Below, one piece after another: positions 1-64,000 of a stretch of 64,000 nt of DNA; position 1 is the stretch's first letter, and each line of letters begins with the position of its first letter. A program made the position numbers and the translations under genes. The notes below the pieces were generated by a model. It was not told the origin of the DNA, did not search any database, and worked only from the letters and a program-made list of their open reading frames with translations. The stretch covers positions 7,812,001 to 7,876,000 of the forward strand of contig NZ_CP146022.1 of assembly GCF_036967205.1 (NCBI RefSeq), read 5' to 3'. The stretch comes from Streptomyces sp. Q6. GTDB taxonomy: Bacteria; Actinomycetota; Actinomycetes; Streptomycetales; Streptomycetaceae.

Positions 1-1
1 C

Positions 2-622
2 GGCTGGACCGACCTCACCCGCCCCGACGTGTCCGACACGCTCGCCGCACTGCGCCGGCTTCCCGGCGGCGAGCACCTGGTGGGCATCCGGCACCAGGTC
101 CAGGGCGAACCCGACCCCGCGTGGCTGCGCCGCCCCGACGTGCGGCACGGCCTGACCGCCGTCGCCGGCGCCGGACTCGCGTACGACCTCGTGGTCCTGC
201 CGCACCAGCTCCCCGCCTGTGTCGAAGCCGCGAGGGACCACCCCGGTCTCACCTTCGTCCTCGACCACGCCGGAAAGCCGCCGATAGCGGCGGGCGAGCG
301 GGAGCCCTGGGCCACGCACCTACGGGCCCTCGCGGCGCTCCCCAACACGGTCTGCAAACTCTCCGGCCTGGTCACCGAGGCCGATCGGCGCCACTGGACC
401 GTCGACGCGCTGCGCCCGTACGCGGACACGGTCCTGGACGCCTTCGGGCCCGAGCGCGTCCTGTTCGGCTCGGACTGGCCGGTGTGCACCCTCGCGGCGA
501 CGTACGCCGAAGTCGTCGACGCCGCACGGGAGGTGACCGGCGGGATCGATCCCGACGTCTTCGCCGGTACCGCCCGCCGCGTCTACCTCAGCCGGGTCGG
601 CGGCAGGAAGTCCCGTACGTAG
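2..622 (+). CDS. Amidohydrolase family protein (amidohydrolase_2 / fuconolactonase-like), 3' part only
   Basis: The reading frame is open from the left edge, so the start and N-terminal metal-binding part lie outside the window. The visible 206 residues have the C-terminal half of a TIM-barrel amidohydrolase of the PF04909 type: FVLDHAGKPP (a barrel-strand His-Ala-Gly-Lys-Pro motif), NTVCKLSGLVTEA, and LFGSDWPVC, which carries the catalytic Asp of the family. Family members hydrolyse lactones or decarboxylate small carboxylic acids in the cytosol; the substrate here cannot be told. The last 40 bases overlap the 3' end of the convergent membrane-protein gene. An internal GTG at 29 is not the true start because homology continues upstream of it. 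Confidence 0.85.
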   Translation, partial: GWTDLTRPDVSDTLAALRRLPGGEHLVGIRHQVQGEPDPAWLRRPDVRHGLTAVAGAGLAYDLVVLPHQLPACVEAARDHPGLTFVLDHAGKPPIAAGEREPWATHLRALAALPNTVCKLSGLVTEADRRHWTVDALRPYADTVLDAFGPERVLFGSDWPVCTLAATYAEVVDAAREVTGGIDPDVFAGTARRVYLSRVGGRKSRT

Positions 623-1989
623 GTACGCTCCCACCACGCCCCGGTCGCGCGCAGCTCGCGCCACGTCGTGAACCGGTAGCGGTACAGCCGGGCCCGGACA
701 TGCGCCGGCGGCGCGTCCGGGAACGGGCAGTGCCGCAGCAGCCGCAGCGTGTCCCGGTCGCCCGCCAGCAGCCGCTCCACGAACGGCTCGAACCACGACC
801 GGGCGTACGCGGGCGACAGCGCGGCGAACCACATCATCCAGTCGAGCCGCAGATGGTACGGCGCGAACTGCCGTGCCAGGCGCCGCGGATCGCCGGGCTT
901 GCCCTTGAACTCGTAGGCCAGCCACACCGATTCGTGGCGCGGCACCTCGTCGGCCGTCCCCTCGACGACGATCTCGTGCCGCACCCGGCCGACCGTGCCG
1001 AACGCCCCATAGGTGTTGACCAGGTGCAGGGAGTCGTACGAGCGGTTCATCGACTGGCGCCGGGAGAGGAGATTGCGCACCGGCCGGTAGCTGAGCGCGG
1101 CCACCAGCGCCGTCAGGGCCAGGACGAGGACCTCGTACCAGAGCGGCGCGGCGGGCAGCTCGGGCGGCGTGCGCAGGGGAGTGAGGTCGAGGGCGGACAC
1201 CGCGAGGACCACGGCGAGCCAGTTCAGCCACGCGAAGTTCCCCGACAGGATGAGCCACAGCTGCGTCACGATCATCAGCGCGACCGCCACCGACGCGACC
1301 GGCTGCGGGGTGAACAGCAGGAACGGCACGGCGAGTTGGGTCACGTGGTTCGCGCCGGCCTCCACCTTGTGCAGCGGGCGCGGAAGGCGGTGGAAGAACC
1401 AGCTCAACGGGCCCGGCATCGGCTGCGTCTCGTGATGGAAGTACAGACACGTCAGCTTCCGCCAGCACGCGTCACCGCGCAGCTTGATCAGCCCCGCCCC
1501 GAACTCCAGGCGGAACAGGACCCAGCGCAGCAGGAACAGCACGAGGACCGGCGGCGCCACCTCGTCGTTGCCGAGGAACACCGCGAGGAAGCCGACCTCC
1601 AGGAGCAGCGACTCCCAGCCGAAGCCGTACCAGGTCTGCCCCACGTTCACGATCGACAGATACAGGACCCACGGCACCAGCCACAGCAGCATCGCGCCCC
1701 ACAGCGGCAGCAGCCCGTCCACCCCCGCGAGCAGACCCGCCGCGAGGGCCGCACCGGCCCAGGCGCACCCCGCGAAGAACCGGTCCGAGTAGTGCAGCCG
1801 GAACACCGTCGGCGCCCGCCGCCACGGCACCCGGGCCAGGAACCGCGGCACCGGCAGCATCCCGCGCTCGCCGATCAGCGCCCGGAACTGAAGCGCCGCC
1901 CCGACGAACGCCACCAGGTACAGCGCCGCCAGGCCCCGCTGGAAGACCAGGCGGCTCAGCCAGTAGTCGGACGCCGTGAACCACTCCAC
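583..1989 (-). CDS. Lipase maturation factor family membrane protein
   Basis: The 468-residue protein is a multi-pass membrane protein resembling bacterial homologues of eukaryotic lipase maturation factor 1. It begins MEWFTASDYWLSRLVFQRG, the usual start of the bacterial family. The N-terminal two thirds hold many hydrophobic helices with conserved-looking stretches such as GERGMLPVP, GQTWYGFGWESLLLE and RWVLFRLEFGAGLIKLRGD. The last third is soluble, with the conserved Y(E/A)FKGKPGDP region and WFEPFVERLL. The bacterial function is unknown; the eukaryotic protein helps secreted lipases fold in the ER. It is convergent with the amidohydrolase gene and divergent from the lipoprotein gene. Confidence 0.85.
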   Translation of the reverse strand: MEWFTASDYWLSRLVFQRGLAALYLVAFVGAALQFRALIGERGMLPVPRFLARVPWRRAPTVFRLHYSDRFFAGCAWAGAALAAGLLAGVDGLLPLWGAMLLWLVPWVLYLSIVNVGQTWYGFGWESLLLEVGFLAVFLGNDEVAPPVLVLFLLRWVLFRLEFGAGLIKLRGDACWRKLTCLYFHHETQPMPGPLSWFFHRLPRPLHKVEAGANHVTQLAVPFLLFTPQPVASVAVALMIVTQLWLILSGNFAWLNWLAVVLAVSALDLTPLRTPPELPAAPLWYEVLVLALTALVAALSYRPVRNLLSRRQSMNRSYDSLHLVNTYGAFGTVGRVRHEIVVEGTADEVPRHESVWLAYEFKGKPGDPRRLARQFAPYHLRLDWMMWFAALSPAYARSWFEPFVERLLAGDRDTLRLLRHCPFPDAPPAHVRARLYRYRFTTWRELRATGAWWERTYVRDFLPPTRLR

Positions 1990-2083
1990 GACTCCAGTGT
2001 CCCCTCAAGGTCACCGGTTGCGGTGCCCGCCCGTCCGGTCCGCACTGGAAGGACAGACTGCCGGTGCACAGGTGGGAGAACAG

Positions 2084-3295
2084 GTGCGCGCTCGGACCAG
2101 GACCAGAACGTACGTCGCCGCGCTCGGGATATCCGCGGCGCTGCTGCTCGCCGGATGCTCGGGGGGAAGCGACCAGAACGCCTCCGACGGCAAGGGGGAA
2201 CTCTTCCTCCAGCCCGTGGCGGCACAGGGCCCCGACCCCTTCACGGATTCGACCGCCACGTCCGAGGGGAGCCCGCCGCCCGTCACCCGAACGCCGCAAC
2301 CGACCGGCAGCGCCTCCCCGAGCGCGCAGGGTGAACAGTCGTACTCCGGGGCGACCCCGGGCCTCTACGGCGGCACCCACTCGCTGGGCAGCTGCGACGT
2401 CGAGCGGCAGATCCGCTTCCTCACCACCGACCAGGCCAAGGCGTCGGCGTTCGCGCAGGCCTCCGGCATCGACCGGACCGAGATCCCCGCCTACCTGCGC
2501 GGCCTGACGTCCGTGGTCCTGCGCGTCGACACCCGCGTCACCAACCACGGCTACAGCGACGGCCACGCCACCACGTTCCAGTCCGTCCTCCAGTCCGGTA
2601 CCGCCGTGATGGTCGACGGCTACGGGATGCCGCGCGTGCGCTGCGCCTGCGGCAACCCGCTCAAGCCGCCCGTCGCCTTCAAGGGCACGCCGAGCCACCA
2701 GGGACAGCCGTGGAGCGGCTACCAGCCGACGAAGGTGGTGATCGTGACGCCGGCGCCGACCGTCATCGAGAACATCACGATCATCAACATCGTCAACAAC
2801 ACGTGGATCGAGCGACCCATCGGCGACAACGGCCGCACGGACCACACGGTGCCGCCGCCCACCCCGACACCCGTCTCACCGACCCCGTCGCCTACGTCCC
2901 CGTCACCCTCCCCGGACGACTCCTCGACGTCCCCGGCGCCCAGCGACTCCGACAGTGACACGGCGAGCCCGGACGACGACGCCACCAGCACCGACTGCCC
3001 CACCGCGCTGCCCACCGGCACCCCGACGGGCACCCCGTCCCCCTGGCCGACCGGCTGCCCGACACCGACGAGCCAGGCCCCGGAGACGACGACCGCCCCG
3101 GACGAGCCCACCGCGCCCGACACGGGCACGGACACCGGGACGGACTCCGACCCGGCGGTGCCCCCGGACGCGACGACCGAGGACACCGGGCCCGACACCG
3201 TCCCGGACAGCCCTGACGTGCCCGACAGCGGCGGCCTGATCCCCGACGCGGGCGACGGGATGTCGTCCGTCGACGAGAACCCACTGCCGAGTTGA
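2084..3295 (+). CDS. Secreted lipoprotein with long Pro/Thr/Ser/Asp-rich tail (DUF6777-like)
   Basis: I place the start at GTG 2084, with GGGAG five bases upstream; an ATG at 1976 would overlap the start of the divergent gene. That gives a 403-residue lipoprotein: basic n-region (VRARTRTRT), hydrophobic core and lipobox LLLAGC with the lipidated Cys at about residue 25. The folded part (about 40-270) contains GPDPFTDSTA, GLYGGTHSLGSCD and FQSVLQSGTAVMVDGYGMPRVRC, which I associate with the actinobacterial DUF6777 family of unknown function. The last 130 residues are low-complexity P/T/S then D/T/P-rich sequence, like a wall-spanning stalk or disordered spacer. The family name is from memory. 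Confidence 0.8.
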   Translation: MRARTRTRTYVAALGISAALLLAGCSGGSDQNASDGKGELFLQPVAAQGPDPFTDSTATSEGSPPPVTRTPQPTGSASPSAQGEQSYSGATPGLYGGTHSLGSCDVERQIRFLTTDQAKASAFAQASGIDRTEIPAYLRGLTSVVLRVDTRVTNHGYSDGHATTFQSVLQSGTAVMVDGYGMPRVRCACGNPLKPPVAFKGTPSHQGQPWSGYQPTKVVIVTPAPTVIENITIINIVNNTWIERPIGDNGRTDHTVPPPTPTPVSPTPSPTSPSPSPDDSSTSPAPSDSDSDTASPDDDATSTDCPTALPTGTPTGTPSPWPTGCPTPTSQAPETTTAPDEPTAPDTGTDTGTDSDPAVPPDATTEDTGPDTVPDSPDVPDSGGLIPDAGDGMSSVDENPLPS

Positions 3296-3334
3296 CCGCG
3301 TGCGAGCCCCCCGCCCTGCGCCTAGCGTGGCCCT

Positions 3335-5446
3335 ATGGACGCGGGTAGCGGGGGCGGCGAGGAGCCCGGCGATTCCCCGGGCGGGGAGCGCCCGGAGGAC
3401 TCCTCGCGCGGTTTCCTGGAGGAGTACGGGCGCGGCCTGCGCATGGGCAGCTTCGAATGGGACCTCGACGCCGGTCTGATGCACATGGACGCGCAGGCCC
3501 ACGCGGTCTTCGACATCACGCCCGACGAGTACGACGACCGGCCCGAGACCCTGTCCCTGCGCGTGCCCCCCGCCGAGGGCGTCCGGCTCGACGGCCTCGT
3601 CTCCCAGGCGCTCAAGAACGGCGACGAGAACTACGGCGCCTACTTCCGCATCCGCACCCGCGAGGGGCAACTGCGCTGGACCCACACCCGCGGCTACATC
3701 CGCCGCGACGAGCACGGCCGCCCCCGGCGCATCGCGGGCATCGTGCGCGACGCCACCGACGAGCTCAACGACGCCACCGTGCAGCACGAGCGCGCCGCCC
3801 GCGAAGCCGTCCGACGCCGCGAGACCAGCGTCGTGCAGAACACCACGGCCGCCCTCGCGCACGCCCGCACCGTCAAGGAGGTCATCGACGTCCTGCGCGA
3901 GACGCACGGCATCGAACACCTCGGGGCGACCAGCTTCGTCATGGGCCTGGTCCGGGCCGGCCGCATCCACCTGGTCGCCGAGGGCCCCTCCGGCAGCTTC
4001 GTGCCCGGCACCCACGTCACCCGCGTCGACGATCCGTACCCGATGAGCGAGGTCGTGCGCACGCTCACGCCGCGCTTCATCGAGTCGCCGGAGGACTTCG
4101 CCCGCTCGTACCCGCTGCTGTGGCCGCACATCACCCACCTCGGCATCCACTCGGCCGCCTACCTGCCGCTGATCGCGCAGGCCCGCCCCATCGGCTCCGT
4201 CGGGCTGCTCTACCACGACCGCAAGGGCTTCACCCAGTCCGAGCGCAACGTCCTCGTCGCCCTGTGCAGCAGCATCGCGCAGAGCCTCCAGCGCGCCATG
4301 TTCTACGAGCAGGAGAAGGACCTCGCCCAGGGCCTCCAGCAGGCGATGCTGCCGCGCACCATCCCGGCCGTGCCCGGCGCCGACATCGCCGTCCGCTACC
4401 GCGCCGCTTCCGGCCAGTCCGTCGGCCGCGACATCGGCGGCGACTGGTACGACGTGATCCCGCTGCCCGGCGGCCGCGTCGGCGCGGTGATCGGCGACGT
4501 CCAGGGCCACGACACGCACGCCGCCGCCGTCATGGGGCAGCTGCGCATCGTGCTGCGCGCCTACGCCGCCGAGGGGCACACCCCCGCGACCGTCATGGCC
4601 CGCGCCTCCGTCTTCCTCCACGAACTCGACACCGAACGCTTCGCGACCTGCCTGTACGCGGAGGCCGACCTGTCGACCGGCGTCGTCCAGCTCGTCCGCG
4701 CCGGCCACCTCGACCCGCTGCTGCGCCGCACCGACGGCATGTGCCGCAAGGTGCCCGTCGACGGCGGACTCCCGCTGGGCCTGTCCGCCGAGTTCGGGCG
4801 CCTCGACTACCCCGTCACCACCGTCGAACTCGACCCGGGCGAGACCCTGTTGTTCTGCACCGACGGCCTCGTCGAGCAGCCCGGCACCGACCTCGACGAC
4901 GGACTGCACGCCCTCACCGCGCTGATCGGCACCGGCCCCTCCGACGTCGACCGCCTCGCCGACCGGCTGTGCGAGTCCGTCGACGAACGCGGCGGCGAGG
5001 ACGACGTGGCGCTCCTGCTGCTGCGCCGCCGCGGCGCGGGCGCCGCGCAGAGCGGCGGCCGCCTCACCGAACACGTGCCGCCCGGCGACCCCGACGCGCT
5101 GACGGCGGCCCGGCACATGATCCGCGCCGCCGTGCGCGCCTGGGGCGCCCGCGAACGCGCCGACGAGATCGAACTCGTCGCCGACGAACTGGTCACCAAC
5201 GCCCTCATGCACACCGAAGGACCGGCCATCGTGACCCTGCGGGTCCTGACCGGACCCGACCGAAGACTCAGGGTCGACGTGGAGGACAGCTCCAGCGCCC
5301 TGCCGCGCCGCCGCGACGCCGGCGAGTCCGGCGTCTCGGGCCGCGGCCTGCTCCTCGTCGACCGGCTCGCCGACGTCTGGGGCGTGGAGGCGCGCGGCGG
5401 CGGCAAGTGCGTGTGGTGCGAGTTCATCGTCCCCGCACGCGAGTAG
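3335..5446 (+). CDS. PAS-GAF-SpoIIE phosphatase-HATPase signalling protein
   Basis: The 703-residue cytosolic protein has four modules. A PAS domain lies at about 35-150 (SFEWDLDAG ... GIVRDATDE). A GAF domain lies at about 170-330. A PP2C-type SpoIIE serine phosphatase domain lies at about 340-575, with metal-binding motifs GRDIGGDWYD and GDVQGHD. A GHKL anti-sigma-like ATPase domain lies at about 590-700, with VADELVTNAL (N box) and SGRGLLLVD. Such Streptomyces proteins sense a small ligand or redox state and act in partner-switching networks, dephosphorylating anti-sigma-factor antagonists and phosphorylating or binding others. No antagonist gene lies beside it. It is 13 bases upstream of the glycosylase gene, so the two may be co-transcribed. 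Confidence 0.93.
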   Translation: MDAGSGGGEEPGDSPGGERPEDSSRGFLEEYGRGLRMGSFEWDLDAGLMHMDAQAHAVFDITPDEYDDRPETLSLRVPPAEGVRLDGLVSQALKNGDENYGAYFRIRTREGQLRWTHTRGYIRRDEHGRPRRIAGIVRDATDELNDATVQHERAAREAVRRRETSVVQNTTAALAHARTVKEVIDVLRETHGIEHLGATSFVMGLVRAGRIHLVAEGPSGSFVPGTHVTRVDDPYPMSEVVRTLTPRFIESPEDFARSYPLLWPHITHLGIHSAAYLPLIAQARPIGSVGLLYHDRKGFTQSERNVLVALCSSIAQSLQRAMFYEQEKDLAQGLQQAMLPRTIPAVPGADIAVRYRAASGQSVGRDIGGDWYDVIPLPGGRVGAVIGDVQGHDTHAAAVMGQLRIVLRAYAAEGHTPATVMARASVFLHELDTERFATCLYAEADLSTGVVQLVRAGHLDPLLRRTDGMCRKVPVDGGLPLGLSAEFGRLDYPVTTVELDPGETLLFCTDGLVEQPGTDLDDGLHALTALIGTGPSDVDRLADRLCESVDERGGEDDVALLLLRRRGAGAAQSGGRLTEHVPPGDPDALTAARHMIRAAVRAWGARERADEIELVADELVTNALMHTEGPAIVTLRVLTGPDRRLRVDVEDSSSALPRRRDAGESGVSGRGLLLVDRLADVWGVEARGGGKCVWCEFIVPARE

Positions 5447-5459
5447 AGAGGCTGGAGCG

Positions 5460-6320
5460 ATGCCGGAACTGCCCGAAGTGGCGGCGCTCAGGGACTTCCT
5501 CGCCGAGCATCTGGTGGGGCGCGAGATCGTCCGTGTGCTGCCCGTCGCGATCAGCGTCATGAAGACGTACGACCCCCCGCTCACCGCTCTCGAGGGCCGC
5601 ACCGTCACCGCCGTGGCGCGGCACGGCAAGTTCCTCGACCTCGACGCGGACGGCCTGCACCTGGTCACCCATCTGGCCCGCGCGGGCTGGCTCCACTGGA
5701 AGGACCGTCTCCCGGACGGCCCGCCGAAACCCGGCAAGGGCCCGCTCGCGCTGCGCGTCGCCCTCGCTACCGGCGAGGGATTCGACCTCACCGAGGCCGG
5801 AACGACCAAGAAGCTCGCGGTGTACGTCGTCCACGACCCCGGCGACGTCCCGGGCATCGCACGGCTGGGCCCCGACCCGCTCGCCGACGACTTCGACGAG
5901 GCCGCGTTCGCGAGACTCCTCGACGGCGAGCGGCGGCAGATCAAGGGCGCGCTGCGCGACCAGTCCCTGATCGCGGGCATCGGCAACGCCTACAGCGACG
6001 AGATCCTGCACGTCGCCCGCATGTCCCCGTTCAAGCGGGTGTCGAGCCTGACACCCGACGACATCCACACCCTCTACGAGGCACTGCGCACCACGCTCAC
6101 GGACGCCGTCGAGCGCTCGCGCGGTGTCGCCGCCGGACGGCTCAAGGCCGAGAAGAAGAGCGGGCTGCGCGTGCACGGCCGGACCGGCGAAGCGTGCCCG
6201 GTGTGCGGCGACACGATCCGCGAGGTCAGCTTCAGCGACAGCTCGCTCCAGTACTGCCCGACGTGCCAGACCGGCGGCAAACCGCTGGCGGACCGCCGGA
6301 TGTCACGCCTCCTGAAGTAG
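5460..6320 (+). CDS. Fpg/Nei family DNA glycosylase
   Basis: A 286-residue base-excision-repair glycosylase/AP lyase. The N-terminus is MPELPEV, giving the catalytic Pro2 and Glu3. The RHGKFL loop carries the conserved Lys, and GIGNAYSDEIL is the helix-two-turn-helix Asn motif. The C-terminus has a CX2C-X16-CX2C zinc finger (CPVCG ... YCPTCQ). Two departures from textbook Fpg are visible. The usual LGMTG void-filling motif reads LARAGW, and the segment just before the third Cys is SDSSLQYC rather than a GR(S/T)-type segment with the DNA-binding Arg. Substrate preference may therefore differ from 8-oxoguanine. The stop codon lies in the first unit of a 21-bp tandem repeat. Confidence 0.9.
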   Translation: MPELPEVAALRDFLAEHLVGREIVRVLPVAISVMKTYDPPLTALEGRTVTAVARHGKFLDLDADGLHLVTHLARAGWLHWKDRLPDGPPKPGKGPLALRVALATGEGFDLTEAGTTKKLAVYVVHDPGDVPGIARLGPDPLADDFDEAAFARLLDGERRQIKGALRDQSLIAGIGNAYSDEILHVARMSPFKRVSSLTPDDIHTLYEALRTTLTDAVERSRGVAAGRLKAEKKSGLRVHGRTGEACPVCGDTIREVSFSDSSLQYCPTCQTGGKPLADRRMSRLLK

Positions 6321-6364
6321 AGGTCACGGCTCCTGAAGTAGAGGTCACGCCTCCTGAAGCAGGG
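6302..6364 (+). repeat. 21-bp tandem repeat, three copies, spanning the glycosylase stop codon
   Basis: Units lie at 6302-6322, 6323-6343 and 6344-6364. The consensus starts GTCACGCCTCCTGAAG. Unit 1 contains the last codons and TAG stop of the glycosylase. Unit 2 differs by one base and repeats the stop in frame. Unit 3 has CAG in place of TAG. A 21-base period keeps frame, so readthrough would add SRLLK-like codons before the second stop. It looks like a recent slippage duplication. Confidence 0.9.
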
Positions 6365-6380
6365 GAGGGGCGACAGGCTT

Positions 6381-7043
6381 TCAGCGCACCGGCAGCGTGA
6401 GAAGCCGGTCCCCGCCGACCGCCCGCACCTCGAATCGCGCGATCTCGCCCGGCCGGTCCGCCGCCCCGCCGTCGATCGAGACCCGCCCGCCGTCCCCGCC
6501 GCTCACCGCCCACGTGGCGACCGCCTGCTCCGTGCCGTCCCGGCCGACCGCGACCAGCTCGCACACCCGGGGCCCGCCCGGGTCCCGCACGTCGAGGCCC
6601 ACTTCCGTGCCCCACGCCCGCTCGTCCGCCGTCAGCGTCGCCGCGACCTCCGACCGGGTGTCCCGCGCGCGCAGCGTCAGGTCCGGCGGATCACCGCTCC
6701 CTCCGTCGGCGAGCATCGCGGAGCCCTGCCCCGCGAGCGCCAGCAGCGCCGCCACCGCGACACCCGTGCCCCACATCCGGCGCCGCTTCGCCCGGTGCAG
6801 CACGGCGAGCCGGTCCACCGTGCGGTCGACGAGCGCCGGCGCCGGCCGCGCGAACATGTCGACGTGCGGCGGAGTCGCCCGCGCGTACACGCCCAACAGC
6901 CGTGTGGTGGGCCGCACTTCACCGACGTACGCCGCGCACGCCACGCATTCGACGAGATGGTCCTCGAAGCGGAACCGGTCCGCCGTGTCGAGGACCCCCA
7001 GCGCGTACGCACCCGCGTCGCGATGCCGTTCCAGGGACCTCAT
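6381..7043 (-). CDS. Membrane anti-sigma factor with zinc-binding HxxxCxxC motif
   Basis: A 220-residue protein. The N-terminal anti-sigma (zf-HC2/ZAS) domain has H29-x3-C33-x2-C36 within FEDHLVECVAC. A linker leads to one membrane helix at about 90-110 (VAVAALLALAGQG) and an extracytoplasmic C-terminal domain ending VRAVGGDRLLTLPVR, similar to the sensor half of RskA/RslA-like proteins. Such proteins hold an ECF sigma factor at the membrane until a signal releases it. No sigma gene is adjacent; the nearest ECF gene ends at 11712. It is divergent from the LytTR regulator, with about 80 bases between the starts. Confidence 0.88.
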   Translation of the reverse strand: MRSLERHRDAGAYALGVLDTADRFRFEDHLVECVACAAYVGEVRPTTRLLGVYARATPPHVDMFARPAPALVDRTVDRLAVLHRAKRRRMWGTGVAVAALLALAGQGSAMLADGGSGDPPDLTLRARDTRSEVAATLTADERAWGTEVGLDVRDPGGPRVCELVAVGRDGTEQAVATWAVSGGDGGRVSIDGGAADRPGEIARFEVRAVGGDRLLTLPVR

Positions 7044-7122
7044 GTGTTCCTCCTGCTCTCGCTCACCGGTACGCAGGAGGCGGGCGATTCATTCAAGCGA
7101 CCGCGCGATTACACTCCGGCGC

Positions 7123-7872
7123 ATGCTGCGCGTACTGGCCGTCGACGACGAGGAACCCGCCCTCGCCGAACTCCTCTACCTCCTGCGCGCCGACCCGCGC
7201 GTCCGCAGCGCCGAGGGGGCCACCGACGCCAACGAGGCGCTGCGCCGCATCGGCCGCGCCCTGGAGGAGGGGCCCGGCGGCGACGGCGCGATCGACGTGC
7301 TGTTCCTCGACATCCAGATGGCGGGCCTCACCGGGCTCGACGTCGCCCGGCTGCTCGCGGGCTTCGCCCGGCCGCCGCTCGTTGTCTTCGTCACCGCGCA
7401 CGAGGACTTCGCCGTCCAGGCCTTCGAGCTCAAGGCCGTCGACTACCTCCTCAAACCGGTACGCCGCGAACGCCTCGCAGAGGCCGTGCGCCGCGTCGCC
7501 GAACGCGCGGCCGTCGCCCCGCCGCCCACCGCCGTCGCCGACCGCATCCCCGTCGAACTCGGCGGCGTCACCCGCCTCGTGGCCGTCTCCGACATCACGT
7601 ACGCCGAAGCGCAGGGCGACTACGCCCGCCTGCACACCGCCGACGGCACCAGCCACCTGGTCCGCATCCCGCTCACCACCCTGGAGGAGCGCTGGCAGCC
7701 GCTCGGCTTCGTCCGGGTCCACCGCAGCCACCTCGTCTCCCTGCACCGCATCGACGAACTCCGGCTCGACGGCGGCGGCATGACCGTCCGCGTCGGCGCC
7801 GCCGAGATCGCCGTCAGCCGCCGCCACGCCAGCCGGGTGCGCGAACTCCTCATGCGCAGGGCCACCGGCTGA
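7123..7872 (+). CDS. LytTR-family response regulator
   Basis: The 249-residue protein starts MLRVLAVDDEEPAL at ATG 7123; longer in-frame extensions overlap the divergent gene. The receiver domain (1-120) has the acidic pair DD near residue 8, the phosphoacceptor Asp in VLFLDIQM and the KP motif in YLLKPVRRE. The C-terminal LytTR DNA-binding domain (about 145-245) contains YAEAQGDYARLHT and FVRVHRSHLVSL. It is the first gene of an operon whose last gene is a LytS-type kinase, so the two form a two-component system bracketing a transporter. Confidence 0.93.
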   Translation: MLRVLAVDDEEPALAELLYLLRADPRVRSAEGATDANEALRRIGRALEEGPGGDGAIDVLFLDIQMAGLTGLDVARLLAGFARPPLVVFVTAHEDFAVQAFELKAVDYLLKPVRRERLAEAVRRVAERAAVAPPPTAVADRIPVELGGVTRLVAVSDITYAEAQGDYARLHTADGTSHLVRIPLTTLEERWQPLGFVRVHRSHLVSLHRIDELRLDGGGMTVRVGAAEIAVSRRHASRVRELLMRRATG

Positions 7873-7917
7873 CCAGGCCCCTTCCTTCGAGCGGCCGGGC
7901 CTGCCTACACTCCGCCC

Positions 7918-8295
7918 GTGTCCGAACCCCGACGTCAGGTGGTGACCGGCGAGCCGCGCACCGTGCACGGCGCGGCCGGACTGCCCGGCCTGCGCACCCA
8001 GTGGGAGATCGACGAGCAGACCACGCTCGGCGCCGCCTACGTCCGCTCCCTCATGCGCAGCCAACTACGCGCCGGCGTCGCCGCGTTCGTGGTGCTCGCC
8101 GTCCCCGTCGCGGTCCTGCCGCTGTTCTTCGGAGCACTGCGCAACGCGGCGGTCGAATGGCTCGTCCTCGGCTTCTGCTGCTACCCGCTCCTCGTCCTCG
8201 TCGCATGGTGGTACGTGCGCCGCGCCGAACGCAACGAACGCGACTTCGCGGCCCTCGTACGCGGCCGTGACACCGGCGACACCGGAGCACCGTGA
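7918..8295 (+). CDS. Small two-helix membrane protein of the symporter operon
   Basis: A 125-residue protein with GTG start. The first 55 residues are soluble. Two hydrophobic helices follow at about 60-80 (VAAFVVLAVPVAVLPLFF) and 87-107 (WLVLGFCCYPLLVLVAWWYV), then a charged tail. The last four bases overlap the symporter start. Small membrane proteins of this layout (YjcH/DUF485-like in enterobacteria) commonly precede acetate-type symporters. I see the same arrangement but cannot confirm homology from the sequence. It may be an accessory subunit of the symporter. Confidence 0.8.
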   Translation: MSEPRRQVVTGEPRTVHGAAGLPGLRTQWEIDEQTTLGAAYVRSLMRSQLRAGVAAFVVLAVPVAVLPLFFGALRNAAVEWLVLGFCCYPLLVLVAWWYVRRAERNERDFAALVRGRDTGDTGAP

Positions 8296-9809
8296 ACGAG
8301 GCGTACGCGATCCCCGCGGTGGCCGTGGTCGTCCTCGCCACCGTCCTCATCGGCGGCTTCGGACTGCGCATCTCCCGGACGACCTCGGACTTCTACGTGG
8401 CGTCGCGCACCGTCGGACCCCGCCTCAACGCGGCCGCCATCAGCGGCGAATACCTCTCCGCGGCTTCCTTCCTCGGCGTCGCCGGGCTGCTCCTCGTGCA
8501 CGGCCCGGACATGCTCTGGTACCCGGTCGGCTATACGGCGGGCTACCTCGTCCTGCTGGTCTTCGTCGCCGCCCCGCTGCGCCGTTCCGGCGCCTACACG
8601 CTCCCCGACTTCGCCGAGGGCCGCCTGGAGTCGCGGCAGGTGCGGCGCGTGGTCAGCATGTTCGTGGTCGGCGCGGGCTGGCTCTATCTGGTGCCCCAAC
8701 TCCAGGGCGCCGGGCTGACGTTGCAGATCCTGACGGGGGCGCCGCGCTGGTTCGGCGGGGCGCTGGTCGCCGCTGTCGTGGTCCTCGCGGTGGCGGCGGG
8801 CGGCATGCGCTCGATCACCTTCGTGCAAGCCTTCCAGTACTGGCTGAAGCTGACGGCCCTCCTGGTCCCGGCGTTCTTCCTGCTCCTCGCGTGGCACGGG
8901 CAGGGCGCGACACCGCCCGACTTCCCCGCCGCGGACGTGCCGTCGGCCGGGGTCGGCGCGGGCCGCCCGCTGGCCACCAGCCGCGCCGACCACCCGCTCT
9001 ACGCCACGTACGGCCTGATCGTCGCGACGTTCCTCGGCACGATGGGCCTGCCGCACGTCGTCGTCCGCTTCTACACGAGCCCGAACGGCCGCGCGGCCCG
9101 CCGCACCACGGTCGTCGTCCTCGCCCTGATCGGCACCTTCTACCTCCTCCCGCCGCTCTACGGCTGGCTCGGCAGGGTCTACGCCCCCGAACTCACCGCC
9201 ACCCACGACGCGGACGCCACCGTGCTGCTGCTCCCCGGCCGCGTCGTGGGCGGCGTCGCGGGGGACCTGCTCGGCGCGCTGGTGGCGGGCGGCGCGTTCG
9301 CCGCGTTCCTGTCCACGGCGTCGGGCCTGACGATGGCGGTGGCCGGTGTGGTCAGCCAGGACGTCCTCCCGGCGCGCGGCGTACGGCACTTCAGGCTCGG
9401 CGTGGTCCTGGCCATGGCGGTCGCGCTGGCCGGCGCGCTCCTGGTGGACGGCGTCCCGGTGGCCGACGCGGTCGGCATGGCGTTCGCCGTCTCGGCGTCG
9501 TCCTTCTGCCCCCTCCTGGTCCTCGGCATCTGGTGGCGCCGCCTCACACCCCCCGGGGCCCTGGCGGGCCTGTTCCTGGGCGGCGGGTCGGCGCTCCTCG
9601 CCGTCACCCTCACCGTCTTCGGCGCGGCGACCTCCGGCTGGCTCCACACCCTCCTGGCCTGGCCGGCGGTCTGGTCCGTCCCGGTCGGCTTCCTGGCGAT
9701 GATCCTGGTCTCCCTGGCGACCCCGCACGCCATCCCGCCGCACACGACGGCCACGATGACCCGCCTCCACCTCCCCGAGGCCCTCAAGAGCGCGGGAGGT
9801 CCCCCGTGA
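8292..9809 (+). CDS. Sodium:solute symporter (cation/acetate or monocarboxylate type)
   Basis: A 505-residue polytopic protein of the SSS family with about 13 hydrophobic segments. Family-like features include FYVASRTVGPRLNAAAISGEYLSAASFLG near residues 35-60, GLPHVVVRFYTSP, and ASGLTMAVAGVVSQDVLP. These match ActP/MctC-like cation-carboxylate symporters, which import acetate, pyruvate or propionate with sodium or protons. The start overlaps the upstream small membrane-protein gene and the stop overlaps the kinase GTG (GTGA), so the genes are translationally coupled. Control is probably by the LytTR/LytS pair in the same operon. The substrate is inferred from the family. Confidence 0.9.
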   Translation: MNEAYAIPAVAVVVLATVLIGGFGLRISRTTSDFYVASRTVGPRLNAAAISGEYLSAASFLGVAGLLLVHGPDMLWYPVGYTAGYLVLLVFVAAPLRRSGAYTLPDFAEGRLESRQVRRVVSMFVVGAGWLYLVPQLQGAGLTLQILTGAPRWFGGALVAAVVVLAVAAGGMRSITFVQAFQYWLKLTALLVPAFFLLLAWHGQGATPPDFPAADVPSAGVGAGRPLATSRADHPLYATYGLIVATFLGTMGLPHVVVRFYTSPNGRAARRTTVVVLALIGTFYLLPPLYGWLGRVYAPELTATHDADATVLLLPGRVVGGVAGDLLGALVAGGAFAAFLSTASGLTMAVAGVVSQDVLPARGVRHFRLGVVLAMAVALAGALLVDGVPVADAVGMAFAVSASSFCPLLVLGIWWRRLTPPGALAGLFLGGGSALLAVTLTVFGAATSGWLHTLLAWPAVWSVPVGFLAMILVSLATPHAIPPHTTATMTRLHLPEALKSAGGPP

Positions 9810-10996
9810 GCGGCGCCGTGACAGCCACCCTCCTCGCCCTGTGCCCCGTCCTCCTCGGCGCGGGCTTCCTCCTGGGCCGGCGCACCGACCCCGCGGGACA
9901 CAGCGACGTCGGCACCCCCGTCGAGCGCGCCACCTTCGAGACGCTGCACACGGCCTCGCTCGCCGCCCCCGCCCTGCGCGCGGGCCTCACCGAGGACACC
10001 GCCCGCAAGTCCGCCCGCCGCCTGCGCACGCTCCTCGGCACGGAGGCCCTGGCCGTCACCAACCGAGGTGCCGTCCTCGCCTGGGACGGCACCGCGGAGC
10101 ACCCGCACGCCAAGCACGTCATGGACCAGGTCGCCCCGGCCCTGACCGGCGGGCGCACCGTCGCCTTCGCGTGTGGCTGCTCGTCCGTCGACTGCCCGCT
10201 GCGCTGGGCGGTCGCCGCCCCGGTCGTCGCCGACGGCCGCGTCCTCGGCGCCGTCGTGGCCTACGCGCCCCGCGAGTCCGCCGTCCTGGCCCGCGCCACC
10301 GACGAGGTCGCCCGCTGGGTCTCCGTCCAACTCGAACTCGCCGAACTCGACCGCTCCCGCACCCGTCTCATCGAAGCGGAGATCAAAGCGCTGCGCGCGC
10401 AGATCTCCCCGCACTTCATCTTCAACTCCCTCGCGGCCATCGCGTCGTTCGTCCGCACCGACCCCGAACGGGCCCGTGAACTCCTCCTGGAATTCGCCGA
10501 CTTCACCCGCTACTCGTTCCGCAGGCACGGCGAGTTCACCACGCTCGCCGACGAACTCCACTCCATCGACCAGTACTTGGCTCTCGTCCGCGCCCGCTTC
10601 GGCGACCGCCTCTCCGTCACCCTGCAGATCGCCCCGGAGGTCCTCCCGGTCACCCTCCCGTTCCTCTGCCTCCAGCCACTGGTGGAGAACGCCGTCAAAC
10701 ACGGCCTGGAGGGTGCCGTGACCCGCAGCCGCATCTCCATCGGGGCGACGGACGCGGGCGCCGAGGCCGAGGTCGTCATCGAGGACGACGGCGTCGGCAT
10801 GGACCCGGACGAGCTGCGGGCGATCCTGCGCGGCGAGGGGGACGCGTCCCGCGGCATCGGCCTCTCGAACGTCGACGAACGCCTGCGCCAGGTCTTCGGC
10901 GACGGCTACGGCCTCGTCATCGAGACGGCCGTCGGCGCGGGCATGAAGATCACGGTGCGCATCCCGAAGTACCGGGCGGGCGTGTACGCGCCCTGA
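9806..10996 (+). CDS. LytS-type sensor histidine kinase
   Basis: A 396-residue protein starting at GTG 9806, which overlaps the symporter stop. One N-terminal hydrophobic helix (VTATLLALCPVLLGAGFLLG) is followed by a GAF-like region at about 45-175. That region contains a Cys-rich segment (CGCSSVDCP) that could be a redox or ligand site. The His_kinase domain (PF06580) has the phosphoacceptor in ISPHFIFNSLAAI, and the HATPase domain has LVENAVKHGL and EDDGVGMD. Gene order places it as partner of the LytTR regulator. A weak second copy of its last 20 bases (18/20 identical) lies 29 bases downstream. Confidence 0.92.
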   Translation: MSGAVTATLLALCPVLLGAGFLLGRRTDPAGHSDVGTPVERATFETLHTASLAAPALRAGLTEDTARKSARRLRTLLGTEALAVTNRGAVLAWDGTAEHPHAKHVMDQVAPALTGGRTVAFACGCSSVDCPLRWAVAAPVVADGRVLGAVVAYAPRESAVLARATDEVARWVSVQLELAELDRSRTRLIEAEIKALRAQISPHFIFNSLAAIASFVRTDPERARELLLEFADFTRYSFRRHGEFTTLADELHSIDQYLALVRARFGDRLSVTLQIAPEVLPVTLPFLCLQPLVENAVKHGLEGAVTRSRISIGATDAGAEAEVVIEDDGVGMDPDELRAILRGEGDASRGIGLSNVDERLRQVFGDGYGLVIETAVGAGMKITVRIPKYRAGVYAP

Positions 10997-11062
10997 CGTA
11001 CCGAAGGGGCGTGTACCCACCCTGACCGCCGCGGCGCCCGCCCGGCACCTCCGCGGACCCGC

Positions 11063-11563
11063 TCAGAACAGATGGATCGCCAAGTGCCCCAGCGGCAGGC
11101 CGAGTTGCCAGGCGGGAGTCCAGACCTGCGGCCCGTCCTCCTCGTCGGGGACCGGCACCGCGTCGAGGTCGGGAGCGAGCAGCTCCGTCTCCTCCAGCCA
11201 TCTCCAGGCCGCCTGGGCCAGCTCCAGATCGGGCGAACGGCTCACGGCGCCGCGGCGGTCCCGCTCCCGCTCCGCGAAGCGCTCCCGCACCCATCTCTGC
11301 CACGGCTGGTCGTAGGCGGTCAGCGACGACCACGTCTCCAGCTGCGAGACCACCCGGATCCCGGACAGCTCGTCCTCCGCGTCGGACAGGAAGATGGTCA
11401 GGGCCAGCGCGTCGCGCCCGGCCCGGAACTCGAAGGACGTCGGCGGCATCAGATCCCCGGTGCGCAACAGCTCGTCCGCGATGTACTCGGCGTACAACCA
11501 CGCCATGGGTACGGTGAGTTCGCCTCCGGCGCCCGTCGCGCCGCCTTGGCTCCCGTGCAACAT
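11063..11563 (-). CDS. Conserved hypothetical protein
   Basis: A 166-residue acidic, soluble protein. I chose ATG 11563 because a purine-rich GGAGGAAGG lies just upstream; a longer in-frame extension lacks a ribosome site. Visible features are MAWLYAEYIADELLRTGDL near residue 20, FEFRAGRDALALTIFLSD, and a C-terminal VWTPAWQLGLPLGHLAIHLF. There is no signal peptide or membrane segment. I do not recognise the family. It lies downstream of the ECF sigma gene on the same strand, about 150 bases away, so co-transcription is possible. Confidence 0.65.
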   Translation of the reverse strand: MLHGSQGGATGAGGELTVPMAWLYAEYIADELLRTGDLMPPTSFEFRAGRDALALTIFLSDAEDELSGIRVVSQLETWSSLTAYDQPWQRWVRERFAERERDRRGAVSRSPDLELAQAAWRWLEETELLAPDLDAVPVPDEEDGPQVWTPAWQLGLPLGHLAIHLF

Positions 11564-11711
11564 TCCTTCCTGCCTTCCTCCGGTCCGTGCGCTTCGCCGG
11601 CCCCCGGACCCCACCCATGTCCCACTCGCCGGGGAGGACAGCGGATTACTCAACCGAGAGAACGGCACGCTGAGCAAGGCGCTTTGCGAAGGCTTGACCC
11701 GGCCTACGGTT

Positions 11712-12248
11712 TCAGCGCAGGTCGGACGCATAGCCCGGAAGAACCCGGCGCAACGCGCGCAACGCGTAGTACGCGCGGGACTTCACGGTACCCGGGGGGA
11801 TGCCGAGCGTTCGCGCGGCCTCGGCCACACTCGCGCCCTTGAAGTACACCTCGAGGAGGACGGCTCGATGCTCGGGGGAGAGCGTCGCCACAGCCTCCCG
11901 CACATCGAGCGCCGCCGCCGACCGTTCCGCGTGATCGGCGCAGACGCGCGCGTTCTCCAGAACCGCGTCGCCCACTTCGGCGGGCCGCGCGAGCCGCGCC
12001 CTGCGCGCGTCGATCGCGAGCCGCCGACCGACGGTGAACAGCCATGGCCGCACCGACTCGAAGCGCGCGTCGAGCGCCTCCGGATGCTGCCAGGCCCGTA
12101 CGTACGTCTCCTGGACCAGGTCCTCCGCGCGTTGGCGGTCCCCGTCGCACAGACGCAGCAGGAACGAGAACAGCGGCCCGCCGTGCTCCCGCTGGACCTG
12201 GGCGAGGTCCTCCTCCGGTGTCGTGGGTGTCGTGAGCGCCGTCGTCAT
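11712..12248 (-). CDS. ECF RNA polymerase sigma factor
   Basis: A 178-residue sigma-70 protein containing only regions 2 and 4. Region 2 has LVQETYVRAWQHPEAL (the -10 recognition and core-binding helix). Region 4 has LSPEHRAVLLEVYFKGASV followed by AARTLGIPPGTVKSR (helix-turn-helix for the -35 element). ATG 12248 starts MTTALTTPTTPEED, which suits the family; longer extensions are Arg/Pro-rich and unlike sigma factors. Its anti-sigma factor is not adjacent. The membrane anti-sigma gene ending at 6381 is the nearest candidate, but the two need not be partners. Confidence 0.92.
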   Translation of the reverse strand: MTTALTTPTTPEEDLAQVQREHGGPLFSFLLRLCDGDRQRAEDLVQETYVRAWQHPEALDARFESVRPWLFTVGRRLAIDARRARLARPAEVGDAVLENARVCADHAERSAAALDVREAVATLSPEHRAVLLEVYFKGASVAEAARTLGIPPGTVKSRAYYALRALRRVLPGYASDLR

Positions 12249-12502
12249 GCGCGTATGGCAACGCACGCCCCGGCGCCCGCCCAGGGGCCGCGCGCGGATC
12301 TGCGGCAGGCGGTCGAAGCCGTCGACGAGCGGTGCGGTGAGCGGGCCGAGTGGCGCAGCGCGGTGACGCCGATTCAGGGACGGGACCGGTATGGGGACTT
12401 GACTGCACCCGGCACTCGTACATGGATGCGTATGGCGAAAATCACGCCGAAAACCACCTACATACGGACTCATTCCGTCCAGTCACCCGAGGAGCCTTGT
12501 CG

Positions 12503-13688
12503 ATGACACGGAGCACGCGCCGGACGCGGCAGGCGGCGGTGGCCCTCGCGGCCGTCCTGACGGGCCTCGGCGCGGGCTGCGCCGCCCCGGCGGCGGGCCC
12601 TCGCGGCCGTCCGCCACGGCCTCCGCCTCCACCTCCGGGCACCCCGCGCCCGCGGCGGCCCGCGGCTTCACGCTCGCCGCGTCCGGCGACGTCCTGCCCC
12701 ACACGTCGATCATTGACGAGGCCAACGAGGACGCGGGCGGCGACGGCTACGACTTCCGCCCGATGCTCGCGGGCGCCAAGTCGGTGGTCTCGTCGGCGGA
12801 CCTGGCGATCTGCCACATGGAGACCGTGTACGGCGCGCCCGGCGACTACAGCGGCTACCCGGCCTTCACGTCCCCGCCCCAGATCGCCGCGGGCCTGCGC
12901 GCCACCGGCTACGACTCCTGCTCCACCGCCTCCAACCACACCCTCGACGACGGCGCGGACGGCATCGCCCGCACGCTCGGCGCGTTCGACCGGGCCGGTC
13001 TGCGGCACGCCGGATCGGGCCGCACCGCGGCGGAGGGCGCGGCCCGGCCCGGCTGCGCGCGGGCGGCGCCGAGGTCGCCCAACTCGCCTACACCTACGGC
13101 ACGAACGGCTACCCGCTCCCCAGGAACAAGCCCTGGGCGGTCAACTTGATCGACCGTCAGCGCATCATCGCGGACGCCCGCGCCGCCCGGAAGGCGGGCG
13201 CCGACGTCGTCGTCGTGTCCCTCCACTGGGGCACGGAGTGGCAGGACGAGCCGGACACCGGCCAGCTCACGCTCGGCAGGCAGCTCACCGCCTCCCGCAC
13301 GCACGGTCGCCCCGACATCGACCTGATCCTCGGCACCCACGCCCACGTCCCGCAGGCGTACGAGAAGGTCAACGGCACCTGGATCGTCTACGGGATGGGC
13401 GACCAGATCGCGGGGGAGATGTTCAACCACGACGGCGCCCAGGACGCCCGCGGCAACATGAGCACGATCGGCCGCTTCACCTTCGCCCCGCCGGCCCGCG
13501 CCGGCGAGCGCTGGCGGGTCACGAAGGCCGAGTTCGTCCCTCAGTGGTTCGACCTCGGCTCCGACCGCGTGGTGAACCTCAACCGCGCCATCGACCGAGG
13601 CGCCGACCTCGAAGGCGTCCGCGACGAGATCCGCCGGGTCGTCCTCGGCAGGGGCGCGGCCGAGGACGGCCTCGTCATGGGGAAGTAG
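12503..13688 (+). pseudogene. CapA family (poly-gamma-glutamate synthesis-like) lipoprotein, two frameshifts
   Basis: ATG 12503 follows GAGGAG by eight bases. The first frame encodes a lipoprotein signal ending LGAGC. At about 12598 the frame moves so that PSATASASTSG, GFTLAASGDVLPH and the CapA-like body (ICHMETVYG, TASNHTLDDGADG) continue in a second frame. At about 13042-13050 it moves again, to LRAGGAEVAQLAYTYG, VVVSLHWGTEW and LILGTHAHVPQAYE. Both breaks fall in CCC runs, and adding one C to each restores a 395-residue reading frame. CapA-type metallophosphatase-fold proteins act on the cell surface in capsule or wall polymer metabolism. It could be a true pseudogene or an intact gene with consensus errors. 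Confidence 0.85.
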
Positions 13689-13720
13689 ACGTCTGCTTCG
13701 CCGGCTCGGACCTCTTGCAC

Positions 13721-13743
13721 GGTGCCGCGGGTACCACGGCACC
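13721..13743. terminator. Hairpin between convergent genes
   Basis: The arms GGTGCCG and CGGCACC (7 bp, 9-base loop) lie between the CapA-like gene and the convergent VOC fragment. It is the only good inverted repeat in this gap; a shared terminator role is inferred. Confidence 0.4.
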
Positions 13744-13763
13744 CCTCGGAGGCGTTTGAGCGA

Positions 13764-14056
13764 CTACCGTGCGGTGTCGGAGCTGTGCGGGGGATCGAAG
13801 ACGCAGAACTCGTTGCCCTCCGGGTCGGCGACGACGATCCAGCGAAAGCCGTGTTCGCTGAGTTCCTCAGAGAGTCTCGTAGCGCCCAGCTGCTCAAGGC
13901 GGTTGACCTCGGGCACCAGGTCCGTGGTGCCGAAGTCGAGATCGAGGTGCATGCGGTTCTTGCCCTGCTTCGACTCCGGGACGTGTTGCAGGAGAAGGGT
14001 CGGTGCAGGACGGGGCCCGACCAGGCTCAAGTAGGGAGATCCGTGGAAGCCGGCGC
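13764..14056 (-). pseudogene. VOC (glyoxalase-like) protein, C-terminal half only
   Basis: The recognisable part runs from about GSPYLSLVGPRPAPTLLLQ to the stop. It contains KNRMHLDLDFG and VVADPEGNEFCVFD, the typical second half of Streptomyces glyoxalase-like domains. The preceding in-frame residues (up to 14189) are Arg/Gly-rich and unlike a VOC N-terminus. I also read the other two minus-strand frames up to the next gene and found no N-terminal half. About 55 residues appear to be missing, so this is probably a truncated relic. A short protein starting at ATG 13952 (MHLDLDFG) is possible but would lack half the fold. Confidence 0.6.
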
Positions 14057-14228
14057 CCTGGCCCGCCCGATCGATGCGCCGACCCCTGGGCACATCCGGT
14101 CGTCCCTGCTCGTGCGTGCGGTCACCGACTGACGCTGCCGCGTACGGCTGCGCGACGGCTGATGGCCGATCAGGGCGCACCCGTGACAAGAGGCACGGAA
14201 GGCGGCACGCCCCGCCGGAGTCGAGGGG

Positions 14229-14690
14229 CTACGGCACCACCGTGACGGGCCAGCGGCCCGCCTTCACCAGGCGGATGGCGACCGAGCCGACGATGCGATG
14301 ACCGGCCTGCTCCGAGGCGCCGACGACCACGGCGTCCGCCTTGAGTTCGTCGGCGGCGGTGACCAGGCCGTTGAACGGGTCGCCGCGGAACGTGTGGAAC
14401 TCCCAGCGCACGTCGTATATGTCCTTGACCCGCTCCGTCGCCTCCCGGATCTCCGCGATCAGGCCCTCCGCGATCTCGTCGGTCGTCTCCGCGACGGGCA
14501 CCCCGAGCGCGGCGCCCGCCGTCATCACGGGCTGCACATAGACGACGGCGAGCAGGGCGCGCTGACGCCGGGCGAGGCCTCCGGCGTAGGCCGCGGCGCG
14601 GAAGGAGGAGTCGGAACCGTCGACCCCGACCACGATCACCTTGGGCCCGTCGGTACCGCGCTCGAACTGGTGTGGCTGCTGTTCGGTCAC
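14229..14690 (-). CDS. Universal stress protein (UspA) family
   Basis: A 153-residue single-domain UspA-fold protein. The N-terminal strand is VIVVGVDGSDSSFRAA, with the Asp-Gly-Ser typical of nucleotide-binding members. The C-terminal GASEQAGHRIVGSVAIRL fits the ATP-binding G-2x-G-9x-G(S/T) pattern only loosely, ending with SVAIRLV...WPVTVVP. It is cytosolic, and its role in stress or dormancy is inferred from the family. The gene stands alone, upstream of the VOC fragment on the same strand. Confidence 0.9.
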   Translation of the reverse strand: MTEQQPHQFERGTDGPKVIVVGVDGSDSSFRAAAYAGGLARRQRALLAVVYVQPVMTAGAALGVPVAETTDEIAEGLIAEIREATERVKDIYDVRWEFHTFRGDPFNGLVTAADELKADAVVVGASEQAGHRIVGSVAIRLVKAGRWPVTVVP

Positions 14691-14849
14691 GCGCAGAGGC
14701 TAGCGGAAACCCGCAGGTGGGGGCAGCGCCGGGGCGGAGCGGATTTTTCGGTTCCGGGGCGCGGGCCGTCGCGGCTGAACGGGTGCTTTCACGCCGCCCA
14801 ACCGGTGGTGCTCTGCGCGGCGCCACCGGCGCCGTGTGACGGATGAAGC

Positions 14850-15700
14850 ATGAAAACGCATCAGATCGCGTCAGGGCGCCGGACCCTGCTCCGCGGCTTC
14901 ACCGCCGTCGGCCTGGCCGCACTCACCGGTTGCGCCGCCGCCGAGCGCGCGAGCGCCCCGCCGAGCGCGAGCCCGAGCGCCGCGCCCGCCGCGGGGCCGC
15001 AGGCCGCCCGCCCCTCGGGCCCTCCGCGTACCGGCTGCGGCCGATGGCCGGAAGCGGGCCCCAGCGTGCCGTCCCCGGCCGACTGGCGGTCCGTCACAAA
15101 CCCCTCCTCAGCATGGAGTTCGAGCGCGGCGACCGTGCCATGGTGCTCACGTTCGACGACGGGCCCGACCCCCGCTACACCCCGGACATCCTGCGCACGC
15201 TGCGCAAGCACGAGGTGCGCGCGATGTTCTTCGTGTGCGGCGAGATGGCCGTCGACAACAAGGACCTGCTGCGCGAGATGGCCGACGACGGACACGTCAT
15301 CGGCAACCACACCTGGACGCACCCGCTCCTGACCCGGATGACCCGCTCCGGCATGCGGCCCGAGATCGAGCGCACCTGCGAGGTCATCGAGGACACGGTC
15401 GGTGAACCGCCCGCCTGGTTCCGCGCGCCGTACGGGGCGTGGAACCGCGCCGCGTTCCGGCTCGGCGCCGACCTCGGCATGGAGCCCCTGGCCTGGACCG
15501 TCGACACCCTCGACTGGAACACCCCCGGCACCGACACCATCGTCACCCGCGTACTGCGCGGCGCGGCGCCCGGCGTCGTCGTCCTCAACCACGACGCCGG
15601 CGGCAACCGCTCGCAGAGCGTCTCCGCCCTGCGGGAGTACCTGCCGCGGCTGATCGACGACGGCTACCGCATCACCGTCCCGCGCCGCCGCGGCGTCTGA
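14850..15700 (+). pseudogene. Polysaccharide deacetylase lipoprotein with one frameshift
   Basis: ATG 14850 encodes a lipoprotein signal with a twin-arginine-like GRRTLLRG and lipobox LTGC, then an Ala/Ser/Pro linker. At the C run 15011-15014 the frame is lost. One extra C there joins AARP to LGPSAYRLRP and restores 283 residues. The catalytic NodB-homology domain is in the second frame: TFDDGPDPRYT (motif 1, catalytic Asp), HVIGNHTWTHP (motif 2, metal His residues), RAPYGAWN and LNHDAGGN. The family removes acetyl groups from wall polymers outside the cell. A start at ATG 14843 is in the domain frame but gives an Arg-rich N-terminus with no signal peptide. Confidence 0.88.
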
Positions 15701-15712
15701 TCCCCGCCGACC

Positions 15713-15741
15713 GGTGTCCGTGCGGTCAGCGCACGGACACC
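15713..15741. terminator. Perfect 12-bp hairpin between deacetylase and sortase genes
   Basis: The arms are GGTGTCCGTGCG (15713-15724) and its exact complement (15730-15741), with loop GTCAG. The sortase stop codon (15726-15728 on the minus strand) sits in the loop, so the stem encodes the last sortase codons. Its position between convergent genes suggests a bidirectional terminator. Confidence 0.75.
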
Positions 15742-16385
15742 AGACGGGCGAAGGCCACCACGTTGCCGTCGTAGCCGTTCTGCTTCGAGAAGCCGCCACC
15801 GCACGTGATGACGCGCAGCTCCGGCGTCCCGTTGGAGCCGTAGACGCGGTTGCCGGGGAAGTTCGCCTTCTCGAACACCTCGATCCCGTACACCTGGAAC
15901 ACGGCGGTCCTGCCGTCCTTGCGCCGGATCTCGACGTGGTTGCCCTTCTTCAGGGACCCGAGCCCGTAGAACACGGCCGGGCCCTGCATGTTGTCGACGT
16001 GCCCGACGACGACGGCCGTGCCCTTCTCGCCGGGCGAGACCGCGCCGGTGAACCAGCCCGCCAGGTTCGGGTCCTGCGGCGGTGGCGCGTCCACCCAGCC
16101 CTCCGCGTCCAGACCGACCTGGGTCACCGGGGCGTCCACCCGGATCGCCGGGATCCGCACCCGGTCCACCAACGAGAACGGCAGCGGCTGCGGCGCCTTC
16201 GACGTGGCCCACGTGGGCGTGCGGACGTCCGCGGCGGCGGCCGACGCGGGCTGCGGCGGGCCGATGTCGAATTCCCCCGAACCATTGCGGATCAGCGCGA
16301 GACCGGTGAGCAGCACCAGCGCTATCACGCCCCACGGCGCACGCTTTCTGGGCTGCTCCTCGTCTTCGAGCCTTGCGTAGGACAT
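15726..16385 (-). CDS. Class F sortase
   Basis: A 219-residue membrane-anchored transpeptidase. The short cytosolic N-terminus is followed by one helix (GVIALVLLTGLALI, about 19-32), then a linker. The sortase barrel has the catalytic His in VVVGHVDN, the catalytic Cys in RVITCGGGF, and an Arg in the final strand (VVAFARLVSVR). Class F sortases are typical of actinobacteria and attach proteins to the cell wall; their substrates are poorly known. Two paralogous exoproteins with C-terminal membrane anchors are encoded next door (16734 and 17397), so they are possible substrates. Confidence 0.93.
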   Translation of the reverse strand: MSYARLEDEEQPRKRAPWGVIALVLLTGLALIRNGSGEFDIGPPQPASAAAADVRTPTWATSKAPQPLPFSLVDRVRIPAIRVDAPVTQVGLDAEGWVDAPPPQDPNLAGWFTGAVSPGEKGTAVVVGHVDNMQGPAVFYGLGSLKKGNHVEIRRKDGRTAVFQVYGIEVFEKANFPGNRVYGSNGTPELRVITCGGGFSKQNGYDGNVVAFARLVSVR

Positions 16386-16733
16386 TCGCTCATCCCCTCT
16401 GGGCCCGGCGGCGAGACCGGGTCCGTTGCGCGTACCGAAACGCTAAGTCGACCGCGCACGACCAGCGACGGGGCGAGGGCGAACGGGTGCACCCGCAGCG
16501 TCCGTCCAGGGGGTGCGTGAGCCATCCGAGGTGCGGCCCTCAGGAAATTTCTGACGGTCTGTGACCTGCGGCAATATCGGCTTGTACGGAATTCCTTCGG
16601 TGTGTCGGCTCACCAGGACGGCCGATTCCCGAAATGCGGTCGTGCGCACGGCATCTGAGGGTTCGTCTGGGAGGCGTTCTCGCCGAAATTCCCGGGGACC
16701 GTTCCCCGGGGACGCCTTCCGCGGAGGATTTCC
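16386..16733. other. Gene-free divergent intergenic region (348 bp) with a leader hairpin
   Basis: This region between the divergent sortase and exoprotein genes holds no convincing gene on either strand. It is less GC-rich than its surroundings near 16545-16600. The only clear structure is a perfect 8-bp hairpin, CCCGGGGA / TCCCCGGG at 16691-16710 with loop CCGT. It lies about 25 bases upstream of the exoprotein start and its ribosome site (GCGGAGGA at about 16721), so it may lie in the mRNA leader. Confidence 0.6.
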
Positions 16734-17222
16734 ATGCGTACCACCCGTGCTCTGGCGGTGTCCGCCGTCGCCGTCGTCGCCGTCGGTCTCGCCGCCCCCG
16801 CCGCGTCCGCCTGGACGGACCCGTCCAACCTCACGGTCTCGCCCAGCGTGATCCCGCGCGGTGGTCAGGTGACGATCTCGGTCACCGGTACCAAGTGCCA
16901 GTCCAACAGCACCGCCACGTCGGACGCGTTCGGCACGGTGAACCTGAACAACGCGGGCGGCGAGCAGGCCAGCGCCAACGCCACCGTGCACAGCGACGCC
17001 GCCCCCGGCGCCCACGACGTCTCCGTGAGCTGCCAGGGCGTGCCGCTGACGCGTCCGGCCGCCTTCACCGTCATCCACGGTGGCGTCCGCGGTGGTCTCG
17101 GTGGTGCCAGCGAGACCGGCGCCACCTCCACCGACATGGCGATCGGCGGCGCGCTCGTCGCGTCGGCGCTCATCGGCGGCGGCGTGTTCTGGATGCGCCG
17201 TCGCGCGGAGGGCAAGGCGTAA
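16734..17222 (+). CDS. Secreted protein with C-terminal membrane anchor (sortase-locus exoprotein 1)
   Basis: A 162-residue protein. The signal peptide (MRTTRALAVSAVAVVAVGL...ASA) is cut near residue 26. A mature immunoglobulin-like stretch of about 85 residues (NLTVSPSVIPRGGQVTISVTG) has two Cys. A Gly-rich segment (GGVRGGLGGASETGA) leads to a C-terminal helix (MAIGGALVASALIGGGVFWM) and a basic tail MRRRAEGKA. This is sorting-signal-like architecture, but I see no LPXTG or LAXTG; SETGA is the closest. A paralogue is convergent at 17397-17903. The stop codon starts a 14-bp tandem repeat. Function is unknown; surface attachment is inferred. Confidence 0.85.
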   Translation: MRTTRALAVSAVAVVAVGLAAPAASAWTDPSNLTVSPSVIPRGGQVTISVTGTKCQSNSTATSDAFGTVNLNNAGGEQASANATVHSDAAPGAHDVSVSCQGVPLTRPAAFTVIHGGVRGGLGGASETGATSTDMAIGGALVASALIGGGVFWMRRRAEGKA

Positions 17223-17281
17223 GCAGCAAGGCGTCAGCGGCAAGGCATGACGAGCAAGGCATGACGAGCAAGGCGTAGTCG
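17212..17281 (+). repeat. 14-bp tandem repeat, five units, starting in the stop-codon region
   Basis: Units begin at 17212, 17226, 17240, 17254 and 17268, each starting GCAAGGC. Units 3 and 4 are identical (GCAAGGCATGACGA); the others vary at three to five positions. Unit 1 contains the end and TAA stop of the exoprotein gene. Because 14 is not a multiple of three, successive TAA/TGA/TAG triplets fall in different frames. Confidence 0.9.
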
Positions 17282-17291
17282 TACGAGACCT

Positions 17292-17322
17292 GCGGGCCCC
17301 GACCCCCCTTCGCGGGGCCCGC
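17292..17322. terminator. GC-rich hairpin
   Basis: The 9-bp arms GCGGGCCCC / GGGGCCCGC have a 13-base loop. It lies just after the 14-bp repeat and before a much longer hairpin, between the convergent exoprotein genes, so termination is the likely role. Confidence 0.6.
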
Positions 17323-17331
17323 GGCGCACGT

Positions 17332-17383
17332 GAACGGACCGGTGCCCCGAAGACAGCGTGGTCTTCGGGGCACCGGTCCGTTC
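17332..17383. terminator. Perfect 23-bp hairpin, bidirectional terminator
   Basis: The left arm 17332-17354 begins GAACGGACCGG and the right arm 17361-17383 is its exact complement. The loop is AGCGTG. It lies 13 bases from the stop of the convergent exoprotein gene. The length and perfection make it the strongest hairpin in the window. Confidence 0.85.
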
Positions 17384-17396
17384 GCTTCGGCCCGGG

Positions 17397-17903
17397 TCAG
17401 GCGTTGTTCTCGCCGGAGCGGCGCCGGGAGAAGTAGTACGCCGTGCCGAGCGCGCCCGTGATCAGGGCGGCGCCCAGGCCGATCTCCTGCATGTCGAAGC
17501 CGCCGAGGCTGCCGCCGACGCCGGCCCGGACCCCGTGATGGACAGGTGGGGGAGTCGGCTCGACGGGTCTGCCGCCCGCGACGGTGAGGTCGACGGTGCG
17601 GGACGAGCCGCCCGAGCAGGAGAACGTCACGGAGTACATGGCGCCCTGCTTGGCGTCCCAGTCCACGGTCCGGGTGGCCGAGCCGCTGTCCTTGCGGATC
17701 TTGACGCTGTCGAAGATGCCGGCGGAGACGGTGGTGTCGCCGCTGCACCCGCTCGCGTAGAGCGTCACCTGTCCGCCGGCGGCGATCGTCGTGGGCGCGA
17801 TGCTGACCTGGAACGGGTCGGACTCGGCCACGGCCGTCGGCGCGGTGAGGGTCAGGGCGGTGAGGGAGAGCGCGGCGGCGGAAGCGGCACGTATCGCCTT
17901 CAT
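17397..17903 (-). CDS. Secreted protein with C-terminal membrane anchor (sortase-locus exoprotein 2)
   Basis: A 168-residue protein. ATG 17903 follows GGAGGA; an upstream in-frame extension is Arg/Gly-rich and lacks a ribosome site. The signal peptide ends TAVA near residue 26. The mature domain starts FQVSIAPTTIAAGGQVTLYASG, clearly resembling the NLTVSPSVIPRGGQ region of the neighbouring exoprotein, and again has Cys residues. A Pro/Gly-rich spacer (GVRAGVGGSLGG) leads to a C-terminal helix (IGLGAALITGALGTAYYF) and tail SRRRSGENNA. The two genes are diverged paralogues facing each other across a shared terminator. Surface role unknown. Confidence 0.85.
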   Translation of the reverse strand: MKAIRAASAAALSLTALTLTAPTAVAESDPFQVSIAPTTIAAGGQVTLYASGCSGDTTVSAGIFDSVKIRKDSGSATRTVDWDAKQGAMYSVTFSCSGGSSRTVDLTVAGGRPVEPTPPPVHHGVRAGVGGSLGGFDMQEIGLGAALITGALGTAYYFSRRRSGENNA

Positions 17904-18044
17904 GGGGGTTCCTCCGGGTCCACGAGGAGCAGCTGCGGACCGGTTCCGCTCGCTTGGGACAAGCACCTCGATGACCGAAACGCTAGGGACACCCCCTTAC
18001 GGGCGCGATCGGTGTCGTGCGAACGGGGCATGTCCTTGGGCCGG

Positions 18045-18299
18045 TCAGGGGACCTCGTGGCGTGCTGACACCCCGTCGGGCCCCGCCGCGTGCCAGACGT
18101 GCGGACCGGCGCCGCGCCACTCGACGAGGTGCGGATCGTCGAGCGTCAGATCGGCCGAGCCGAGCCCGGCCCGGCCGAGCAGCCGGGTCAGATCCGCGTC
18201 GCTGTGCGCGAGTCCGACCGCCTGTCCGCGCACGGTCACGTGCCGCCCGCCCTCGGGGGCGGGCGGGTGGACGACGATCGGGGCGTGCCATGGGGTCAT
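18045..18299 (-). CDS. Small conserved hypothetical protein
   Basis: An 84-residue soluble protein starting MTPWHAPIVVHPPAPEGGR at ATG 18299. I recall similar short Streptomyces proteins that begin this way and contain VTVRG...LAHSDADL. It has no signal peptide or membrane segment. The end (VEWRGAGPHVWHA) looks like a terminal beta strand. It lies 24 bases downstream of the DUF4239 gene on the same strand and is probably co-transcribed. Function unknown. Confidence 0.7.
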   Translation of the reverse strand: MTPWHAPIVVHPPAPEGGRHVTVRGQAVGLAHSDADLTRLLGRAGLGSADLTLDDPHLVEWRGAGPHVWHAAGPDGVSARHEVP

Positions 18300-18323
18300 G
18301 CCCCCAGAGTGCTCCACACGGGG

Positions 18324-19085
18324 TCACCCCGCTCCCGGGAACAGCATCAGGAACGGCTCCGCGGTGGCCGCGATGCCACGGCTGTACGGCGCGTCGAAGT
18401 CCCAGATGAGGAAGAGCAGGAACGCGATCAGGGCGGAGAAGAGACCGGCGAGGATCAGCTCGCGGGCGGTGCGTCTGATCTGGAGCGCGAAGATCATGCC
18501 GATGGTGACCAGGCCGCCGACGATCAGGCCGAACCAGACCACCCCCGGCATCGTGGCGCCCGTGGAGTCGGCGCGGGCGTTGCGGGCGTCGTCGGCGGCC
18601 GTGACCTGGTCGACCAGCGGCTGGTAGGCCTGCGCCTGGAAGTCGTTGCGCGGCTCGAAATCGGTGACGTCGTGGCGCACCGTGTCCAGCAGCTCGGTGC
18701 CCTTCTGCGTCAGCTCGCCCCGCGAGCGCATGGCGTGCCACTCGGTCGTCACGACATGGCTGACATAAGCGTCGACATCCGCCCGGATGTGGTCCCGGAC
18801 GTCGGCCGGATAGACGCGGACGCGCTCGTGGATCTCGTGGAGCGCCTGCGCCTCGTTGCGCACGTGGTCCTGGGCCGCGCTGCGCGCCTCCCAGACCCCC
18901 GCGATGGCCAGGCCGAGGACGATGGCGTAGACCACGCCGATCATCATCGTCATGTACTCGATGACGTCCGGGGTCTCCGTGGGGTCGTCGTCCTCGCCGA
19001 TTCTTCGTTGCTGCAGGACCAGGACGACCAGGACGATCGCGCAGACGGCGACCATCGCGAGGGCGAGAACAAGCCATTCCGACAT
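18324..19085 (-). CDS. DUF4239 (bestrophin-like) membrane protein
   Basis: A 253-residue protein with an N-terminal membrane helix (VLALAMVAVCAIVLVVLVLQ), a second at about 45-65 (MTMMIGVVYAIVLGLAIAGVW), a soluble central domain at about 70-180, and two C-terminal helices (VVWFGLIVGGLVTIGMIFAL and LILAGLFSALIAFLLFLIW). This arrangement and the WEARSAAQDHVRNEAQAL segment match the DUF4239 family, sometimes called bestrophin-like; function is not established. It lies 18 bases downstream of the broken Pro-rich exoprotein gene. Confidence 0.85.
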   Translation of the reverse strand: MSEWLVLALAMVAVCAIVLVVLVLQQRRIGEDDDPTETPDVIEYMTMMIGVVYAIVLGLAIAGVWEARSAAQDHVRNEAQALHEIHERVRVYPADVRDHIRADVDAYVSHVVTTEWHAMRSRGELTQKGTELLDTVRHDVTDFEPRNDFQAQAYQPLVDQVTAADDARNARADSTGATMPGVVWFGLIVGGLVTIGMIFALQIRRTARELILAGLFSALIAFLLFLIWDFDAPYSRGIAATAEPFLMLFPGAG

Positions 19086-19103
19086 CGGTACCTCCACAAA
19101 GGT

Positions 19104-19704
19104 TCAGCGGGGGCGCAGGGCGGCGACCGCGAGCACCGCGGGTGCGGTGATGAGCAGGGTGAGCGTGACGATCGAGGGGCCGCCGCGCGGAGGCGCGCGG
19201 TGCACGGACGTGCGGTAGGCCGGATAGTGCACGGGCTTCGGGGACGGGTGGACGGACGGCGTCGGCCTGGGGCTCGGCCTCGGCGGAGGCGGCGGCTCGG
19301 GTGCCGGCGGTGGTGGCGCGACGGTCGGGGGCGCCGGGCGAGGAGGTGCCGGTGGGGCTGGTGTGGTCGGTGCGGCCGGAGGGGGTTCGGGGGCTCGGGG
19401 GTGGTGGGGCCGGTGGGGGCGGTACCGGCTTCTTGGGCGGTGGCGGTGTGGGCGTCGGCTTCTTCGGCGGGGGCGTGTGCGGCGCCGGCGTACAGCTCAC
19501 GCCGTCACCGGAGATCGCGACGGCGCCGCCCGTCGCGCCGCCGTCGACCGAGGCGTACGCGCAGCTGTCGGCCGGCGCGAGTAGAGGCAGGGCTGTCGCG
19601 GCCGCCACCGGGACACCGCACAACCAGGCGGTGGCGACCACCGCGAGAGCACGGGTGACCAGGGCGGCTCTGGCCCGCTGTGTTCGGAGCACGAGCGAGA
19701 TCAT
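19104..19704 (-). pseudogene. Secreted Pro-rich membrane-anchored protein, broken by a net two-base frameshift
   Basis: From ATG 19704 a signal peptide (ALVTRALAVVATAWLCGVPVAAATA) leads to a short Cys-containing domain and a very Pro-rich stretch (TPPPKKPTPTPPPPKKP). Beyond the three G5 runs at 19381-19401 (plus strand) the sensible sequence continues in another frame: Pro-rich, then PSVHPSPKPVHYPAYRTSV and a C-terminal helix (SIVTLTLLITAPAVLAVAAL) ending RPR at 19104. Adding one base to each of two adjacent C runs gives a continuous 200-residue protein, which I think is the true gene. It is then 18 bases upstream of the DUF4239 gene on the same strand. Confidence 0.7.
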
Positions 19705-19917
19705 GGACCGCCGTCCGGCGCCGCACGCAGGCTTTCGCCCCGAATACCCCGAAGGTGGGGCGCGGGGCGCCGCGGGTTTGCGCCCCCGCCCGTCGCTCGT
19801 CCGCGTCAAGAAATCTTCGGCCGCGTTGAACGCTCCCGCCGTCCCCGCCCGTACCTAGGGCCATGTGCGGACCCGACCGGGATCGCACAACACCGAAGCA
19901 ACATGCGGGAGTTGAAG

Positions 19918-20865
19918 ATGAAGACCTCCTGGCGGAGCGCCTCGTTCGTAGCGACAGCTGCGGCCTTGCTGGCGCTGACGACGGCGTGCGGTCAGGACAA
20001 GGGGGACACCTCCACGAACGGCCAGAACGTGGGCAACGCGGCCCCGGCGCAGGGCGGTTACGGATCCGACGACGGCTACGGGTCCGGATCCGCGGACAAG
20101 GACGCCGGTGCCAAGGCCAAGTCCGCGGGCCAGCTCGCCGTGTGGGAGAGCAAGAAGCTCGGCCAGGTCCTCACCGACAGCGCCGGATTCACGCTCTACC
20201 GCTTCGACAAGGACACCGCGCAGCCGCCCAAGTCGAACTGCGACGACGCCTGTCTGAAGGCGTGGCCCGCCGTACCCGCGAGCGGCGCGACCGCCGCGGC
20301 CGGCGTCGACCCGTCGCTGCTCGGCGAGGTGACCGCCGCCGACGGCACCAAGCAACTGACCATCGACGGCTGGCCGATGTACCGCTACGCCATGGACACC
20401 AAGGCCGGCGACGCCAAGGGGCAGGGCGTGGGCGGCACCTGGTACGCGGCCGCCCCCGACGGGAAGAAGGCGAGCCCCGCCGCGGCGGAGCCGGCCGATA
20501 CGGCGGGACTTTCCACGCGCAAGGACCCGAAGCTGGGCGAGATCGTCGTCGACAAGAACGGAATGACCGTTTACCGGTTCCTGAAGGACTCGGCCTGGCC
20601 CATCAAGTCCAACTGTGTGGGCGCGTGCGCGCAGAAGTGGCCGGCCGTCGCGCCGGTGGCGAAGAACGACACCAAGAACATTCCGCTCAAGGGCTACATG
20701 ACGTTCGACCGCCCCGACGGAACGAAGCAGCAGACGCTGAACTGCTGGCCGGTGTACACCTTCTCCGGCGACAAGAAGCCCGGTGACACCAACGGGCAGG
20801 GCGTGGGCGGCACTTGGTACGCCGCGGCCCCCGACGGAAAGCCGGTAGGGGCCCCGCAGAAGTAG
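19918..20865 (+). CDS. SCO0930-family lipoprotein with tandem secreted repeats
   Basis: A 315-residue lipoprotein. ATG 19918 follows GGGAG by about seven bases; an ATG at 19903 is possible. The signal ends LALTTAC with the lipidated Cys at residue 24. After a Gly/Asp-rich linker come two copies of a roughly 115-residue repeat (Lipoprotein_15/COG4315 type). Each has LG(Q/E)(V/I)..D..G.T(L/V)YRF, a CX3C pair (NCDDACLKAW / NCVGACAQKW), and ends GQGVGGTWYAAAPDGK. Only the second copy has the NCW variant (NCWPVY; the first has DGWPMY). Function is unknown; surface redox or metal binding by the Cys pairs is speculation. The neighbours match the S. coelicolor SCO0928-SCO0930 order as I remember it. 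Confidence 0.88.
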   Translation: MKTSWRSASFVATAAALLALTTACGQDKGDTSTNGQNVGNAAPAQGGYGSDDGYGSGSADKDAGAKAKSAGQLAVWESKKLGQVLTDSAGFTLYRFDKDTAQPPKSNCDDACLKAWPAVPASGATAAAGVDPSLLGEVTAADGTKQLTIDGWPMYRYAMDTKAGDAKGQGVGGTWYAAAPDGKKASPAAAEPADTAGLSTRKDPKLGEIVVDKNGMTVYRFLKDSAWPIKSNCVGACAQKWPAVAPVAKNDTKNIPLKGYMTFDRPDGTKQQTLNCWPVYTFSGDKKPGDTNGQGVGGTWYAAAPDGKPVGAPQK

Positions 20866-20951
20866 CGCTCCCCGGAAGGTGCGCTCCAAGGAAGTGTCCG
20901 CCCCCGGGCGGATCCCTCGAAGGTAGAGTGTTCAAAGGATTTGGCGAATCG

Positions 20952-21004
20952 CCGGTCCGTTCCTCGCGTGACCACGTGATGGTCCCGCATCAGGAACGGA
21001 CCGG
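20952..21004. terminator. 13-bp hairpin with nested inner stem
   Basis: The outer arms CCGGTCCGTTCCT (20952-20964) and exact complement (20992-21004) enclose an inner GACCA...TGGTC stem. A T-rich stretch (GTTCTTTTCGG) follows on the plus strand. It is a likely terminator for the SCO0930-type lipoprotein gene. Confidence 0.7.
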
Positions 21005-21051
21005 TTCTTTTCGGTTGGGATACATATGGTTTCGGGGTGGTTTCGGATCGT

Positions 21052-21063
21052 TGCCAATTGGCA
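21052..21063. promoter_or_regulatory. 12-bp perfect palindrome upstream of the methyltransferase-rmdA pair
   Basis: TGCCAATTGGCA is a perfect palindrome about 115 bases before the methyltransferase start. A second, looser inverted repeat GTCAA-N8-TTGAC lies at 21094-21111. Both sit in the only gap that could hold the promoter for this pair. The regulator is unknown; a BldD-type site was looked for and not seen. Confidence 0.4.
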
Positions 21064-21179
21064 CGTGCCGGAGGCAGTGACCGAGAACGGACGGTCAATT
21101 TCCGTTTTGACTCGCTCCTTTGGCGGCTGATCAGTAGCCTCACCTCGAACACCGGCTCGCCTACGCCTTGGAGAGATAG

Positions 21180-21995
21180 ATGGAGCGTCCTGCCTGGGCC
21201 CCGCAGGGCATCGACATCTCGGTGCCCAGTGTGTCCCGGATCTACGACTACTACCTGGGCGGATCGCACAACTTCGAGGTCGACCGGGAGGCCGCGCGCA
21301 AGGCCATGGAGTTCATGCCGGGCCTGCCCAAGATCATGCAGGCGAACCGGGCGTTCATGCGGCGGGCCGTGCGCTTCGCCGTCGACGAGGGCATCACCCA
21401 GTTCCTCGACATCGGCTCCGGCATCCCGACCTTCGGCAACGTCCACGAGGTGGCGCAGCAGGCGAGCCCCGGCGCCCGTGTCGTCTACGTCGACCACGAC
21501 CCGGTCGCGGTCGCGCACAGCAAGGCCGTCCTCGACGGCAATCCCGACGCCGCCGCCGTCTCGGCCGACCTGCGCAAGCCGAAGGACATCCTGGCCAGCC
21601 CCGAGGTGCAGCGACTCATCGACCTGGAGCAGCCGGTGGCGCTGCTCCTCGTCGCCGTCCTGCACTTCATCGAGGACGCCGACGAACCGCAGCGGGCCGT
21701 GGCCGAACTCGGCGCGGCGCTCGCGCCCGGCAGCCTGCTGGTCGTGACGCACGCCTCGTACGAGGGAATGCCCATCTCGACGGAGACGGCCAGTGGCGCG
21801 GTCGACGTCTACCGCAACGATGTCCGCAATCCGCTGATCATGCGGAACCGTGAGGAGATCGCACGGTTCTTCACGGGATATGAGACCGTCGAGCCGGGCA
21901 TCGTGCCGATACCCGTGTGGCGGCCTCAGACCGCGCCCGAGGACGAGGACCCGTACACATTCGCGGGCTATGTGGGAGTGGGGCGCAAGGCGTGA
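21180..21995 (+). CDS. SAM-dependent methyltransferase, PF04672 (DUF574) family
   Basis: The 271-residue protein begins with the family hallmark SVSRIYDYYLGGSHNFEVDR (about 17-37), followed by FLDIGSGIPTFGNVHEVAQ for SAM binding, VVYVDHDPVAVAH, and LLLVAVLHFIED. Streptomyces encode many copies of this family; substrates are mostly unknown. The stop overlaps the rmdA GTG start (GTGA), so the two are translationally coupled. Confidence 0.92.
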   Translation: MERPAWAPQGIDISVPSVSRIYDYYLGGSHNFEVDREAARKAMEFMPGLPKIMQANRAFMRRAVRFAVDEGITQFLDIGSGIPTFGNVHEVAQQASPGARVVYVDHDPVAVAHSKAVLDGNPDAAAVSADLRKPKDILASPEVQRLIDLEQPVALLLVAVLHFIEDADEPQRAVAELGAALAPGSLLVVTHASYEGMPISTETASGAVDVYRNDVRNPLIMRNREEIARFFTGYETVEPGIVPIPVWRPQTAPEDEDPYTFAGYVGVGRKA

Positions 21996-24139
21996 GTGAA
22001 GAGCCGGGCGGACCGGAAGACAGACTGCGCAGGTTCGCCACGATCTGGAGCCGGGCGATCTTCCCGGTGACGGCGACCTCCCTGACCCGGCCCGAGTTCG
22101 AGGACGAACTCGTGCCGCTCGCCCGCCGGCTGCGGGACGCGCTGGCCGCGCGGACCCTCGACGCGAGCCTGGGCAGGACCGTCGGCGCCGGTCTCGTCGA
22201 GGCGCACTGCACCGACCCCGAGGCGCTCAGCCGCACGCTCGACGTCATCGACGCGTACCTCGTCCTCTACTGCGGCGACGAGGCCCGCACCCCGGAGCGC
22301 GAGGACGATCTGCGGGCGCGCTGCTCCCGCATCCAGCACACCCTCGCGGCCGGATTCGCCGCCGCCCTGCGCGAGCGCACCCTCGTCGAGCAGGAAGCCA
22401 TCTCGCGCGCCGCGCTCAACGCCCGCAGCGCCGTCGCCGAGGCCCTGCACGCGAGCGAGGCCCGGTTCCGCGCGGTGTTCCACGGCGCCGCCATCGGGAT
22501 CGGCATCGCCGACCTCGACGGCACCGTCCTGGAGGTCAACGACGCGCTGGTACGGATGTTCGGCGGCAGCGAGAGCCTGCTGCGCGGGCGCAACGTCGCG
22601 GAGTGGACGCACCCCGAGGACGCCCCGCAGGTCTGGCCGCTCTACCACGAGCTGGTGCGCGGCGAGCGCGAGCACTACCGCGTGGACAAGGCGTTCCACC
22701 GCCCCGACGGCACCGCGCTGTGGACGAACCTGACGGTGTCGCTGCTGCGCGACAAGGACGGTGTCCCGCAGTACCAGCTGGCGCTCATGGAGGACACCAC
22801 CGAGCGCCGCCTGCTCAACCTGCGGCTGCGCTACGAGGCGACGCACGACGCGCTCACCGGCCTGCCCAACCGCACCCTGTTCTTCGAGCGCCTGGAGAAG
22901 GTGCTCGGCGCGGGCGAAGGCACCCGCTTCGGCCTGTGCTACCTGGACCTCGACGGTTTCAAGACCATCAACGACAGCCTCGGCCACGCGGTCGGCGACC
23001 GGCTGCTCGTCGAGGTCGCCGACCGGCTCCAGGCCTGCGCCACCGCCCCCGGCGAGATGGTCGCGCGGCTCGGCGGTGACGAGTTCGTGGCCCTGACCAC
23101 CGGCAAGGACACCGAGACCGAGGTCGACGAACTCGCCGGCCGCATCATGCACGCCCTCGCCACCCCGATCCGCATCGACGGCCGCGAACTCACCGTGCGC
23201 GGCTCCGTCGGCATCGTCGAGGGCCCGGCCGCCGAGCGCAGCCCCGCCGAGGTGCTGCGCAGCGCCGACATCACGATGTACCGGGCCAAGTCCGCGGGCG
23301 GCAACCGCTACGAGCTGGCCGACCCCGAGGCCGACGCCCGAGCGATCACCCGGCACGGCCTGACCACGGCGTTGCCCGCCGCCCTGGACCGCGGCGAGTT
23401 CTTCATCGAGTACCAGCCGCTCGTCCACCTCGGCGACGGCAGCGTGCGTGGCGCCGAGGCACTGGTGCGCTGGCTGCATCCGCAGCACGGCGTGCTCGGC
23501 CCCGACCGGTTCATCCCGCTCGCCGAACACACCGGTCTCATCGTGCCGTTGGGGCGCTGGGTCCTGGAGGAATCGGTACGCCAGGCCCGGGTCTGGCAGA
23601 CCCGGCACGCCGAGGCCGGCCCGATGCGCATCAACGTGAACCTGTCGCCGATGCAGCTCACGCACCCCGGCCTCGTCTCCGACACGGTCGACATCCTGGA
23701 GCGGTCCGGGCTCGCACCGGGCGCGCTCTGCCTGGAGGTCACCGAGTCGGCCCTGATCGGCGCCGACGACGACCTCCTGAAGCCGCTGCGCCGCCTCTCG
23801 GAGATGGGCGTCGACATAGCCCTCGACGACTTCGGCACCGGCTACTCGAACCTGGCGAACCTGCGCCGACTCCCCGTGAACGTACTGAAGTTGGACCGCT
23901 CCTTCACCCAGGGCATGCAGCAGTTCCCGGCGGACCCGGTCGACCTGAAGATCGTCGAGGGGATCGTCTCGCTCGCCCACAGCCTGGACCTCGCGGTCAC
24001 TGTCGAGGGCGTGGAGACCGGCGCGCAGGCCGAACAGCTGAAGGAGCTCGGCTGCGACACGGCGCAGGGCTGGTACTACGCGCGCCCCGGCCCGCCGGAC
24101 CGGCTCCACGAGCTGGCCCTCGCCGACGCCACGGGGTGA
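21992..24139 (+). CDS. rmdA: Cyclic di-GMP turnover protein, PAS-GGDEF-EAL (RmdA-like)
   Basis: A 715-residue cytosolic protein with GTG start overlapping the upstream stop. After an alpha-helical N-terminus come a PAS/PAC domain (about 155-275), a GGDEF diguanylate cyclase domain (about 285-440, intact RLGGDEFV near residue 360) and an EAL phosphodiesterase domain (about 450-705, with GAEALVRW, EVTESALIG, ALDDFGTGYSN and VEGVET). Both catalytic signatures are present, so synthesis and breakdown are both possible. Domain order and neighbours match S. coelicolor RmdA (SCO0928), which affects differentiation through c-di-GMP. The symbol rests on domain order and remembered synteny. Confidence 0.88.
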   Translation: MSEEPGGPEDRLRRFATIWSRAIFPVTATSLTRPEFEDELVPLARRLRDALAARTLDASLGRTVGAGLVEAHCTDPEALSRTLDVIDAYLVLYCGDEARTPEREDDLRARCSRIQHTLAAGFAAALRERTLVEQEAISRAALNARSAVAEALHASEARFRAVFHGAAIGIGIADLDGTVLEVNDALVRMFGGSESLLRGRNVAEWTHPEDAPQVWPLYHELVRGEREHYRVDKAFHRPDGTALWTNLTVSLLRDKDGVPQYQLALMEDTTERRLLNLRLRYEATHDALTGLPNRTLFFERLEKVLGAGEGTRFGLCYLDLDGFKTINDSLGHAVGDRLLVEVADRLQACATAPGEMVARLGGDEFVALTTGKDTETEVDELAGRIMHALATPIRIDGRELTVRGSVGIVEGPAAERSPAEVLRSADITMYRAKSAGGNRYELADPEADARAITRHGLTTALPAALDRGEFFIEYQPLVHLGDGSVRGAEALVRWLHPQHGVLGPDRFIPLAEHTGLIVPLGRWVLEESVRQARVWQTRHAEAGPMRINVNLSPMQLTHPGLVSDTVDILERSGLAPGALCLEVTESALIGADDDLLKPLRRLSEMGVDIALDDFGTGYSNLANLRRLPVNVLKLDRSFTQGMQQFPADPVDLKIVEGIVSLAHSLDLAVTVEGVETGAQAEQLKELGCDTAQGWYYARPGPPDRLHELALADATG

Positions 24140-24149
24140 GGTGGCCGCC

Positions 24150-24860
24150 ATGATCCGTTGGGCCTATGTGTTCATCGACCGCCCCTACGAGCAATTCGGC
24201 GCGGCCTGCGACTTCTGGGCGCGGGTCACCGCGACGAGGACCTCCGAACTCCGGGGCGACCAGGGCGAGTTCACGACACTGCTGTCGTCCGGATCCGACC
24301 CCTGCGTCAAGGTGCAGGGGGTGTTCGAGGGGCCGGGCGGCGCGCACGTCGACCTCGCCGTGGACGATGTGGCGGGGGAGGCGCGGCGCGCCCGCGAACT
24401 GGGCGCCCATGGCGTCTTCGCGGAACCCGGACTCGAAGTCATGCGCTCACCGGCGGGCCATCTGTTCTGCCTGGTGGAGTGGGGCGGCGAGCGCGCGGTG
24501 CCGTCGGCGGTGTCCGGGACCCGGGTGGATCAGCTGTGCCTGGACACGGCGCCGGGCGGCTACGCGGCGGAGGTCGCGTTCTGGGCCGCGCTCACCGAAT
24601 GGCCCGAAGTCCCGTGCAGCAGTCCGGAGTTCAGGCTGCTGACGGCGGCACGGGACGCGATGCCGGTGCAGTTGCTGATGCAGCGCCTGGACACGGAGGA
24701 CGCGCCCTCGGCTCATGTGGACGTGGCGTGCGCGGAGCGGGCGGCCGCGCGGGCCGTGCATGAGGGGTGGGGGGCCGTGCATGTGGGGGACGGGCGTCGC
24801 TGGTCGGTGATGCGGGATCCCGCCGGGGGTTTGTACTGTCTGACGGATCGGGAGCCGTAG
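24150..24860 (+). CDS. VOC family protein, two glyoxalase-like domains
   Basis: A 236-residue protein from ATG 24150, which has GAGG about eight bases upstream; a GTG at 24141 is an alternative. The first domain begins IRWAYVFIDRPYEQFGAACDFW and includes HVDLAVDDV and SPAGHLFCLVEW. The second begins RVDQLCLDTAPGGYAAEVAFWAALTEWPE and includes HVDVACAERAAA and RDPAGGLYCLTDREP. These are the usual VOC beta-alpha-beta modules of metal-dependent or resistance-type proteins; the substrate is unknown. It lies 10 bases after rmdA, so co-transcription is likely. A seven-fold heptamer repeat and a hairpin follow. Confidence 0.85.
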   Translation: MIRWAYVFIDRPYEQFGAACDFWARVTATRTSELRGDQGEFTTLLSSGSDPCVKVQGVFEGPGGAHVDLAVDDVAGEARRARELGAHGVFAEPGLEVMRSPAGHLFCLVEWGGERAVPSAVSGTRVDQLCLDTAPGGYAAEVAFWAALTEWPEVPCSSPEFRLLTAARDAMPVQLLMQRLDTEDAPSAHVDVACAERAAARAVHEGWGAVHVGDGRRWSVMRDPAGGLYCLTDREP

Positions 24861-24875
24861 GGGCGGGGGATCCTC

Positions 24876-24924
24876 GACGGGTGACGGGTGACGGGTGACG
24901 GGTGACGGGTGACGGGTGACGGGT
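24876..24924 (+). repeat. Heptamer tandem repeat, seven units
   Basis: GACGGGT is repeated seven times without error, starting 15 bases after the VOC gene stop. Each unit junction reads TGA, and with a period of seven the TGA moves through all three forward frames. Confidence 0.95.
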
Positions 24925-24943
24925 GCGTCGTGGCCGGTCGCGC

Positions 24944-24995
24944 GGTTCCCCGCGCCCCTCAAGGCGGGCGCTTCCCCGCCAGGGGCGCGGGAACC
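24944..24995. terminator. Compound hairpin between convergent VOC and LysR genes
   Basis: The outer arms GGTTCCCCGCGCCCCT and AGGGGCGCGGGAACC pair with one bulged base. Inside is a second stem GGCGGG / CCCGCC. Palindromes with the GGTTCCCCGCGCCCC core are, in my experience, common intergenic elements in Streptomyces. It lies nine bases from the LysR stop and probably terminates both transcripts. Confidence 0.8.
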
Positions 24996-25003
24996 CGCAA
25001 GCG

Positions 25004-25894
25004 TCACCCGTCCCGCTCCACCAGCATCCGCTGGAGCTCGCGCGCGGCCCGTGGTGGTGCCACGTCGGAGCGGTGGGCCAGCGCGATGGTCCGGTGCAGG
25101 CCCGGCCGTGCCAGCGGTGTCACCCGGAGATCGGCCCCGGCCCGGGTCGCCACCATCCACGGCACCACCGCGACCCCGAGCCCGGCCCGGACGAACCCGA
25201 GCACCGCGTCCATCTCTCCGCCCTCCACCGCGAAGTCCGGCTCGAACCCCTCGGCCCGGCACGCGGCGACGGTCAGTTCCCGCAGGTCGTAGCCGTGCCG
25301 GAACATGACCAGACGCTCGCCCTCCAGGTCGGAGATACGGACGGACCCGCGGCCGCGGCCGGGGCTCGGCGCGGCCGGCGACGACACCACGACCAGTTCC
25401 TCGCGCAGCAGCTCCACCGTGGTCAGCGCGGGCGCCGGGGCGGGCAGCGGCAGCACGACGAGCGCCAGGTCGAGCGCCCCGCGCGCGAGTTCCCGTACGA
25501 GGTCGTGCGAGCCGCTCTCCTCGATCAGGAGCTGGATGCCGGGGTAGCGGTCGTGGAAGGCGCGCAGCACGTCCGGGAGCAGGCCCGTGCACAGGGAGGG
25601 CGTCGCGCCGAGCCGGACGCGGCCGCGCTTGAGCTGGGCCAGCTCCTGTACCTCGTGCCGCGCCGTGTCCGCGTCGGCGAGGATCCGGCGCGCCAGCGGG
25701 AGCAGCGCCTCGCCCGCGTCGGTGAGGGTGATGTTGCCGCGGGCCCGCTGGAAGAGATCGACCCCCAGCTCCCGCTCCAGCGCCCGGATCTGCTGGGACA
25801 GCGAGGGTTGCGCGACGTGCACCTGCTCCGCCGCGCGCGTGAAGTGCCGGGTCTCCGCCACCGCGACGAAGTACTGGAGCTGCTGGAACTGCAT
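25004..25894 (-). CDS. LysR-family transcriptional regulator
   Basis: A 296-residue protein. The winged helix-turn-helix at 1-60 reads QLQYFVAVAETRHFTRAAEQ then VAQPSLSQQIRALE. The periplasmic-binding-protein-like effector domain spans about 90-290, with VRLGATPSLCTGLLPDVL and DLALVVLP. It is divergent from the succinate dehydrogenase operon with 94 bases between the starts, and a LysR-type palindrome lies in that gap. By the usual LysR pattern it should regulate itself and sdhCAB. I recall an SCO0925-like regulator in the same place in S. coelicolor. Confidence 0.92.
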   Translation of the reverse strand: MQFQQLQYFVAVAETRHFTRAAEQVHVAQPSLSQQIRALERELGVDLFQRARGNITLTDAGEALLPLARRILADADTARHEVQELAQLKRGRVRLGATPSLCTGLLPDVLRAFHDRYPGIQLLIEESGSHDLVRELARGALDLALVVLPLPAPAPALTTVELLREELVVVSSPAAPSPGRGRGSVRISDLEGERLVMFRHGYDLRELTVAACRAEGFEPDFAVEGGEMDAVLGFVRAGLGVAVVPWMVATRAGADLRVTPLARPGLHRTIALAHRSDVAPPRAARELQRMLVERDG

Positions 25895-25914
25895 ACCGCC
25901 ACCCTAGTCCCTCG

Positions 25915-25929
25915 ATAGGCGCAGCCTAT
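25915..25929. promoter_or_regulatory. LysR-type binding site candidate (T-N11-A palindrome)
   Basis: ATAGGC-GCA-GCCTAT is a perfect 6+6 inverted repeat containing T-N11-A, the LysR-family recognition pattern. It lies 21 bases from the lysR start and 60 from the sdhC start. Confidence 0.6.
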
Positions 25930-25988
25930 GGAAATGAGCCGCACCATGTCTTGGACCGATCAGGTACTTCGGCCCTACCGTCGATGAC

Positions 25989-26696
25989 ATGGCTCTGGCA
26001 ACGCGGACGGACCGACGGTCGTCCATGACGCGCACGATCTGGGACAGCTCCCTCGGCAAGAAGACCGTGATGGCTGTCAGCGGCATCGTCATGCTGCTCT
26101 ACCTGGTCGCGCACATGATCGGGAACCTGAAGATCTTCTTCGGTCCGGGCGAGATCAACCACTACGCCCACTGGCTGCGCACCATGGGCGCTCCGGTCCT
26201 GCACCACGAGTGGGGCCTGTGGCTCGTACGGATCGTGCTCGTCGTCGCCGTCGTGGCGCACGCCACGTCCGCGTACCAGCTCAGCCGCCGCGACATCAAG
26301 GCACGCCCGAACAAGTACGTGCACAAGAAGCCGCGCGCCAGTTACGCCACGCGCACCATGCGCTGGGGCGGCATCATCCTCGGCCTCTTCATCGTCTGGC
26401 ACATCCTCGACCTGACGACGGGCACCGTGCACCCGGGCGGATACGAGCACCTGCACCCGTACCAGAACATCATCGACACGTTCTCGACGTGGTACGGCAA
26501 CGTCATCTACATCGTCGCGATGCTCGCCCTCGGGTTCCACGTGCAGCACGGGTTCTGGAGCGCGGCGCAGACCCTCGGCGTCGGCAGCCGCACCCGCGAT
26601 CGGGCCCTGAAGACCGTCGGCACGGTCCTCGCCGTACTGCTCACGCTCGGCTTCGTCGCCGTGCCCGTGGGCGTCATGACCGGATTGGTGAGCTGA
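25989..26696 (+). CDS. sdhC: Succinate dehydrogenase/fumarate reductase cytochrome b558 subunit
   Basis: A 235-residue integral membrane subunit with five hydrophobic helices, e.g. [19 protein letters not shown] (about 26-45) and [19 protein letters not shown]. His residues in helices (LVAHM, VVAHAT, IVWHIL, LGFHVQH) would ligate two b hemes. This matches the single-subunit, di-heme cytochrome b558 class, which needs no SdhD, and the operon indeed has only three genes. It passes electrons between the flavoprotein/Fe-S subunits and menaquinone. An internal ATG at 26025 (MTRTIWDSS) is an alternative start. Confidence 0.92.
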
Positions 26697-26701
26697 AGAA
26701 C

Positions 26702-28656
<1,955 letters not shown>

Positions 28657-28660
<4 letters not shown>

Positions 28661-29403
28661 AGCTCACCCTGCGCGTCTGGCGCCAGAAGAACAGCGACGC
28701 CGAAGGCGCCATGTCCACGTACGAGGTGGACGGCATCTCCCAGGACATGTCGTTCCTCGAAATGCTCGACACCCTCAACGAGGAACTCATCGTCAAGGGC
28801 GAGGACCCCGTCGCCTTCGACCACGACTGCCGCGAGGGCATCTGCGGCGCGTGCAGCCTCGTCATCAACGGCGACGCGCACGGCCCGGAGCGCACCACCA
28901 CCTGCCAGTTGCACATGCGGTCCTTCAAGGACGGCGACACGATCGACATCGAGCCGTGGCGCGCCTCCGCCTTCCCGGTCATCAAGGACCTGGTCGTCGA
29001 TCGCGGCGCCCTCGACCGGATCATCCAGGCCGGTGGCTACATCACGGTGCCGACGGGCGCGGCCCCCGAGGCGCACTCGACGCCCGTGCCCAAGCCCGAC
29101 GCGGACTTCGCGTTCGAGCACGCCGAGTGCATCGGCTGCGGCGCCTGCGTCGCCGCGTGCCCCAACGGCGCGGCCATGCTCTTCACCTCGGCGAAGGTCA
29201 ACCACCTGAACGTGCTGCCGCAGGGCGCCCCGGAGCGCGAGACGCGCGTCCTCGACATGGTGGCGCAGATGGACGACGAGGGCTTCGGCGGCTGCACCCT
29301 CACCGGCGAGTGCGCGACGGCCTGCCCCAAGGGCATCCCGCTGTTCTCCATCACCCGTATGAACAAGGAGTGGCTGCGCGCCAACCGCAAGGTCAGCCGC
29401 TGA
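28657..29403 (+). CDS. sdhB: Succinate dehydrogenase/fumarate reductase iron-sulfur subunit
   Basis: A 248-residue Fe-S protein. The 2Fe-2S site is [16 protein letters not shown] (about 65-80), with a further Cys in TTCQLHMR. The C-terminal ferredoxin domain has [15 protein letters not shown] and [19 protein letters not shown], which bind the [4Fe-4S] and [3Fe-4S] clusters. It carries electrons from the flavoprotein to cytochrome b558. Last gene of the operon. Confidence 0.95.
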
Positions 29404-29513
29404 GCGAGCGATGAGACGTCCCGCGAAGAGCGCGGGGTGGGCGGGGCCGGGAGTGGTGCTCAAACCCCCGGTCCCGTCATCGCGTTGTCGGTGCCGCTCC
29501 GTATGCTGCGCGC

Positions 29514-30551
29514 ATGATCTTCAACCGCAAGGGGAGGGAGCGGTTCCTCGACGCCGTCACCGGTGTCGAGGCCGCTGTGGAACAGCAGGACAGCGCGGGG
29601 GTCGAGCGCGCCTTCCAGCTGATGAACGAGCACTACCAGGGCGCGGGGGAGCAGGAGTTGGCGACGGGGGCGGTGCGCCTGGCCGGGCTGCTGTCCAGCG
29701 TGCCGCCGGGACCGCGCGGCGCGTTCGCGGTCGTCATCGGCGCGTGCGTCGAGCGCGGGGCCGACCCGCGCGCGTGCGCCCCGGCGATCCTCGACGGGCT
29801 CGCGGACGCGGTGCGTGCCGCGGGCGAGTTCTGCGAGCGCTGGGCGGCGACCGGGGGCGGCGAACTGCCCGACCCCGAGGGAGCGGACCCCGAGCGGGCC
29901 GTGTTCGAGCGGGTCGGCTTCGAGCGGGCGATGGCCTGGTGGACGCTGCCGCAGTGGGAGATGGCGTCCGTCGCGATGCTCAACCACCCCTCCGTGCGCA
30001 CCGGCCTCGACGCCGCGCGGCGCGCCGAACTGCTGACGGCGCTGCGGGCCGTGGAGGAGGCGTCGGGCCACGACTTCAAGTGCCTGACCTACGCCCTGCT
30101 CGTCCTGGACGACGAACCGCTGATCGTCATCGACCGCCCGTCCGGCACCGGATACGCCCTGCGGATGACCGGCCTCGGAGACACCTTCCAGCTCCACACC
30201 CTGCTCGCCGACCGCCTCGCGGGCGGCGGCCATCTGCCCGGGTACGTCCCCACGCCGCGGGAGGTCGCCGTGTGCCGGGACGCCCCCGGGCAGGTCCCCA
30301 CCAAGGGCACCTTCAATCTGGTGGCGCCGGACGGCGGTTGGATATGGAATGAGGGCACACCCAGCGACATACCCGTCGTCGAGGGATCCCGTCTGCTCGT
30401 GCTGGACCCGCCGCCGTACGAGCGCGGATGGCCCGCCGGACGGTTCTTTCCCGGGATGACGGGCGACCTGGTCCTGGAGCGAGTGCTCACAGCGGAGGAG
30501 ACGGCACGGTGGTCCGCCCACGTCCTGCCGGCCGGAAAGCCGGGGAACTAG
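29514..30551 (+). CDS. Conserved hypothetical protein
   Basis: A 345-residue soluble protein of two parts. The N-terminal part (1-210) is alpha-helical, starting MIFNRKGRERFLDAVTGVEAAV, and includes GAFAVVIGACVERGADPRACAPAIL and ERAMAWWTLPQWEMASVAML. The C-terminal part (210-345) is beta-rich (LVLDDEPLIVIDRPSGTGYALRM, WIWNEGTPSDIPVVEGSRLLVLDPP). I do not recognise the family. Its 3' end overlaps the likely start of the next gene, which in turn overlaps the AbiEii-like gene, so the three form one transcription unit. An SseB-type fold was considered and not supported. Confidence 0.7.
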   Translation: MIFNRKGRERFLDAVTGVEAAVEQQDSAGVERAFQLMNEHYQGAGEQELATGAVRLAGLLSSVPPGPRGAFAVVIGACVERGADPRACAPAILDGLADAVRAAGEFCERWAATGGGELPDPEGADPERAVFERVGFERAMAWWTLPQWEMASVAMLNHPSVRTGLDAARRAELLTALRAVEEASGHDFKCLTYALLVLDDEPLIVIDRPSGTGYALRMTGLGDTFQLHTLLADRLAGGGHLPGYVPTPREVAVCRDAPGQVPTKGTFNLVAPDGGWIWNEGTPSDIPVVEGSRLLVLDPPPYERGWPAGRFFPGMTGDLVLERVLTAEETARWSAHVLPAGKPGN

Positions 30552-31204
30552 CCCTGTACGAGGGTGAGTTGGAGACCCATCTCACCGTCGGTGCGGTTCG
30601 TGCCGCCGAGGGCGACGCGGTCGAGCGGCTCGCGTCCTGGGCGGCGGCCCGTGGACTCGGCTTCACGCACATCGTGCTGGGCCGGGGGCACCACCGCTCG
30701 CAGCCGATGGTGACGCTGCGCGGGCGCGGGCGCGCCGACGAGTGGCTCGCGGGCCCCGTCGCACGGACGGTCGCGGACCTCGCCCGCGACCGATTCCCCG
30801 TCCTGCGGTCGAAGACCGAGACCGCGCCGTGGGCTGCCGGAGTGCCGGTGACCGACGCGGAGGCCGCACGGGCCCCCGCGCACCTGCACTTCGAGCACCA
30901 CGTCAAGGTGCTCCTCGACCGGGAGTGTGCCCCGCGCGCGCTCGCCGCCCGCGTCGAGGGGCACACCGCCCACGTCTCGTGGAACGCCCGACGCGTCCGC
31001 GACGACGGCCGCCACGAACGCTTCGTGACCCAGCGCTGCCACGGCGTCGGCCGCGCCACCGCGGGACGCCGGCTGGAGGCACTCGTCGCCGCCCTGACCG
31101 CCGCACCCGGCGTACGGATTCTGGAGACGGAGCGCGAGTACGTCCTGCACGACACCCGGCTCGGGCTCGACGCGGGCTGGATCACGGAAGGAGGCCCGTC
31201 ATGA
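30509..31204 (+). CDS. Unrecognised protein coupled to an AbiEii-like nucleotidyltransferase
   Basis: GTG 30509 follows GGAGGAG (30493-30499) by nine bases and gives 231 residues; an ATG at 30428 and a TTG at 30569 are alternatives. The body starts LYEGELETHLTV. It appears internally duplicated: ETHLTV near residue 20 and EHHVKV near residue 130, each followed by a helix and by FTHIVLGRGHHRSQPM or HVSWNARRVRDDGRHE with a basic/His-rich strand. It ends EREYVLHDTRLGLDAGWI. The stop overlaps the ATG of the nucleotidyltransferase gene (ATGA), so the two are made together. I do not know the family and assign no function. Confidence 0.7.
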   Translation: MVRPRPAGRKAGELALYEGELETHLTVGAVRAAEGDAVERLASWAAARGLGFTHIVLGRGHHRSQPMVTLRGRGRADEWLAGPVARTVADLARDRFPVLRSKTETAPWAAGVPVTDAEAARAPAHLHFEHHVKVLLDRECAPRALAARVEGHTAHVSWNARRVRDDGRHERFVTQRCHGVGRATAGRRLEALVAALTAAPGVRILETEREYVLHDTRLGLDAGWITEGGPS

Positions 31205-32526
31205 CCGCACCCGGGACACCGTCCCCGCGACCGCCGCAGGACCAGGACTGGCGGCGTGCCCTGTACGAGGGTGGCCCGCTGCCGCACACCTCACCGGCGG
31301 AAGAGGAGCGCCGTCGCCTCGCCCTGCCGCGCACCCTTCTGCCCGCGCCCGAGGGGCTCGACCAGCCGGCCGTCTTCGATCCGGCGCTGCTCCAGTTCTC
31401 GAACGCGTACCGGGCGGGCGACCCCCGGTTCGCCGGCGAGGACGAGGCGCGGGCCTGGTTCCTCGCCCGTCGGACCGCGCTCGACCTGGTGCTCGCCGCC
31501 GTCGCCGGCACATCGCTGGGCGCGCGCCTCGTCCTGCGCGGCAGCAGGCTGATGGCCACCTGGTTCGGCGCCGCCGCGCGGGAACCCGGCGATCTCGACT
31601 ATGTCGCGCCCGACGACTGGCGGTTCGGGGGAGCGGAGGACCGGGAACTGTTCGCCCAGCTCGCCGCCGCCGCGCAGCGCACGGCCGAGGCCCGGCCCGA
31701 CGCGGGCGTCCGGATCGCCGCGGACGGCGCCGTCACCGAGGACATCTGGACGTACGACCGGGTGCCGGGGCGCCGGCTGCTGCTCCCGTGGAGCGCGCCG
31801 GGCACGGCGGGCGGCACCGTACAGATCGACGTCGTCCACCACGAACTCCTCGCGACCCCGGCCGTCCGTACCCCGCTGCGTCCGCTCGGCGCCGGACCGG
31901 GCGCGGTCGTCGAAGCGGTCACGCCCGAACTGTCGCTGGCCTGGAAGATCATGTGGCTGATCAGCGACATCCACCCCCAGGGCAAGGACCTCTACGACGC
32001 GGTCCTGCTCGCCGAGCGCGGCGCGCCCTCCCTCGACGTGCTGCGGAGGGCGTTCGTGCTCGCGGGCGACGAAATGCTGCGACCGGGCGGACGCTGGTGG
32101 CTCACGGAGATCGCCGAGTGCGCCGACACCGGCTGGGAGCACTTCCGGAGCGAGTATCCGCACGTGACCGGCGAGGTGGGCGAGTACGTCGACCGGCTGC
32201 GGGCCGTCCTCGAACCACTGGCCGAGCGGGCCGAGCGCGAGGCGGCCCCGGGGCCGTACGACCGGTGGGCGCACTGGCTGGTGCCGCTCGTCGAGCACGT
32301 CCGCGCGACGGCACCCGACGCGCCCGCGACAGCAGTCGCGCGCCGCCTGTCGGCCTCGGGCCGCTGGGGCTTCACCGCGTCGGTCGTCGTCGTCCGCGAG
32401 GTGCTCGGCCGGGACACGACGACCCTGGACCAGGCGTGCGCCGCCGTGCTGCGGGACGAGGAGCACTGGGCGTACCTGCGGGGCCGCCCCGACCTGTGCT
32501 CCCGGTTCCTGGAGGAACTGCTCTGA
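31201..32526 (+). CDS. AbiEii/AbiGii-type nucleotidyltransferase family protein
   Basis: A 441-residue protein starting MTAPGTPSPRPPQDQDW. Residues about 95-145 hold the nucleotidyltransferase fold: LVLRGSRLMATWFG followed by PGDLDYVAPDDW, i.e. GS-x(n)-DxD. Further on, VQIDVVHHE supplies a third acidic position and SLAWKIMWL...QGKDLYDAVLLAE is the helical motif characteristic of AbiEii-like proteins. Some family members are toxins that add nucleotides to tRNA or other targets. Here no AbiEi-like winged-helix antitoxin is adjacent; the coupled upstream protein is of another kind. Toxicity is therefore unproven. Confidence 0.82.
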   Translation: MTAPGTPSPRPPQDQDWRRALYEGGPLPHTSPAEEERRRLALPRTLLPAPEGLDQPAVFDPALLQFSNAYRAGDPRFAGEDEARAWFLARRTALDLVLAAVAGTSLGARLVLRGSRLMATWFGAAAREPGDLDYVAPDDWRFGGAEDRELFAQLAAAAQRTAEARPDAGVRIAADGAVTEDIWTYDRVPGRRLLLPWSAPGTAGGTVQIDVVHHELLATPAVRTPLRPLGAGPGAVVEAVTPELSLAWKIMWLISDIHPQGKDLYDAVLLAERGAPSLDVLRRAFVLAGDEMLRPGGRWWLTEIAECADTGWEHFRSEYPHVTGEVGEYVDRLRAVLEPLAERAEREAAPGPYDRWAHWLVPLVEHVRATAPDAPATAVARRLSASGRWGFTASVVVVREVLGRDTTTLDQACAAVLRDEEHWAYLRGRPDLCSRFLEELL

Positions 32527-32569
32527 CGACCCCTGACGCCCCGTCATATCTCCGGGGTACCGTCTGGCC

Positions 32570-34078
32570 ATGTATCCGGGAGCGTACGACCCCGCCAGGC
32601 CGGCCGTCGTCACGGCTGACGGCAACACCACCCTCACGTACGGGCAGTTGGAGGAGAACTCGCTGCGCCTCGCCGATCACCTCCGGTCGGCGGGGCTGCG
32701 CAGAGGGGACCATCTCGCCCTGCTCGCCGACAACGATCCGCGGGTCCTCGAGGTCTCCTGGGCCGCCATGCGCTCGGGGCTCTACCTCACCGCCGTCAAC
32801 CATCACCTGACGGCCGAGGAGGCCGCGTACATCGTGCGGGACTGCGGGGCAGCCGCCCTCATCGTGTCCGGGGCGCTCGATGAACTCGGCGCGCGCGTCG
32901 GCGCGTCGGTGCCCGAGGTCACGCACCGGCTCGGGTTCGACGACGGATCGTACGACGCTGCCCTGCGGGAGGCGTCGCCCGAGCCGCCGGACGTCCAGCC
33001 GCGCGGCGCCGACATGCTCTACTCGTCCGGCACGACGGGCCGGCCCAAGGGGATCGAGCCCGCGCTCCCGGACGGCGACATCCGCACGGACCCGACCACG
33101 TACCAACTCCTCTTCCAGCCCATGTACGGATTCGGTGAGGACACCGTCTATCTGTGCCCCGCCCCGCTGTACCACGCGGCGCCGCTGCGCTTCTGTCACA
33201 CGATCACGGCGACCGGCGGCACGGTCGTGCTGATGAAGTCCTTCGACGCGCAGGGGGCGTTGGCGGCGATCGAGCGGTTCAAGGTCACCCACAGCCAGTG
33301 GGTGCCGACCATGTTCGTGCGCATGCTCAAGCTCCCCCGGGAGGTGCGCGAGCGGTACGACACGTCGTCGATGAAGGTCGCCGTCCACGCCGCCGCGCCG
33401 TGCCCGCTGGAGGTGAAGCGACGGATGATGGAGTGGTGGGGGCCCGTCCTGTACGAGTACTACTCGTCGACGGAGGGGAACGGGATCACCTTCATCGGCC
33501 CCGAGGAGTGGCTGCGCAAGCCGGGCTCCGTGGGGCGCGCCGGGCTCCTCGGCGAGCTGCGCGTCTGCGACGAGGCGGGGAAGGTACTGCCGCCGGGGGA
33601 GACCGGCGTCGTCTACTTCGAGCGCGACGAGCTCCCCTTCCGCTACCACCACGACGACGACCGCACCCGCGAGGCCCAGCACCCCGACCACCCGAACTGG
33701 ACGACGACCGGCGACATCGGCCACGTCGACGAGGACGGCTACCTCTACCTCACCGACCGCAAGGCCTTCATGATCATCTCGGGTGGGGTCAACATCTACC
33801 CGCAGGAGATCGAGGACTGCCTCGTGCTGCACCCCGCCGTCGCCGACGTCGCGGTCGTCGGAGTCCCGGACGCGGAGATGGGTGAGTCCGTGCGCGCCGT
33901 GGTCCAGGCCGCCGAAGGAGCCGTGGCCGGAGCGGAGTTGGGGCGGGAACTGATCGCGTACGTACGGGAGCGCATCGCGCACTACAAGGTGCCGCGCGAC
34001 GTCGTGTTCGTGCCCGCGCTGCCACGCACGCCGACCGGCAAGCTCGCCAAGGGGAAGCTGCGCTCAGCGGTGCAGTAG
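32570..34078 (+). CDS. Acyl-CoA synthetase / fatty-acid-CoA ligase (ANL superfamily)
   Basis: A 502-residue adenylate-forming enzyme. The ATP-binding P-loop is LYSSGTTGRPKG (about 148-160), later motifs are YYSSTEGNG and TTGDIGHVDEDGYLYLTDR (about 382-402), and the C-terminal catalytic Lys lies in PRTPTGKLAKGKL. This is a FadD4/FadD3-like cytosolic ligase activating a carboxylic acid with ATP and CoA. The acid is unknown. The last 15 bases overlap the 3' end of the convergent UvrA-like gene. Confidence 0.92.
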   Translation: MYPGAYDPARPAVVTADGNTTLTYGQLEENSLRLADHLRSAGLRRGDHLALLADNDPRVLEVSWAAMRSGLYLTAVNHHLTAEEAAYIVRDCGAAALIVSGALDELGARVGASVPEVTHRLGFDDGSYDAALREASPEPPDVQPRGADMLYSSGTTGRPKGIEPALPDGDIRTDPTTYQLLFQPMYGFGEDTVYLCPAPLYHAAPLRFCHTITATGGTVVLMKSFDAQGALAAIERFKVTHSQWVPTMFVRMLKLPREVRERYDTSSMKVAVHAAAPCPLEVKRRMMEWWGPVLYEYYSSTEGNGITFIGPEEWLRKPGSVGRAGLLGELRVCDEAGKVLPPGETGVVYFERDELPFRYHHDDDRTREAQHPDHPNWTTTGDIGHVDEDGYLYLTDRKAFMIISGGVNIYPQEIEDCLVLHPAVADVAVVGVPDAEMGESVRAVVQAAEGAVAGAELGRELIAYVRERIAHYKVPRDVVFVPALPRTPTGKLAKGKLRSAVQ

Positions 34079-36448
34079 CCGGGCCAGGTAAGGGGCGGTG
34101 CGGCTGTCCGGGTCGGCGGCCACCAGCCGGGGCGGGCCAGCGACGACGACCCGGCCGCCCGCGTCACCGCCGCCCGGACCCAGGTCGACGACCCAGTCCG
34201 CGCCGGCGACCACCGCCATGTCGTGCTCGACGACCACCACGGAGTGGCCCGCGTCGACGAGACCGTGGAGCTGGCGCAGCAGCACCTCCACATCGGCGGG
34301 GTGCAGCCCGGTGGTCGGCTCGTCGAGCAGATACAGCGTGTGCCCGCGCCGCACACGCTGCAACTCGCTCGCCAGCTTGATGCGTTGGGCCTCACCCCCG
34401 GACAGCTCGGTCGCGGGCTGGCCGAGCCGGAGATAGCCGAGACCCACGTCCAGCAGCGTGCGCAGACTGCGCAGCACCGGCCGGGCCGCGTCGTCGCCCG
34501 CCGCGGCCGCGTCCGTGAAGAACGCGGTGGCCGACTCCACCGTCAGATCGAGCACCTCCGCGATGCTCCGCCCCCGGTAGGTCACCTGGAGCGTCTCGGG
34601 GTTGTAGCGCGCGCCCCCGCAGTCCGGGCACGGCGCGTACGTGCTCGGCAGGAAGAGGAGTTCGACGCTGACGAAGCCCTCGCCCTGACATGTCTCGCAG
34701 CGCCCGCCCGGCACGTTGAACGAGAACCGCCCGACCCCGTACCCGCGTTCCTTCGCCGCGTCCGTGCCCGCGAAGAGTTTGCGCACGACGTCGAAGAGGC
34801 CCGTGTACGTGGCCAGGTTGGAGCGCGGCGTACGCCCGATCGGCTTCTGGTCGACGACCACGAGCCGCCCGACGCCGTCGAGTTCCTCCGTGATCTCACC
34901 GATCAGCGTCGACTTCCCCGACCCGGACACTCCGGTGACGGCCGTGAACGCGCCGAACGGGAACTCCGCGGTCACGTCCCGCAGGTTGTGCCGGGTCACC
35001 GGTCCGACCTTCAACCAGCCCCGGGGTTCACGGACGTGACGTTCGACGGCGGGGGAGTCGTCGAAGAGGAAGCGCGCGGTCGCCGAGTCCGGGACGTCCC
35101 GCAGCCCCGCCACCGGTCCGCTGTGCAGGACCCGCCCGCCGTGCTCCCCGGCCAGCGGCCCCACGTCGACCAGCCAGTCCGCGTGGCGCATCACGTCGAG
35201 GTGGTGCTCGACCACGAACACCGAGTTGCCCGCGGCCTTGAGTCGGTCGAGGACGGTCAGGAGCGACTCGGTGTCGGCCGGGTGCAGGCCGGCCGACGGC
35301 TCGTCCAGGACGTACACCACACCGAACAGACCGGACCTCAACTGCGTGGCCAGACGCAGACGTTGTAGCTCGCCCGCCGAGAGCGTCGGCGTCGGCCGGT
35401 CCAGCGCGAGGTAGCCGAGGCCGAGCTCGGTGACCGTGGCGAGCCGGGCCCGCAGATCGTCGGTCAGCACCCGCGCCGTCTCCGAGGCGTCGCCCGGCGT
35501 CGAGAGCGCGTCGGCCAGCTCGGACAAGGGCAGCCGCGCGAGCTCCGCGATGGTGCGCCCGGCGAACGTCACGGCCAGCGACTCCGCGCGCAGCCGCGCG
35601 CCCCCGCACACCGGGCACGGCGTGCTCTCCAGGAACTTCTCCGCCTTCGCCCGCAGCGACTGGCTCTTGGAGTCCGCGAACGTCTTCAGTACATAGCGGT
35701 CGGCGCTCATGTACGTGCCCTGGTACGGGCGTTGGATGCGGTCGGCGTCGCGCACCGGGTGCACCGTCACCACCGGCTGCTCGTCCGTGAACAGGATCCA
35801 GTCCCGGTCGGCCTGCTCCAGCTCGCGCCAGGGACGGTCCACGTCGTGGCCGAGCGCGTCGAGGATGTCGCGCAGGTTCTTGCCCTGCCAGGCGCCGGGC
35901 CACGCGGCGATGGCGCCCTCGCGGATCGACAGGCCGGGATCGGGGACCAGCAGCGCCTCGGTGGTCCGGTGCACGCGGCCGATCCCGTGGCACCGGGGGC
36001 ACGCCCCGGCCGCCGTGTTCGGCGAGAACGCGTCGGAGTCGAGCCGCTCGGCGCCCGCCGGATAGCGGCCCGCCCGCGAGAACAGCATGCGCAGCGAGTT
36101 CGACAGCGTGGTCACCGTGCCGACCGAGGAGCGCGACGTCGGCGCCGAGCGGCTCTGCTGGAGCGACACCGCCGGCGGCAGCCCGCTGATCTCGCCGACC
36201 TTCGGGGCGCCCACCTGGTGGATGAGGCGGCGCGCGTACGGGGCGACCGACTCGAAGTAGCGGCGCTGCGCCTCCGCGTAGATCGTCCCGAACGCGAGGG
36301 ACGACTTCCCCGACCCCGACACCCCCGTGAAGACCGCCAGCACATCGCGCGGCACGTCCACGTCGACGCCCCGGAGGTTGTGCTCGCGGGCGCCGCGCAC
36401 CCGGACGAGACCGTCGTGGCGGGGGTCGGGCGAGTCGGGGTGGGGCAT
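34064..36448 (-). CDS. UvrA-like excinuclease ABC ATPase (short, UvrA2/DrrC type)
   Basis: A 794-residue tandem ABC ATPase, shorter than housekeeping UvrA (about 940-1000). Walker A motifs are VFTGVSGSGKSSLAFGT and VTGVSGSGKSTLIGE. Signature motifs are TLSAGELQRLRLA and ELSGGEAQRIKLA. Zinc-type Cys pairs are CPRCHGIGRV, CPVCGGARL and CETCQGEGFV with CPDCGGARY. The second linker LDVGLGYLRLGQPATELSGG is typical of UvrA. Such extra UvrA-like proteins in Streptomyces are linked to repair of, or resistance to, DNA-binding drugs. Whether it can load UvrB is not clear. It stands between the acyl-CoA ligase and LLM genes; no biosynthetic cluster is visible. Confidence 0.92.
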   Translation of the reverse strand: MPHPDSPDPRHDGLVRVRGAREHNLRGVDVDVPRDVLAVFTGVSGSGKSSLAFGTIYAEAQRRYFESVAPYARRLIHQVGAPKVGEISGLPPAVSLQQSRSAPTSRSSVGTVTTLSNSLRMLFSRAGRYPAGAERLDSDAFSPNTAAGACPRCHGIGRVHRTTEALLVPDPGLSIREGAIAAWPGAWQGKNLRDILDALGHDVDRPWRELEQADRDWILFTDEQPVVTVHPVRDADRIQRPYQGTYMSADRYVLKTFADSKSQSLRAKAEKFLESTPCPVCGGARLRAESLAVTFAGRTIAELARLPLSELADALSTPGDASETARVLTDDLRARLATVTELGLGYLALDRPTPTLSAGELQRLRLATQLRSGLFGVVYVLDEPSAGLHPADTESLLTVLDRLKAAGNSVFVVEHHLDVMRHADWLVDVGPLAGEHGGRVLHSGPVAGLRDVPDSATARFLFDDSPAVERHVREPRGWLKVGPVTRHNLRDVTAEFPFGAFTAVTGVSGSGKSTLIGEITEELDGVGRLVVVDQKPIGRTPRSNLATYTGLFDVVRKLFAGTDAAKERGYGVGRFSFNVPGGRCETCQGEGFVSVELLFLPSTYAPCPDCGGARYNPETLQVTYRGRSIAEVLDLTVESATAFFTDAAAAGDDAARPVLRSLRTLLDVGLGYLRLGQPATELSGGEAQRIKLASELQRVRRGHTLYLLDEPTTGLHPADVEVLLRQLHGLVDAGHSVVVVEHDMAVVAGADWVVDLGPGGGDAGGRVVVAGPPRLVAADPDSRTAPYLARLLHR

Positions 36449-36514
36449 GGGGCGCGGCTCCGGCGGATCGTGCGGCTTCGGTGTCGGTACGGGGTCCTGG
36501 CAAACCCCACGATT

Positions 36515-37522
36515 CTAGGCCCCGGTCAAACGCGCGACCCGGGCGAGCCTGCGGTACGACTCCAGGAGGCCCTCACGGTCGTACGTGCTGGTCGTGACCA
36601 GGACCTCCTGGGCCCCGCTCTCCTTGATCAGCGTCTCCAGCTCGTCCGCGACCTGTGCCTCGGTGCCCACGATGTGGCCGCGCAGCCCGGCCTCGTACAG
36701 CTCGCGCTCCTTCGCGGTCATGTCCCGGGATGCGACGCGCTCGGCGGGCGGCAGCGGCGGGAACGTGCCGTGCGTGCGCGCGTACGCCATCGACCACGCC
36801 TCGGGGATCAGCAGCCGTCGCGCCTCGTGCTCGCTGCCGGCGACGGCGACCGTCCCGGAGATGACGACGTACGGCTCCGCGGCCCAGGCGGAAGGGCGGA
36901 ACTCGGCGCGGTAGCGGTCGATGCCCCGCAGCATCTTCTCCCGGCCCCGGAAGTCCCCGATGACCATCGGCAGGCCCGCGCGGGCGGCGATCGACGCGCC
37001 CTCGCCCATCGCGAGCACGAACGGCGGCACCGTGAGGCCCTCCGACGGCCGGGCGCGCACCCGCGTGGACGAGGTGCCGGTGAAGAACGCGAGCAGCTCG
37101 TCGAGCTGGCCCGCGAAGTCCTCGGCCTCGTCCTTGCCGCGCCCCAGCGCCTTGCGGACCCCGTCCGTGAACCCCACCGAGCGCCCCAGACCCATGTCGA
37201 TCCGGCCCGGGAACAGCGACTCGAGCACACCGAACTGCTCGGCGACGACCAGTGGTTGGTGGTTCGGCAGCATCACGCCGCCGGTGCCGACGCGCAGGGT
37301 GCGGGTCGCCGCGGCGACCGCCGCCGCCAGCACCGTCGGCGCGGAGCCCGCGACACCCGGCACGCCGTGGTGCTCCGAGACCCACAGCCGCTCGTACCCG
37401 AGACGCTCCAGGTCCGCGGCGAGGGCGACGGTGTCACGCAGCGCCTCGGCGTCGCTGTGGCCCTCGCGGGTGCGGGAGCGGTCGAGCACGGAGAAGCGGG
37501 TCGTTTCGATCACGGTGGTCAC
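36515..37522 (-). CDS. LLM-class flavin-dependent oxidoreductase
   Basis: A 335-residue luciferase-like monooxygenase of the MsnO8/bacterial luciferase type. The N-terminal barrel has YERLWVSEHHGVPGVAGSAP, followed by RVGTGGVMLPNHQPLVVAEQFGVLESLFPGRIDMGLGRS, the conserved substrate and flavin region. It uses reduced FMN supplied by a separate reductase to oxidise an unknown small molecule. It lies 66 bases upstream of the UvrA-like gene on the same strand. Confidence 0.92.
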   Translation of the reverse strand: MTTVIETTRFSVLDRSRTREGHSDAEALRDTVALAADLERLGYERLWVSEHHGVPGVAGSAPTVLAAAVAAATRTLRVGTGGVMLPNHQPLVVAEQFGVLESLFPGRIDMGLGRSVGFTDGVRKALGRGKDEAEDFAGQLDELLAFFTGTSSTRVRARPSEGLTVPPFVLAMGEGASIAARAGLPMVIGDFRGREKMLRGIDRYRAEFRPSAWAAEPYVVISGTVAVAGSEHEARRLLIPEAWSMAYARTHGTFPPLPPAERVASRDMTAKERELYEAGLRGHIVGTEAQVADELETLIKESGAQEVLVTTSTYDREGLLESYRRLARVARLTGA

Positions 37523-37593
37523 GCCTTGTACAACGTTGTGGCGCCGCGAGGATTCCCGCGGTCCGGACGGGCGCGTTTGTCTAGGGTGGGGGC

Positions 37594-38082
37594 ATGGCCC
37601 AGGACAGACGCCCCCTCGCCGTGTTCGACCTCGACGGCACGCTCGCGGACACCGCGCACCGGCAGCGGTTCCTGGAGCGCAGGCCCCGCGACTGGGACGC
37701 GTTCTTCGCGGCCGCGCCCGACGACCCGCCGCTCGCCGAGGGCATCGCGCTCGCGCTGAGCAGCGCCGAGGAGTGCGAGGTCGTCTACCTCACCGGGCGG
37801 CCCGAGCGCTGCCGGGCCGACACCGTGGCGTGGCTGGGCGCCCAGGGGCTGCCCGACGGGCCGCTGCACATGCGCCGCAACGACGACCGCAGGCCCGCCC
37901 GCCGTACCAAACTCGACGTCCTCAAGCGCCTCGCCCGCGGCCGCGACGTGCGCGTCCTGGTCGACGACGACGAGCTGGTGTGCGACGAGGCCGAGCGCGC
38001 CGGGTTCACCGTCGTACGGGCCCGCTGGGCGAGCACGTCGACGGCGCTCAAGGACGCGCAGGAGCGCGAGGGCCGCACGTGA
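37594..38082 (+). CDS. HAD-superfamily phosphatase (polynucleotide-kinase phosphatase-like)
   Basis: A 162-residue single-domain HAD enzyme. Motif I is VFDLDGTLAD with nucleophile and acid Asp. Motif II is VYLTGRPE. A Lys in RTKLDVLKRLA serves as motif III, and motif IV is VLVDDDELVCDEAE. There is no cap domain, as in the 3'-phosphatase domain of T4-type polynucleotide kinases and related acid phosphatases. The substrate is unknown. It is divergent from the LLM gene. Confidence 0.88.
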   Translation: MAQDRRPLAVFDLDGTLADTAHRQRFLERRPRDWDAFFAAAPDDPPLAEGIALALSSAEECEVVYLTGRPERCRADTVAWLGAQGLPDGPLHMRRNDDRRPARRTKLDVLKRLARGRDVRVLVDDDELVCDEAERAGFTVVRARWASTSTALKDAQEREGRT

Positions 38083-38120
38083 CCTGAGCGCGTCCCTCGG
38101 CGCCGGTCCCGGCTCCCCTC

Positions 38121-38348
38121 TCAGCCCTCGTCGGCGGCCTCGTCCTCCAGGCGGAAGCCGACCTTCAGGCCCACCTGGTAGTGCTCGACCTGGCCGTCGA
38201 CGATCTGCCCCCGTACCTGGGTGACCTCGAACCAGTCCAGCTGGCGCAGGGTCTGCGAGGCGCGCGCGATGCCGTTGCGGATCGCCTGGTCGACGCCCTC
38301 GTGCGAGGTTCCGACGATCTCGGTGACGCGATACGTGTGATTCGACAT
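38121..38348 (-). CDS. Dodecin family protein
   Basis: A 75-residue protein from ATG 38348, beginning MSNHTYRVTEIVGTSHEGVD and continuing with AIRNGIARASQTLRQLDWFEV and GQVEHYQVGLKVGFRLE. These are the beta-alpha-beta-beta elements of dodecin, which forms a hollow dodecamer storing FMN or riboflavin, or CoA in some actinobacteria. Trp in LDWFEV is the aromatic residue that stacks on flavins. It lies tail-to-tail with the HAD phosphatase gene. Confidence 0.93.
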   Translation of the reverse strand: MSNHTYRVTEIVGTSHEGVDQAIRNGIARASQTLRQLDWFEVTQVRGQIVDGQVEHYQVGLKVGFRLEDEAADEG

Positions 38349-38516
38349 GCTTCCACCGTGCCCCAGGGCGGCGCGGAGCGCGAGGGGGACACCGGGCGGG
38401 CCGTGGTGCCCGCCGTCCGTGGGGTGCCGCCGGGCGCCGGGTCTTCCGGCGGCGGGAGAGCGCCGGTCGGGGCCGGGCCGAGGAGCGTCGGGCTCCGGTT
38501 GAATTCCGGATAGCCC

Positions 38517-38545
38517 TTGACCGGTCCGTTGGTCCATACCAAAAT
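38517..38545 (+). promoter_or_regulatory. Likely promoter with overlapping GntR-like operator
   Basis: TTGACC (38517-38522) is separated by 17 bases from CAAAAT (38540-38545), a fair -35/-10 pair. Within it, TTGGT-CCAT-ACCAA (38529-38542) is a perfect 5+5 inverted repeat. It closely resembles the TGGTCTAGACCA core of DasR-type sites. It lies about 85 bases upstream of the solute-binding-protein start. A bound repressor would cover the -10 element. Confidence 0.6.
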
Positions 38546-38625
38546 CCCAGCACACCCGTACGAGCCGTCGCTCGTCCCCCACGTCGGGCCGCCCTTCCCT
38601 GTCCGCAGGCAGAAAGTGACCCCCC

Positions 38626-39909
38626 GTGAGATCCCGCCGTTCCGTGCTGCCCCTCGTCTCCCTCGCCGTCGTGACCGGCACGCTGCTCACCGGCTGCGGA
38701 GCCCTGCCGGGAAGCGAACCCGCGCGGCGGACCGTCACCGTGTGGCTGATGAGCAACAGCGCCTCCGACGCCTTCCTCGACCGGTTCACCGAACGGTTCG
38801 AGGCGGAGCACGCCGACGTCGACCTGGACATCCGCATCCAGGAGTGGACCGGGATCGGCTCGAAGGTCGCCAAGGCCCTCACGGGCGACGGCGGCAAGGA
38901 CGGCGCCCCCGATGTCATCGAGGTCGGCAACACGCAGGTCCCGCAGTACATGCAGGACGACCGGCTCGTCGACCTGTCCCTGGAGTCCGCGCGCGACCTC
39001 GGCATGGAGCGCTGGCTGCCCGGCCTCGCCGAACCCGGCAGCGACGGCTCCCGGCAGTTCGGCATCCCCTGGTACGCGGCCAACCGCGTCGTCATCTACA
39101 ACAAGGAACTCTTCGAGCGGGCCGGCATCAAGAAGCCGCCCACCACCCGCGAGGAGTGGCTCGACCTGACGCGCCGCCTGGACACCGGCACCGACCAGGG
39201 CATCTACCTCGCGGGCCAGGACTGGTACACGCTCTCCGGCTTCATCTGGGACGAGGGCGGCGAACTGGCCCACGAGTCGTCCGGCATCTTCACCGGCGCC
39301 CTCGACACCCCCGCCGCGCTGCGTGGCATGGAGTTCTACGGGCGGTTGCAGGCGCTCGGTGCCGGGCCGAAGAACGCCGACGAGGAACACCCCTCACAGG
39401 CCGACCAGTTCGCCGAGGGGCACATCGGCCAGATCATCTCGGTGCCCGGCGCGGCCCAGCGCATCATCGAGAAGAACCCGGACCTGAAGGGCAAGCTGGG
39501 CTACTTCCCGATCCCCGGAAAGACGGCCGGGCGGCTCGGCTCCGTGTTCACCGGCGGCTCGGACCTGGTGATCCCCGCCAACACCGACGACCAGTCCGGC
39601 GCGATCGCCGTCGTCAAGGCACTGGCGGGGAAGAAGTGGAACACGGACCTGGCCAGGACCATGAACTACGTGCCGAACAAGACGACCCTCGCCGGAGCCG
39701 TGGCCACCGAACCCGGCGTCGCCGCCATGGCCGAGGGCGCCGCCCACGGCAAGGCGACCCCCGCCTCGCCCCTGTGGGCCACGGTGGAGGCCGCCGACAA
39801 TCCGATCAAGGCCTACATGAGCCGGGTCCTGCTGGGCGCCGACCCGGCCACGGAGGCGAAGAAGGCGTCCCGGGAGATCACCCGGCGCCTCGACGAGAGC
39901 GGCGAGTGA
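38626..39909 (+). CDS. Extracellular sugar-type solute-binding lipoprotein
   Basis: A 427-residue ABC-type binding protein with GTG start. The lipoprotein signal ends TLLTGCGALPG. The mature part is a family-1 solute-binding protein: TVTVWLMSNSASDAFLDRF, DVIEVGNTQVPQYM, GIPWYAANRVVIYNKELFERAGI, and FTGGSDLVIPANTDDQSGA. These resemble N-acetylglucosamine/chitobiose-type binders such as NgcE, as does the DasR-like palindrome in its promoter. No permease or ATPase gene is nearby, so it must use components encoded elsewhere. The substrate is inferred only. Confidence 0.9.
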   Translation: MRSRRSVLPLVSLAVVTGTLLTGCGALPGSEPARRTVTVWLMSNSASDAFLDRFTERFEAEHADVDLDIRIQEWTGIGSKVAKALTGDGGKDGAPDVIEVGNTQVPQYMQDDRLVDLSLESARDLGMERWLPGLAEPGSDGSRQFGIPWYAANRVVIYNKELFERAGIKKPPTTREEWLDLTRRLDTGTDQGIYLAGQDWYTLSGFIWDEGGELAHESSGIFTGALDTPAALRGMEFYGRLQALGAGPKNADEEHPSQADQFAEGHIGQIISVPGAAQRIIEKNPDLKGKLGYFPIPGKTAGRLGSVFTGGSDLVIPANTDDQSGAIAVVKALAGKKWNTDLARTMNYVPNKTTLAGAVATEPGVAAMAEGAAHGKATPASPLWATVEAADNPIKAYMSRVLLGADPATEAKKASREITRRLDESGE

Positions 39910-39939
39910 CGCCCCGCCCCGCGCGCTCCCTCAGGCCCT

Positions 39940-40902
39940 TCAGGCCGCCGTACTGAGCGAGAGCGCGAACCTCCCCGCCTCGTCCGTCCACCAGTGCGCC
40001 AGGTCGAGCCCCGCCAGGGCGAGTTCGTCGCGCACGCCGTCGCGGCGGAACTTCGCCGACACCTCCGTGCGCAGCTCCTCGCCCGCCGTGAAGTCGACCG
40101 CCAGGTCGAGGGCCGGGATCTTCACCGTCTGCGCGGCGGACGAGCGCAGCCGCATCTCGATCCACTCCTGCGACGCGTTCCACCGGGCCACGTGGTCGAA
40201 CGCGTCGAGGTCGAAGTCGGCGCCGAGTTCACGGTTGACGACGGACAGGACGTTCTTGTCGAAGGCCGCCGTGACACCGGCCGCGTCGTCGTAGGCCGCG
40301 ACCAGCGTCGCCTCGTCCTTCACCAGATCGGTGCCGAGCAGGAAGAAGTCGCCGGGCGAGAGCAGGGCCCGTACGGACGCCAGGAACGCCGCGCGTTCGA
40401 CGGGCAGCAGGTTGCCGATCGTGCCGCCGAGGAACGCCACCAGGCGCGGCCCCGGCGTCGCGGGCAGCGCGAGGGCGGCCGTGAAGTCGGCGACGAGGGC
40501 GTGGACGGCGAGCGTGGGACGCTCGGCGAGCAGCGTCCGCGCCGCCCCGCGCAGCGCGCTCTCGCTCACGTCCACAGGGACGTACGTCGTCAACGCGGCG
40601 AAGGCGTCGAGGAGATGGCGGGTCTTGTCGGAGGAGCCCGAACCCAGCTCGACCAGGGTCCGCGCCCCCGTCGCCGCCGCGATCTCGGGGGCCCGCGCGA
40701 TGAGGATCTCGCGCTCGGCCCGGGTGGGGTAGTACTCGGGCAGCGTGGTGATCTCGTCGAACAGTTCGCTGCCGCGCGCGTCGTAGAACCACTTCGGCGG
40801 CAGGGTCTTGGGTGAACGGGTCAGGCCGTGCAGGACATCGGCGCGCAGCGCGGCGTCCGTGGCGTCCTCGGGCAGCGTGCGGGTCAGATCGAAGGTGCTC
40901 AC
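39940..40902 (-). CDS. egtD: L-histidine N-alpha-methyltransferase EgtD
   Basis: A 320-residue methyltransferase (DUF2260/EgtD family). GTG 40902 overlaps the egtC stop (GTGA). Conserved stretches are LPPKWFYDARGSELFDEIT, LPEYYPTRAEREIL, LVELGSGSSDKTRHLLDA for SAM binding, VAFLGGTIGNL, and the C-terminal VSAKFRRDGV...LAGLDLAHWWTDEAGRFALSL. It trimethylates histidine to hercynine, the first committed step of ergothioneine synthesis. Last gene of egtABCD. Confidence 0.95.
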   Translation of the reverse strand: MSTFDLTRTLPEDATDAALRADVLHGLTRSPKTLPPKWFYDARGSELFDEITTLPEYYPTRAEREILIARAPEIAAATGARTLVELGSGSSDKTRHLLDAFAALTTYVPVDVSESALRGAARTLLAERPTLAVHALVADFTAALALPATPGPRLVAFLGGTIGNLLPVERAAFLASVRALLSPGDFFLLGTDLVKDEATLVAAYDDAAGVTAAFDKNVLSVVNRELGADFDLDAFDHVARWNASQEWIEMRLRSSAAQTVKIPALDLAVDFTAGEELRTEVSAKFRRDGVRDELALAGLDLAHWWTDEAGRFALSLSTAA

Positions 40903-41653
40903 GCGGACGGCTCCTTGAGCGGGGTCAGCAGGACGTCGGTGCGGCTCGCCGCGAGCAGCGTGCGGTCGGGCACCTCGGTCCAGTGCGGATCGTCGTCGTA
41001 CGGTTCGGAGGCGACGACGGTGCGGCGGCCGGGTTCGGCGAGGTACCAGAGGGTGTCGCCCCAGGCGGTCGCGGCGATCGTCTCGCCGTTGGTCAGCAGG
41101 AAGTTGAGGCGCGCGTCGGGCGCCGCCGCCGCGACGTCGAGAACGGTGTCGGCCAGCGCCTGCCCCTCCTCGTCGCCCGCGCGCAGCCGGTGCAGGACCA
41201 GCGCCCACAGGAACGCGGCGTCGCAGCGGGCCTCCATCGACAGCAGATCGGTGGCCGGGAGCGTCGTCGTCAGGGACGCCAGGGAGCGCGGCCAGCCGGG
41301 CACCGCCCCGTTGTGGCTGAACAGCCACGGCCCGGACGCGTAGGGGCGGCGGCCGCCTCCCCGTCGGCCCCGGCGAGCGTCGCGTCGCGCACGGCGGCCA
41401 GGACCGCGCCCGAGCGGACCACCCGGGCCAGGTCCGCGTACGTCTGGTCGCCCCAGATGGGCACGGCCCGGCGGTAGCGGGCCGGTACCGGGTCGCCGTC
41501 CGCGTACCACCCCACGCCGAAACCATCGGCGTTGACCGTCCCGTGCCGCTGTCGGCGCGGCGCCCAGGACTGCCGGAACAGGCTGTGCGGCGCGGCGTCC
41601 ACGACCTCGCCGAGCGGCAACTCCGGCCCCAGATAGGCCAGATGGCGGCACAT
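40899..41653 (-). pseudogene. egtC: Ergothioneine amidohydrolase EgtC, one frameshift
   Basis: From ATG 41653 the protein starts MCRHLAYLGPELPLGEVV with Cys2 as the N-terminal nucleophile of a class II glutamine-amidotransferase fold, then NADGFGVGWYADG. After LAGADGEAAAAP the frame is lost at the plus-strand GGGG run 41344-41347. The continuation YASGPWLFSHNGAVPGW ... WGDTLWYLAEPG is in another frame to 40899. One added C on the coding strand restores 251 residues, the usual EgtC length. EgtC removes glutamate from the gamma-glutamyl hercynylcysteine sulfoxide intermediate. Since egtA, egtB and egtD are intact, I suspect a consensus error rather than a lost gene. Confidence 0.9.
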
Positions 41654-43026
41654 CAGGACACCTCCTGGGGATGGGCGTCGCGCGCCGTGCGGAAACCGGC
41701 GAAGATCTGCCGCCGGATCGGGTAGTCCCAGTTGCGGAACGTGCCCCGGCACGCCACCTGGTCCACCGCGAACGAACCGCCCCGCAGCACCTTGTGGTCG
41801 GGACCGAAGAACACCTCCGAGTACTCGCGGTACGGGTACGCCACGAACCCCGGGTAGGGCAGGAAGTCGCTCGACGTCCACTCCCACACATCGCCGATCA
41901 ACTGCCGTACACCGAGAGGTGATTCACCGAGCGGGTAGCTGCCGGCCGGTGCCGGGCGCAGATGGCGCTGACCCAGGTTGGCCCGGTCGGGCGTGGGGTC
42001 GGCGTCGCCCCACGGGTAGCGCATGGACCGGCCCGTCGCCGGGTCGAAGCGGGCCGCCTTCTCCCACTCCTCCTCGGTCGGCAGCCTGCGCCCGGCCCAG
42101 CGGGCGTAGGCGTCGGCCTCGTACCAGCTGACGTGCAGGACCGGCTCCTCGGGCGGCACGACCTCGGTCACGCCGAACCGCCTGCGCAGCCAGCGGCCCG
42201 CGTCGCGCCGCCAGAACATCGGCGCCCGCAGGTCGTGCTCGCGGACCATCGCCCAGCCCTCGGGCGCCCACCAGCGCTCGTCCTGGTAGCCGCCGTCGGC
42301 GAGGAACTCCATGTACGCGGCGTTCGTCACCGGTGTCGTGTCGATGTGGAACGGCGGGACGAGCCGGGCGTGCGCGGGGCGTTCGTTGTCGAGCGCCCAC
42401 GGCTCGGCGGTCGTCCCCATCGTGAACGGGCCGCCGGGGACGAGGACTTCGGCCGGTCCGCGGAACGGCGACTCCGGCGGCTCGGGGTCCGCAGCGGTGA
42501 GCGCCGCACCGCCCTTGCGGAGCTGATGGGTGATCAGCATCGTCTCGTCGTGCTGCTGTTCGTGCTGGGCGATCATGCCGAACGCGAACCCCGAACGGGT
42601 CAGCCGGTCGGCGCCGTCCGGCGCGAACGACGCCGCGTCCAGGATGTCCAGGGCCCGGCCGCGGACCTCGGCCGCGTAGCCGCGCGCGTCCCGCGGCGCG
42701 AGCAGCGGCAGCGTCGGACGCTCCGAGCGCGGGTGCTCGAAGGCGTCGTACAGCGGGTCGATCTCGGGCCGCATCGCCTCCCGGCCCGCGACCGCCCGCA
42801 GCAGCCACTGCTCCTCCTGGTTGCCGATGTGCGCCAGATCCCACACCAGCGGCGACATCAACGGAGAGTGCTGCGCGGTGAGGTCGGGCTCCTCCACACA
42901 GCTCGTGAGCAGGGTCGTGCGGCGCCGCGCGGCCTCCAGGGCGTCCGCCGCGCGCCGCCGGAGCGCCTCCGGCTCCACGGTGACGTGCTCCGCGTGGCGG
43001 GCAGCGTTGTTCTCCTCGGTCGTCAT
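41653..43026 (-). CDS. egtB: Hercynine oxygenase EgtB
   Basis: A 457-residue non-heme iron enzyme. The N-terminal DinB-like domain has LVWDLAHIGNQEEQWLLR and IAQHEQQHDETM, supplying the iron-binding His residues. The C-terminal formylglycine-generating-enzyme-like domain has FTMGTTAEPWALDNERPAH, VSWYEADAYARWAGRRLPTEEEWEKA and VLRGGSFAVD. It joins hercynine to gamma-glutamylcysteine, as expected for an operon that includes egtA. The start overlaps the egtA stop (ATGA) and its stop overlaps the egtC start (TGATG). Confidence 0.95.
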   Translation of the reverse strand: MTTEENNAARHAEHVTVEPEALRRRAADALEAARRRTTLLTSCVEEPDLTAQHSPLMSPLVWDLAHIGNQEEQWLLRAVAGREAMRPEIDPLYDAFEHPRSERPTLPLLAPRDARGYAAEVRGRALDILDAASFAPDGADRLTRSGFAFGMIAQHEQQHDETMLITHQLRKGGAALTAADPEPPESPFRGPAEVLVPGGPFTMGTTAEPWALDNERPAHARLVPPFHIDTTPVTNAAYMEFLADGGYQDERWWAPEGWAMVREHDLRAPMFWRRDAGRWLRRRFGVTEVVPPEEPVLHVSWYEADAYARWAGRRLPTEEEWEKAARFDPATGRSMRYPWGDADPTPDRANLGQRHLRPAPAGSYPLGESPLGVRQLIGDVWEWTSSDFLPYPGFVAYPYREYSEVFFGPDHKVLRGGSFAVDQVACRGTFRNWDYPIRRQIFAGFRTARDAHPQEVS

Positions 43027-44309
43027 GAGCGGACGGTCCTCCCCTGAGAGGTCGGATGCAGCAGATCGAGCGCGTCGTCGGCGGGGCAGCGGCCGCGCAC
43101 CACGTAGCGGTGCGTGAAGTCCGCGACCGCCCGCCGTACGCCCTCGTCCACGCCGAACCGGGGCAGCGCGTCGAGCGCCGCCGTGAAACAGGCCGTCGCC
43201 GCCTCCCGCAGCTCCGGGTCGGCGAGCCCGATCCGGGCCGCGTCCCGCCACAGCGGGTTGTGCGGCGCGGGCAGCGGCCCCGCCCGTTCCGCGAGCGGCT
43301 TGACGGCCCGGTACGCGGTCTCGGCGGCATGCGGATCGTCGAACAGCGCGGTGGTCACGGCGAGCGGCACCAGCCACCCGTCGTCGCCCGACTGCGCGTC
43401 GATCATGCGGAGTTCGAGGTGACCGCGCGGCCGCACCGGCGGGAACAGCGTCGTGAGGTGGTAGTCGAGATCCGAACGGGTCGGCGGGCGCGGCGCGCCG
43501 CCTCGGATCCACTCGCGGAAGGACAGGCCGTCGGGCACCTGCCACGGCCCCTCGTCGCTGCGCACGCACATCACCGGCGCGTCGAGCACGTGCCGCGCCC
43601 AGGCGGCACGGGGCTCGGCGCGGAGCGGCGGCGCACCCGAACGCCCGGAGTCGATCCGCTCCCACAGCAACTGCCGCGTGGAGCGCCAGCCCGTGGAACG
43701 ACCGGACAGCATCGGGGAGTTGGCGAACGCGGCGACCAGGACGGCGCCGAGCAGATGGGCGAGCAGCCAGCGCCGCCCGTGCCCGAGCGGGCCCGGCTCC
43801 TCGTAGCCCGCGTCCAGACAGACCTGCACCGACGCGGAGGAGCACATCATGGAGCGGCCGGCCGGACCGGCGCGGTCCAGCGACGCTTCCAGGGCGTCGT
43901 AGCGGGGTTGTCTGAGCACCCGCCTCGGCGGACGCCACGGATCGGTGCCGTGGCCCGAGAGGACGAGACCGTGGTCGCGGAGTGCGGTGCGGACGGCGGT
44001 CAGATCGGCCCGCATGGCCGAGACGCATTCCGTCAGCGTGGCGGCCGGGAGCGAACTCAGCTCCAGCTGTCCGCCGGGTTCCACGGTGAGCGCCGAGCGC
44101 AGGGGCAGGGCGCGCAGTGCGACGTACGCCGCGTCGAGCCGTTCCGGAGCTAACGGGAGCCGCGGGCGATGCGGCTCGTGGACGATCCACTCCAGTTCGA
44201 CCCCGACGGTGCCGGGCGGCCCCGTCTTGAAGCAGATGCCCCGTACGAGGGCTTCCACCTCCGGCTCGGTGACCAGCTCACCGAGGTTCGTACAGTCTCC
44301 CTCGCTCAT
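43023..44309 (-). CDS. egtA: Glutamate-cysteine ligase EgtA
   Basis: A 428-residue member of the GCS2 family. Visible motifs are VGVELEWIVHEPHRP (glutamate/ATP region), ALTVEPGGQLELSS, MCSSASVQVCLDAGYE, LLGAVLVAAFANSPMLSG and GHLELRMIDAQSGDD. It makes gamma-glutamylcysteine, the sulfur donor used by EgtB. ATG 44309 starts MSEGDCTNLGELV; longer extensions are not plausible. First gene of egtABCD, so the promoter should lie in the 200-base gap shared with the divergent PARG-like gene. Confidence 0.93.
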   Translation of the reverse strand: MSEGDCTNLGELVTEPEVEALVRGICFKTGPPGTVGVELEWIVHEPHRPRLPLAPERLDAAYVALRALPLRSALTVEPGGQLELSSLPAATLTECVSAMRADLTAVRTALRDHGLVLSGHGTDPWRPPRRVLRQPRYDALEASLDRAGPAGRSMMCSSASVQVCLDAGYEEPGPLGHGRRWLLAHLLGAVLVAAFANSPMLSGRSTGWRSTRQLLWERIDSGRSGAPPLRAEPRAAWARHVLDAPVMCVRSDEGPWQVPDGLSFREWIRGGAPRPPTRSDLDYHLTTLFPPVRPRGHLELRMIDAQSGDDGWLVPLAVTTALFDDPHAAETAYRAVKPLAERAGPLPAPHNPLWRDAARIGLADPELREAATACFTAALDALPRFGVDEGVRRAVADFTHRYVVRGRCPADDALDLLHPTSQGRTVRS

Positions 44310-44513
44310 GCCGGAGACCTCCTGATCCTTGTGCCTTCCATGGTCCCTGGCGGAGACCATGCCGTCGATTCGACCCGGGTCCGGGCCGCTTCCGGGCAAT
44401 GCCGCGTACCACCCAAGACGGTCACGGCCGATCGCACAAGAGGGCGAAATTCTGTTGCCCGAGCGGTCACCGGGCGCACACGATGGGTTCATGAGCACGA
44501 CGGGGGAGCGGGC

Positions 44514-45347
44514 GTGAGCGCCCGACTGCGCGAGATCGCGCAGAGCACGCGGCGGATCGTGGAGGCGGGCGGGTACCCGACCGGGGACGGCCGCACGGTG
44601 GTCCTGGCCGACGCCGTGGCGCGGGCCCGTGCGGGCACGCGGATGTACGGCCCGGACCCGGTGGAGACACCGCCCGCGCCGATCGGAGCGGCGGGATCGG
44701 TCGAGGTCACGGGGGAGAGCAGCCTGGAGGCGGCGCGCCGTCTGACGGGCGAGCGGCCCGACCCGGTCGCCGTCCTGAACTTCGCCTCGGCGCGCAACCC
44801 GGGAGGCGGATTCCTGAACGGGGCACAGGCCCAGGAGGAGGCCGTCTGCCGGTCCTCCGCGCTGTACGCCTGCCTGATCGAGGCCCCGGAGTTCTACGCC
44901 CACCACCGCGCCGACCGGGACGTCTTCTACACCGACCGGGTCATCCACGCGCCGGGCGTGCCCGTGTTCCGCGACGACCGCGGCGCGCTCCTCGACACCC
45001 CGTACGAGGTCGGCTTCCTGACCTCACCCGCGCCGAACGCCGGGGTGATCGCCCAGCGCACGCCGGAGCGCGTCCCCGAGATCCCCGGGGTGCTCGCGTC
45101 CCGCGCCGAGCGCGTCCTGGAGGTCGCGGCCGCGCACGGATACCGGCGGCTCGTGCTCGGCGCCTGGGGCTGCGGCGTGTTCCGCAACGACCCCGCCCAG
45201 GTCGCCGAGGCGTTCCGGGCGCTGCTCGCGGGCCGCTTCAGCGGCTACTTCGACCACGTCGTCTTCGCCGTCCTCGACCGCACGAAGGACGCGGCGACAC
45301 GGCAGGCCTTCGTCCGGGTCCTCGGCGCCGGTCAGCTCCAGCCGTAG
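44514..45347 (+). CDS. TIGR02452 family protein (microbial poly(ADP-ribose) glycohydrolase-like)
   Basis: A 277-residue macrodomain-type protein with GTG start as written. The PARG signature is NPGGGFLNGAQAQEEAVCR (about 88-106), with GGG followed by Q-E-E, the catalytic glutamates. Later GVIAQRTPE and LVLGAWGCGVFRNDPAQVAEAF match TIGR02452. The family removes ADP-ribose from targets. A nine-codon ORF (ATG 44491, MSTTGERA) ends on the start codon. Adding one G to the G5 run 44502-44506 would instead fuse that ATG in frame as MSTTGGAGVSARLRE, so the true start may be 44491. Divergent from egtA. Confidence 0.88.
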   Translation: MSARLREIAQSTRRIVEAGGYPTGDGRTVVLADAVARARAGTRMYGPDPVETPPAPIGAAGSVEVTGESSLEAARRLTGERPDPVAVLNFASARNPGGGFLNGAQAQEEAVCRSSALYACLIEAPEFYAHHRADRDVFYTDRVIHAPGVPVFRDDRGALLDTPYEVGFLTSPAPNAGVIAQRTPERVPEIPGVLASRAERVLEVAAAHGYRRLVLGAWGCGVFRNDPAQVAEAFRALLAGRFSGYFDHVVFAVLDRTKDAATRQAFVRVLGAGQLQP

Positions 45348-45796
45348 CGCTCCCGCAGCCGCAGCACCACCGTGTTGAACCGGCCGCGGTCCAGGGCGCA
45401 CGCCTCGCGCCGCATCCCGCGCTCATGCACCCGAAGGACCCGGTCCAGGTCCACCCACGAGTCGCGTCCTTCCCTGTCCCAGGGGCCCGAGCCGAGCGCC
45501 ACCCACTCGCGGTCGCGGTCGTGCCGCTTGCTCGACAACTGCACGGCGAGCAGTGTGCCGGCCGCCTCGCGGGCGACGACGAGCACCGGCCGGTCCTTGC
45601 CGCGCCCGTCGTTCTCCTCGAACGGCACCCACGTCCAGACGATCTCGCCCGGGTCGGGGTCGCCGTCGTGCGCCGGCGCGTACTCGGTACGGACCCTCCC
45701 CACCTGGCGCGGCTCGGCCTCCACCGTGGCGGTGTCGCCGCCGCGGCCCGGGTGGTCGTACACATGGTCATCCGCAAAGGCAGTCACGCGGGTCAC
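45332..45796 (-). CDS. PemK/MazF-family toxin-like protein
   Basis: A 154-residue protein from GTG 45796 (GTG 45787 also possible). After about 45 acidic residues comes the PemK/MazF fold: PGEIVWTWVPFEENDGRGKDRPVLVV (strand-loop-strand with the usual E..GKDRPVLV), AVQLSSKRHDRD, and SWVDLDRVLRVHERGMR. Classical family members are endoribonucleases paired with an antitoxin. No antitoxin gene is adjacent on either side, and the N-terminal extension is unusual. It could be an orphan toxin, a regulatory RNase, or controlled from elsewhere. The 3' end overlaps that of the PARG-like gene by 16 bases. Confidence 0.8.
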   Translation of the reverse strand: MTRVTAFADDHVYDHPGRGGDTATVEAEPRQVGRVRTEYAPAHDGDPDPGEIVWTWVPFEENDGRGKDRPVLVVAREAAGTLLAVQLSSKRHDRDREWVALGSGPWDREGRDSWVDLDRVLRVHERGMRREACALDRGRFNTVVLRLRERYGWS

Positions 45797-45858
45797 GTTA
45801 GAGCCTGGACGGCCCAATCCGCGCGGCGGGGCCGCCGGACGACCCGCAGGCTCGGCAC

Positions 45859-46899
45859 ATGGCACGACGAATACACCCGATCGCCCTGTCCGCCCTGGCC
45901 GTTCTGCTCGCCCTCACCACCGCGGCGCCCGCCCGCTCGGAACCGCCGCCCCCGCGCACCGTCTCGGCCTGGCTCCCGTACTGGGACCAGGAGGCCGCCT
46001 ACCGCAACGCGCTGGAGCACGCCGCGCAGATCCGCACCATCAGCCCCTTCTGGTACGAGACGAAGTCCGCGACCCGCGTCGACGGGCACCCCGGAGCGGG
46101 CGAGCGCCGCATCATCGACGGTCTGCACGCGAAGGGCATCGAGGTCGTCCCGACCGTCATGGAACAGATGAAGCCGGGCGCCCTGGCCGCCGTCCTGACC
46201 AGCCCGGCCCGTCGGGCCGAGCACATCGACGCCCTGCTCGCCGTCGTCCGCAGCCGCGCCTACGACGGCATCGACCTCGACTACGAGACCATCGCGCCGA
46301 CCCCGGAAGCGGAGTACCGGACGGTGCGCGACGGATACACCGCGTTCGTCACCGGGCTCTGCGACCGCCTGCACGCCCTGGACAAGAAGTGCTTCGTCAC
46401 CGTCACCCCGCAAACCCGTACCACGGGCCGCATTTGGGACTACGCGAAGCTGGGCGCCGCGGCGGACCGGATGCGCATCATGGCGTACAACCTCCACCAC
46501 GCCGAAGGTGAGCCCGGTCCCGTGTCCACGCCGCAGTGGTACGACGTGATCCTGGCCCACGCCACCGCCGAAGTCCCGCGCGCCAAGCTGGAGATGGGGA
46601 TCCCCGCCTATGGCTGGGACTGGGCGGTCGGCAGCACGTCCCGCGCGAAACACGTCACATGGAAGGACGCCGAGGCGCTGCGCCGCAAGGTGAAGGCGCC
46701 CTACGCCCTCGACCCCGACTCCCGCACCCCGCACTTCACGTACAAGGACGGCCAGACGCTCCACACCGTCTGGTACCAGGACGCGCGCGGCACCGCGGCC
46801 CACCTGCCCGCGCTGCGCACGTACAAGGTGCCCTACACCGTCCTGTGGGCACTGAACTTCGAACAACCGGAACTCTGGCAGACCCTCGCCCGGGGCTAG
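45859..46899 (+). CDS. Secreted glycoside hydrolase family 18 protein
   Basis: A 346-residue protein. The signal peptide (MARRIHPIALSALAVLLALTTAAPARS) is followed by a GH18 barrel with the DxxDxDxE catalytic signature YDGIDLDYE (about 134-142). Further features are FVTVTPQTR, MRIMAYNLHHAEGEPGP and LEMGIPAYGWDW. The sequence resembles the YaaH/SleL-like branch of GH18, which cleaves beta-1,4 N-acetylglucosamine bonds in peptidoglycan or chitin; there is no LysM or carbohydrate-binding module. The stop overlaps the convergent amidase stop. Confidence 0.92.
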   Translation: MARRIHPIALSALAVLLALTTAAPARSEPPPPRTVSAWLPYWDQEAAYRNALEHAAQIRTISPFWYETKSATRVDGHPGAGERRIIDGLHAKGIEVVPTVMEQMKPGALAAVLTSPARRAEHIDALLAVVRSRAYDGIDLDYETIAPTPEAEYRTVRDGYTAFVTGLCDRLHALDKKCFVTVTPQTRTTGRIWDYAKLGAAADRMRIMAYNLHHAEGEPGPVSTPQWYDVILAHATAEVPRAKLEMGIPAYGWDWAVGSTSRAKHVTWKDAEALRRKVKAPYALDPDSRTPHFTYKDGQTLHTVWYQDARGTAAHLPALRTYKVPYTVLWALNFEQPELWQTLARG

Positions 46900-48307
46900 A
46901 ACGCCTCCGGCCACCGCTCGAACCACCGCTGGTCCGCCTCCAGTTGGGCCGCGAGCGAGATCAGGAGCGGCTCGCTGTGGGCGGGCCCGAGGAGTTGCGC
47001 GCCGACCGGCAGACCGTCGCCGACCCGCCCCGCCGGCACGTTCACCCCCGGCCAGCCGAGCACGTTCCACGGCCAGGCGTACGGGCACGCGGCGATCATC
47101 GCGCGGTCCGTGCGCCAGCCGCTGAGCCGCGCCAGATCGCCGACGCGCGGCGGGGAGCGGCCGTCGTCGGCGCGAGCACCACGTCGAAACGGTCGAAGAG
47201 CGCCCCGACCCGGTGGTGGAGCGCCGCCTCCGCCCGCTTGGCGACCCGCAGCGGCGCCCCGCCGAGGAGCCGACCCATCCGGGCGGCCTCACGGGTGCGC
47301 GGGTCGAGCCGGGCCGGATCGGGCACCCGGTCCACCCACTCGGCTATCCCGGCGGTCGCGCGCGGCACGAACGCGAGGCCGATCTGCCCGTACCGCGGAT
47401 CCGCCTCCTCCACCTCGTGGCCGAGTGCGGCCAGCCGCTCCGCGAGCGCCACCACCCGCGACCTGACGGCCGGTTCGAGCCGTTTCGGCGTGGCCGTGAA
47501 CGGCATCCGCAGCGACAGCGCGATCCGCAGCCGCCCCGGCTCCCGCCGCGCCGCCTCGCCGGCGCGCACCGGCGCGGGCCGGTGCGGATCGTCCGGGTGG
47601 CTGCCGCTCGCCGCGTCGAGGAGCAGCGCGGCGTCCGCGACGGTGCGGGCCAGCGTCCCGTTCACCGTGATGCCGTGGAACGCCTCCGCCCACGGCCACG
47701 TCGAGATCCGGCCCCGCTGCGGCTTGATGCCCACCAGATGCGTCCACGCCGCGGGGATGCGCACGCTGCCCGCGCCGTCGGAGCCGAGCGCCGCCGGGAC
47801 CAGGCCCGCGGCGACGGCCGCGGCGGAACCACCGGACGAGCCGCCCGGGGTGTGCGCGGGCGCCCATGGATTGCGGGTGTCACCGAAGGCGGGCCCCTCG
47901 GTGAACGGCCACTGCCCCAGCTCGCACGTGTTCGTCTTGCCGACGACGATCGCGCCCGCCGCACGCAGCCGCCGCACCGCCTCCGCGTCCTCGGTCCGGG
48001 GCGGGAACTCTCCGGCGCAGCCGAACGCCGTCGGCTCCCCGGCCACGTCCATGTCGTCCTTCACCGCCACCGGCACGCCGAGCAGCGGCAGCCGCCCGCC
48101 CGCCGCGAGCGCCCGGTCCGCCGCGTCGGCCTCGGCGAGCGCCGCCTCGGCACGGACCCGCCGGAACGCGTTCAGGACCGGCTGCGTCCTTTCGATCCCG
48201 GCCAACGTCCGCTCGACCAGCGCGCGCGACGACACCGTGCCGTCCGCCAGCGCCCGTGCCGCGTCGGCCAGGCCGAGCGGCGTCCCGGTGACCCCTGACT
48301 TCCTCAT
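46896..48307 (-). pseudogene. Amidase signature family enzyme, one frameshift
   Basis: From ATG 48307 the protein has the full amidase-signature region: PVAVKDDMDVAGEPTAFG (catalytic Lys), TPGGSSGGSAAAVAAGLVPAALGSDGAGSVRIPAA (Ser-cisSer-Ser), then GIKPQRGRIS. After FDVVLAPTTAAP the frame is lost at the plus-strand GGGG run 47152-47155. The C-terminus (AACPYAWPWNVLGWPGVNVPAG) continues in another frame to 46896. One added C restores 470 residues, the usual length. These enzymes hydrolyse amides such as indoleacetamide or fatty amides. The active-site half is intact, but the conserved WPGVNVP substrate region is out of frame as written. Confidence 0.88.
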
Positions 48308-48416
48308 GGACAGCCCCCCATTCCCCTCAGGTGAACGCACGTTAGCCCCACGGCGCCCCCCCGGAGCACGCCCGGGAGCCTTCTGCCGTACCCCGTCTGG
48401 AAAGATGCCGTACGTC

Positions 48417-49466
48417 ATGGTGCAGATACCGAAGCAGCAGCCCGCCCAGCAGCCGTCCGCCCCCAAGGCGCCCGCGAAGCAGTCCGCCCGGGGCGCCGTG
48501 CCGACCAGCGCGGATGTCGCACGCCTGGCCGGTGTCTCGCGTGCCACGGTCAGCTACGTCCTGAACAACACCAGTGCCGTCCGCATCAGCGAACCCACCC
48601 GCCGCCGCGTCCACGAGGCCGCCAAGGAACTCGGCTACGTCCCGCACGCCGCCGCCCGCAGCCTGCGCGCCGGACACACCCGCATCGTCCTGATGCCCAC
48701 CCCCGAGGTCCCCGCAGGACCCCTGTACAGCGGGTTCCTCAACGAATTGCAGTGGGCGCTGAGCCGCCTCGACTACACCGTGGTGCAGTACGGGAGCGTC
48801 GGGGTCGGCGGTGACGACGCGGCCCGCGCCTGGGCCGAGCTGCGTCCCGTCGCCGTGCTCGCGCCGGTCGGCATGGGCCCCGACGGCATCGCCGTGCTCA
48901 AGCGGTCCGGCGCCAAGGCCGTCATCACGCTGGGCCCCGCCCCCGTCGAGGACGCGCACGCGCTGCTCATGGACCACCGCGAGGTCGGCCGGGTCGCGGC
49001 CGAGCACCTCCTCGCGCGCGGCCACCGCCGCATCGGCGTCGTCATGCCCCGCGAGGAGGGCCTCGACGCGTTCGCCGAGCCCCGTCTCGCGGGTGTACGC
49101 GCAACGGGCGCGGACGCGGTGCCGCTGCCGCTCGCCTACGAGGAGGAGGACGCGGCCCAAGTCGCCTCACGGATCAGCGAGTTGGGGCTCGGGGCCGTCT
49201 TCGCGTACAACGACGAGTACGCGATGCTCCTGATGCGCGCCGTGCAGGACGCGGGCTGCGCCGTGCCCGGCGACGTCGCCGTGATCGGCGCCGACGACCT
49301 GATGCTGGGGCGGCTGCTGCGGCCCCGCCTCAGTACGGTCCGTATCGATCTGCCGTCCGGCCGTGAGCTGGCCGAACTCGTCGACCGGCTGGTCCGCGAC
49401 CCGGCGGCCGAGCCGGAGGTCCGCGACGTGATGGGGGCGACCCTCGTCCGGCGCGAGTCCACCTGA
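48417..49466 (+). CDS. LacI-family transcriptional regulator
   Basis: A 349-residue repressor. After a Gln/Pro/Ala-rich lead of about 25 residues, the helix-turn-helix is TSADVARLAGVSRATVSYVLNN with the hinge helix YVPHAAARSLRAG. The periplasmic-binding-protein-like domain spans about 95-345 (RIVLMPTPEVPAGPLYSGFLNEL, AVFAYNDEYAMLLMRAV, DVAVIGADDLMLGRLLRP). An ATG at 48405 is an alternative start. It is divergent from the amidase gene, which it may control; the 110-base gap shows no clear LacI palindrome. Confidence 0.92.
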   Translation: MVQIPKQQPAQQPSAPKAPAKQSARGAVPTSADVARLAGVSRATVSYVLNNTSAVRISEPTRRRVHEAAKELGYVPHAAARSLRAGHTRIVLMPTPEVPAGPLYSGFLNELQWALSRLDYTVVQYGSVGVGGDDAARAWAELRPVAVLAPVGMGPDGIAVLKRSGAKAVITLGPAPVEDAHALLMDHREVGRVAAEHLLARGHRRIGVVMPREEGLDAFAEPRLAGVRATGADAVPLPLAYEEEDAAQVASRISELGLGAVFAYNDEYAMLLMRAVQDAGCAVPGDVAVIGADDLMLGRLLRPRLSTVRIDLPSGRELAELVDRLVRDPAAEPEVRDVMGATLVRREST

Positions 49467-49489
49467 TCCGGCCGGTCCCGATACGCGAC

Positions 49490-49515
49490 GAGGCGGCCGC
49501 CGCGGCGACCGCCTC
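49490..49515. terminator. Hairpin between convergent LacI and thioredoxin genes
   Basis: GAGGCGGCCGCC pairs with GGCGACCGCCTC (11 of 12 pairs, one mismatch) around a two-base centre. It lies 24 bases after the lacI stop and 19 from the thioredoxin stop. Confidence 0.55.
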
Positions 49516-49533
49516 CCTGTTCGTACACCGACG

Positions 49534-49932
49534 TCAGCCCTGCTCGGGCTGACCGCCCTGGCCCTGCTCCTGCTGCTGCGCGATCGACTTGCGCACCTCG
49601 TCCATGTCGAGCTTGCGCGCCTGCCCGATCACGTCGTCCAGCGCCTCCTGCGGCAGCGCGCCGGGCTGCGCGAAGACGGCCACCTGGTCGCGGACGATCA
49701 TCAGCGTCGGGATGGACTGGATGCCGAACGCGGCGGCCAGCTCGGGCTGCGCCTCCGTGTCGACCTTGCCGAAGACCAGGTCCGGATTGGCGTCGGCGGC
49801 CTTCTCGTAGACCGGAGCGAACTGCCGGCAGGGGCCGCACCAGGACGCCCAGAAGTCGATCAGCACGAACTCGTTCTCCGTGACGAGCTGATCGAAGTTC
49901 TCCTTGGTCAGCTCCACAGTGGTGCTGCTCAT
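49534..49932 (-). CDS. trxA: Thioredoxin
   Basis: A 132-residue protein. The thioredoxin fold has the redox-active site FWASWCGPCRQFAP (about 28-41) and the cis-Pro in SIPTLMIV. A C-terminal extension of about 20 residues is Gln/Gly-rich (QQQEQGQGGQPEQG). ATG 49932 starts MSSTTVELTKENFDQLV. It reduces cytosolic disulfides. No thioredoxin reductase is adjacent; the divergent flavin oxidoreductase at 50082 is of another class. Confidence 0.93.
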   Translation of the reverse strand: MSSTTVELTKENFDQLVTENEFVLIDFWASWCGPCRQFAPVYEKAADANPDLVFGKVDTEAQPELAAAFGIQSIPTLMIVRDQVAVFAQPGALPQEALDDVIGQARKLDMDEVRKSIAQQQEQGQGGQPEQG

Positions 49933-50081
49933 GGTGTTTCCCTCTTCCTGCTTCCTGGGGTTCGGGGCGAAGCCGTGGGGCGTTGCCGCTGTGCACAACC
50001 GTCCGCATGGCGGACGTATTCCGCGCACGTACCCAAGAGCTCGGCACGCACACCTTCGATCACACTGGGACACTGGGACGC

Positions 50082-51506
50082 ATGACGGAAGCCATCGCGT
50101 ACGACGTTGTAGTGCTGGGAGCGGGACCGGTCGGCGAGAACGTCGCGGACCGGGCACGGGCGGGCGGCCTGAGCGCCGCGATCGTGGAGAGCGAACTCGT
50201 CGGCGGCGAGTGCTCGTACTGGGCCTGTATGCCCAGCAAGGCGCTGCTGCGCCCGGTGATCGCCCGCGCCGACGCCCGCCGGGTGCCCGGCCTGCGCCAA
50301 TCCGTGCAGGGCGATCTTGACGCCGCCGCCGTGCTCGCCCACCGCGACGACTACACCTCCCACTGGAAGGACGACGGCCAGGTCGGCTGGATCGAGTCCA
50401 TCGGCGTCGACCTGTACCGCGGCCACGGCCGCCTCGACGGCCCCCGCACGGTGACCGTCACGGCCGAGGACGGCACGCGCACCACGCTCACCGCGCGGCA
50501 CGCCGTCGCCGTCTGCACGGGCACGCGCGCCGCCCTGCCCGACCTGCCGGGTCTGGCGGAGGTGAAGCCCTGGACCAGCCGCGAGGCCACCAGCGCGGAC
50601 CATGTGCCCGGCCGCCTGATCGTGGTCGGCGGCGGCGTGGTCGCCACCGAGATGGCCACGGCCTGGCAGGCGCTCGGCTCCCGGGTCACCGTCCTCGTAC
50701 GCGGCGGGGGCCTGCTGGAGCGCATGGAACCGTTCGCCGGTGAGCTGGTCGCGGACGCGCTGCGCGAGGCGGGCGCCGAGATCCGTACGGGCGTCTCCGT
50801 GCGGGCCGTCGTCCGCGAGGGCGGCACCGTCACCGCGACCCTCGACGACGGCACGACGCTCGACGCCGACGAGATCCTCTTCGCGACGGGCCGCGCCCCG
50901 CGCACCGACGACATCGGACTGGAGACGGTGGGCCTGGAGCCGGGTTCCTGGCTGTCCGTCGACGACTCGCTGCGGGTCCAGGGCAGCCAGTGGCTCTACG
51001 CCGTCGGCGACGCCAACCACCGGGCGCTCCTCACCCACCAGGGCAAGTACCAGGCGCGGATCGCGGGCGCCGCGATCACCGCGCGCGCCTCCGGCGTCCC
51101 GCTCCTGGAGACCGACCGCTGGGGCGCGCACGCCGCGACCGCCGACCACGACGCCGTCCCGCAGGTCGTCTTCACCGATCCCGAGGCGGCGAGCGCGGGC
51201 CTGACCCTCGCCGAGGCCGAAGCCGCGGGCCGCCGGGTCCGCGCCGTCGACTACGACCTCGCGAACGTGGCCGGATCCGGCCTCTACGCCGACGGCTACA
51301 CCGGCCGCGCCCGCATGATCGTCGACCTCGACCGGGAGGTTCTGCTCGGCGTCACGTTCGTCGGCCCGGGTGTCGGCGAGCTCATCCACTCGGCGACGAT
51401 CGCGATCGCCGGCGAGGTCCCGATCGACCGGCTCTGGCACGCGGTCCCGGCGTATCCGACGGTCAGCGAGGTGTGGCTCCGGTTGCTGGAGACGTACCGG
51501 GGCTGA
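50082..51506 (+). CDS. NAD(P)/FAD-dependent pyridine-nucleotide disulfide oxidoreductase-like protein
   Basis: A 474-residue flavoenzyme. The FAD motif is VVVLGAGPVGENVADRARAGG. The redox disulfide region is GGECSYWACMPSKALLRP (CX4C). The NAD(P) motif is IVVGGGVVATEMATAWQALG, followed by ILFATGRAPRTDDIG and YAVGDANHRALLTHQGKY. At the C-terminus the HPTxxE catalytic dyad of lipoamide dehydrogenase and glutathione reductase reads YPTVSE, so the His is Tyr, as in mercuric-reductase-like relatives. It is thus unlikely to be a lipoamide dehydrogenase. Substrate unknown. Divergent from thioredoxin; the SRPBCC gene follows 29 bases later. Confidence 0.9.
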   Translation: MTEAIAYDVVVLGAGPVGENVADRARAGGLSAAIVESELVGGECSYWACMPSKALLRPVIARADARRVPGLRQSVQGDLDAAAVLAHRDDYTSHWKDDGQVGWIESIGVDLYRGHGRLDGPRTVTVTAEDGTRTTLTARHAVAVCTGTRAALPDLPGLAEVKPWTSREATSADHVPGRLIVVGGGVVATEMATAWQALGSRVTVLVRGGGLLERMEPFAGELVADALREAGAEIRTGVSVRAVVREGGTVTATLDDGTTLDADEILFATGRAPRTDDIGLETVGLEPGSWLSVDDSLRVQGSQWLYAVGDANHRALLTHQGKYQARIAGAAITARASGVPLLETDRWGAHAATADHDAVPQVVFTDPEAASAGLTLAEAEAAGRRVRAVDYDLANVAGSGLYADGYTGRARMIVDLDREVLLGVTFVGPGVGELIHSATIAIAGEVPIDRLWHAVPAYPTVSEVWLRLLETYRG

Positions 51507-51535
51507 ACGCTGGTCCTGAGAAGGAGCGTGATCCC

Positions 51536-51991
51536 GTGGCCCGCAACCGCCGTCTGATCCTGAGCCCGCCGTCCGAGGTCTGGCGCCTGCTGTCCGACGG
51601 GCACCGGTACGGGGAGTGGGTCACGGGGAACCAGGAAGTGCTCGCCGAGGACCCCCACTGGCCCGAGGTGGGCTCCACCATCACGTTCCGGGTCGGCATC
51701 GGCCCGCTGACCCTCGACGACAAGAGCGTCGTGCGGATCTGCGAGCCGGGCCGTCGGCTGGAGCTGGAGGCGAAGGCGGACCCGTTCGGGGCCGCCCGCG
51801 TCGCCATGCGGCTCGTCCCGTGGGGCGAGCACACCCTCTTCGTCCTCGACTGGCACCCGCTGCGCGGCCCCGGCACCCGTATGCACGGGCTGCCGGTGGA
51901 CTACCTGGTCAAGGTCCGCAACGGGATGATGCTGACGAAGCTGGCCCGGATCGCGGTCAGCGAACGACAGCGCGTCACTCCCTCTTCCTGA
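51536..51991 (+). CDS. SRPBCC family (START-like) protein
   Basis: A 151-residue single-domain protein from GTG 51536 with AAGGAG about ten bases upstream. It begins VARNRRLILSPPSEVWRLLSDGHRYGEWV, the usual strand-helix start of polyketide-cyclase/Bet v1-like domains. DDKSVVRICEPGRRLELEAKADPFGAARVAMRL forms the sheet, and a C-terminal helix includes VRNGMMLTKLARIA. It should bind a hydrophobic ligand; the ligand is unknown. Probably co-transcribed with the preceding oxidoreductase. Confidence 0.88.
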   Translation: MARNRRLILSPPSEVWRLLSDGHRYGEWVTGNQEVLAEDPHWPEVGSTITFRVGIGPLTLDDKSVVRICEPGRRLELEAKADPFGAARVAMRLVPWGEHTLFVLDWHPLRGPGTRMHGLPVDYLVKVRNGMMLTKLARIAVSERQRVTPSS

Positions 51992-52017
51992 ACGCCTGAG
52001 TCCGTCTCCCCGGCGCC

Positions 52018-52782
52018 TCAGTCCCTCTTCCTGAAGACGAGTACCTCCGTCGAGGCGACACCCATGGGGGCCAGGAACCCGGCCTCCAGGTCGCAGTCGA
52101 GCGTCGCGAAGAGGTCCACGCACATCCGGCGGGGCACGGCGGCCGGATAGGAGTCGTGCCCGTCACCGCCGCGGGTCGCCCAGGCGCGCACCGCGGCCGG
52201 GTCCAGACAGCTCTCCGTCATCACGTCGAAGACGATCCGGCCCCCGGGGCGTGTCACGCGTGCCATCTCGAAGAAGTAGCGGGACGTCCCGAGGAACGTC
52301 AGCGTGTTGAAGACCTTGTGGGCCTGTACGAGGTCGACGCTCGCGTCGGGCGTCGGGGCGAGACTCCATCCGGCGACGGGCCGGGCGACCACCCCGAAGG
52401 TCTCCACCAGGTAGTCGGCCCAGGGAGCGGCCGTCTCATAGATCTCGTACCGGCTCGGCGAGCACTCCTTCAGGGTCTGCTCCAGATAGCGCCCGGAGCC
52501 GGGGCCGATCTCCAGGACGGTGCGCGGGTCGGCGGCGAAGACGCCGAGCGCGCCCAGTTCTTCGATGGTCGACCGGGTGGCGCCCGGCGTGCCGTTCATG
52601 ACCTCGTCGATGTAGTCGCCGACCGACAGTCCTGCCGCCCGCGCGGCCCGCATGGTCGCCTCGAACGGGATGAAGTCGTCGACCCCGCCCCGCGGGCGGG
52701 TGCTGCGGACGATGTCGAATCCGGTGCGTGCCAGGAGCCGTTTGGCCCCGGACTTCATGACGGACGTCGCTTTCCCTGGCAT
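52018..52782 (-). CDS. Class I SAM-dependent methyltransferase
   Basis: A 254-residue protein from ATG 52782, with GGGGGATT just upstream. An N-terminal helical lead (MKSGAKRLLARTGFDIVRS) precedes the Rossmann methyltransferase: VLEIGPGSGRYLEQTL (SAM motif I), YEIYETAAPWADYLVETFG, VDLVQAHKVFNTL and ARVTRPGGRIVFDVMTESC. The lead sequence resembles methyltransferases found in surface-sugar clusters, but none is next to it here. Substrate unknown. Confidence 0.85.
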   Translation of the reverse strand: MPGKATSVMKSGAKRLLARTGFDIVRSTRPRGGVDDFIPFEATMRAARAAGLSVGDYIDEVMNGTPGATRSTIEELGALGVFAADPRTVLEIGPGSGRYLEQTLKECSPSRYEIYETAAPWADYLVETFGVVARPVAGWSLAPTPDASVDLVQAHKVFNTLTFLGTSRYFFEMARVTRPGGRIVFDVMTESCLDPAAVRAWATRGGDGHDSYPAAVPRRMCVDLFATLDCDLEAGFLAPMGVASTEVLVFRKRD

Positions 52783-53283
52783 GTGGAATCCCCCCTGGCA
52801 CGGTGCTCGCGCAGAACCCGCGCCCGGCATAGACGTGAGGCATCGGTCGGCGTGATGCGTGAACGGGCGGGCGGCCGCGTCGGACGGACGGGCCCGGCCC
52901 GTGATCGGCTCCGACTCAGACGGTGAGTGGTGGTCGGGCCGGGGTCGCGGCTGTGCGAACGACCGTGCTGAAGCGGTCGGTTCGGGCTGCCCGCCCTGGG
53001 CGGGGGCCTGGTCTCCTGGACCGTATGTCGCCGGCGGTCAGTACCGGCGAGGCGTCGGCGGAGCTCAACCGGCGCCGAAGCGGCAGCTGTCGGACAGCGT
53101 CGGCCGACGCCGGGCGGCACTCAGTGCCGCGGCGGTCCGGACCGGACGCAGGCGTCGTTCCCCCCATGGCCCCATCATGATGGGGTGTGCGGCGTCTTGT
53201 CTCACTATCGCCAAATAGAGGCAGGGCGCTCCGTTTGTCCAGCGCCGCTCACGCGGCGCCGGAACTTCACGACGTGACGGGTC
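52783..53283. other. Gene-free region (501 bp) with a perfect 16-bp palindrome
   Basis: No open frame here has believable composition, a ribosome site or homology that I can recognise. The clearest structure is CCCCATCATGATGGGG at 53170-53185, a perfect palindrome. It could be an operator or part of an unannotated small RNA gene. The gap holds the promoter of the methyltransferase (its right-to-left start is at 52782). Confidence 0.6.
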
Positions 53284-53961
53284 TCAGTGCTGTTGCGGCT
53301 TCTGCGGGGTCGCCTCACTGGGCCGTACGACGACGAACCCCTCGCCCTCCAGCATCAACTGCACGGCCTCGCCCGAACCGCCCCGGATCATCGAGCCGAG
53401 CGACTGTGAACGGTGCAGCGACGTACGGAGGTTGGCGGTCCAGCCGACGATCGCGTCGGTGTCCACGTACACCGGTTGCTGCGGCGACACGGGCAGCACC
53501 AGCGGATTGCCCTCGCAGACCAGACCCAGCTTGCCGTGCCCGGTGAACACGGAGTTGAACAGACCGCCGCCGCTGATGCCGGCGCCCTTCACGGTCTTGA
53601 TGTCGTACGAGAGTGTCGCGTCGAAGCACAGGACGTTGCGGCCGTTGACCGTGAACACGTCGCCGGGCTCGATGTCGACGACGAACACGTTCTGCGCCTC
53701 CTGCGCGAACCATGCCTCGCCCTGCCCGCGCACCTTCATCAGCGCGAGCCCCTCCCCGGTGACGGCACGCTTCAGCATGCCGCCGACCCCCTGCCCCTTC
53801 CGCTCGAACTGCAGATTCCCCCGGTAGGCGATCATCGCCCCCTGCCGCGCCAGCATCTCGCCGTCGATCACGTACCGGATCGACTTGGCGTTCTGCACGG
53901 ACATGCCCGGCGCCACGGCGGCCTGGACCATGAACTCACTCGCGAAAAGATCACCCTTCAT
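53284..53961 (-). CDS. AIM24 family protein
   Basis: A 225-residue beta-rich protein starting MKGDLFASEFMVQAAVAPGM at ATG 53961; TTG 53997 and ATG 53985 are longer in-frame options. Family stretches are MIAYRGNLQFERKGQGVGG, TGEGLALMKVRGQGEAWFAQ, VFTVNGRNVLCFDATLSYDI and GLVCEGNPLVLPV. AIM24 proteins, named for a yeast mitochondrial gene, are widespread TraT-fold-like proteins of uncertain function. Actinobacteria often carry two or three in tandem; only one is here. Confidence 0.92.
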   Translation of the reverse strand: MKGDLFASEFMVQAAVAPGMSVQNAKSIRYVIDGEMLARQGAMIAYRGNLQFERKGQGVGGMLKRAVTGEGLALMKVRGQGEAWFAQEAQNVFVVDIEPGDVFTVNGRNVLCFDATLSYDIKTVKGAGISGGGLFNSVFTGHGKLGLVCEGNPLVLPVSPQQPVYVDTDAIVGWTANLRTSLHRSQSLGSMIRGGSGEAVQLMLEGEGFVVVRPSEATPQKPQQH

Positions 53962-54019
53962 CCGGGCATCGTCGCCCGGAGCCATTCGTTCCGACAAGGT
54001 CCCGGCCCCGCCCGCGCAC

Positions 54020-54367
54020 TCAGGGGGCGGGCGCGACCTCGCCGCCGATCCCCGTCTCGTTGCCGTCGGCGTCGTGGAAGACCCACTTGCAGACGTTGTC
54101 GTGCCGCTCCACGTCCACGGGCCGCAGTCCGCGCTCCGCGATCCGCTCCACCTCGGACGCCGGATCGTCCAGCCAGATCATGCCCACGCCGCCCCCGGCG
54201 CGCGCCGCGTCCACGATGACGTACACGTACAGGTCCTCGGCCAGCCGCCACACGGCTTCGACGTCGTTGGGAAAGAACGCCGGCTCCTTGCCGAGCAGCC
54301 GGGTGTACCACTCCACGGCGCTCTTGTAGTCACGGACAGGGATCCCCGCGAAGACACCCACCGCCAT
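54020..54367 (-). CDS. VOC family protein
   Basis: A 115-residue glyoxalase/bleomycin-resistance-fold protein. ATG 54367 follows GGAGGAG. It begins VGVFAGIPVRDYKSAVEWYTRLLG, then LAEDLYVYVIVDAARAGGGVGMIWLDDP and VCKWVFHDADGNETGIGGE. A single VOC domain of this size dimerises to form the active site. Ligand unknown. It is 58 bases upstream of the AIM24 gene on the same strand. Confidence 0.88.
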   Translation of the reverse strand: MAVGVFAGIPVRDYKSAVEWYTRLLGKEPAFFPNDVEAVWRLAEDLYVYVIVDAARAGGGVGMIWLDDPASEVERIAERGLRPVDVERHDNVCKWVFHDADGNETGIGGEVAPAP

Positions 54368-54577
54368 GTCCCGCACTCCTCCCACGCGGGGCCGATCGAA
54401 TCCGACCCATCACAAGGCCAGACCGGCGGAGCCGCCGGAACTCATCGCACCCCACACCGAGGCCGTCCTGCGAACGGGCATCGGCCGCCCGGGGCGTGAT
54501 GTCGACGTCCGTCGTGTTTCGCCGTCCCGCGCGGGCTCGCGGTGTGGGCCGGTGCCGCGTTCACGGCGGCCGCCGCG

Positions 54578-55789
54578 TCACCGGCGCCGTGTGCCCGGCC
54601 CCTCTGACGGTTCCCGCTTCACGGCCTCCAGGACCACGAACTTCGGGTCGCTCGCGACCAGTTCACTGTTGCCGAACAGGCGCCGCAGCTTCAGGTGGTA
54701 GCCCAGGTGCCGGTTGCCGACCACCCACAGTTCGCCACCGGGCCGCAGCGCCTCGCGCGCCTGCGTGAACATGCGGAAGGCCGTCGCGTCCGTCGTCGTC
54801 TGATGGGTGTGGAACGGCGGATTGTTGAGCACCAGGTCCACGCTGTCCGGCGCGACCCCCGCGAGCCCGTCCCCGACGCGGAAGACCGCCTTGCCCGGCC
54901 GGTCGCCGAGGTTCTCCGCGTAGGTGGCCTCCGCCGACGCGACCGCCTGGAACGACTCGTCCGTGAACAGGACCTCCGCGTCCGGGTCGGTCAGCGCCGC
55001 GCTCGCCCCGACCACGCCGTTGCCGCAGCCCAGGTCGACGATGCGCGTGGCGCCGGTGCCGTGCGGCAGATGCCGCAGGAAGAAGCGGGTGCCGATGTCG
55101 AGGCGCTCCGCGCAGAAGACCCCCGCGTGATTGACGACGGTACGGCCCGCCAGCGCGCCGATGTCGTCCGGGAGCTCGTAGCGGTGCGGCCACGGGTTCG
55201 GGCCGGGCGTCAGCCGCGGGTCCGGCGTCGTGAAGATCAGCCGCGCCTTCTTCTCCGCGAGCGAGGTCCGGGTCGGACCGATGATCCGCTCGAAGAGGTT
55301 CAGCGTCGAGGTGTGGATCTCCTTCACCATGCCGGTGCCGATGACCACGGTGTCCTTGTGGACGGCGGGCCGCAGCCGGTGCAGCGCGTCCTCCAGGAGG
55401 GCCAGGCTCTTCGGGACCCGTACGAGAAGGACGTCGACGCGCTCGGGCGGGGTGTCCTGGGTGGTGAGGAGCCGGGCGCCCGTGCGCTCGTTCCGCTCCA
55501 GGTTCGCGGACGTCGCCCGCTGCCCGAGGTGCGAGTCGGAGATCAGCGTCGGAGCGCACGCGTCGCTCCCCGTGAGCGCCGTGCCCAGCGCGCCCCACCG
55601 GTCGCCGACGACCGCGACCGCGCCGGTCAGCTCGATCCCGGACTCCGCGAGGTGCTTGAGGAGATAGGCGTCCGCGGCGTCCCACGCGCGCAGCTGATCG
55701 CGGGGATCCTCCGGATAGCGGGTGAGGCCGACCTCCCCCCAGGGGGTGGTCAGACGGGGGGCCGGTGCGGGCTGCTCGGTGCGGTTCAT
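54578..55789 (-). CDS. rlmG: rRNA guanine-N2 methyltransferase, RlmG/RsmC type
   Basis: A 403-residue protein with an N-terminal degenerate methyltransferase-like domain (1-200) and a C-terminal catalytic domain. The latter has RIVDLGCGNGVVGASAAL (SAM motif I), VLFTDESFQAVASAEATY, and LVLNNPPFHTHQTTTDA with the NPPF motif of N2-guanine methyltransferases. VVGNRHLGYHLKLRRLFG is typical of RlmG (23S m2G1835). The tandem-domain layout and length fit RlmG better than RsmC; which rRNA is the target is not proven. Confidence 0.85.
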   Translation of the reverse strand: MNRTEQPAPAPRLTTPWGEVGLTRYPEDPRDQLRAWDAADAYLLKHLAESGIELTGAVAVVGDRWGALGTALTGSDACAPTLISDSHLGQRATSANLERNERTGARLLTTQDTPPERVDVLLVRVPKSLALLEDALHRLRPAVHKDTVVIGTGMVKEIHTSTLNLFERIIGPTRTSLAEKKARLIFTTPDPRLTPGPNPWPHRYELPDDIGALAGRTVVNHAGVFCAERLDIGTRFFLRHLPHGTGATRIVDLGCGNGVVGASAALTDPDAEVLFTDESFQAVASAEATYAENLGDRPGKAVFRVGDGLAGVAPDSVDLVLNNPPFHTHQTTTDATAFRMFTQAREALRPGGELWVVGNRHLGYHLKLRRLFGNSELVASDPKFVVLEAVKREPSEGPGTRRR

Positions 55790-55822
55790 CGTTCCGCAAG
55801 GCTAACCGAGCCGCTGCTCACA

Positions 55823-55857
55823 AGGGTGCGGCCGGGCTCGCGCACCGGCCGCACCCT
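55823..55857. terminator. Perfect 13-bp hairpin downstream of the TPR gene
   Basis: The arms AGGGTGCGGCCGG (55823-55835) and exact complement (55845-55857) have a 9-base loop. It lies 16 bases past the TPR gene stop and before the rlmG start, so it should end the TPR transcript. Confidence 0.75.
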
Positions 55858-55873
55858 GGATGGTCGGGGTTGT

Positions 55874-56221
55874 TCAGCTCTCCGGGAAGTCACCGGCGAA
55901 CGCCGCCGCCATCCGCAGATGCGGCGCCGCCTCGGCACCCCTGCCCTGCCGCTCCAGCGTCCGCCCGAGCATCAGCCGGGCGTAGTGCTCGACCGGGTCG
56001 CGCTCGACGATGGCGAGCAACTCGGCCTCGGCGCGGCGCAGTTGAGCCGAGTGGTAGTAGGAGCGGGCGAGCAGCAGCCGCGGACCGACCTGCTCCGGGA
56101 CCTCCTCGACGAGACCGTCGAGGATCCGCGCGGCGGTCGCGTACTCCTTCGCGTCGAAGAACATCTGCGCGCGCTCCCAGCGCTCCGCGGCCGTCCCGTG
56201 CGTGTAGTACTTCTGCTCCAT
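55874..56221 (-). CDS. Tetratricopeptide repeat protein
   Basis: A 115-residue helical protein. ATG 56221 follows GGAGGC. It begins MEQKYYTHGTAAERWERAQMFFDAKEYATAARILDGLV and carries about three TPR units (RLLLARSYYHSAQLRRAEAELL, ARLMLGRTLERQGRGAEAAPHL). It is a likely scaffold for protein contacts; partners unknown. Divergent from the formylglutamate amidohydrolase-like gene. Confidence 0.85.
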   Translation of the reverse strand: MEQKYYTHGTAAERWERAQMFFDAKEYATAARILDGLVEEVPEQVGPRLLLARSYYHSAQLRRAEAELLAIVERDPVEHYARLMLGRTLERQGRGAEAAPHLRMAAAFAGDFPES

Positions 56222-56376
56222 CGGTGGTGCCTCCTTCACGGCGGTCAACCGGGGAGGCCCATGGCATATTCCCCCGACACCGGGAGCGGCCGTCGGCGCC
56301 CCGGCGGGCCGAGCGCCGGTCCACGGACCGACACCACGGGTTCCACCCCGTGGGACGGCCGGGGGAGAGTAGGGGC

Positions 56377-57186
56377 ATGGACACGACGCCCAGCGCCCCA
56401 CCCGGTCACCGGCTCCTGCCCGGCGGGCCGGACTCACCCGTACTGCTCCACGTGCCGCACGGCGCACGCACGATCCCGCCGACCGTCCGCCGCGGCATCG
56501 TCGTCGACGACGCCGCGCTGGAGCGGGAACTGGACCTCATCACCGACGCCCGCACCCAGGACATCGCCGAACAGGCCGCCCGGGCCGCGTCCGTCACACC
56601 GTGGCGTTTCGTCAACGAACTGTCGCGGCTCGTCGTCGACCCCGAGCGGTTCCCCGACGAGCGGGAGGAGATGCGGGCCGTCGGCATGGGTGCCGTGTAC
56701 ACGCGGACCACGCGGCGCGCCCCGCTGCGCGCCGAACCGCCCGCCGACGAGGCGCACCTCATCGCCGCGTACTTCGACCCGTACGCCGAGGCCATGACAC
56801 GGGCCGTCGAGGACCGCATCGCCGCGACGGGCCGTGCCGTGATCATCGACGTGCACTCGTACCCCAGCCGCGCGCTCCCGTACGAACTCCACGGCGAGGA
56901 CCCCCGCCCGCCGGTCTGCCTCGGCACCGACCCCTTCCACACGCCCGACGCCCTGCTCACCGCGGCCCGCGAGGCGTTCGCGCCGCTCGGCGAGAGCGGC
57001 CTGAACACGCCGTTCGCCGGCACCTATGTGCCGCTGCGCCACTACGGCGAGGACGCCCGGGTCAGCGCCCTCATGCTGGAACTGCGCCGCGACGTCTACC
57101 TCGACGAACCGGTCACCCCCCACGACGGCCTCGCGAAGACCGCGGCCGCCCTCGCCGACCTGATCGACGCGGTGACCCATGGCTGA
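56377..57186 (+). CDS. N-formylglutamate amidohydrolase family protein
   Basis: A 269-residue protein from ATG 56377, with GGGGGAG about ten bases upstream. Family stretches are SPVLLHVPHGARTIPP, DLITDARTQDIAEQA, FVNELSRLVVDPERFPDEREEM, VIIDVHSYPSRALPYE and NTPFAGTYVPLRHY with LMLELRRDVYLDE. In the hut pathway the enzyme frees glutamate from N-formylglutamate, but no hut gene is present here, so the substrate could be another formyl or acyl amino acid. Its 3' end overlaps the flavoprotein gene by eight bases. Confidence 0.9.
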   Translation: MDTTPSAPPGHRLLPGGPDSPVLLHVPHGARTIPPTVRRGIVVDDAALERELDLITDARTQDIAEQAARAASVTPWRFVNELSRLVVDPERFPDEREEMRAVGMGAVYTRTTRRAPLRAEPPADEAHLIAAYFDPYAEAMTRAVEDRIAATGRAVIIDVHSYPSRALPYELHGEDPRPPVCLGTDPFHTPDALLTAAREAFAPLGESGLNTPFAGTYVPLRHYGEDARVSALMLELRRDVYLDEPVTPHDGLAKTAAALADLIDAVTHG

Positions 57187-57694
57187 GCCCGCCGCACCGA
57201 AGCCCTTCCTCTACGTCGTCGTGTGCGCGGCCGGGATCGCCGACGGCGTCGGCAAGCTCGTCGCCGACGCGCAGGACCACGGCTGGGAGGTCGGGGTGAT
57301 CGCGACGCCGACCGCCGCGCAGGGCGGCTTCTTCGACCTGGCCGCCGTGCAGACGCAGACCGGCCGCGTCGTGCGCTCGGCGTGGCGCACTCCTGCCGAC
57401 CCGCGCCCGTTCCCGCCCGCCGACGCGATCGTCGTCGCGCCCGCCACGTTCAACACGCTCAACAAATGGGCCGGCGGGATCGCCGACACCCTCGCCGTGG
57501 CGACGCTCTGCGAGGCGTACGGGGCGGGCGTCCCCGTCGTCGTACTGCCGCGCGTGAACGAGGAGTTGGCCCGCCACCCCGCCTACCGGGACAGTCTGCG
57601 ACGGCTGCGCGGGATGGGCGTGCGCTTCGCCGAGGGGGAGTTCCGCTGGGAGGCCGCGACGGACCTGCTCGCTCAGGGTCCGACAGACGGCTGA
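57179..57694 (+). CDS. Flavoprotein (Dfp/EpiD-like flavin-binding fold)
   Basis: A 171-residue protein with VVVCAAGIADGVGKLVADAQ at the N-terminus, IATPTAAQGGF, and DAIVVAPATFNTLNKWAGGIADTL. These are the flavin-binding motifs of PF02441 proteins such as phosphopantothenoylcysteine decarboxylase. Translational overlap with the formylglutamate amidohydrolase-like gene suggests a shared pathway. Without the PxMNxxMW substrate clamp it is not a typical PPC decarboxylase. Function unassigned. Confidence 0.87.
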   Translation: MAEPAAPKPFLYVVVCAAGIADGVGKLVADAQDHGWEVGVIATPTAAQGGFFDLAAVQTQTGRVVRSAWRTPADPRPFPPADAIVVAPATFNTLNKWAGGIADTLAVATLCEAYGAGVPVVVLPRVNEELARHPAYRDSLRRLRGMGVRFAEGEFRWEAATDLLAQGPTDG

Positions 57695-57766
57695 TAGGTT
57701 CCGCAGCCGTACGACACGGGGAACGGGGATCGCGGCGGCGGGCCACGGGGGAACGGGGGAGGGGAC

Positions 57767-58975
57767 GTGCCACAACGACGTCGTGTGCCGCGAAGACGCG
57801 CGGTCGTGCTCGGGGGTCTGGCCATGGCGCTCATCGCGGCAGTGGCCACCGTCATCGCGTCGAGCGGCGACGAGGGCGGCCATCTCGCCGCGAACCGGGC
57901 CCAGTTGAAGCGCGCGTGCGCGGGCATGCTGCCGTACGAGGAACTGCGCGGGCGCATACCCGACGCGGTCGCCGGACGCGTCGACCAGTACGGCACCGAG
58001 CTCGAACCGGACGAGCGGAGCCGCTCGGCGGCCCACTGCTCCGTCACGTGGCCGGGTCACGGATCGGTGCGGGTGACGGCCGTGCCGGTCCTGTCGTACC
58101 TCTCCGTCCCGGTCGAGGTGGAGGATCTCGCGCCGGGCGCGTACGGGCCCGAGCGCGAGGCGCCGGGACTCACCGGCGGCACACGGAAGCAGGGCGGCGC
58201 CTGGATCCTCGCCGAGTGCCCGAACGGCCTGCGCGGCCAGGTCCGGACGACCGGGCTCCTCCAGGTCGACGCCGTCGTCGACCTGCCGCACGCGGGAGCG
58301 GCCGCCGACTTCCGGACCGCCGTGCACCTCGCGAACGAGATCACCGCACGGCAGAAGTGCGGCGGTGCCCCGCTGAAGGAGCCCGCCGAGGTCGTGGACC
58401 CGTACGAGGCCCACGTCACCGAGGACTACAAGGTCACCTCCGTCGACGAGCCGGGGCGCGATCAGCCGAAGTGCCGCGGCCTCGGCGCGCGGACCGGCTT
58501 CCCCGGCCGGTGGACGGCGGGCGGCGACCTCCAGGACTCGCGCCTGCTGAGCGTGTGCACCGCCTACTCCGACACCGAGGCCCCCGAGGAGTGGGACGTC
58601 ACCGCGATCACCGCCGCGAGCTGGGCGGGCCCGGTCGGCGACGCCGCGTACGACCAGTACCGCAGTTCGGGCGACACCCCCGACTTCCAGGACGGCCGGC
58701 GCGCCAGGACCATCCCGCAGGAGGGCGGTGACGCCGTCCTCGATCTGTGGGCCCGCTCGCGGTGCGCGGCGGGACCCACCTACCACCGCGTCACGGCGGG
58801 TTTCGAGGTCGACGGCCACGGCTTCGACATCGAGGTGAGCAAGGCCCGGCGGGCCGCGCTCTCCGCCTCCGTACGGAAGGTGCTCGACGCCTACCTCGAC
58901 GACCCCGCCGCCTGGCCCCGGCTGCGGCACTGCCACGACACGACGGTGATCGGGGAGGTGGAGGAATGGCAGTGA
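57767..58975 (+). CDS. Membrane-anchored exoprotein, paralogue 1
   Basis: A 402-residue protein with GTG start. A basic N-terminus (MPQRRRVPRRR) and one helix (AVVLGGLAMALIAAVATVIA) leave the rest outside the cell. The exodomain seems to have two related halves. Each has an AC.G.L segment, later (A/S)HC, a W.LAECP-like strand and a Cys (ACAGMLPYEEL, AAHCSVTWPG, GAWILAECPNG; then KCRGLGARTG, CTAYSD). The stop overlaps the start of a paralogue. I do not recognise the family; similar Cys spacing suggests disulfides. Function unknown. Confidence 0.8.
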   Translation: MPQRRRVPRRRAVVLGGLAMALIAAVATVIASSGDEGGHLAANRAQLKRACAGMLPYEELRGRIPDAVAGRVDQYGTELEPDERSRSAAHCSVTWPGHGSVRVTAVPVLSYLSVPVEVEDLAPGAYGPEREAPGLTGGTRKQGGAWILAECPNGLRGQVRTTGLLQVDAVVDLPHAGAAADFRTAVHLANEITARQKCGGAPLKEPAEVVDPYEAHVTEDYKVTSVDEPGRDQPKCRGLGARTGFPGRWTAGGDLQDSRLLSVCTAYSDTEAPEEWDVTAITAASWAGPVGDAAYDQYRSSGDTPDFQDGRRARTIPQEGGDAVLDLWARSRCAAGPTYHRVTAGFEVDGHGFDIEVSKARRAALSASVRKVLDAYLDDPAAWPRLRHCHDTTVIGEVEEWQ

Positions 58976-60060
58976 CCAGGACGGTGCGCGTCGCGATCGG
59001 CGCGCCCCTGGCCGTCGTCGTGCTCGTCGCCGGATTCCTGCTGTTCCACGGCGACTTCCAGCGGTGGCGGGACGACGCCGCGCTCGACGAGGCCTGCGGC
59101 GGACTCCTCGACCGGGACGCCGTGCGCGACGTCCTCGGGTCGGGCGCGGTCGAGGTCGACGAGCGGGGCGGCGGCGTGGCCCACTGCCGGGTGGCCGTCC
59201 ACGGCAGCGCCGAGATCCTCGTCGAGGACACCACGCGGGCGGGCGGCTCGGAGACCGGCGGCTACTTCGGCCACGCGACGAGCTCCGTCCTGCCGGTGCC
59301 CGTCGGTCACGGTTGGTCCGGACTGTTCTGGACCGGTGCCCGCGATGCGCGACCCGGAGACGGACCTGCCGCGAGCGTCGAGGCGGGGGTCGCCCTCGTC
59401 CTGCCCTGCACCGGCGGGAGAAGCCTGTCGGTCACCGTCACCAGCACCCTCGACGGCACGCTCGACGACCCGGCGAACCGCCCCGCGTACGCCCGCATCG
59501 CCACCACCACGGCCGCCGAGGCCGCTCGGGCACGCGGCTGCGAAGCCGAACTCGGCGACCCCATCAGGTCGTTGGACCTTCCGGTGCTCGCGGACGACGA
59601 GTACGAGCCGCTGCGTACCGCCTCCGGAACGTGCGCCGGGGTCCCCGGCACCCGCACGCTGACCCGCGCGACCGAGACCGCCAGGAACGGCGCACCGTAC
59701 GAGGTGTGCAGGCTCACCGGCACCGGCACCGAAAGCACCGTCCTGACCGCCGACTACGGGGCGTACGCCCAGCGCCGGTACGCCGAGTACGAGCGGTCGT
59801 ACGACGACGAGGTTCCGGCGGCCGACCGGCCCGCGCATCTGCGCACCTCCGAGCGCGGCTCGACCTGGACGACCGCCGAGTGCCCCGACGGAACAGCCCT
59901 GTTCGAGCTGTCCTCGTTGGACGAACGCACCGCGAAGAAGCGGTCGCCGACCTCTGTGGAGCTGAGCGCGGAACGCGCCGCGCTCACCGCCTTCGCCGCC
60001 CGCTCGGCGAAGGCCCACGCCTGTGAACCCCCGCACGCACTCCCGGCCCCGAAGCGGTGA
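58966..60060 (+). CDS. Membrane-anchored exoprotein, paralogue 2
   Basis: A 364-residue protein. ATG 58966 follows GGGGAGG and overlaps the previous stop by ten bases. One N-terminal helix (IGAPLAVVVLVAGFLLF) precedes an exodomain with the same plan as the upstream gene: EACGGLLDRDAVRDVLG, VAHCRVAVHG, later GTCAGVPGTRTL, YEVCRLTGTG and STWTTAECPDGTALFEL. Sequence identity looks low but the Cys pattern and order match, so the two arose by tandem duplication. The stop overlaps the SGNH hydrolase GTG. Confidence 0.8.
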   Translation: MAVTRTVRVAIGAPLAVVVLVAGFLLFHGDFQRWRDDAALDEACGGLLDRDAVRDVLGSGAVEVDERGGGVAHCRVAVHGSAEILVEDTTRAGGSETGGYFGHATSSVLPVPVGHGWSGLFWTGARDARPGDGPAASVEAGVALVLPCTGGRSLSVTVTSTLDGTLDDPANRPAYARIATTTAAEAARARGCEAELGDPIRSLDLPVLADDEYEPLRTASGTCAGVPGTRTLTRATETARNGAPYEVCRLTGTGTESTVLTADYGAYAQRRYAEYERSYDDEVPAADRPAHLRTSERGSTWTTAECPDGTALFELSSLDERTAKKRSPTSVELSAERAALTAFAARSAKAHACEPPHALPAPKR

Positions 60061-60860
60061 ACGCCATGACGGACAGCGGCAGGTATCTGCGGTACGTCGC
60101 CCTCGGCGACAGCCAGACCGAGGGGGTCGGTGACGGCGACGACGCGACCGGGCTGCGCGGCTTCGCCGACCGGCTCGCCGAGCGTCTCGCGGTGGTGGAC
60201 CCGGACGTGCGCTACGCCAATGTGGCCGTGCGCGGCCGTCTCGCCGCCGGGGTGCACGCCGAGCAGCTCGGCCCCGCGCTCGCCCTGGAACCCGACCTGG
60301 TCACCGTCGTCGCGGGTGTCAACGACCTGATGCGGCCGTCCTTCGACGCCGCCGCCGTCGCGGGGCACCTGGAGGCGATGTACGCCCGACTCGGTACGGC
60401 GGGCGCCACCGTCGTGGGCGTGACGTTCCCGGACGTCGGCCGGCTCGTCCCCCTCGCCCGGCCGCTCGCGCGGCGCGTCGTCGACCTCAACTCCAGGATC
60501 CGCGCGGCCGCCCACCGGCACGGCGTCGTCCTCGTCGACACCGCCGACCACCCGGTCGTCACCGATCCGCGGCTGTGGTGCGCCGACCGGCTGCACGCCA
60601 GTCCGCTCGGCCACGACCGCATCGCCGCCGCGCTCGCGGACGCGCTCGGGCTGCCCGGGAGCGACGACAGCTGGACGCGCCCGCTGCCGCCGCCCGACAC
60701 ACCGGTGCCGCAGGGGCTGCGGAGGGTCGCGGCCGAGGCGCGCTGGGTCGGCACGTTCCTGGGGCCGTGGCTCGTGCGTCGGCTGCGAGGCCGCTCGTCC
60801 GGCGACGGCCGCACCGCCAAATGGCCGGAGCTGACCCCGGTCAGGCCCGGGGGAGCGTGA
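60057..60860 (+). CDS. SGNH/GDSL hydrolase
   Basis: A 267-residue esterase-fold protein. GTG 60057 overlaps the preceding stop; ATG 60066 is an alternative. Block I is [15 protein letters not shown] with the catalytic Ser in GDSQ. Block III is [11 protein letters not shown], and block V is [17 protein letters not shown] with the Asp-x-x-His dyad (DRLH). There is no signal peptide, so it is probably cytosolic. The C-terminus carries a basic extension. It overlaps the convergent lactate monooxygenase gene by 20 bases. Substrate unknown. Confidence 0.9.
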
Positions 60861-62004
60861 CCAGGGACTCGGGCGTCAGATCCGCGAGCGTCGGATAGCC
60901 GTCCACGGCCATCGTCAGATCCGCCTCGGCGAGCAGCGAGCGCAGTACGTGGACGAGGCCGTCCTCACCGCCGACCGCGAGCCCGTACGCGTACGGGCGT
61001 CCGACGCCGACCGCCGTCGCGCCGAGGGCGAGGGCCTTGACGACGTCCGCTCCCGAGCGGATCCCGGAGTCGAAGAGGACGGGCAGGCCGTCCGCCGCCT
61101 CGACGACACCCGGCAGCGCGTCGAGCGCGGGGAGCCCGCCGTTGGCCTGGCGGCCGCCGTGGTTCGAGCAGTAGACGCCGTCCACGCCGCCGTCCCGCGC
61201 CCGGCGCACGTCCTCCGGGTGGCACAGGCCCTTCAGGATCAGCGGCAGATCGGTCAGCGAACGCAGCCACGGCAGGTCGTCCCAGGTGAGCGGGTTGCCG
61301 AAGACACCGGCCCAGGTGCGTACGACGTCGTCGGGTGCGGTGGAGGCGGCCAGGTCGCGGAAGCGCGGGTCCGACGTGTAGTTGGCCAGGCAATGGCCGC
61401 GCAGCTGCGGGAAGTTGGCGGTCGACAGATCCCGCGGACGCCAGCCGGTGACCCAGGTGTCGAGCGTGACGACGATGCCCTTGAAGCCCGCCGCCTCCGC
61501 CCGCTTCACCAGGCTCTCGGCGAGGTCCCGGTCGGTCGGTGTGTACAGCTGGAAGAAGCCGGGGGTGTCCCCGAACGCGGCCGCCACGTCCTCCATCGGG
61601 TCGACCGACAGCGTCGACGCCACCATCGGCACCCCGGTGCGGGCGGCGGCCCGCGCCGTCGCCAGGTCCCCGTGCCCGTCGAGCGCGCACAGGCCGATCA
61701 CGCCGACCGGTGCCATGAACAGGGGAGAGTCGAGGCGCAGCCCGAACAGGTCGACCGAGAGGTCCCGCTGGGCGGCGCCGACCATCATGCGGGGCATCAG
61801 CCCGTACCGCTCGAACGCCCGCACATTGGCCCGCTGCGTGTGCTCGTCGCCGGCGCCGCCCGCGACGTACGACCAGACGGACGGGGGCAGCGCCGCCCGT
61901 GCTCGCTCCTCCAGTGCGGCGAACTCCATCGGCTGCATGGGGACGACCCCGCGCAGCCCGTCGAGGTAGATCTCAAACTGGTAGTCGCCGAACCGCGGGC
62001 TCAT
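60841..62004 (-). CDS. Lactate 2-monooxygenase-like FMN-dependent alpha-hydroxy-acid oxidase
   Basis: A 387-residue TIM-barrel flavoenzyme. ATG 62004 starts [19 protein letters not shown]; a GTG/ATG 15 bases upstream is less likely. Motifs include [54 protein letters not shown], and the active-site [19 protein letters not shown] with catalytic His and Arg. The QANGG variant is characteristic of lactate 2-monooxygenases (lactate + O2 to acetate + CO2), in contrast to plain lactate oxidases. Substrate inferred from the family. Confidence 0.9.
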
Positions 62005-62101
62005 CGCACTCCCTCGCACTGGACCTCGAAGTTGACGCCGGATCCGGTTTCAGGGCGGCGCGCCACCCAATGTGCCAGCTCAGCGCCGCCCCGCAAAGGG
62101 G

Positions 62102-62992
62102 TCAGCCGACCCGGCGCACGAATCCCAGGGACGCGTCGAAGATCTCCCGCACCTGGGTACCGTCCGCTCCGTGCCAGCCGTGGTCGGCCCCCGGCACCGT
62201 CCGCAGCTCCACCGGCGCGCCCGCCGCGCGCAGTGCCGCCGCCAGATCGCGGCCGTGCGTGTGCGCCACCATCGTGTCGGCCTCGCCGTGCACGACGAAG
62301 AACGGCGGCGCGTCCGCGTGCGCCTGCCGCGACGGGCTCGCGGCGACGGCGCGTTCGGGCACGTCCGCGGGCGCGGCGCCCAGCAGCAGGGCCTCCGGCG
62401 TCGCCGGGTCGGCCGGGTCGAACGGCGGTCGCGGCGTCGTCAGATCGGCGGGCCCGTACCAGACGACGGCCCCCGCGAGCCGTGGCCCGCCCCGTGCCAG
62501 CGCGAGCAGCGACGCCAGGTGCCCGCCCGCCGACTCGCCCCACACGACGACGCGTTCGGGATCGACGCCGACCTCGGCCGCCCGCAGGGTCAGCCAGCGC
62601 AGCGCGGCCCGCAGATCGTCCAGCTGCGCGGGGAAGAGTGCCTCGCCGCTCAGCCGGTAGTCGACGCAGGCCACCGCGATCCCCGCCGCGGCGAGCCGCT
62701 CGAACGGCCCCGGCTCCCACGCCCGGGTATGCGGCCCCATGTCGTCGCGTCGGCCGCGCCGCCACGCCCCGCCGTGCACGAACAGCACCAGCGGGCGGGC
62801 GGCGCCGGGCGCGTCCGCGGGCAGCCACAGGTCGAGCTCCAGCGGCCGGACACCCGCCGGCTCCGCGTACGGGACACCGCGCAGCGTCCGCACCCCGCAG
62901 GGGCGCGCGGTCGCGGGCGGCAGCGGCGCCACATCCGGATGCGGGGCCGGGATCAGCTCCCGCAGCCCGCCCGGCGTCACGACGTCCGCCAC
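62102..62992 (-). CDS. Alpha/beta hydrolase (BD-FAE/carboxylesterase-like)
   Basis: A 296-residue enzyme with GTG start overlapping the cupin stop by 16 bases. The oxyanion region is LVLFVHGGAWRRG (HGGxW), the nucleophile elbow is VVWGESAGGHLAS (GESAG), and the acid and base lie in FFVVHGEADTMV and VPGADHGWHG. This is the hormone-sensitive-lipase/kynurenine-formamidase-like branch. Its coupling to a quercetinase-like cupin suggests that it cleaves a depside or ester produced by ring opening; this is inference. Confidence 0.9.
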   Translation of the reverse strand: MADVVTPGGLRELIPAPHPDVAPLPPATARPCGVRTLRGVPYAEPAGVRPLELDLWLPADAPGAARPLVLFVHGGAWRRGRRDDMGPHTRAWEPGPFERLAAAGIAVACVDYRLSGEALFPAQLDDLRAALRWLTLRAAEVGVDPERVVVWGESAGGHLASLLALARGGPRLAGAVVWYGPADLTTPRPPFDPADPATPEALLLGAAPADVPERAVAASPSRQAHADAPPFFVVHGEADTMVAHTHGRDLAAALRAAGAPVELRTVPGADHGWHGADGTQVREIFDASLGFVRRVG

Positions 62993-63534
62993 TGGTGGTC
63001 GGGCAGGAACCGCACGTCGTACTCGCGCGGCACCACACCGAACTTGCGCGGCTCGGGCACGAACGGCTCGACCGGCAGGCCGAGCCCCTCCGCCGGAGTG
63101 CCGAGCGTCTCGAAGAACCGCTCGAAGGTCCCGCCGGGCCCGGCGGCGACGCCGACGACCTGGCTGTGATGGCGCTCCATGCGGTAGGCGTGCGGGCAGT
63201 TCTTCGGTACGAACCCGAAGTCGCCGGGCGTCAGCACCCGCTCGATCTGCTCGCCCTCCAGGTCCTCCACGAACAGCCGCACGGCGCCCTGCGTCACGTA
63301 GAACACCTCGTACGTCTCCGCGTGCACATGGGCCGGGATGATGTCGCCCTTCGGGCCCTCCACGGTGAAGAAGTTGAAGGCGTTCTCGGTCTGCTCGCCG
63401 CCCGCGTAGACGGTGATCAGGTCTCCGAAGAGGTGCGCCCGGTCGCCCTCACCCTTCTCGATGACGTACGGCTTGTCGGGTTCGGCCGGAATCCGGGAGG
63501 CGGCGCGCCACCGGGTCGCGTACTCCATGGTCAT
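62977..63534 (-). CDS. Quercetin 2,3-dioxygenase-like cupin
   Basis: A 185-residue single-cupin protein, matching in length the Streptomyces quercetinase. The first cupin motif is IIPAHVHAETYEVFYVTQGAV with three metal ligands (H, H, E). The second is TPGDFGFVPKNCPHAYRME with the fourth His. EQTENAFNFFTVEGP precedes it and ends in the conserved region. The enzyme opens the flavonol C ring with release of CO to give a depside. It is transcribed with the downstream alpha/beta hydrolase and is divergent from a MarR gene. The true substrate could be another flavonoid-like compound. Confidence 0.9.
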   Translation of the reverse strand: MTMEYATRWRAASRIPAEPDKPYVIEKGEGDRAHLFGDLITVYAGGEQTENAFNFFTVEGPKGDIIPAHVHAETYEVFYVTQGAVRLFVEDLEGEQIERVLTPGDFGFVPKNCPHAYRMERHHSQVVGVAAGPGGTFERFFETLGTPAEGLGLPVEPFVPEPRKFGVVPREYDVRFLPDHQWRTS

Positions 63535-63554
63535 GACTGTTCACCCTCGCTTTG

Positions 63555-63591
63555 TCAGGCTGCCTGACGATGTACGTCAGGTACCCTGACA
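63555..63591. promoter_or_regulatory. Two matching 15-bp operator-like palindromes between cupin and MarR genes
   Basis: GTCAGGC-T-GCCTGAC lies at 63555-63569 and GTCAGG-TAC-CCTGAC at 63577-63591. Both share the half-site GTCAGG, and their centres are 22 bp apart, two helical turns. They sit 20-60 bases from the cupin start and 57-95 from the MarR start, suiting repression of both divergent genes by the MarR protein. Confidence 0.75.
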
Positions 63592-63648
63592 CGCGGAACG
63601 GGGGACGGGCAAGTGCCGTGCGAGCGGCGGCTGTACTGCGAGGGATGC

Positions 63649-64000
63649 ATGACCGAGACGCGACGCGATCTGCCGCAGCTCCTGGGCGAGGCCCGGCGCT
63701 GGTTCGAGGAGGGGCTGCTCGCCGATCTGGCGGGCGGCGGCGTGCCGGCGGTGACACCGCCGCAGGTGCAGCTGTTCGCCGCGCTCGACAAGGACGGCAC
63801 CACCGTCTCGGAGCTGGCCCGGCGCATGGGCGTCACCCGGCAGACCGTGCACCAGGCCGTGCACGCGCTGGTCGCCGCCGGGCTCCTGGAGCAGGTGCCG
63901 GACCCGGCGTCGGCCCGGCAGCGGCTGATCCGCCGCACCGCCGAGGGGCGGCACGCCCACGACCGGGCCCGCCGCGCCCTCGACCGGCTGGAGGCGCGGC
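63649..64000 (+). CDS. MarR-family transcriptional regulator, 5' part only
   Basis: ATG 63649 opens a frame that runs off the right edge, giving 117 residues. The winged helix-turn-helix is PPQVQLFAALDKDGTT then VSELARRMGVTRQTVHQAVHALVAAGLLEQ, with the wing PDPASARQRLIRRTAEG. MarR proteins are usually repressors relieved by phenolic ligands, which suits a gene divergent from a flavonol-type dioxygenase. The two palindromes in the shared upstream region are its probable operators. Confidence 0.85.
   Translation, partial: MTETRRDLPQLLGEARRWFEEGLLADLAGGGVPAVTPPQVQLFAALDKDGTTVSELARRMGVTRQTVHQAVHALVAAGLLEQVPDPASARQRLIRRTAEGRHAHDRARRALDRLEAR

Follow-up and report, generated by a model that had tools for sequence, protein, structure and literature searches.

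Five genes on the chromosome of Streptomyces sp. Q6, one of them for a step of ergothioneine synthesis, are interrupted by changes of reading frame at or near short runs of C or G, and the question they raise is whether the organism has lost these genes or whether its deposited sequence misrepresents them. The window, by which we mean the whole stretch of 64,000 nucleotides that was analysed (G000:C1:7812001-7876000), belongs to a genome of 8.95 Mb in two contigs that is 99.99% complete. The best named matches of its EgtB are all from Streptomyces or close kin, the closest being S. longispororuber PBR1 (87%) and Streptomyces sp. SID14478 (86%). The original prediction held that each of the five genes had lost frame through one missing C or G per break, and that this uniformity pointed to undercalled homopolymers in the consensus as opposed to random pseudogene decay. 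Here, we compare the window with its relatives and with a sample of 1.664 Mb of the same genome, made up of the window, 19 spaced stretches and three core blocks.

Reading frames of the five genes

Stop-free frames from relatives, ten orthologue frames per gene, were aligned to the DNA of the window by a method that permits changes of frame (Table 1). Separately, a database of 109 loci (L003-L111) was searched for relatives that carry both sides of a break in one open frame, a locus being counted only where both sides matched at >45% identity.

Table 1. Split genes of the window and the frame changes within them (window positions).
Feature	Positions	Strand	Basis
CapA-like (PGA_cap) lipoprotein gene, read in three frames	12503..13688	+	PF09587 pieces; orthologue alignment
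CapA-like second missing-base change, interval between signal peptide and domain, place uncertain	12577..12635	+	4/10 frames; coding model
CapA-like frame change, missing-base kind, beside CCC runs	13036..13050	+	orthologue frames; coding model
Polysaccharide deacetylase gene, signal region and domain in different frames	14850..15700	+	PF01522; relatives
Deacetylase missing-base frame change at CCC/CCCC runs	15003..15018	+	9/10 orthologue frames
Proline-rich exported protein gene, C-terminal hydrophobic segment	19104..19704	-	single-frame homologues in L253-L256, L024
Proline-rich gene, net frame change at G5 runs	19381..19406	-	two missing or one extra base
egtC, ergothioneine biosynthesis amidohydrolase, two frames	40899..41653	-	TIGR03442
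egtC missing-base frame change at G4 run	41341..41347	-	10/10 orthologue frames; coding model 41343
Amidase gene, two frames	46899..48307	-	PF01425; relatives
Amidase missing-base frame change at G4 run	47152..47155	-	10/10 orthologue frames; coding model 47172

In egtC, positions 1-101 of TIGR03442 are matched in one frame and 109-251 in another, so divided that each half (152.5 and 133.9 bits) falls under the model's cut-off of 218.65; the adjacent egtA, egtB and egtD are whole. Every orthologue frame changes at either 41341 or 41347, the two positions flanking the G4 run at 41343-41346, and mean identity to the relatives is 78.5 before the break and 76.6 after it. The two pieces of the amidase, searched separately, match PF01425 at 2-377 and 399-444, the change coincides exactly with the G4 run in all ten frames, and mean identity is again similar on the two sides (79.2 and 80.1).

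When its pieces are searched separately, the CapA-like gene matches PF09587 at 1-119 and, in the following frame, at 127-254. All ten orthologue frames place a missing-base change at 13036-13045, and a frameshift-aware coding model (described below) calls one at 13045, in agreement with the break predicted at 13042-13050. The break predicted near 12598 has a less certain position: it appears at 12587-12635 in four of the ten frames, the coding model puts a missing base at 12577, and the site is a low-complexity linker, where the alignment of some of the remaining frames does not begin before 12592. Just downstream, on the minus strand, a short open frame at 13764-14189 has one weak homologue (L063, 43% over 76 residues); the coding model takes only 13764-13952 as coding, and this may be a remnant or a further break.

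In the polysaccharide deacetylase, PF01522 (5-122) is matched in the second piece and no family in the first, because the break falls between signal and domain. The one orthologue frame that lacks the change had been cut and starts at 15020, behind the site, and two of the nine informative alignments contain one extra change each (14848 and 14899) that the rest do not support. The coding model made no call at 15003-15018, its coding here starting at 15113.

In relatives of these four genes, both sides of the break lie in one open frame at 10 of 10 loci for the CapA-like gene, 5 of 5 for the deacetylase, 77 of 77 for egtC and 40 of 41 for the amidase, so that the comparison with orthologues proposed as a check found the genes intact in nearly all of them. 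The exception is L070 (Actinobacteria bacterium OV320), the sole one among the 41 matched relatives whose amidase also extends over two frames.

The proline-rich gene differs. Its frame change is real, and the best-scoring frames of L253-L256 and L024 place a single change at 19383-19395. The sign is that of a surplus base, equivalent modulo three to two missing. The alignment penalizes two missing bases above one extra, and its preference for the latter therefore does not discriminate between them; the frame from L096 requires two changes, opposite in sign. An extra base is likewise what the coding model calls in this gene (19254), only at the lowest penalty reported for the window. It is possible that two G5 runs are each short by one base, as originally predicted, but this is an assumption: the shift at the G runs stands, its net sign fits gain and loss equally, and the gene lends no support to uniform loss. 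The claim of one C or G lost per break thus holds for the CapA-like gene, the deacetylase, egtC and the amidase, and does not carry over to the fifth gene. Nor do the repaired lengths, which become multiples of three, count as independent evidence, as this follows from restoring the frame.

Missing and extra bases across the sampled genome

The coding model is three-periodic and can step over a single base that is lacking or surplus; its training set comprised 60 stretches, those of relatives among them, and the window. When single bases were deleted at random by simulation, the model recovered 45-59 of 80 in relatives, placing them a median of 2-3 bases off, and 303 of 536 (57%) in the Q6 genome. 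In the 1.664 Mb of Q6, missing-base and extra-base calls stood at 77 to 15 at a penalty of 18, 62 to 9 at 24 and 44 to 7 at 30, as against 14 to 13, 8 to 9 and 4 to 2, respectively, in 1.2 Mb of relatives. Per megabase, missing-base calls are thus four- to eightfold in excess of those in the relatives, and extra-base calls show no excess between the same two samples. Penalties of 10 and 14 were left out of these counts because the relatives also gave many calls: at 10, complete relatives yielded 28 missing-base and 18 extra-base calls over 0.4 Mb, and drafts 49 and 10. In draft relatives, the laxest setting of another run made 18 missing-base and 4 extra-base calls over 0.4 Mb. The relatives G009 and G012 (L136-L142) each gave three extra-base calls at a penalty of 20, in 80 and 60 kb, possibly errors of opposite sign in those assemblies.

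The window itself contributed three missing-base calls at a penalty of 18, and five together with one extra-base call at 14. This rate is similar to the one found elsewhere in the sample, and the five genes accordingly form no special cluster. Missing-base calls are distributed over the sampled chromosome in nearly Poisson fashion (84 bins, mean 0.92, variance 1.19). One call made at a penalty of 14 only, a missing base at 62990 on the minus strand (62102-63534), separates a cupin-like protein from a BD-FAE alpha/beta hydrolase and may mark a gene boundary instead of a break.

Missing-base calls lie near C or G runs. A run of at least four occurs within 10 bases of 45 of the 77 calls, compared with 400 of 2000 (20.0%) GC-matched coding sites (odds ratio 5.6, p 6e-13) and with 13.7% of 4000 random coding sites; the matched sites are slightly lower in GC (0.784 vs 0.797 at the calls). 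Both C runs (26) and G runs (20) on the coding strand are involved, and local GC over 100 bases is higher at the calls (0.797) than at recovered simulated deletions (0.722). The affected runs are only 3-5 long as deposited, and by arithmetic about half a percent of such runs are hit. General undercalling, expected to appear as a shortage of long C/G runs, was not borne out, as a census of run lengths found no general shortage: runs of six number 236 per Mb, within the range of the relatives (167-390). In keeping with this, the putative errors would be sporadic.

An orthologue-based check was consistent in direction. Of 277 proteins from a syntenic 400-kb block of the relative G013, 131 have an orthologue in the sampled stretches, and these alignments contain five missing bases and one extra in the Q6 genome, against none in 134 comparisons in the reverse direction; one of the five missing sites is called extra by the coding model. 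In-frame stops occur in the best alignments of three of the 131 (one lies past a frame change, the other two where the N terminus aligns poorly) and of three of the 134, leaving no convincing nonsense mutation among the 131 orthologues. As the relatives are whole at the broken sites and missing bases are in excess across the sampled genome, the breaks exceed chance.

Origin of the frame changes

We consider it highly probable that the breaks are consensus errors of the deposited sequence, left by homopolymer undercalling that went uncorrected when long reads were assembled. Long single-molecule reads were very probably the basis of the chromosome; their consensus would now and then drop one base from a short run of C or G, chiefly where the surrounding DNA is very rich in GC, and polishing with short reads would not have mended every such run. 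We infer both the full run in the molecule itself and the sequencing platform. What would be expected of undercalling is what we see: an excess of missing over extra bases, a location at homopolymers and intact orthologues, together with a spread regardless of gene function over the 1.664 of 8.95 Mb covered.

There is published precedent. A Streptomyces PacBio assembly is reported to have retained 205 indels after Quiver, nearly all in G/C homopolymers, that were corrected with Pilon (PMC4832174), and other PacBio Streptomyces assemblies are described as needing 70, 295 and 335 corrections, the majority of them insertions of one base into homopolymers (PMC6923854); homopolymer-length errors are also given as the most common residual errors of long-read-only assemblies (PMC8812927). 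As far as these accounts go, the Q6 sequence resembles the PacBio Streptomyces assemblies in lacking single bases from G/C runs of a 71-73% G+C chromosome, at tens per Mb and with genes split as a result (PMC4832174, PMC6923854). It differs in that the estimated number is somewhat higher and is known here from the deposited sequence alone.

It is very improbable that the breaks are instead real and recent loss-of-function mutations, by which the strain or its ancestor would have acquired numerous new pseudogenes, perhaps as an indel mutator. The frame changes are truly in the deposited DNA, no indispensable domain is cut among the scanned calls, and single-base deletions are known in Streptomyces genes: a real one-base deletion is reported in cmlI of S. 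venezuelae ATCC 21113, where the corrected gene allowed some chloramphenicol to be made (PMC7357120). The breaks in Q6 likewise involve one base missing from a Streptomyces gene; unlike cmlI, which by that account was tested by gene correction, they affect many genes at once and are all compatible with consensus error. Against mutation stand the strong asymmetry towards missing bases with no extra-base excess, the lack of a convincing nonsense mutation in the 131 orthologues, the preservation of sequence beyond the breaks, and a scale of hundreds that would be extraordinary. The signature of pseudogene decay, a mixture of indels with nonsense mutations and lost conservation, was not found: extra bases are not in excess and identity is kept past the breaks. 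That the strain has truly and recently lost single bases from C/G runs by the hundred, as an indel mutator or as a lineage in sudden gene loss, seems to us more doubtful still. Programmed frameshifting, or phase-variable runs that switch genes on and off, would account for the location of the breaks at homopolymer runs, but is the least credible reading, as the runs are just 3-5 long, the affected genes share neither function nor place, and relatives carry them in a single frame, unlike what would be expected of a conserved slippery site or long tract.

The case for undercalling is upheld by evidence that was not available when it was first proposed: the genome-wide missing-base excess, the concentration at C/G runs and in locally GC-rich DNA, the intact orthologues and the published precedent. 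The proline-rich gene by itself shows no loss.

Scale and affected genes elsewhere

Some 58 of the calls in the 1.664 Mb are in excess; corrected for the 57% recovery, they correspond to about 60 breaks per Mb or about 550 genome-wide, a rough figure that may be off by a factor of about two. Hundreds of Q6 genes, egtC included, may thus be annotated as fragments or pseudogenes, and it should not be concluded from the present assembly that genes or ergothioneine synthesis have been lost or that secondary metabolism is degraded.

Both sides of 27 calls, picked mostly by length and not at random, were searched against family models. One model continues in order across two frames in ten of them: a protein kinase, a spermine-synthase-like protein, ComEC, CobN, an AfsR-like regulator, DnaX, a formaldehyde-dehydrogenase-like protein, a PIG3-like quinone oxidoreductase, a methyltransferase (weakly) and an NsdA-family regulator. 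In dnaX (L214:6246-8425, minus strand), NF005846 is matched at 1-442 in one frame and at 462-627 in the next, so that the gene is cut behind its conserved N-terminal part; the break in the MurJ gene lies ahead of the domain. Among the scanned calls, we found no break that clearly abolishes an indispensable function, and the viability of the strain is consequently no proof of error. Three of the 27 pairs match different, usually neighbouring families (LacI with an ABC transporter, and a response regulator with a kinase twice), and look like gene boundaries, hence false calls; the remaining pairs point neither way. At L228:12082-13478, on the minus strand, two pieces of a PcaR-type regulator lie in two frames with overlapping model ranges, and are perhaps tandem genes.
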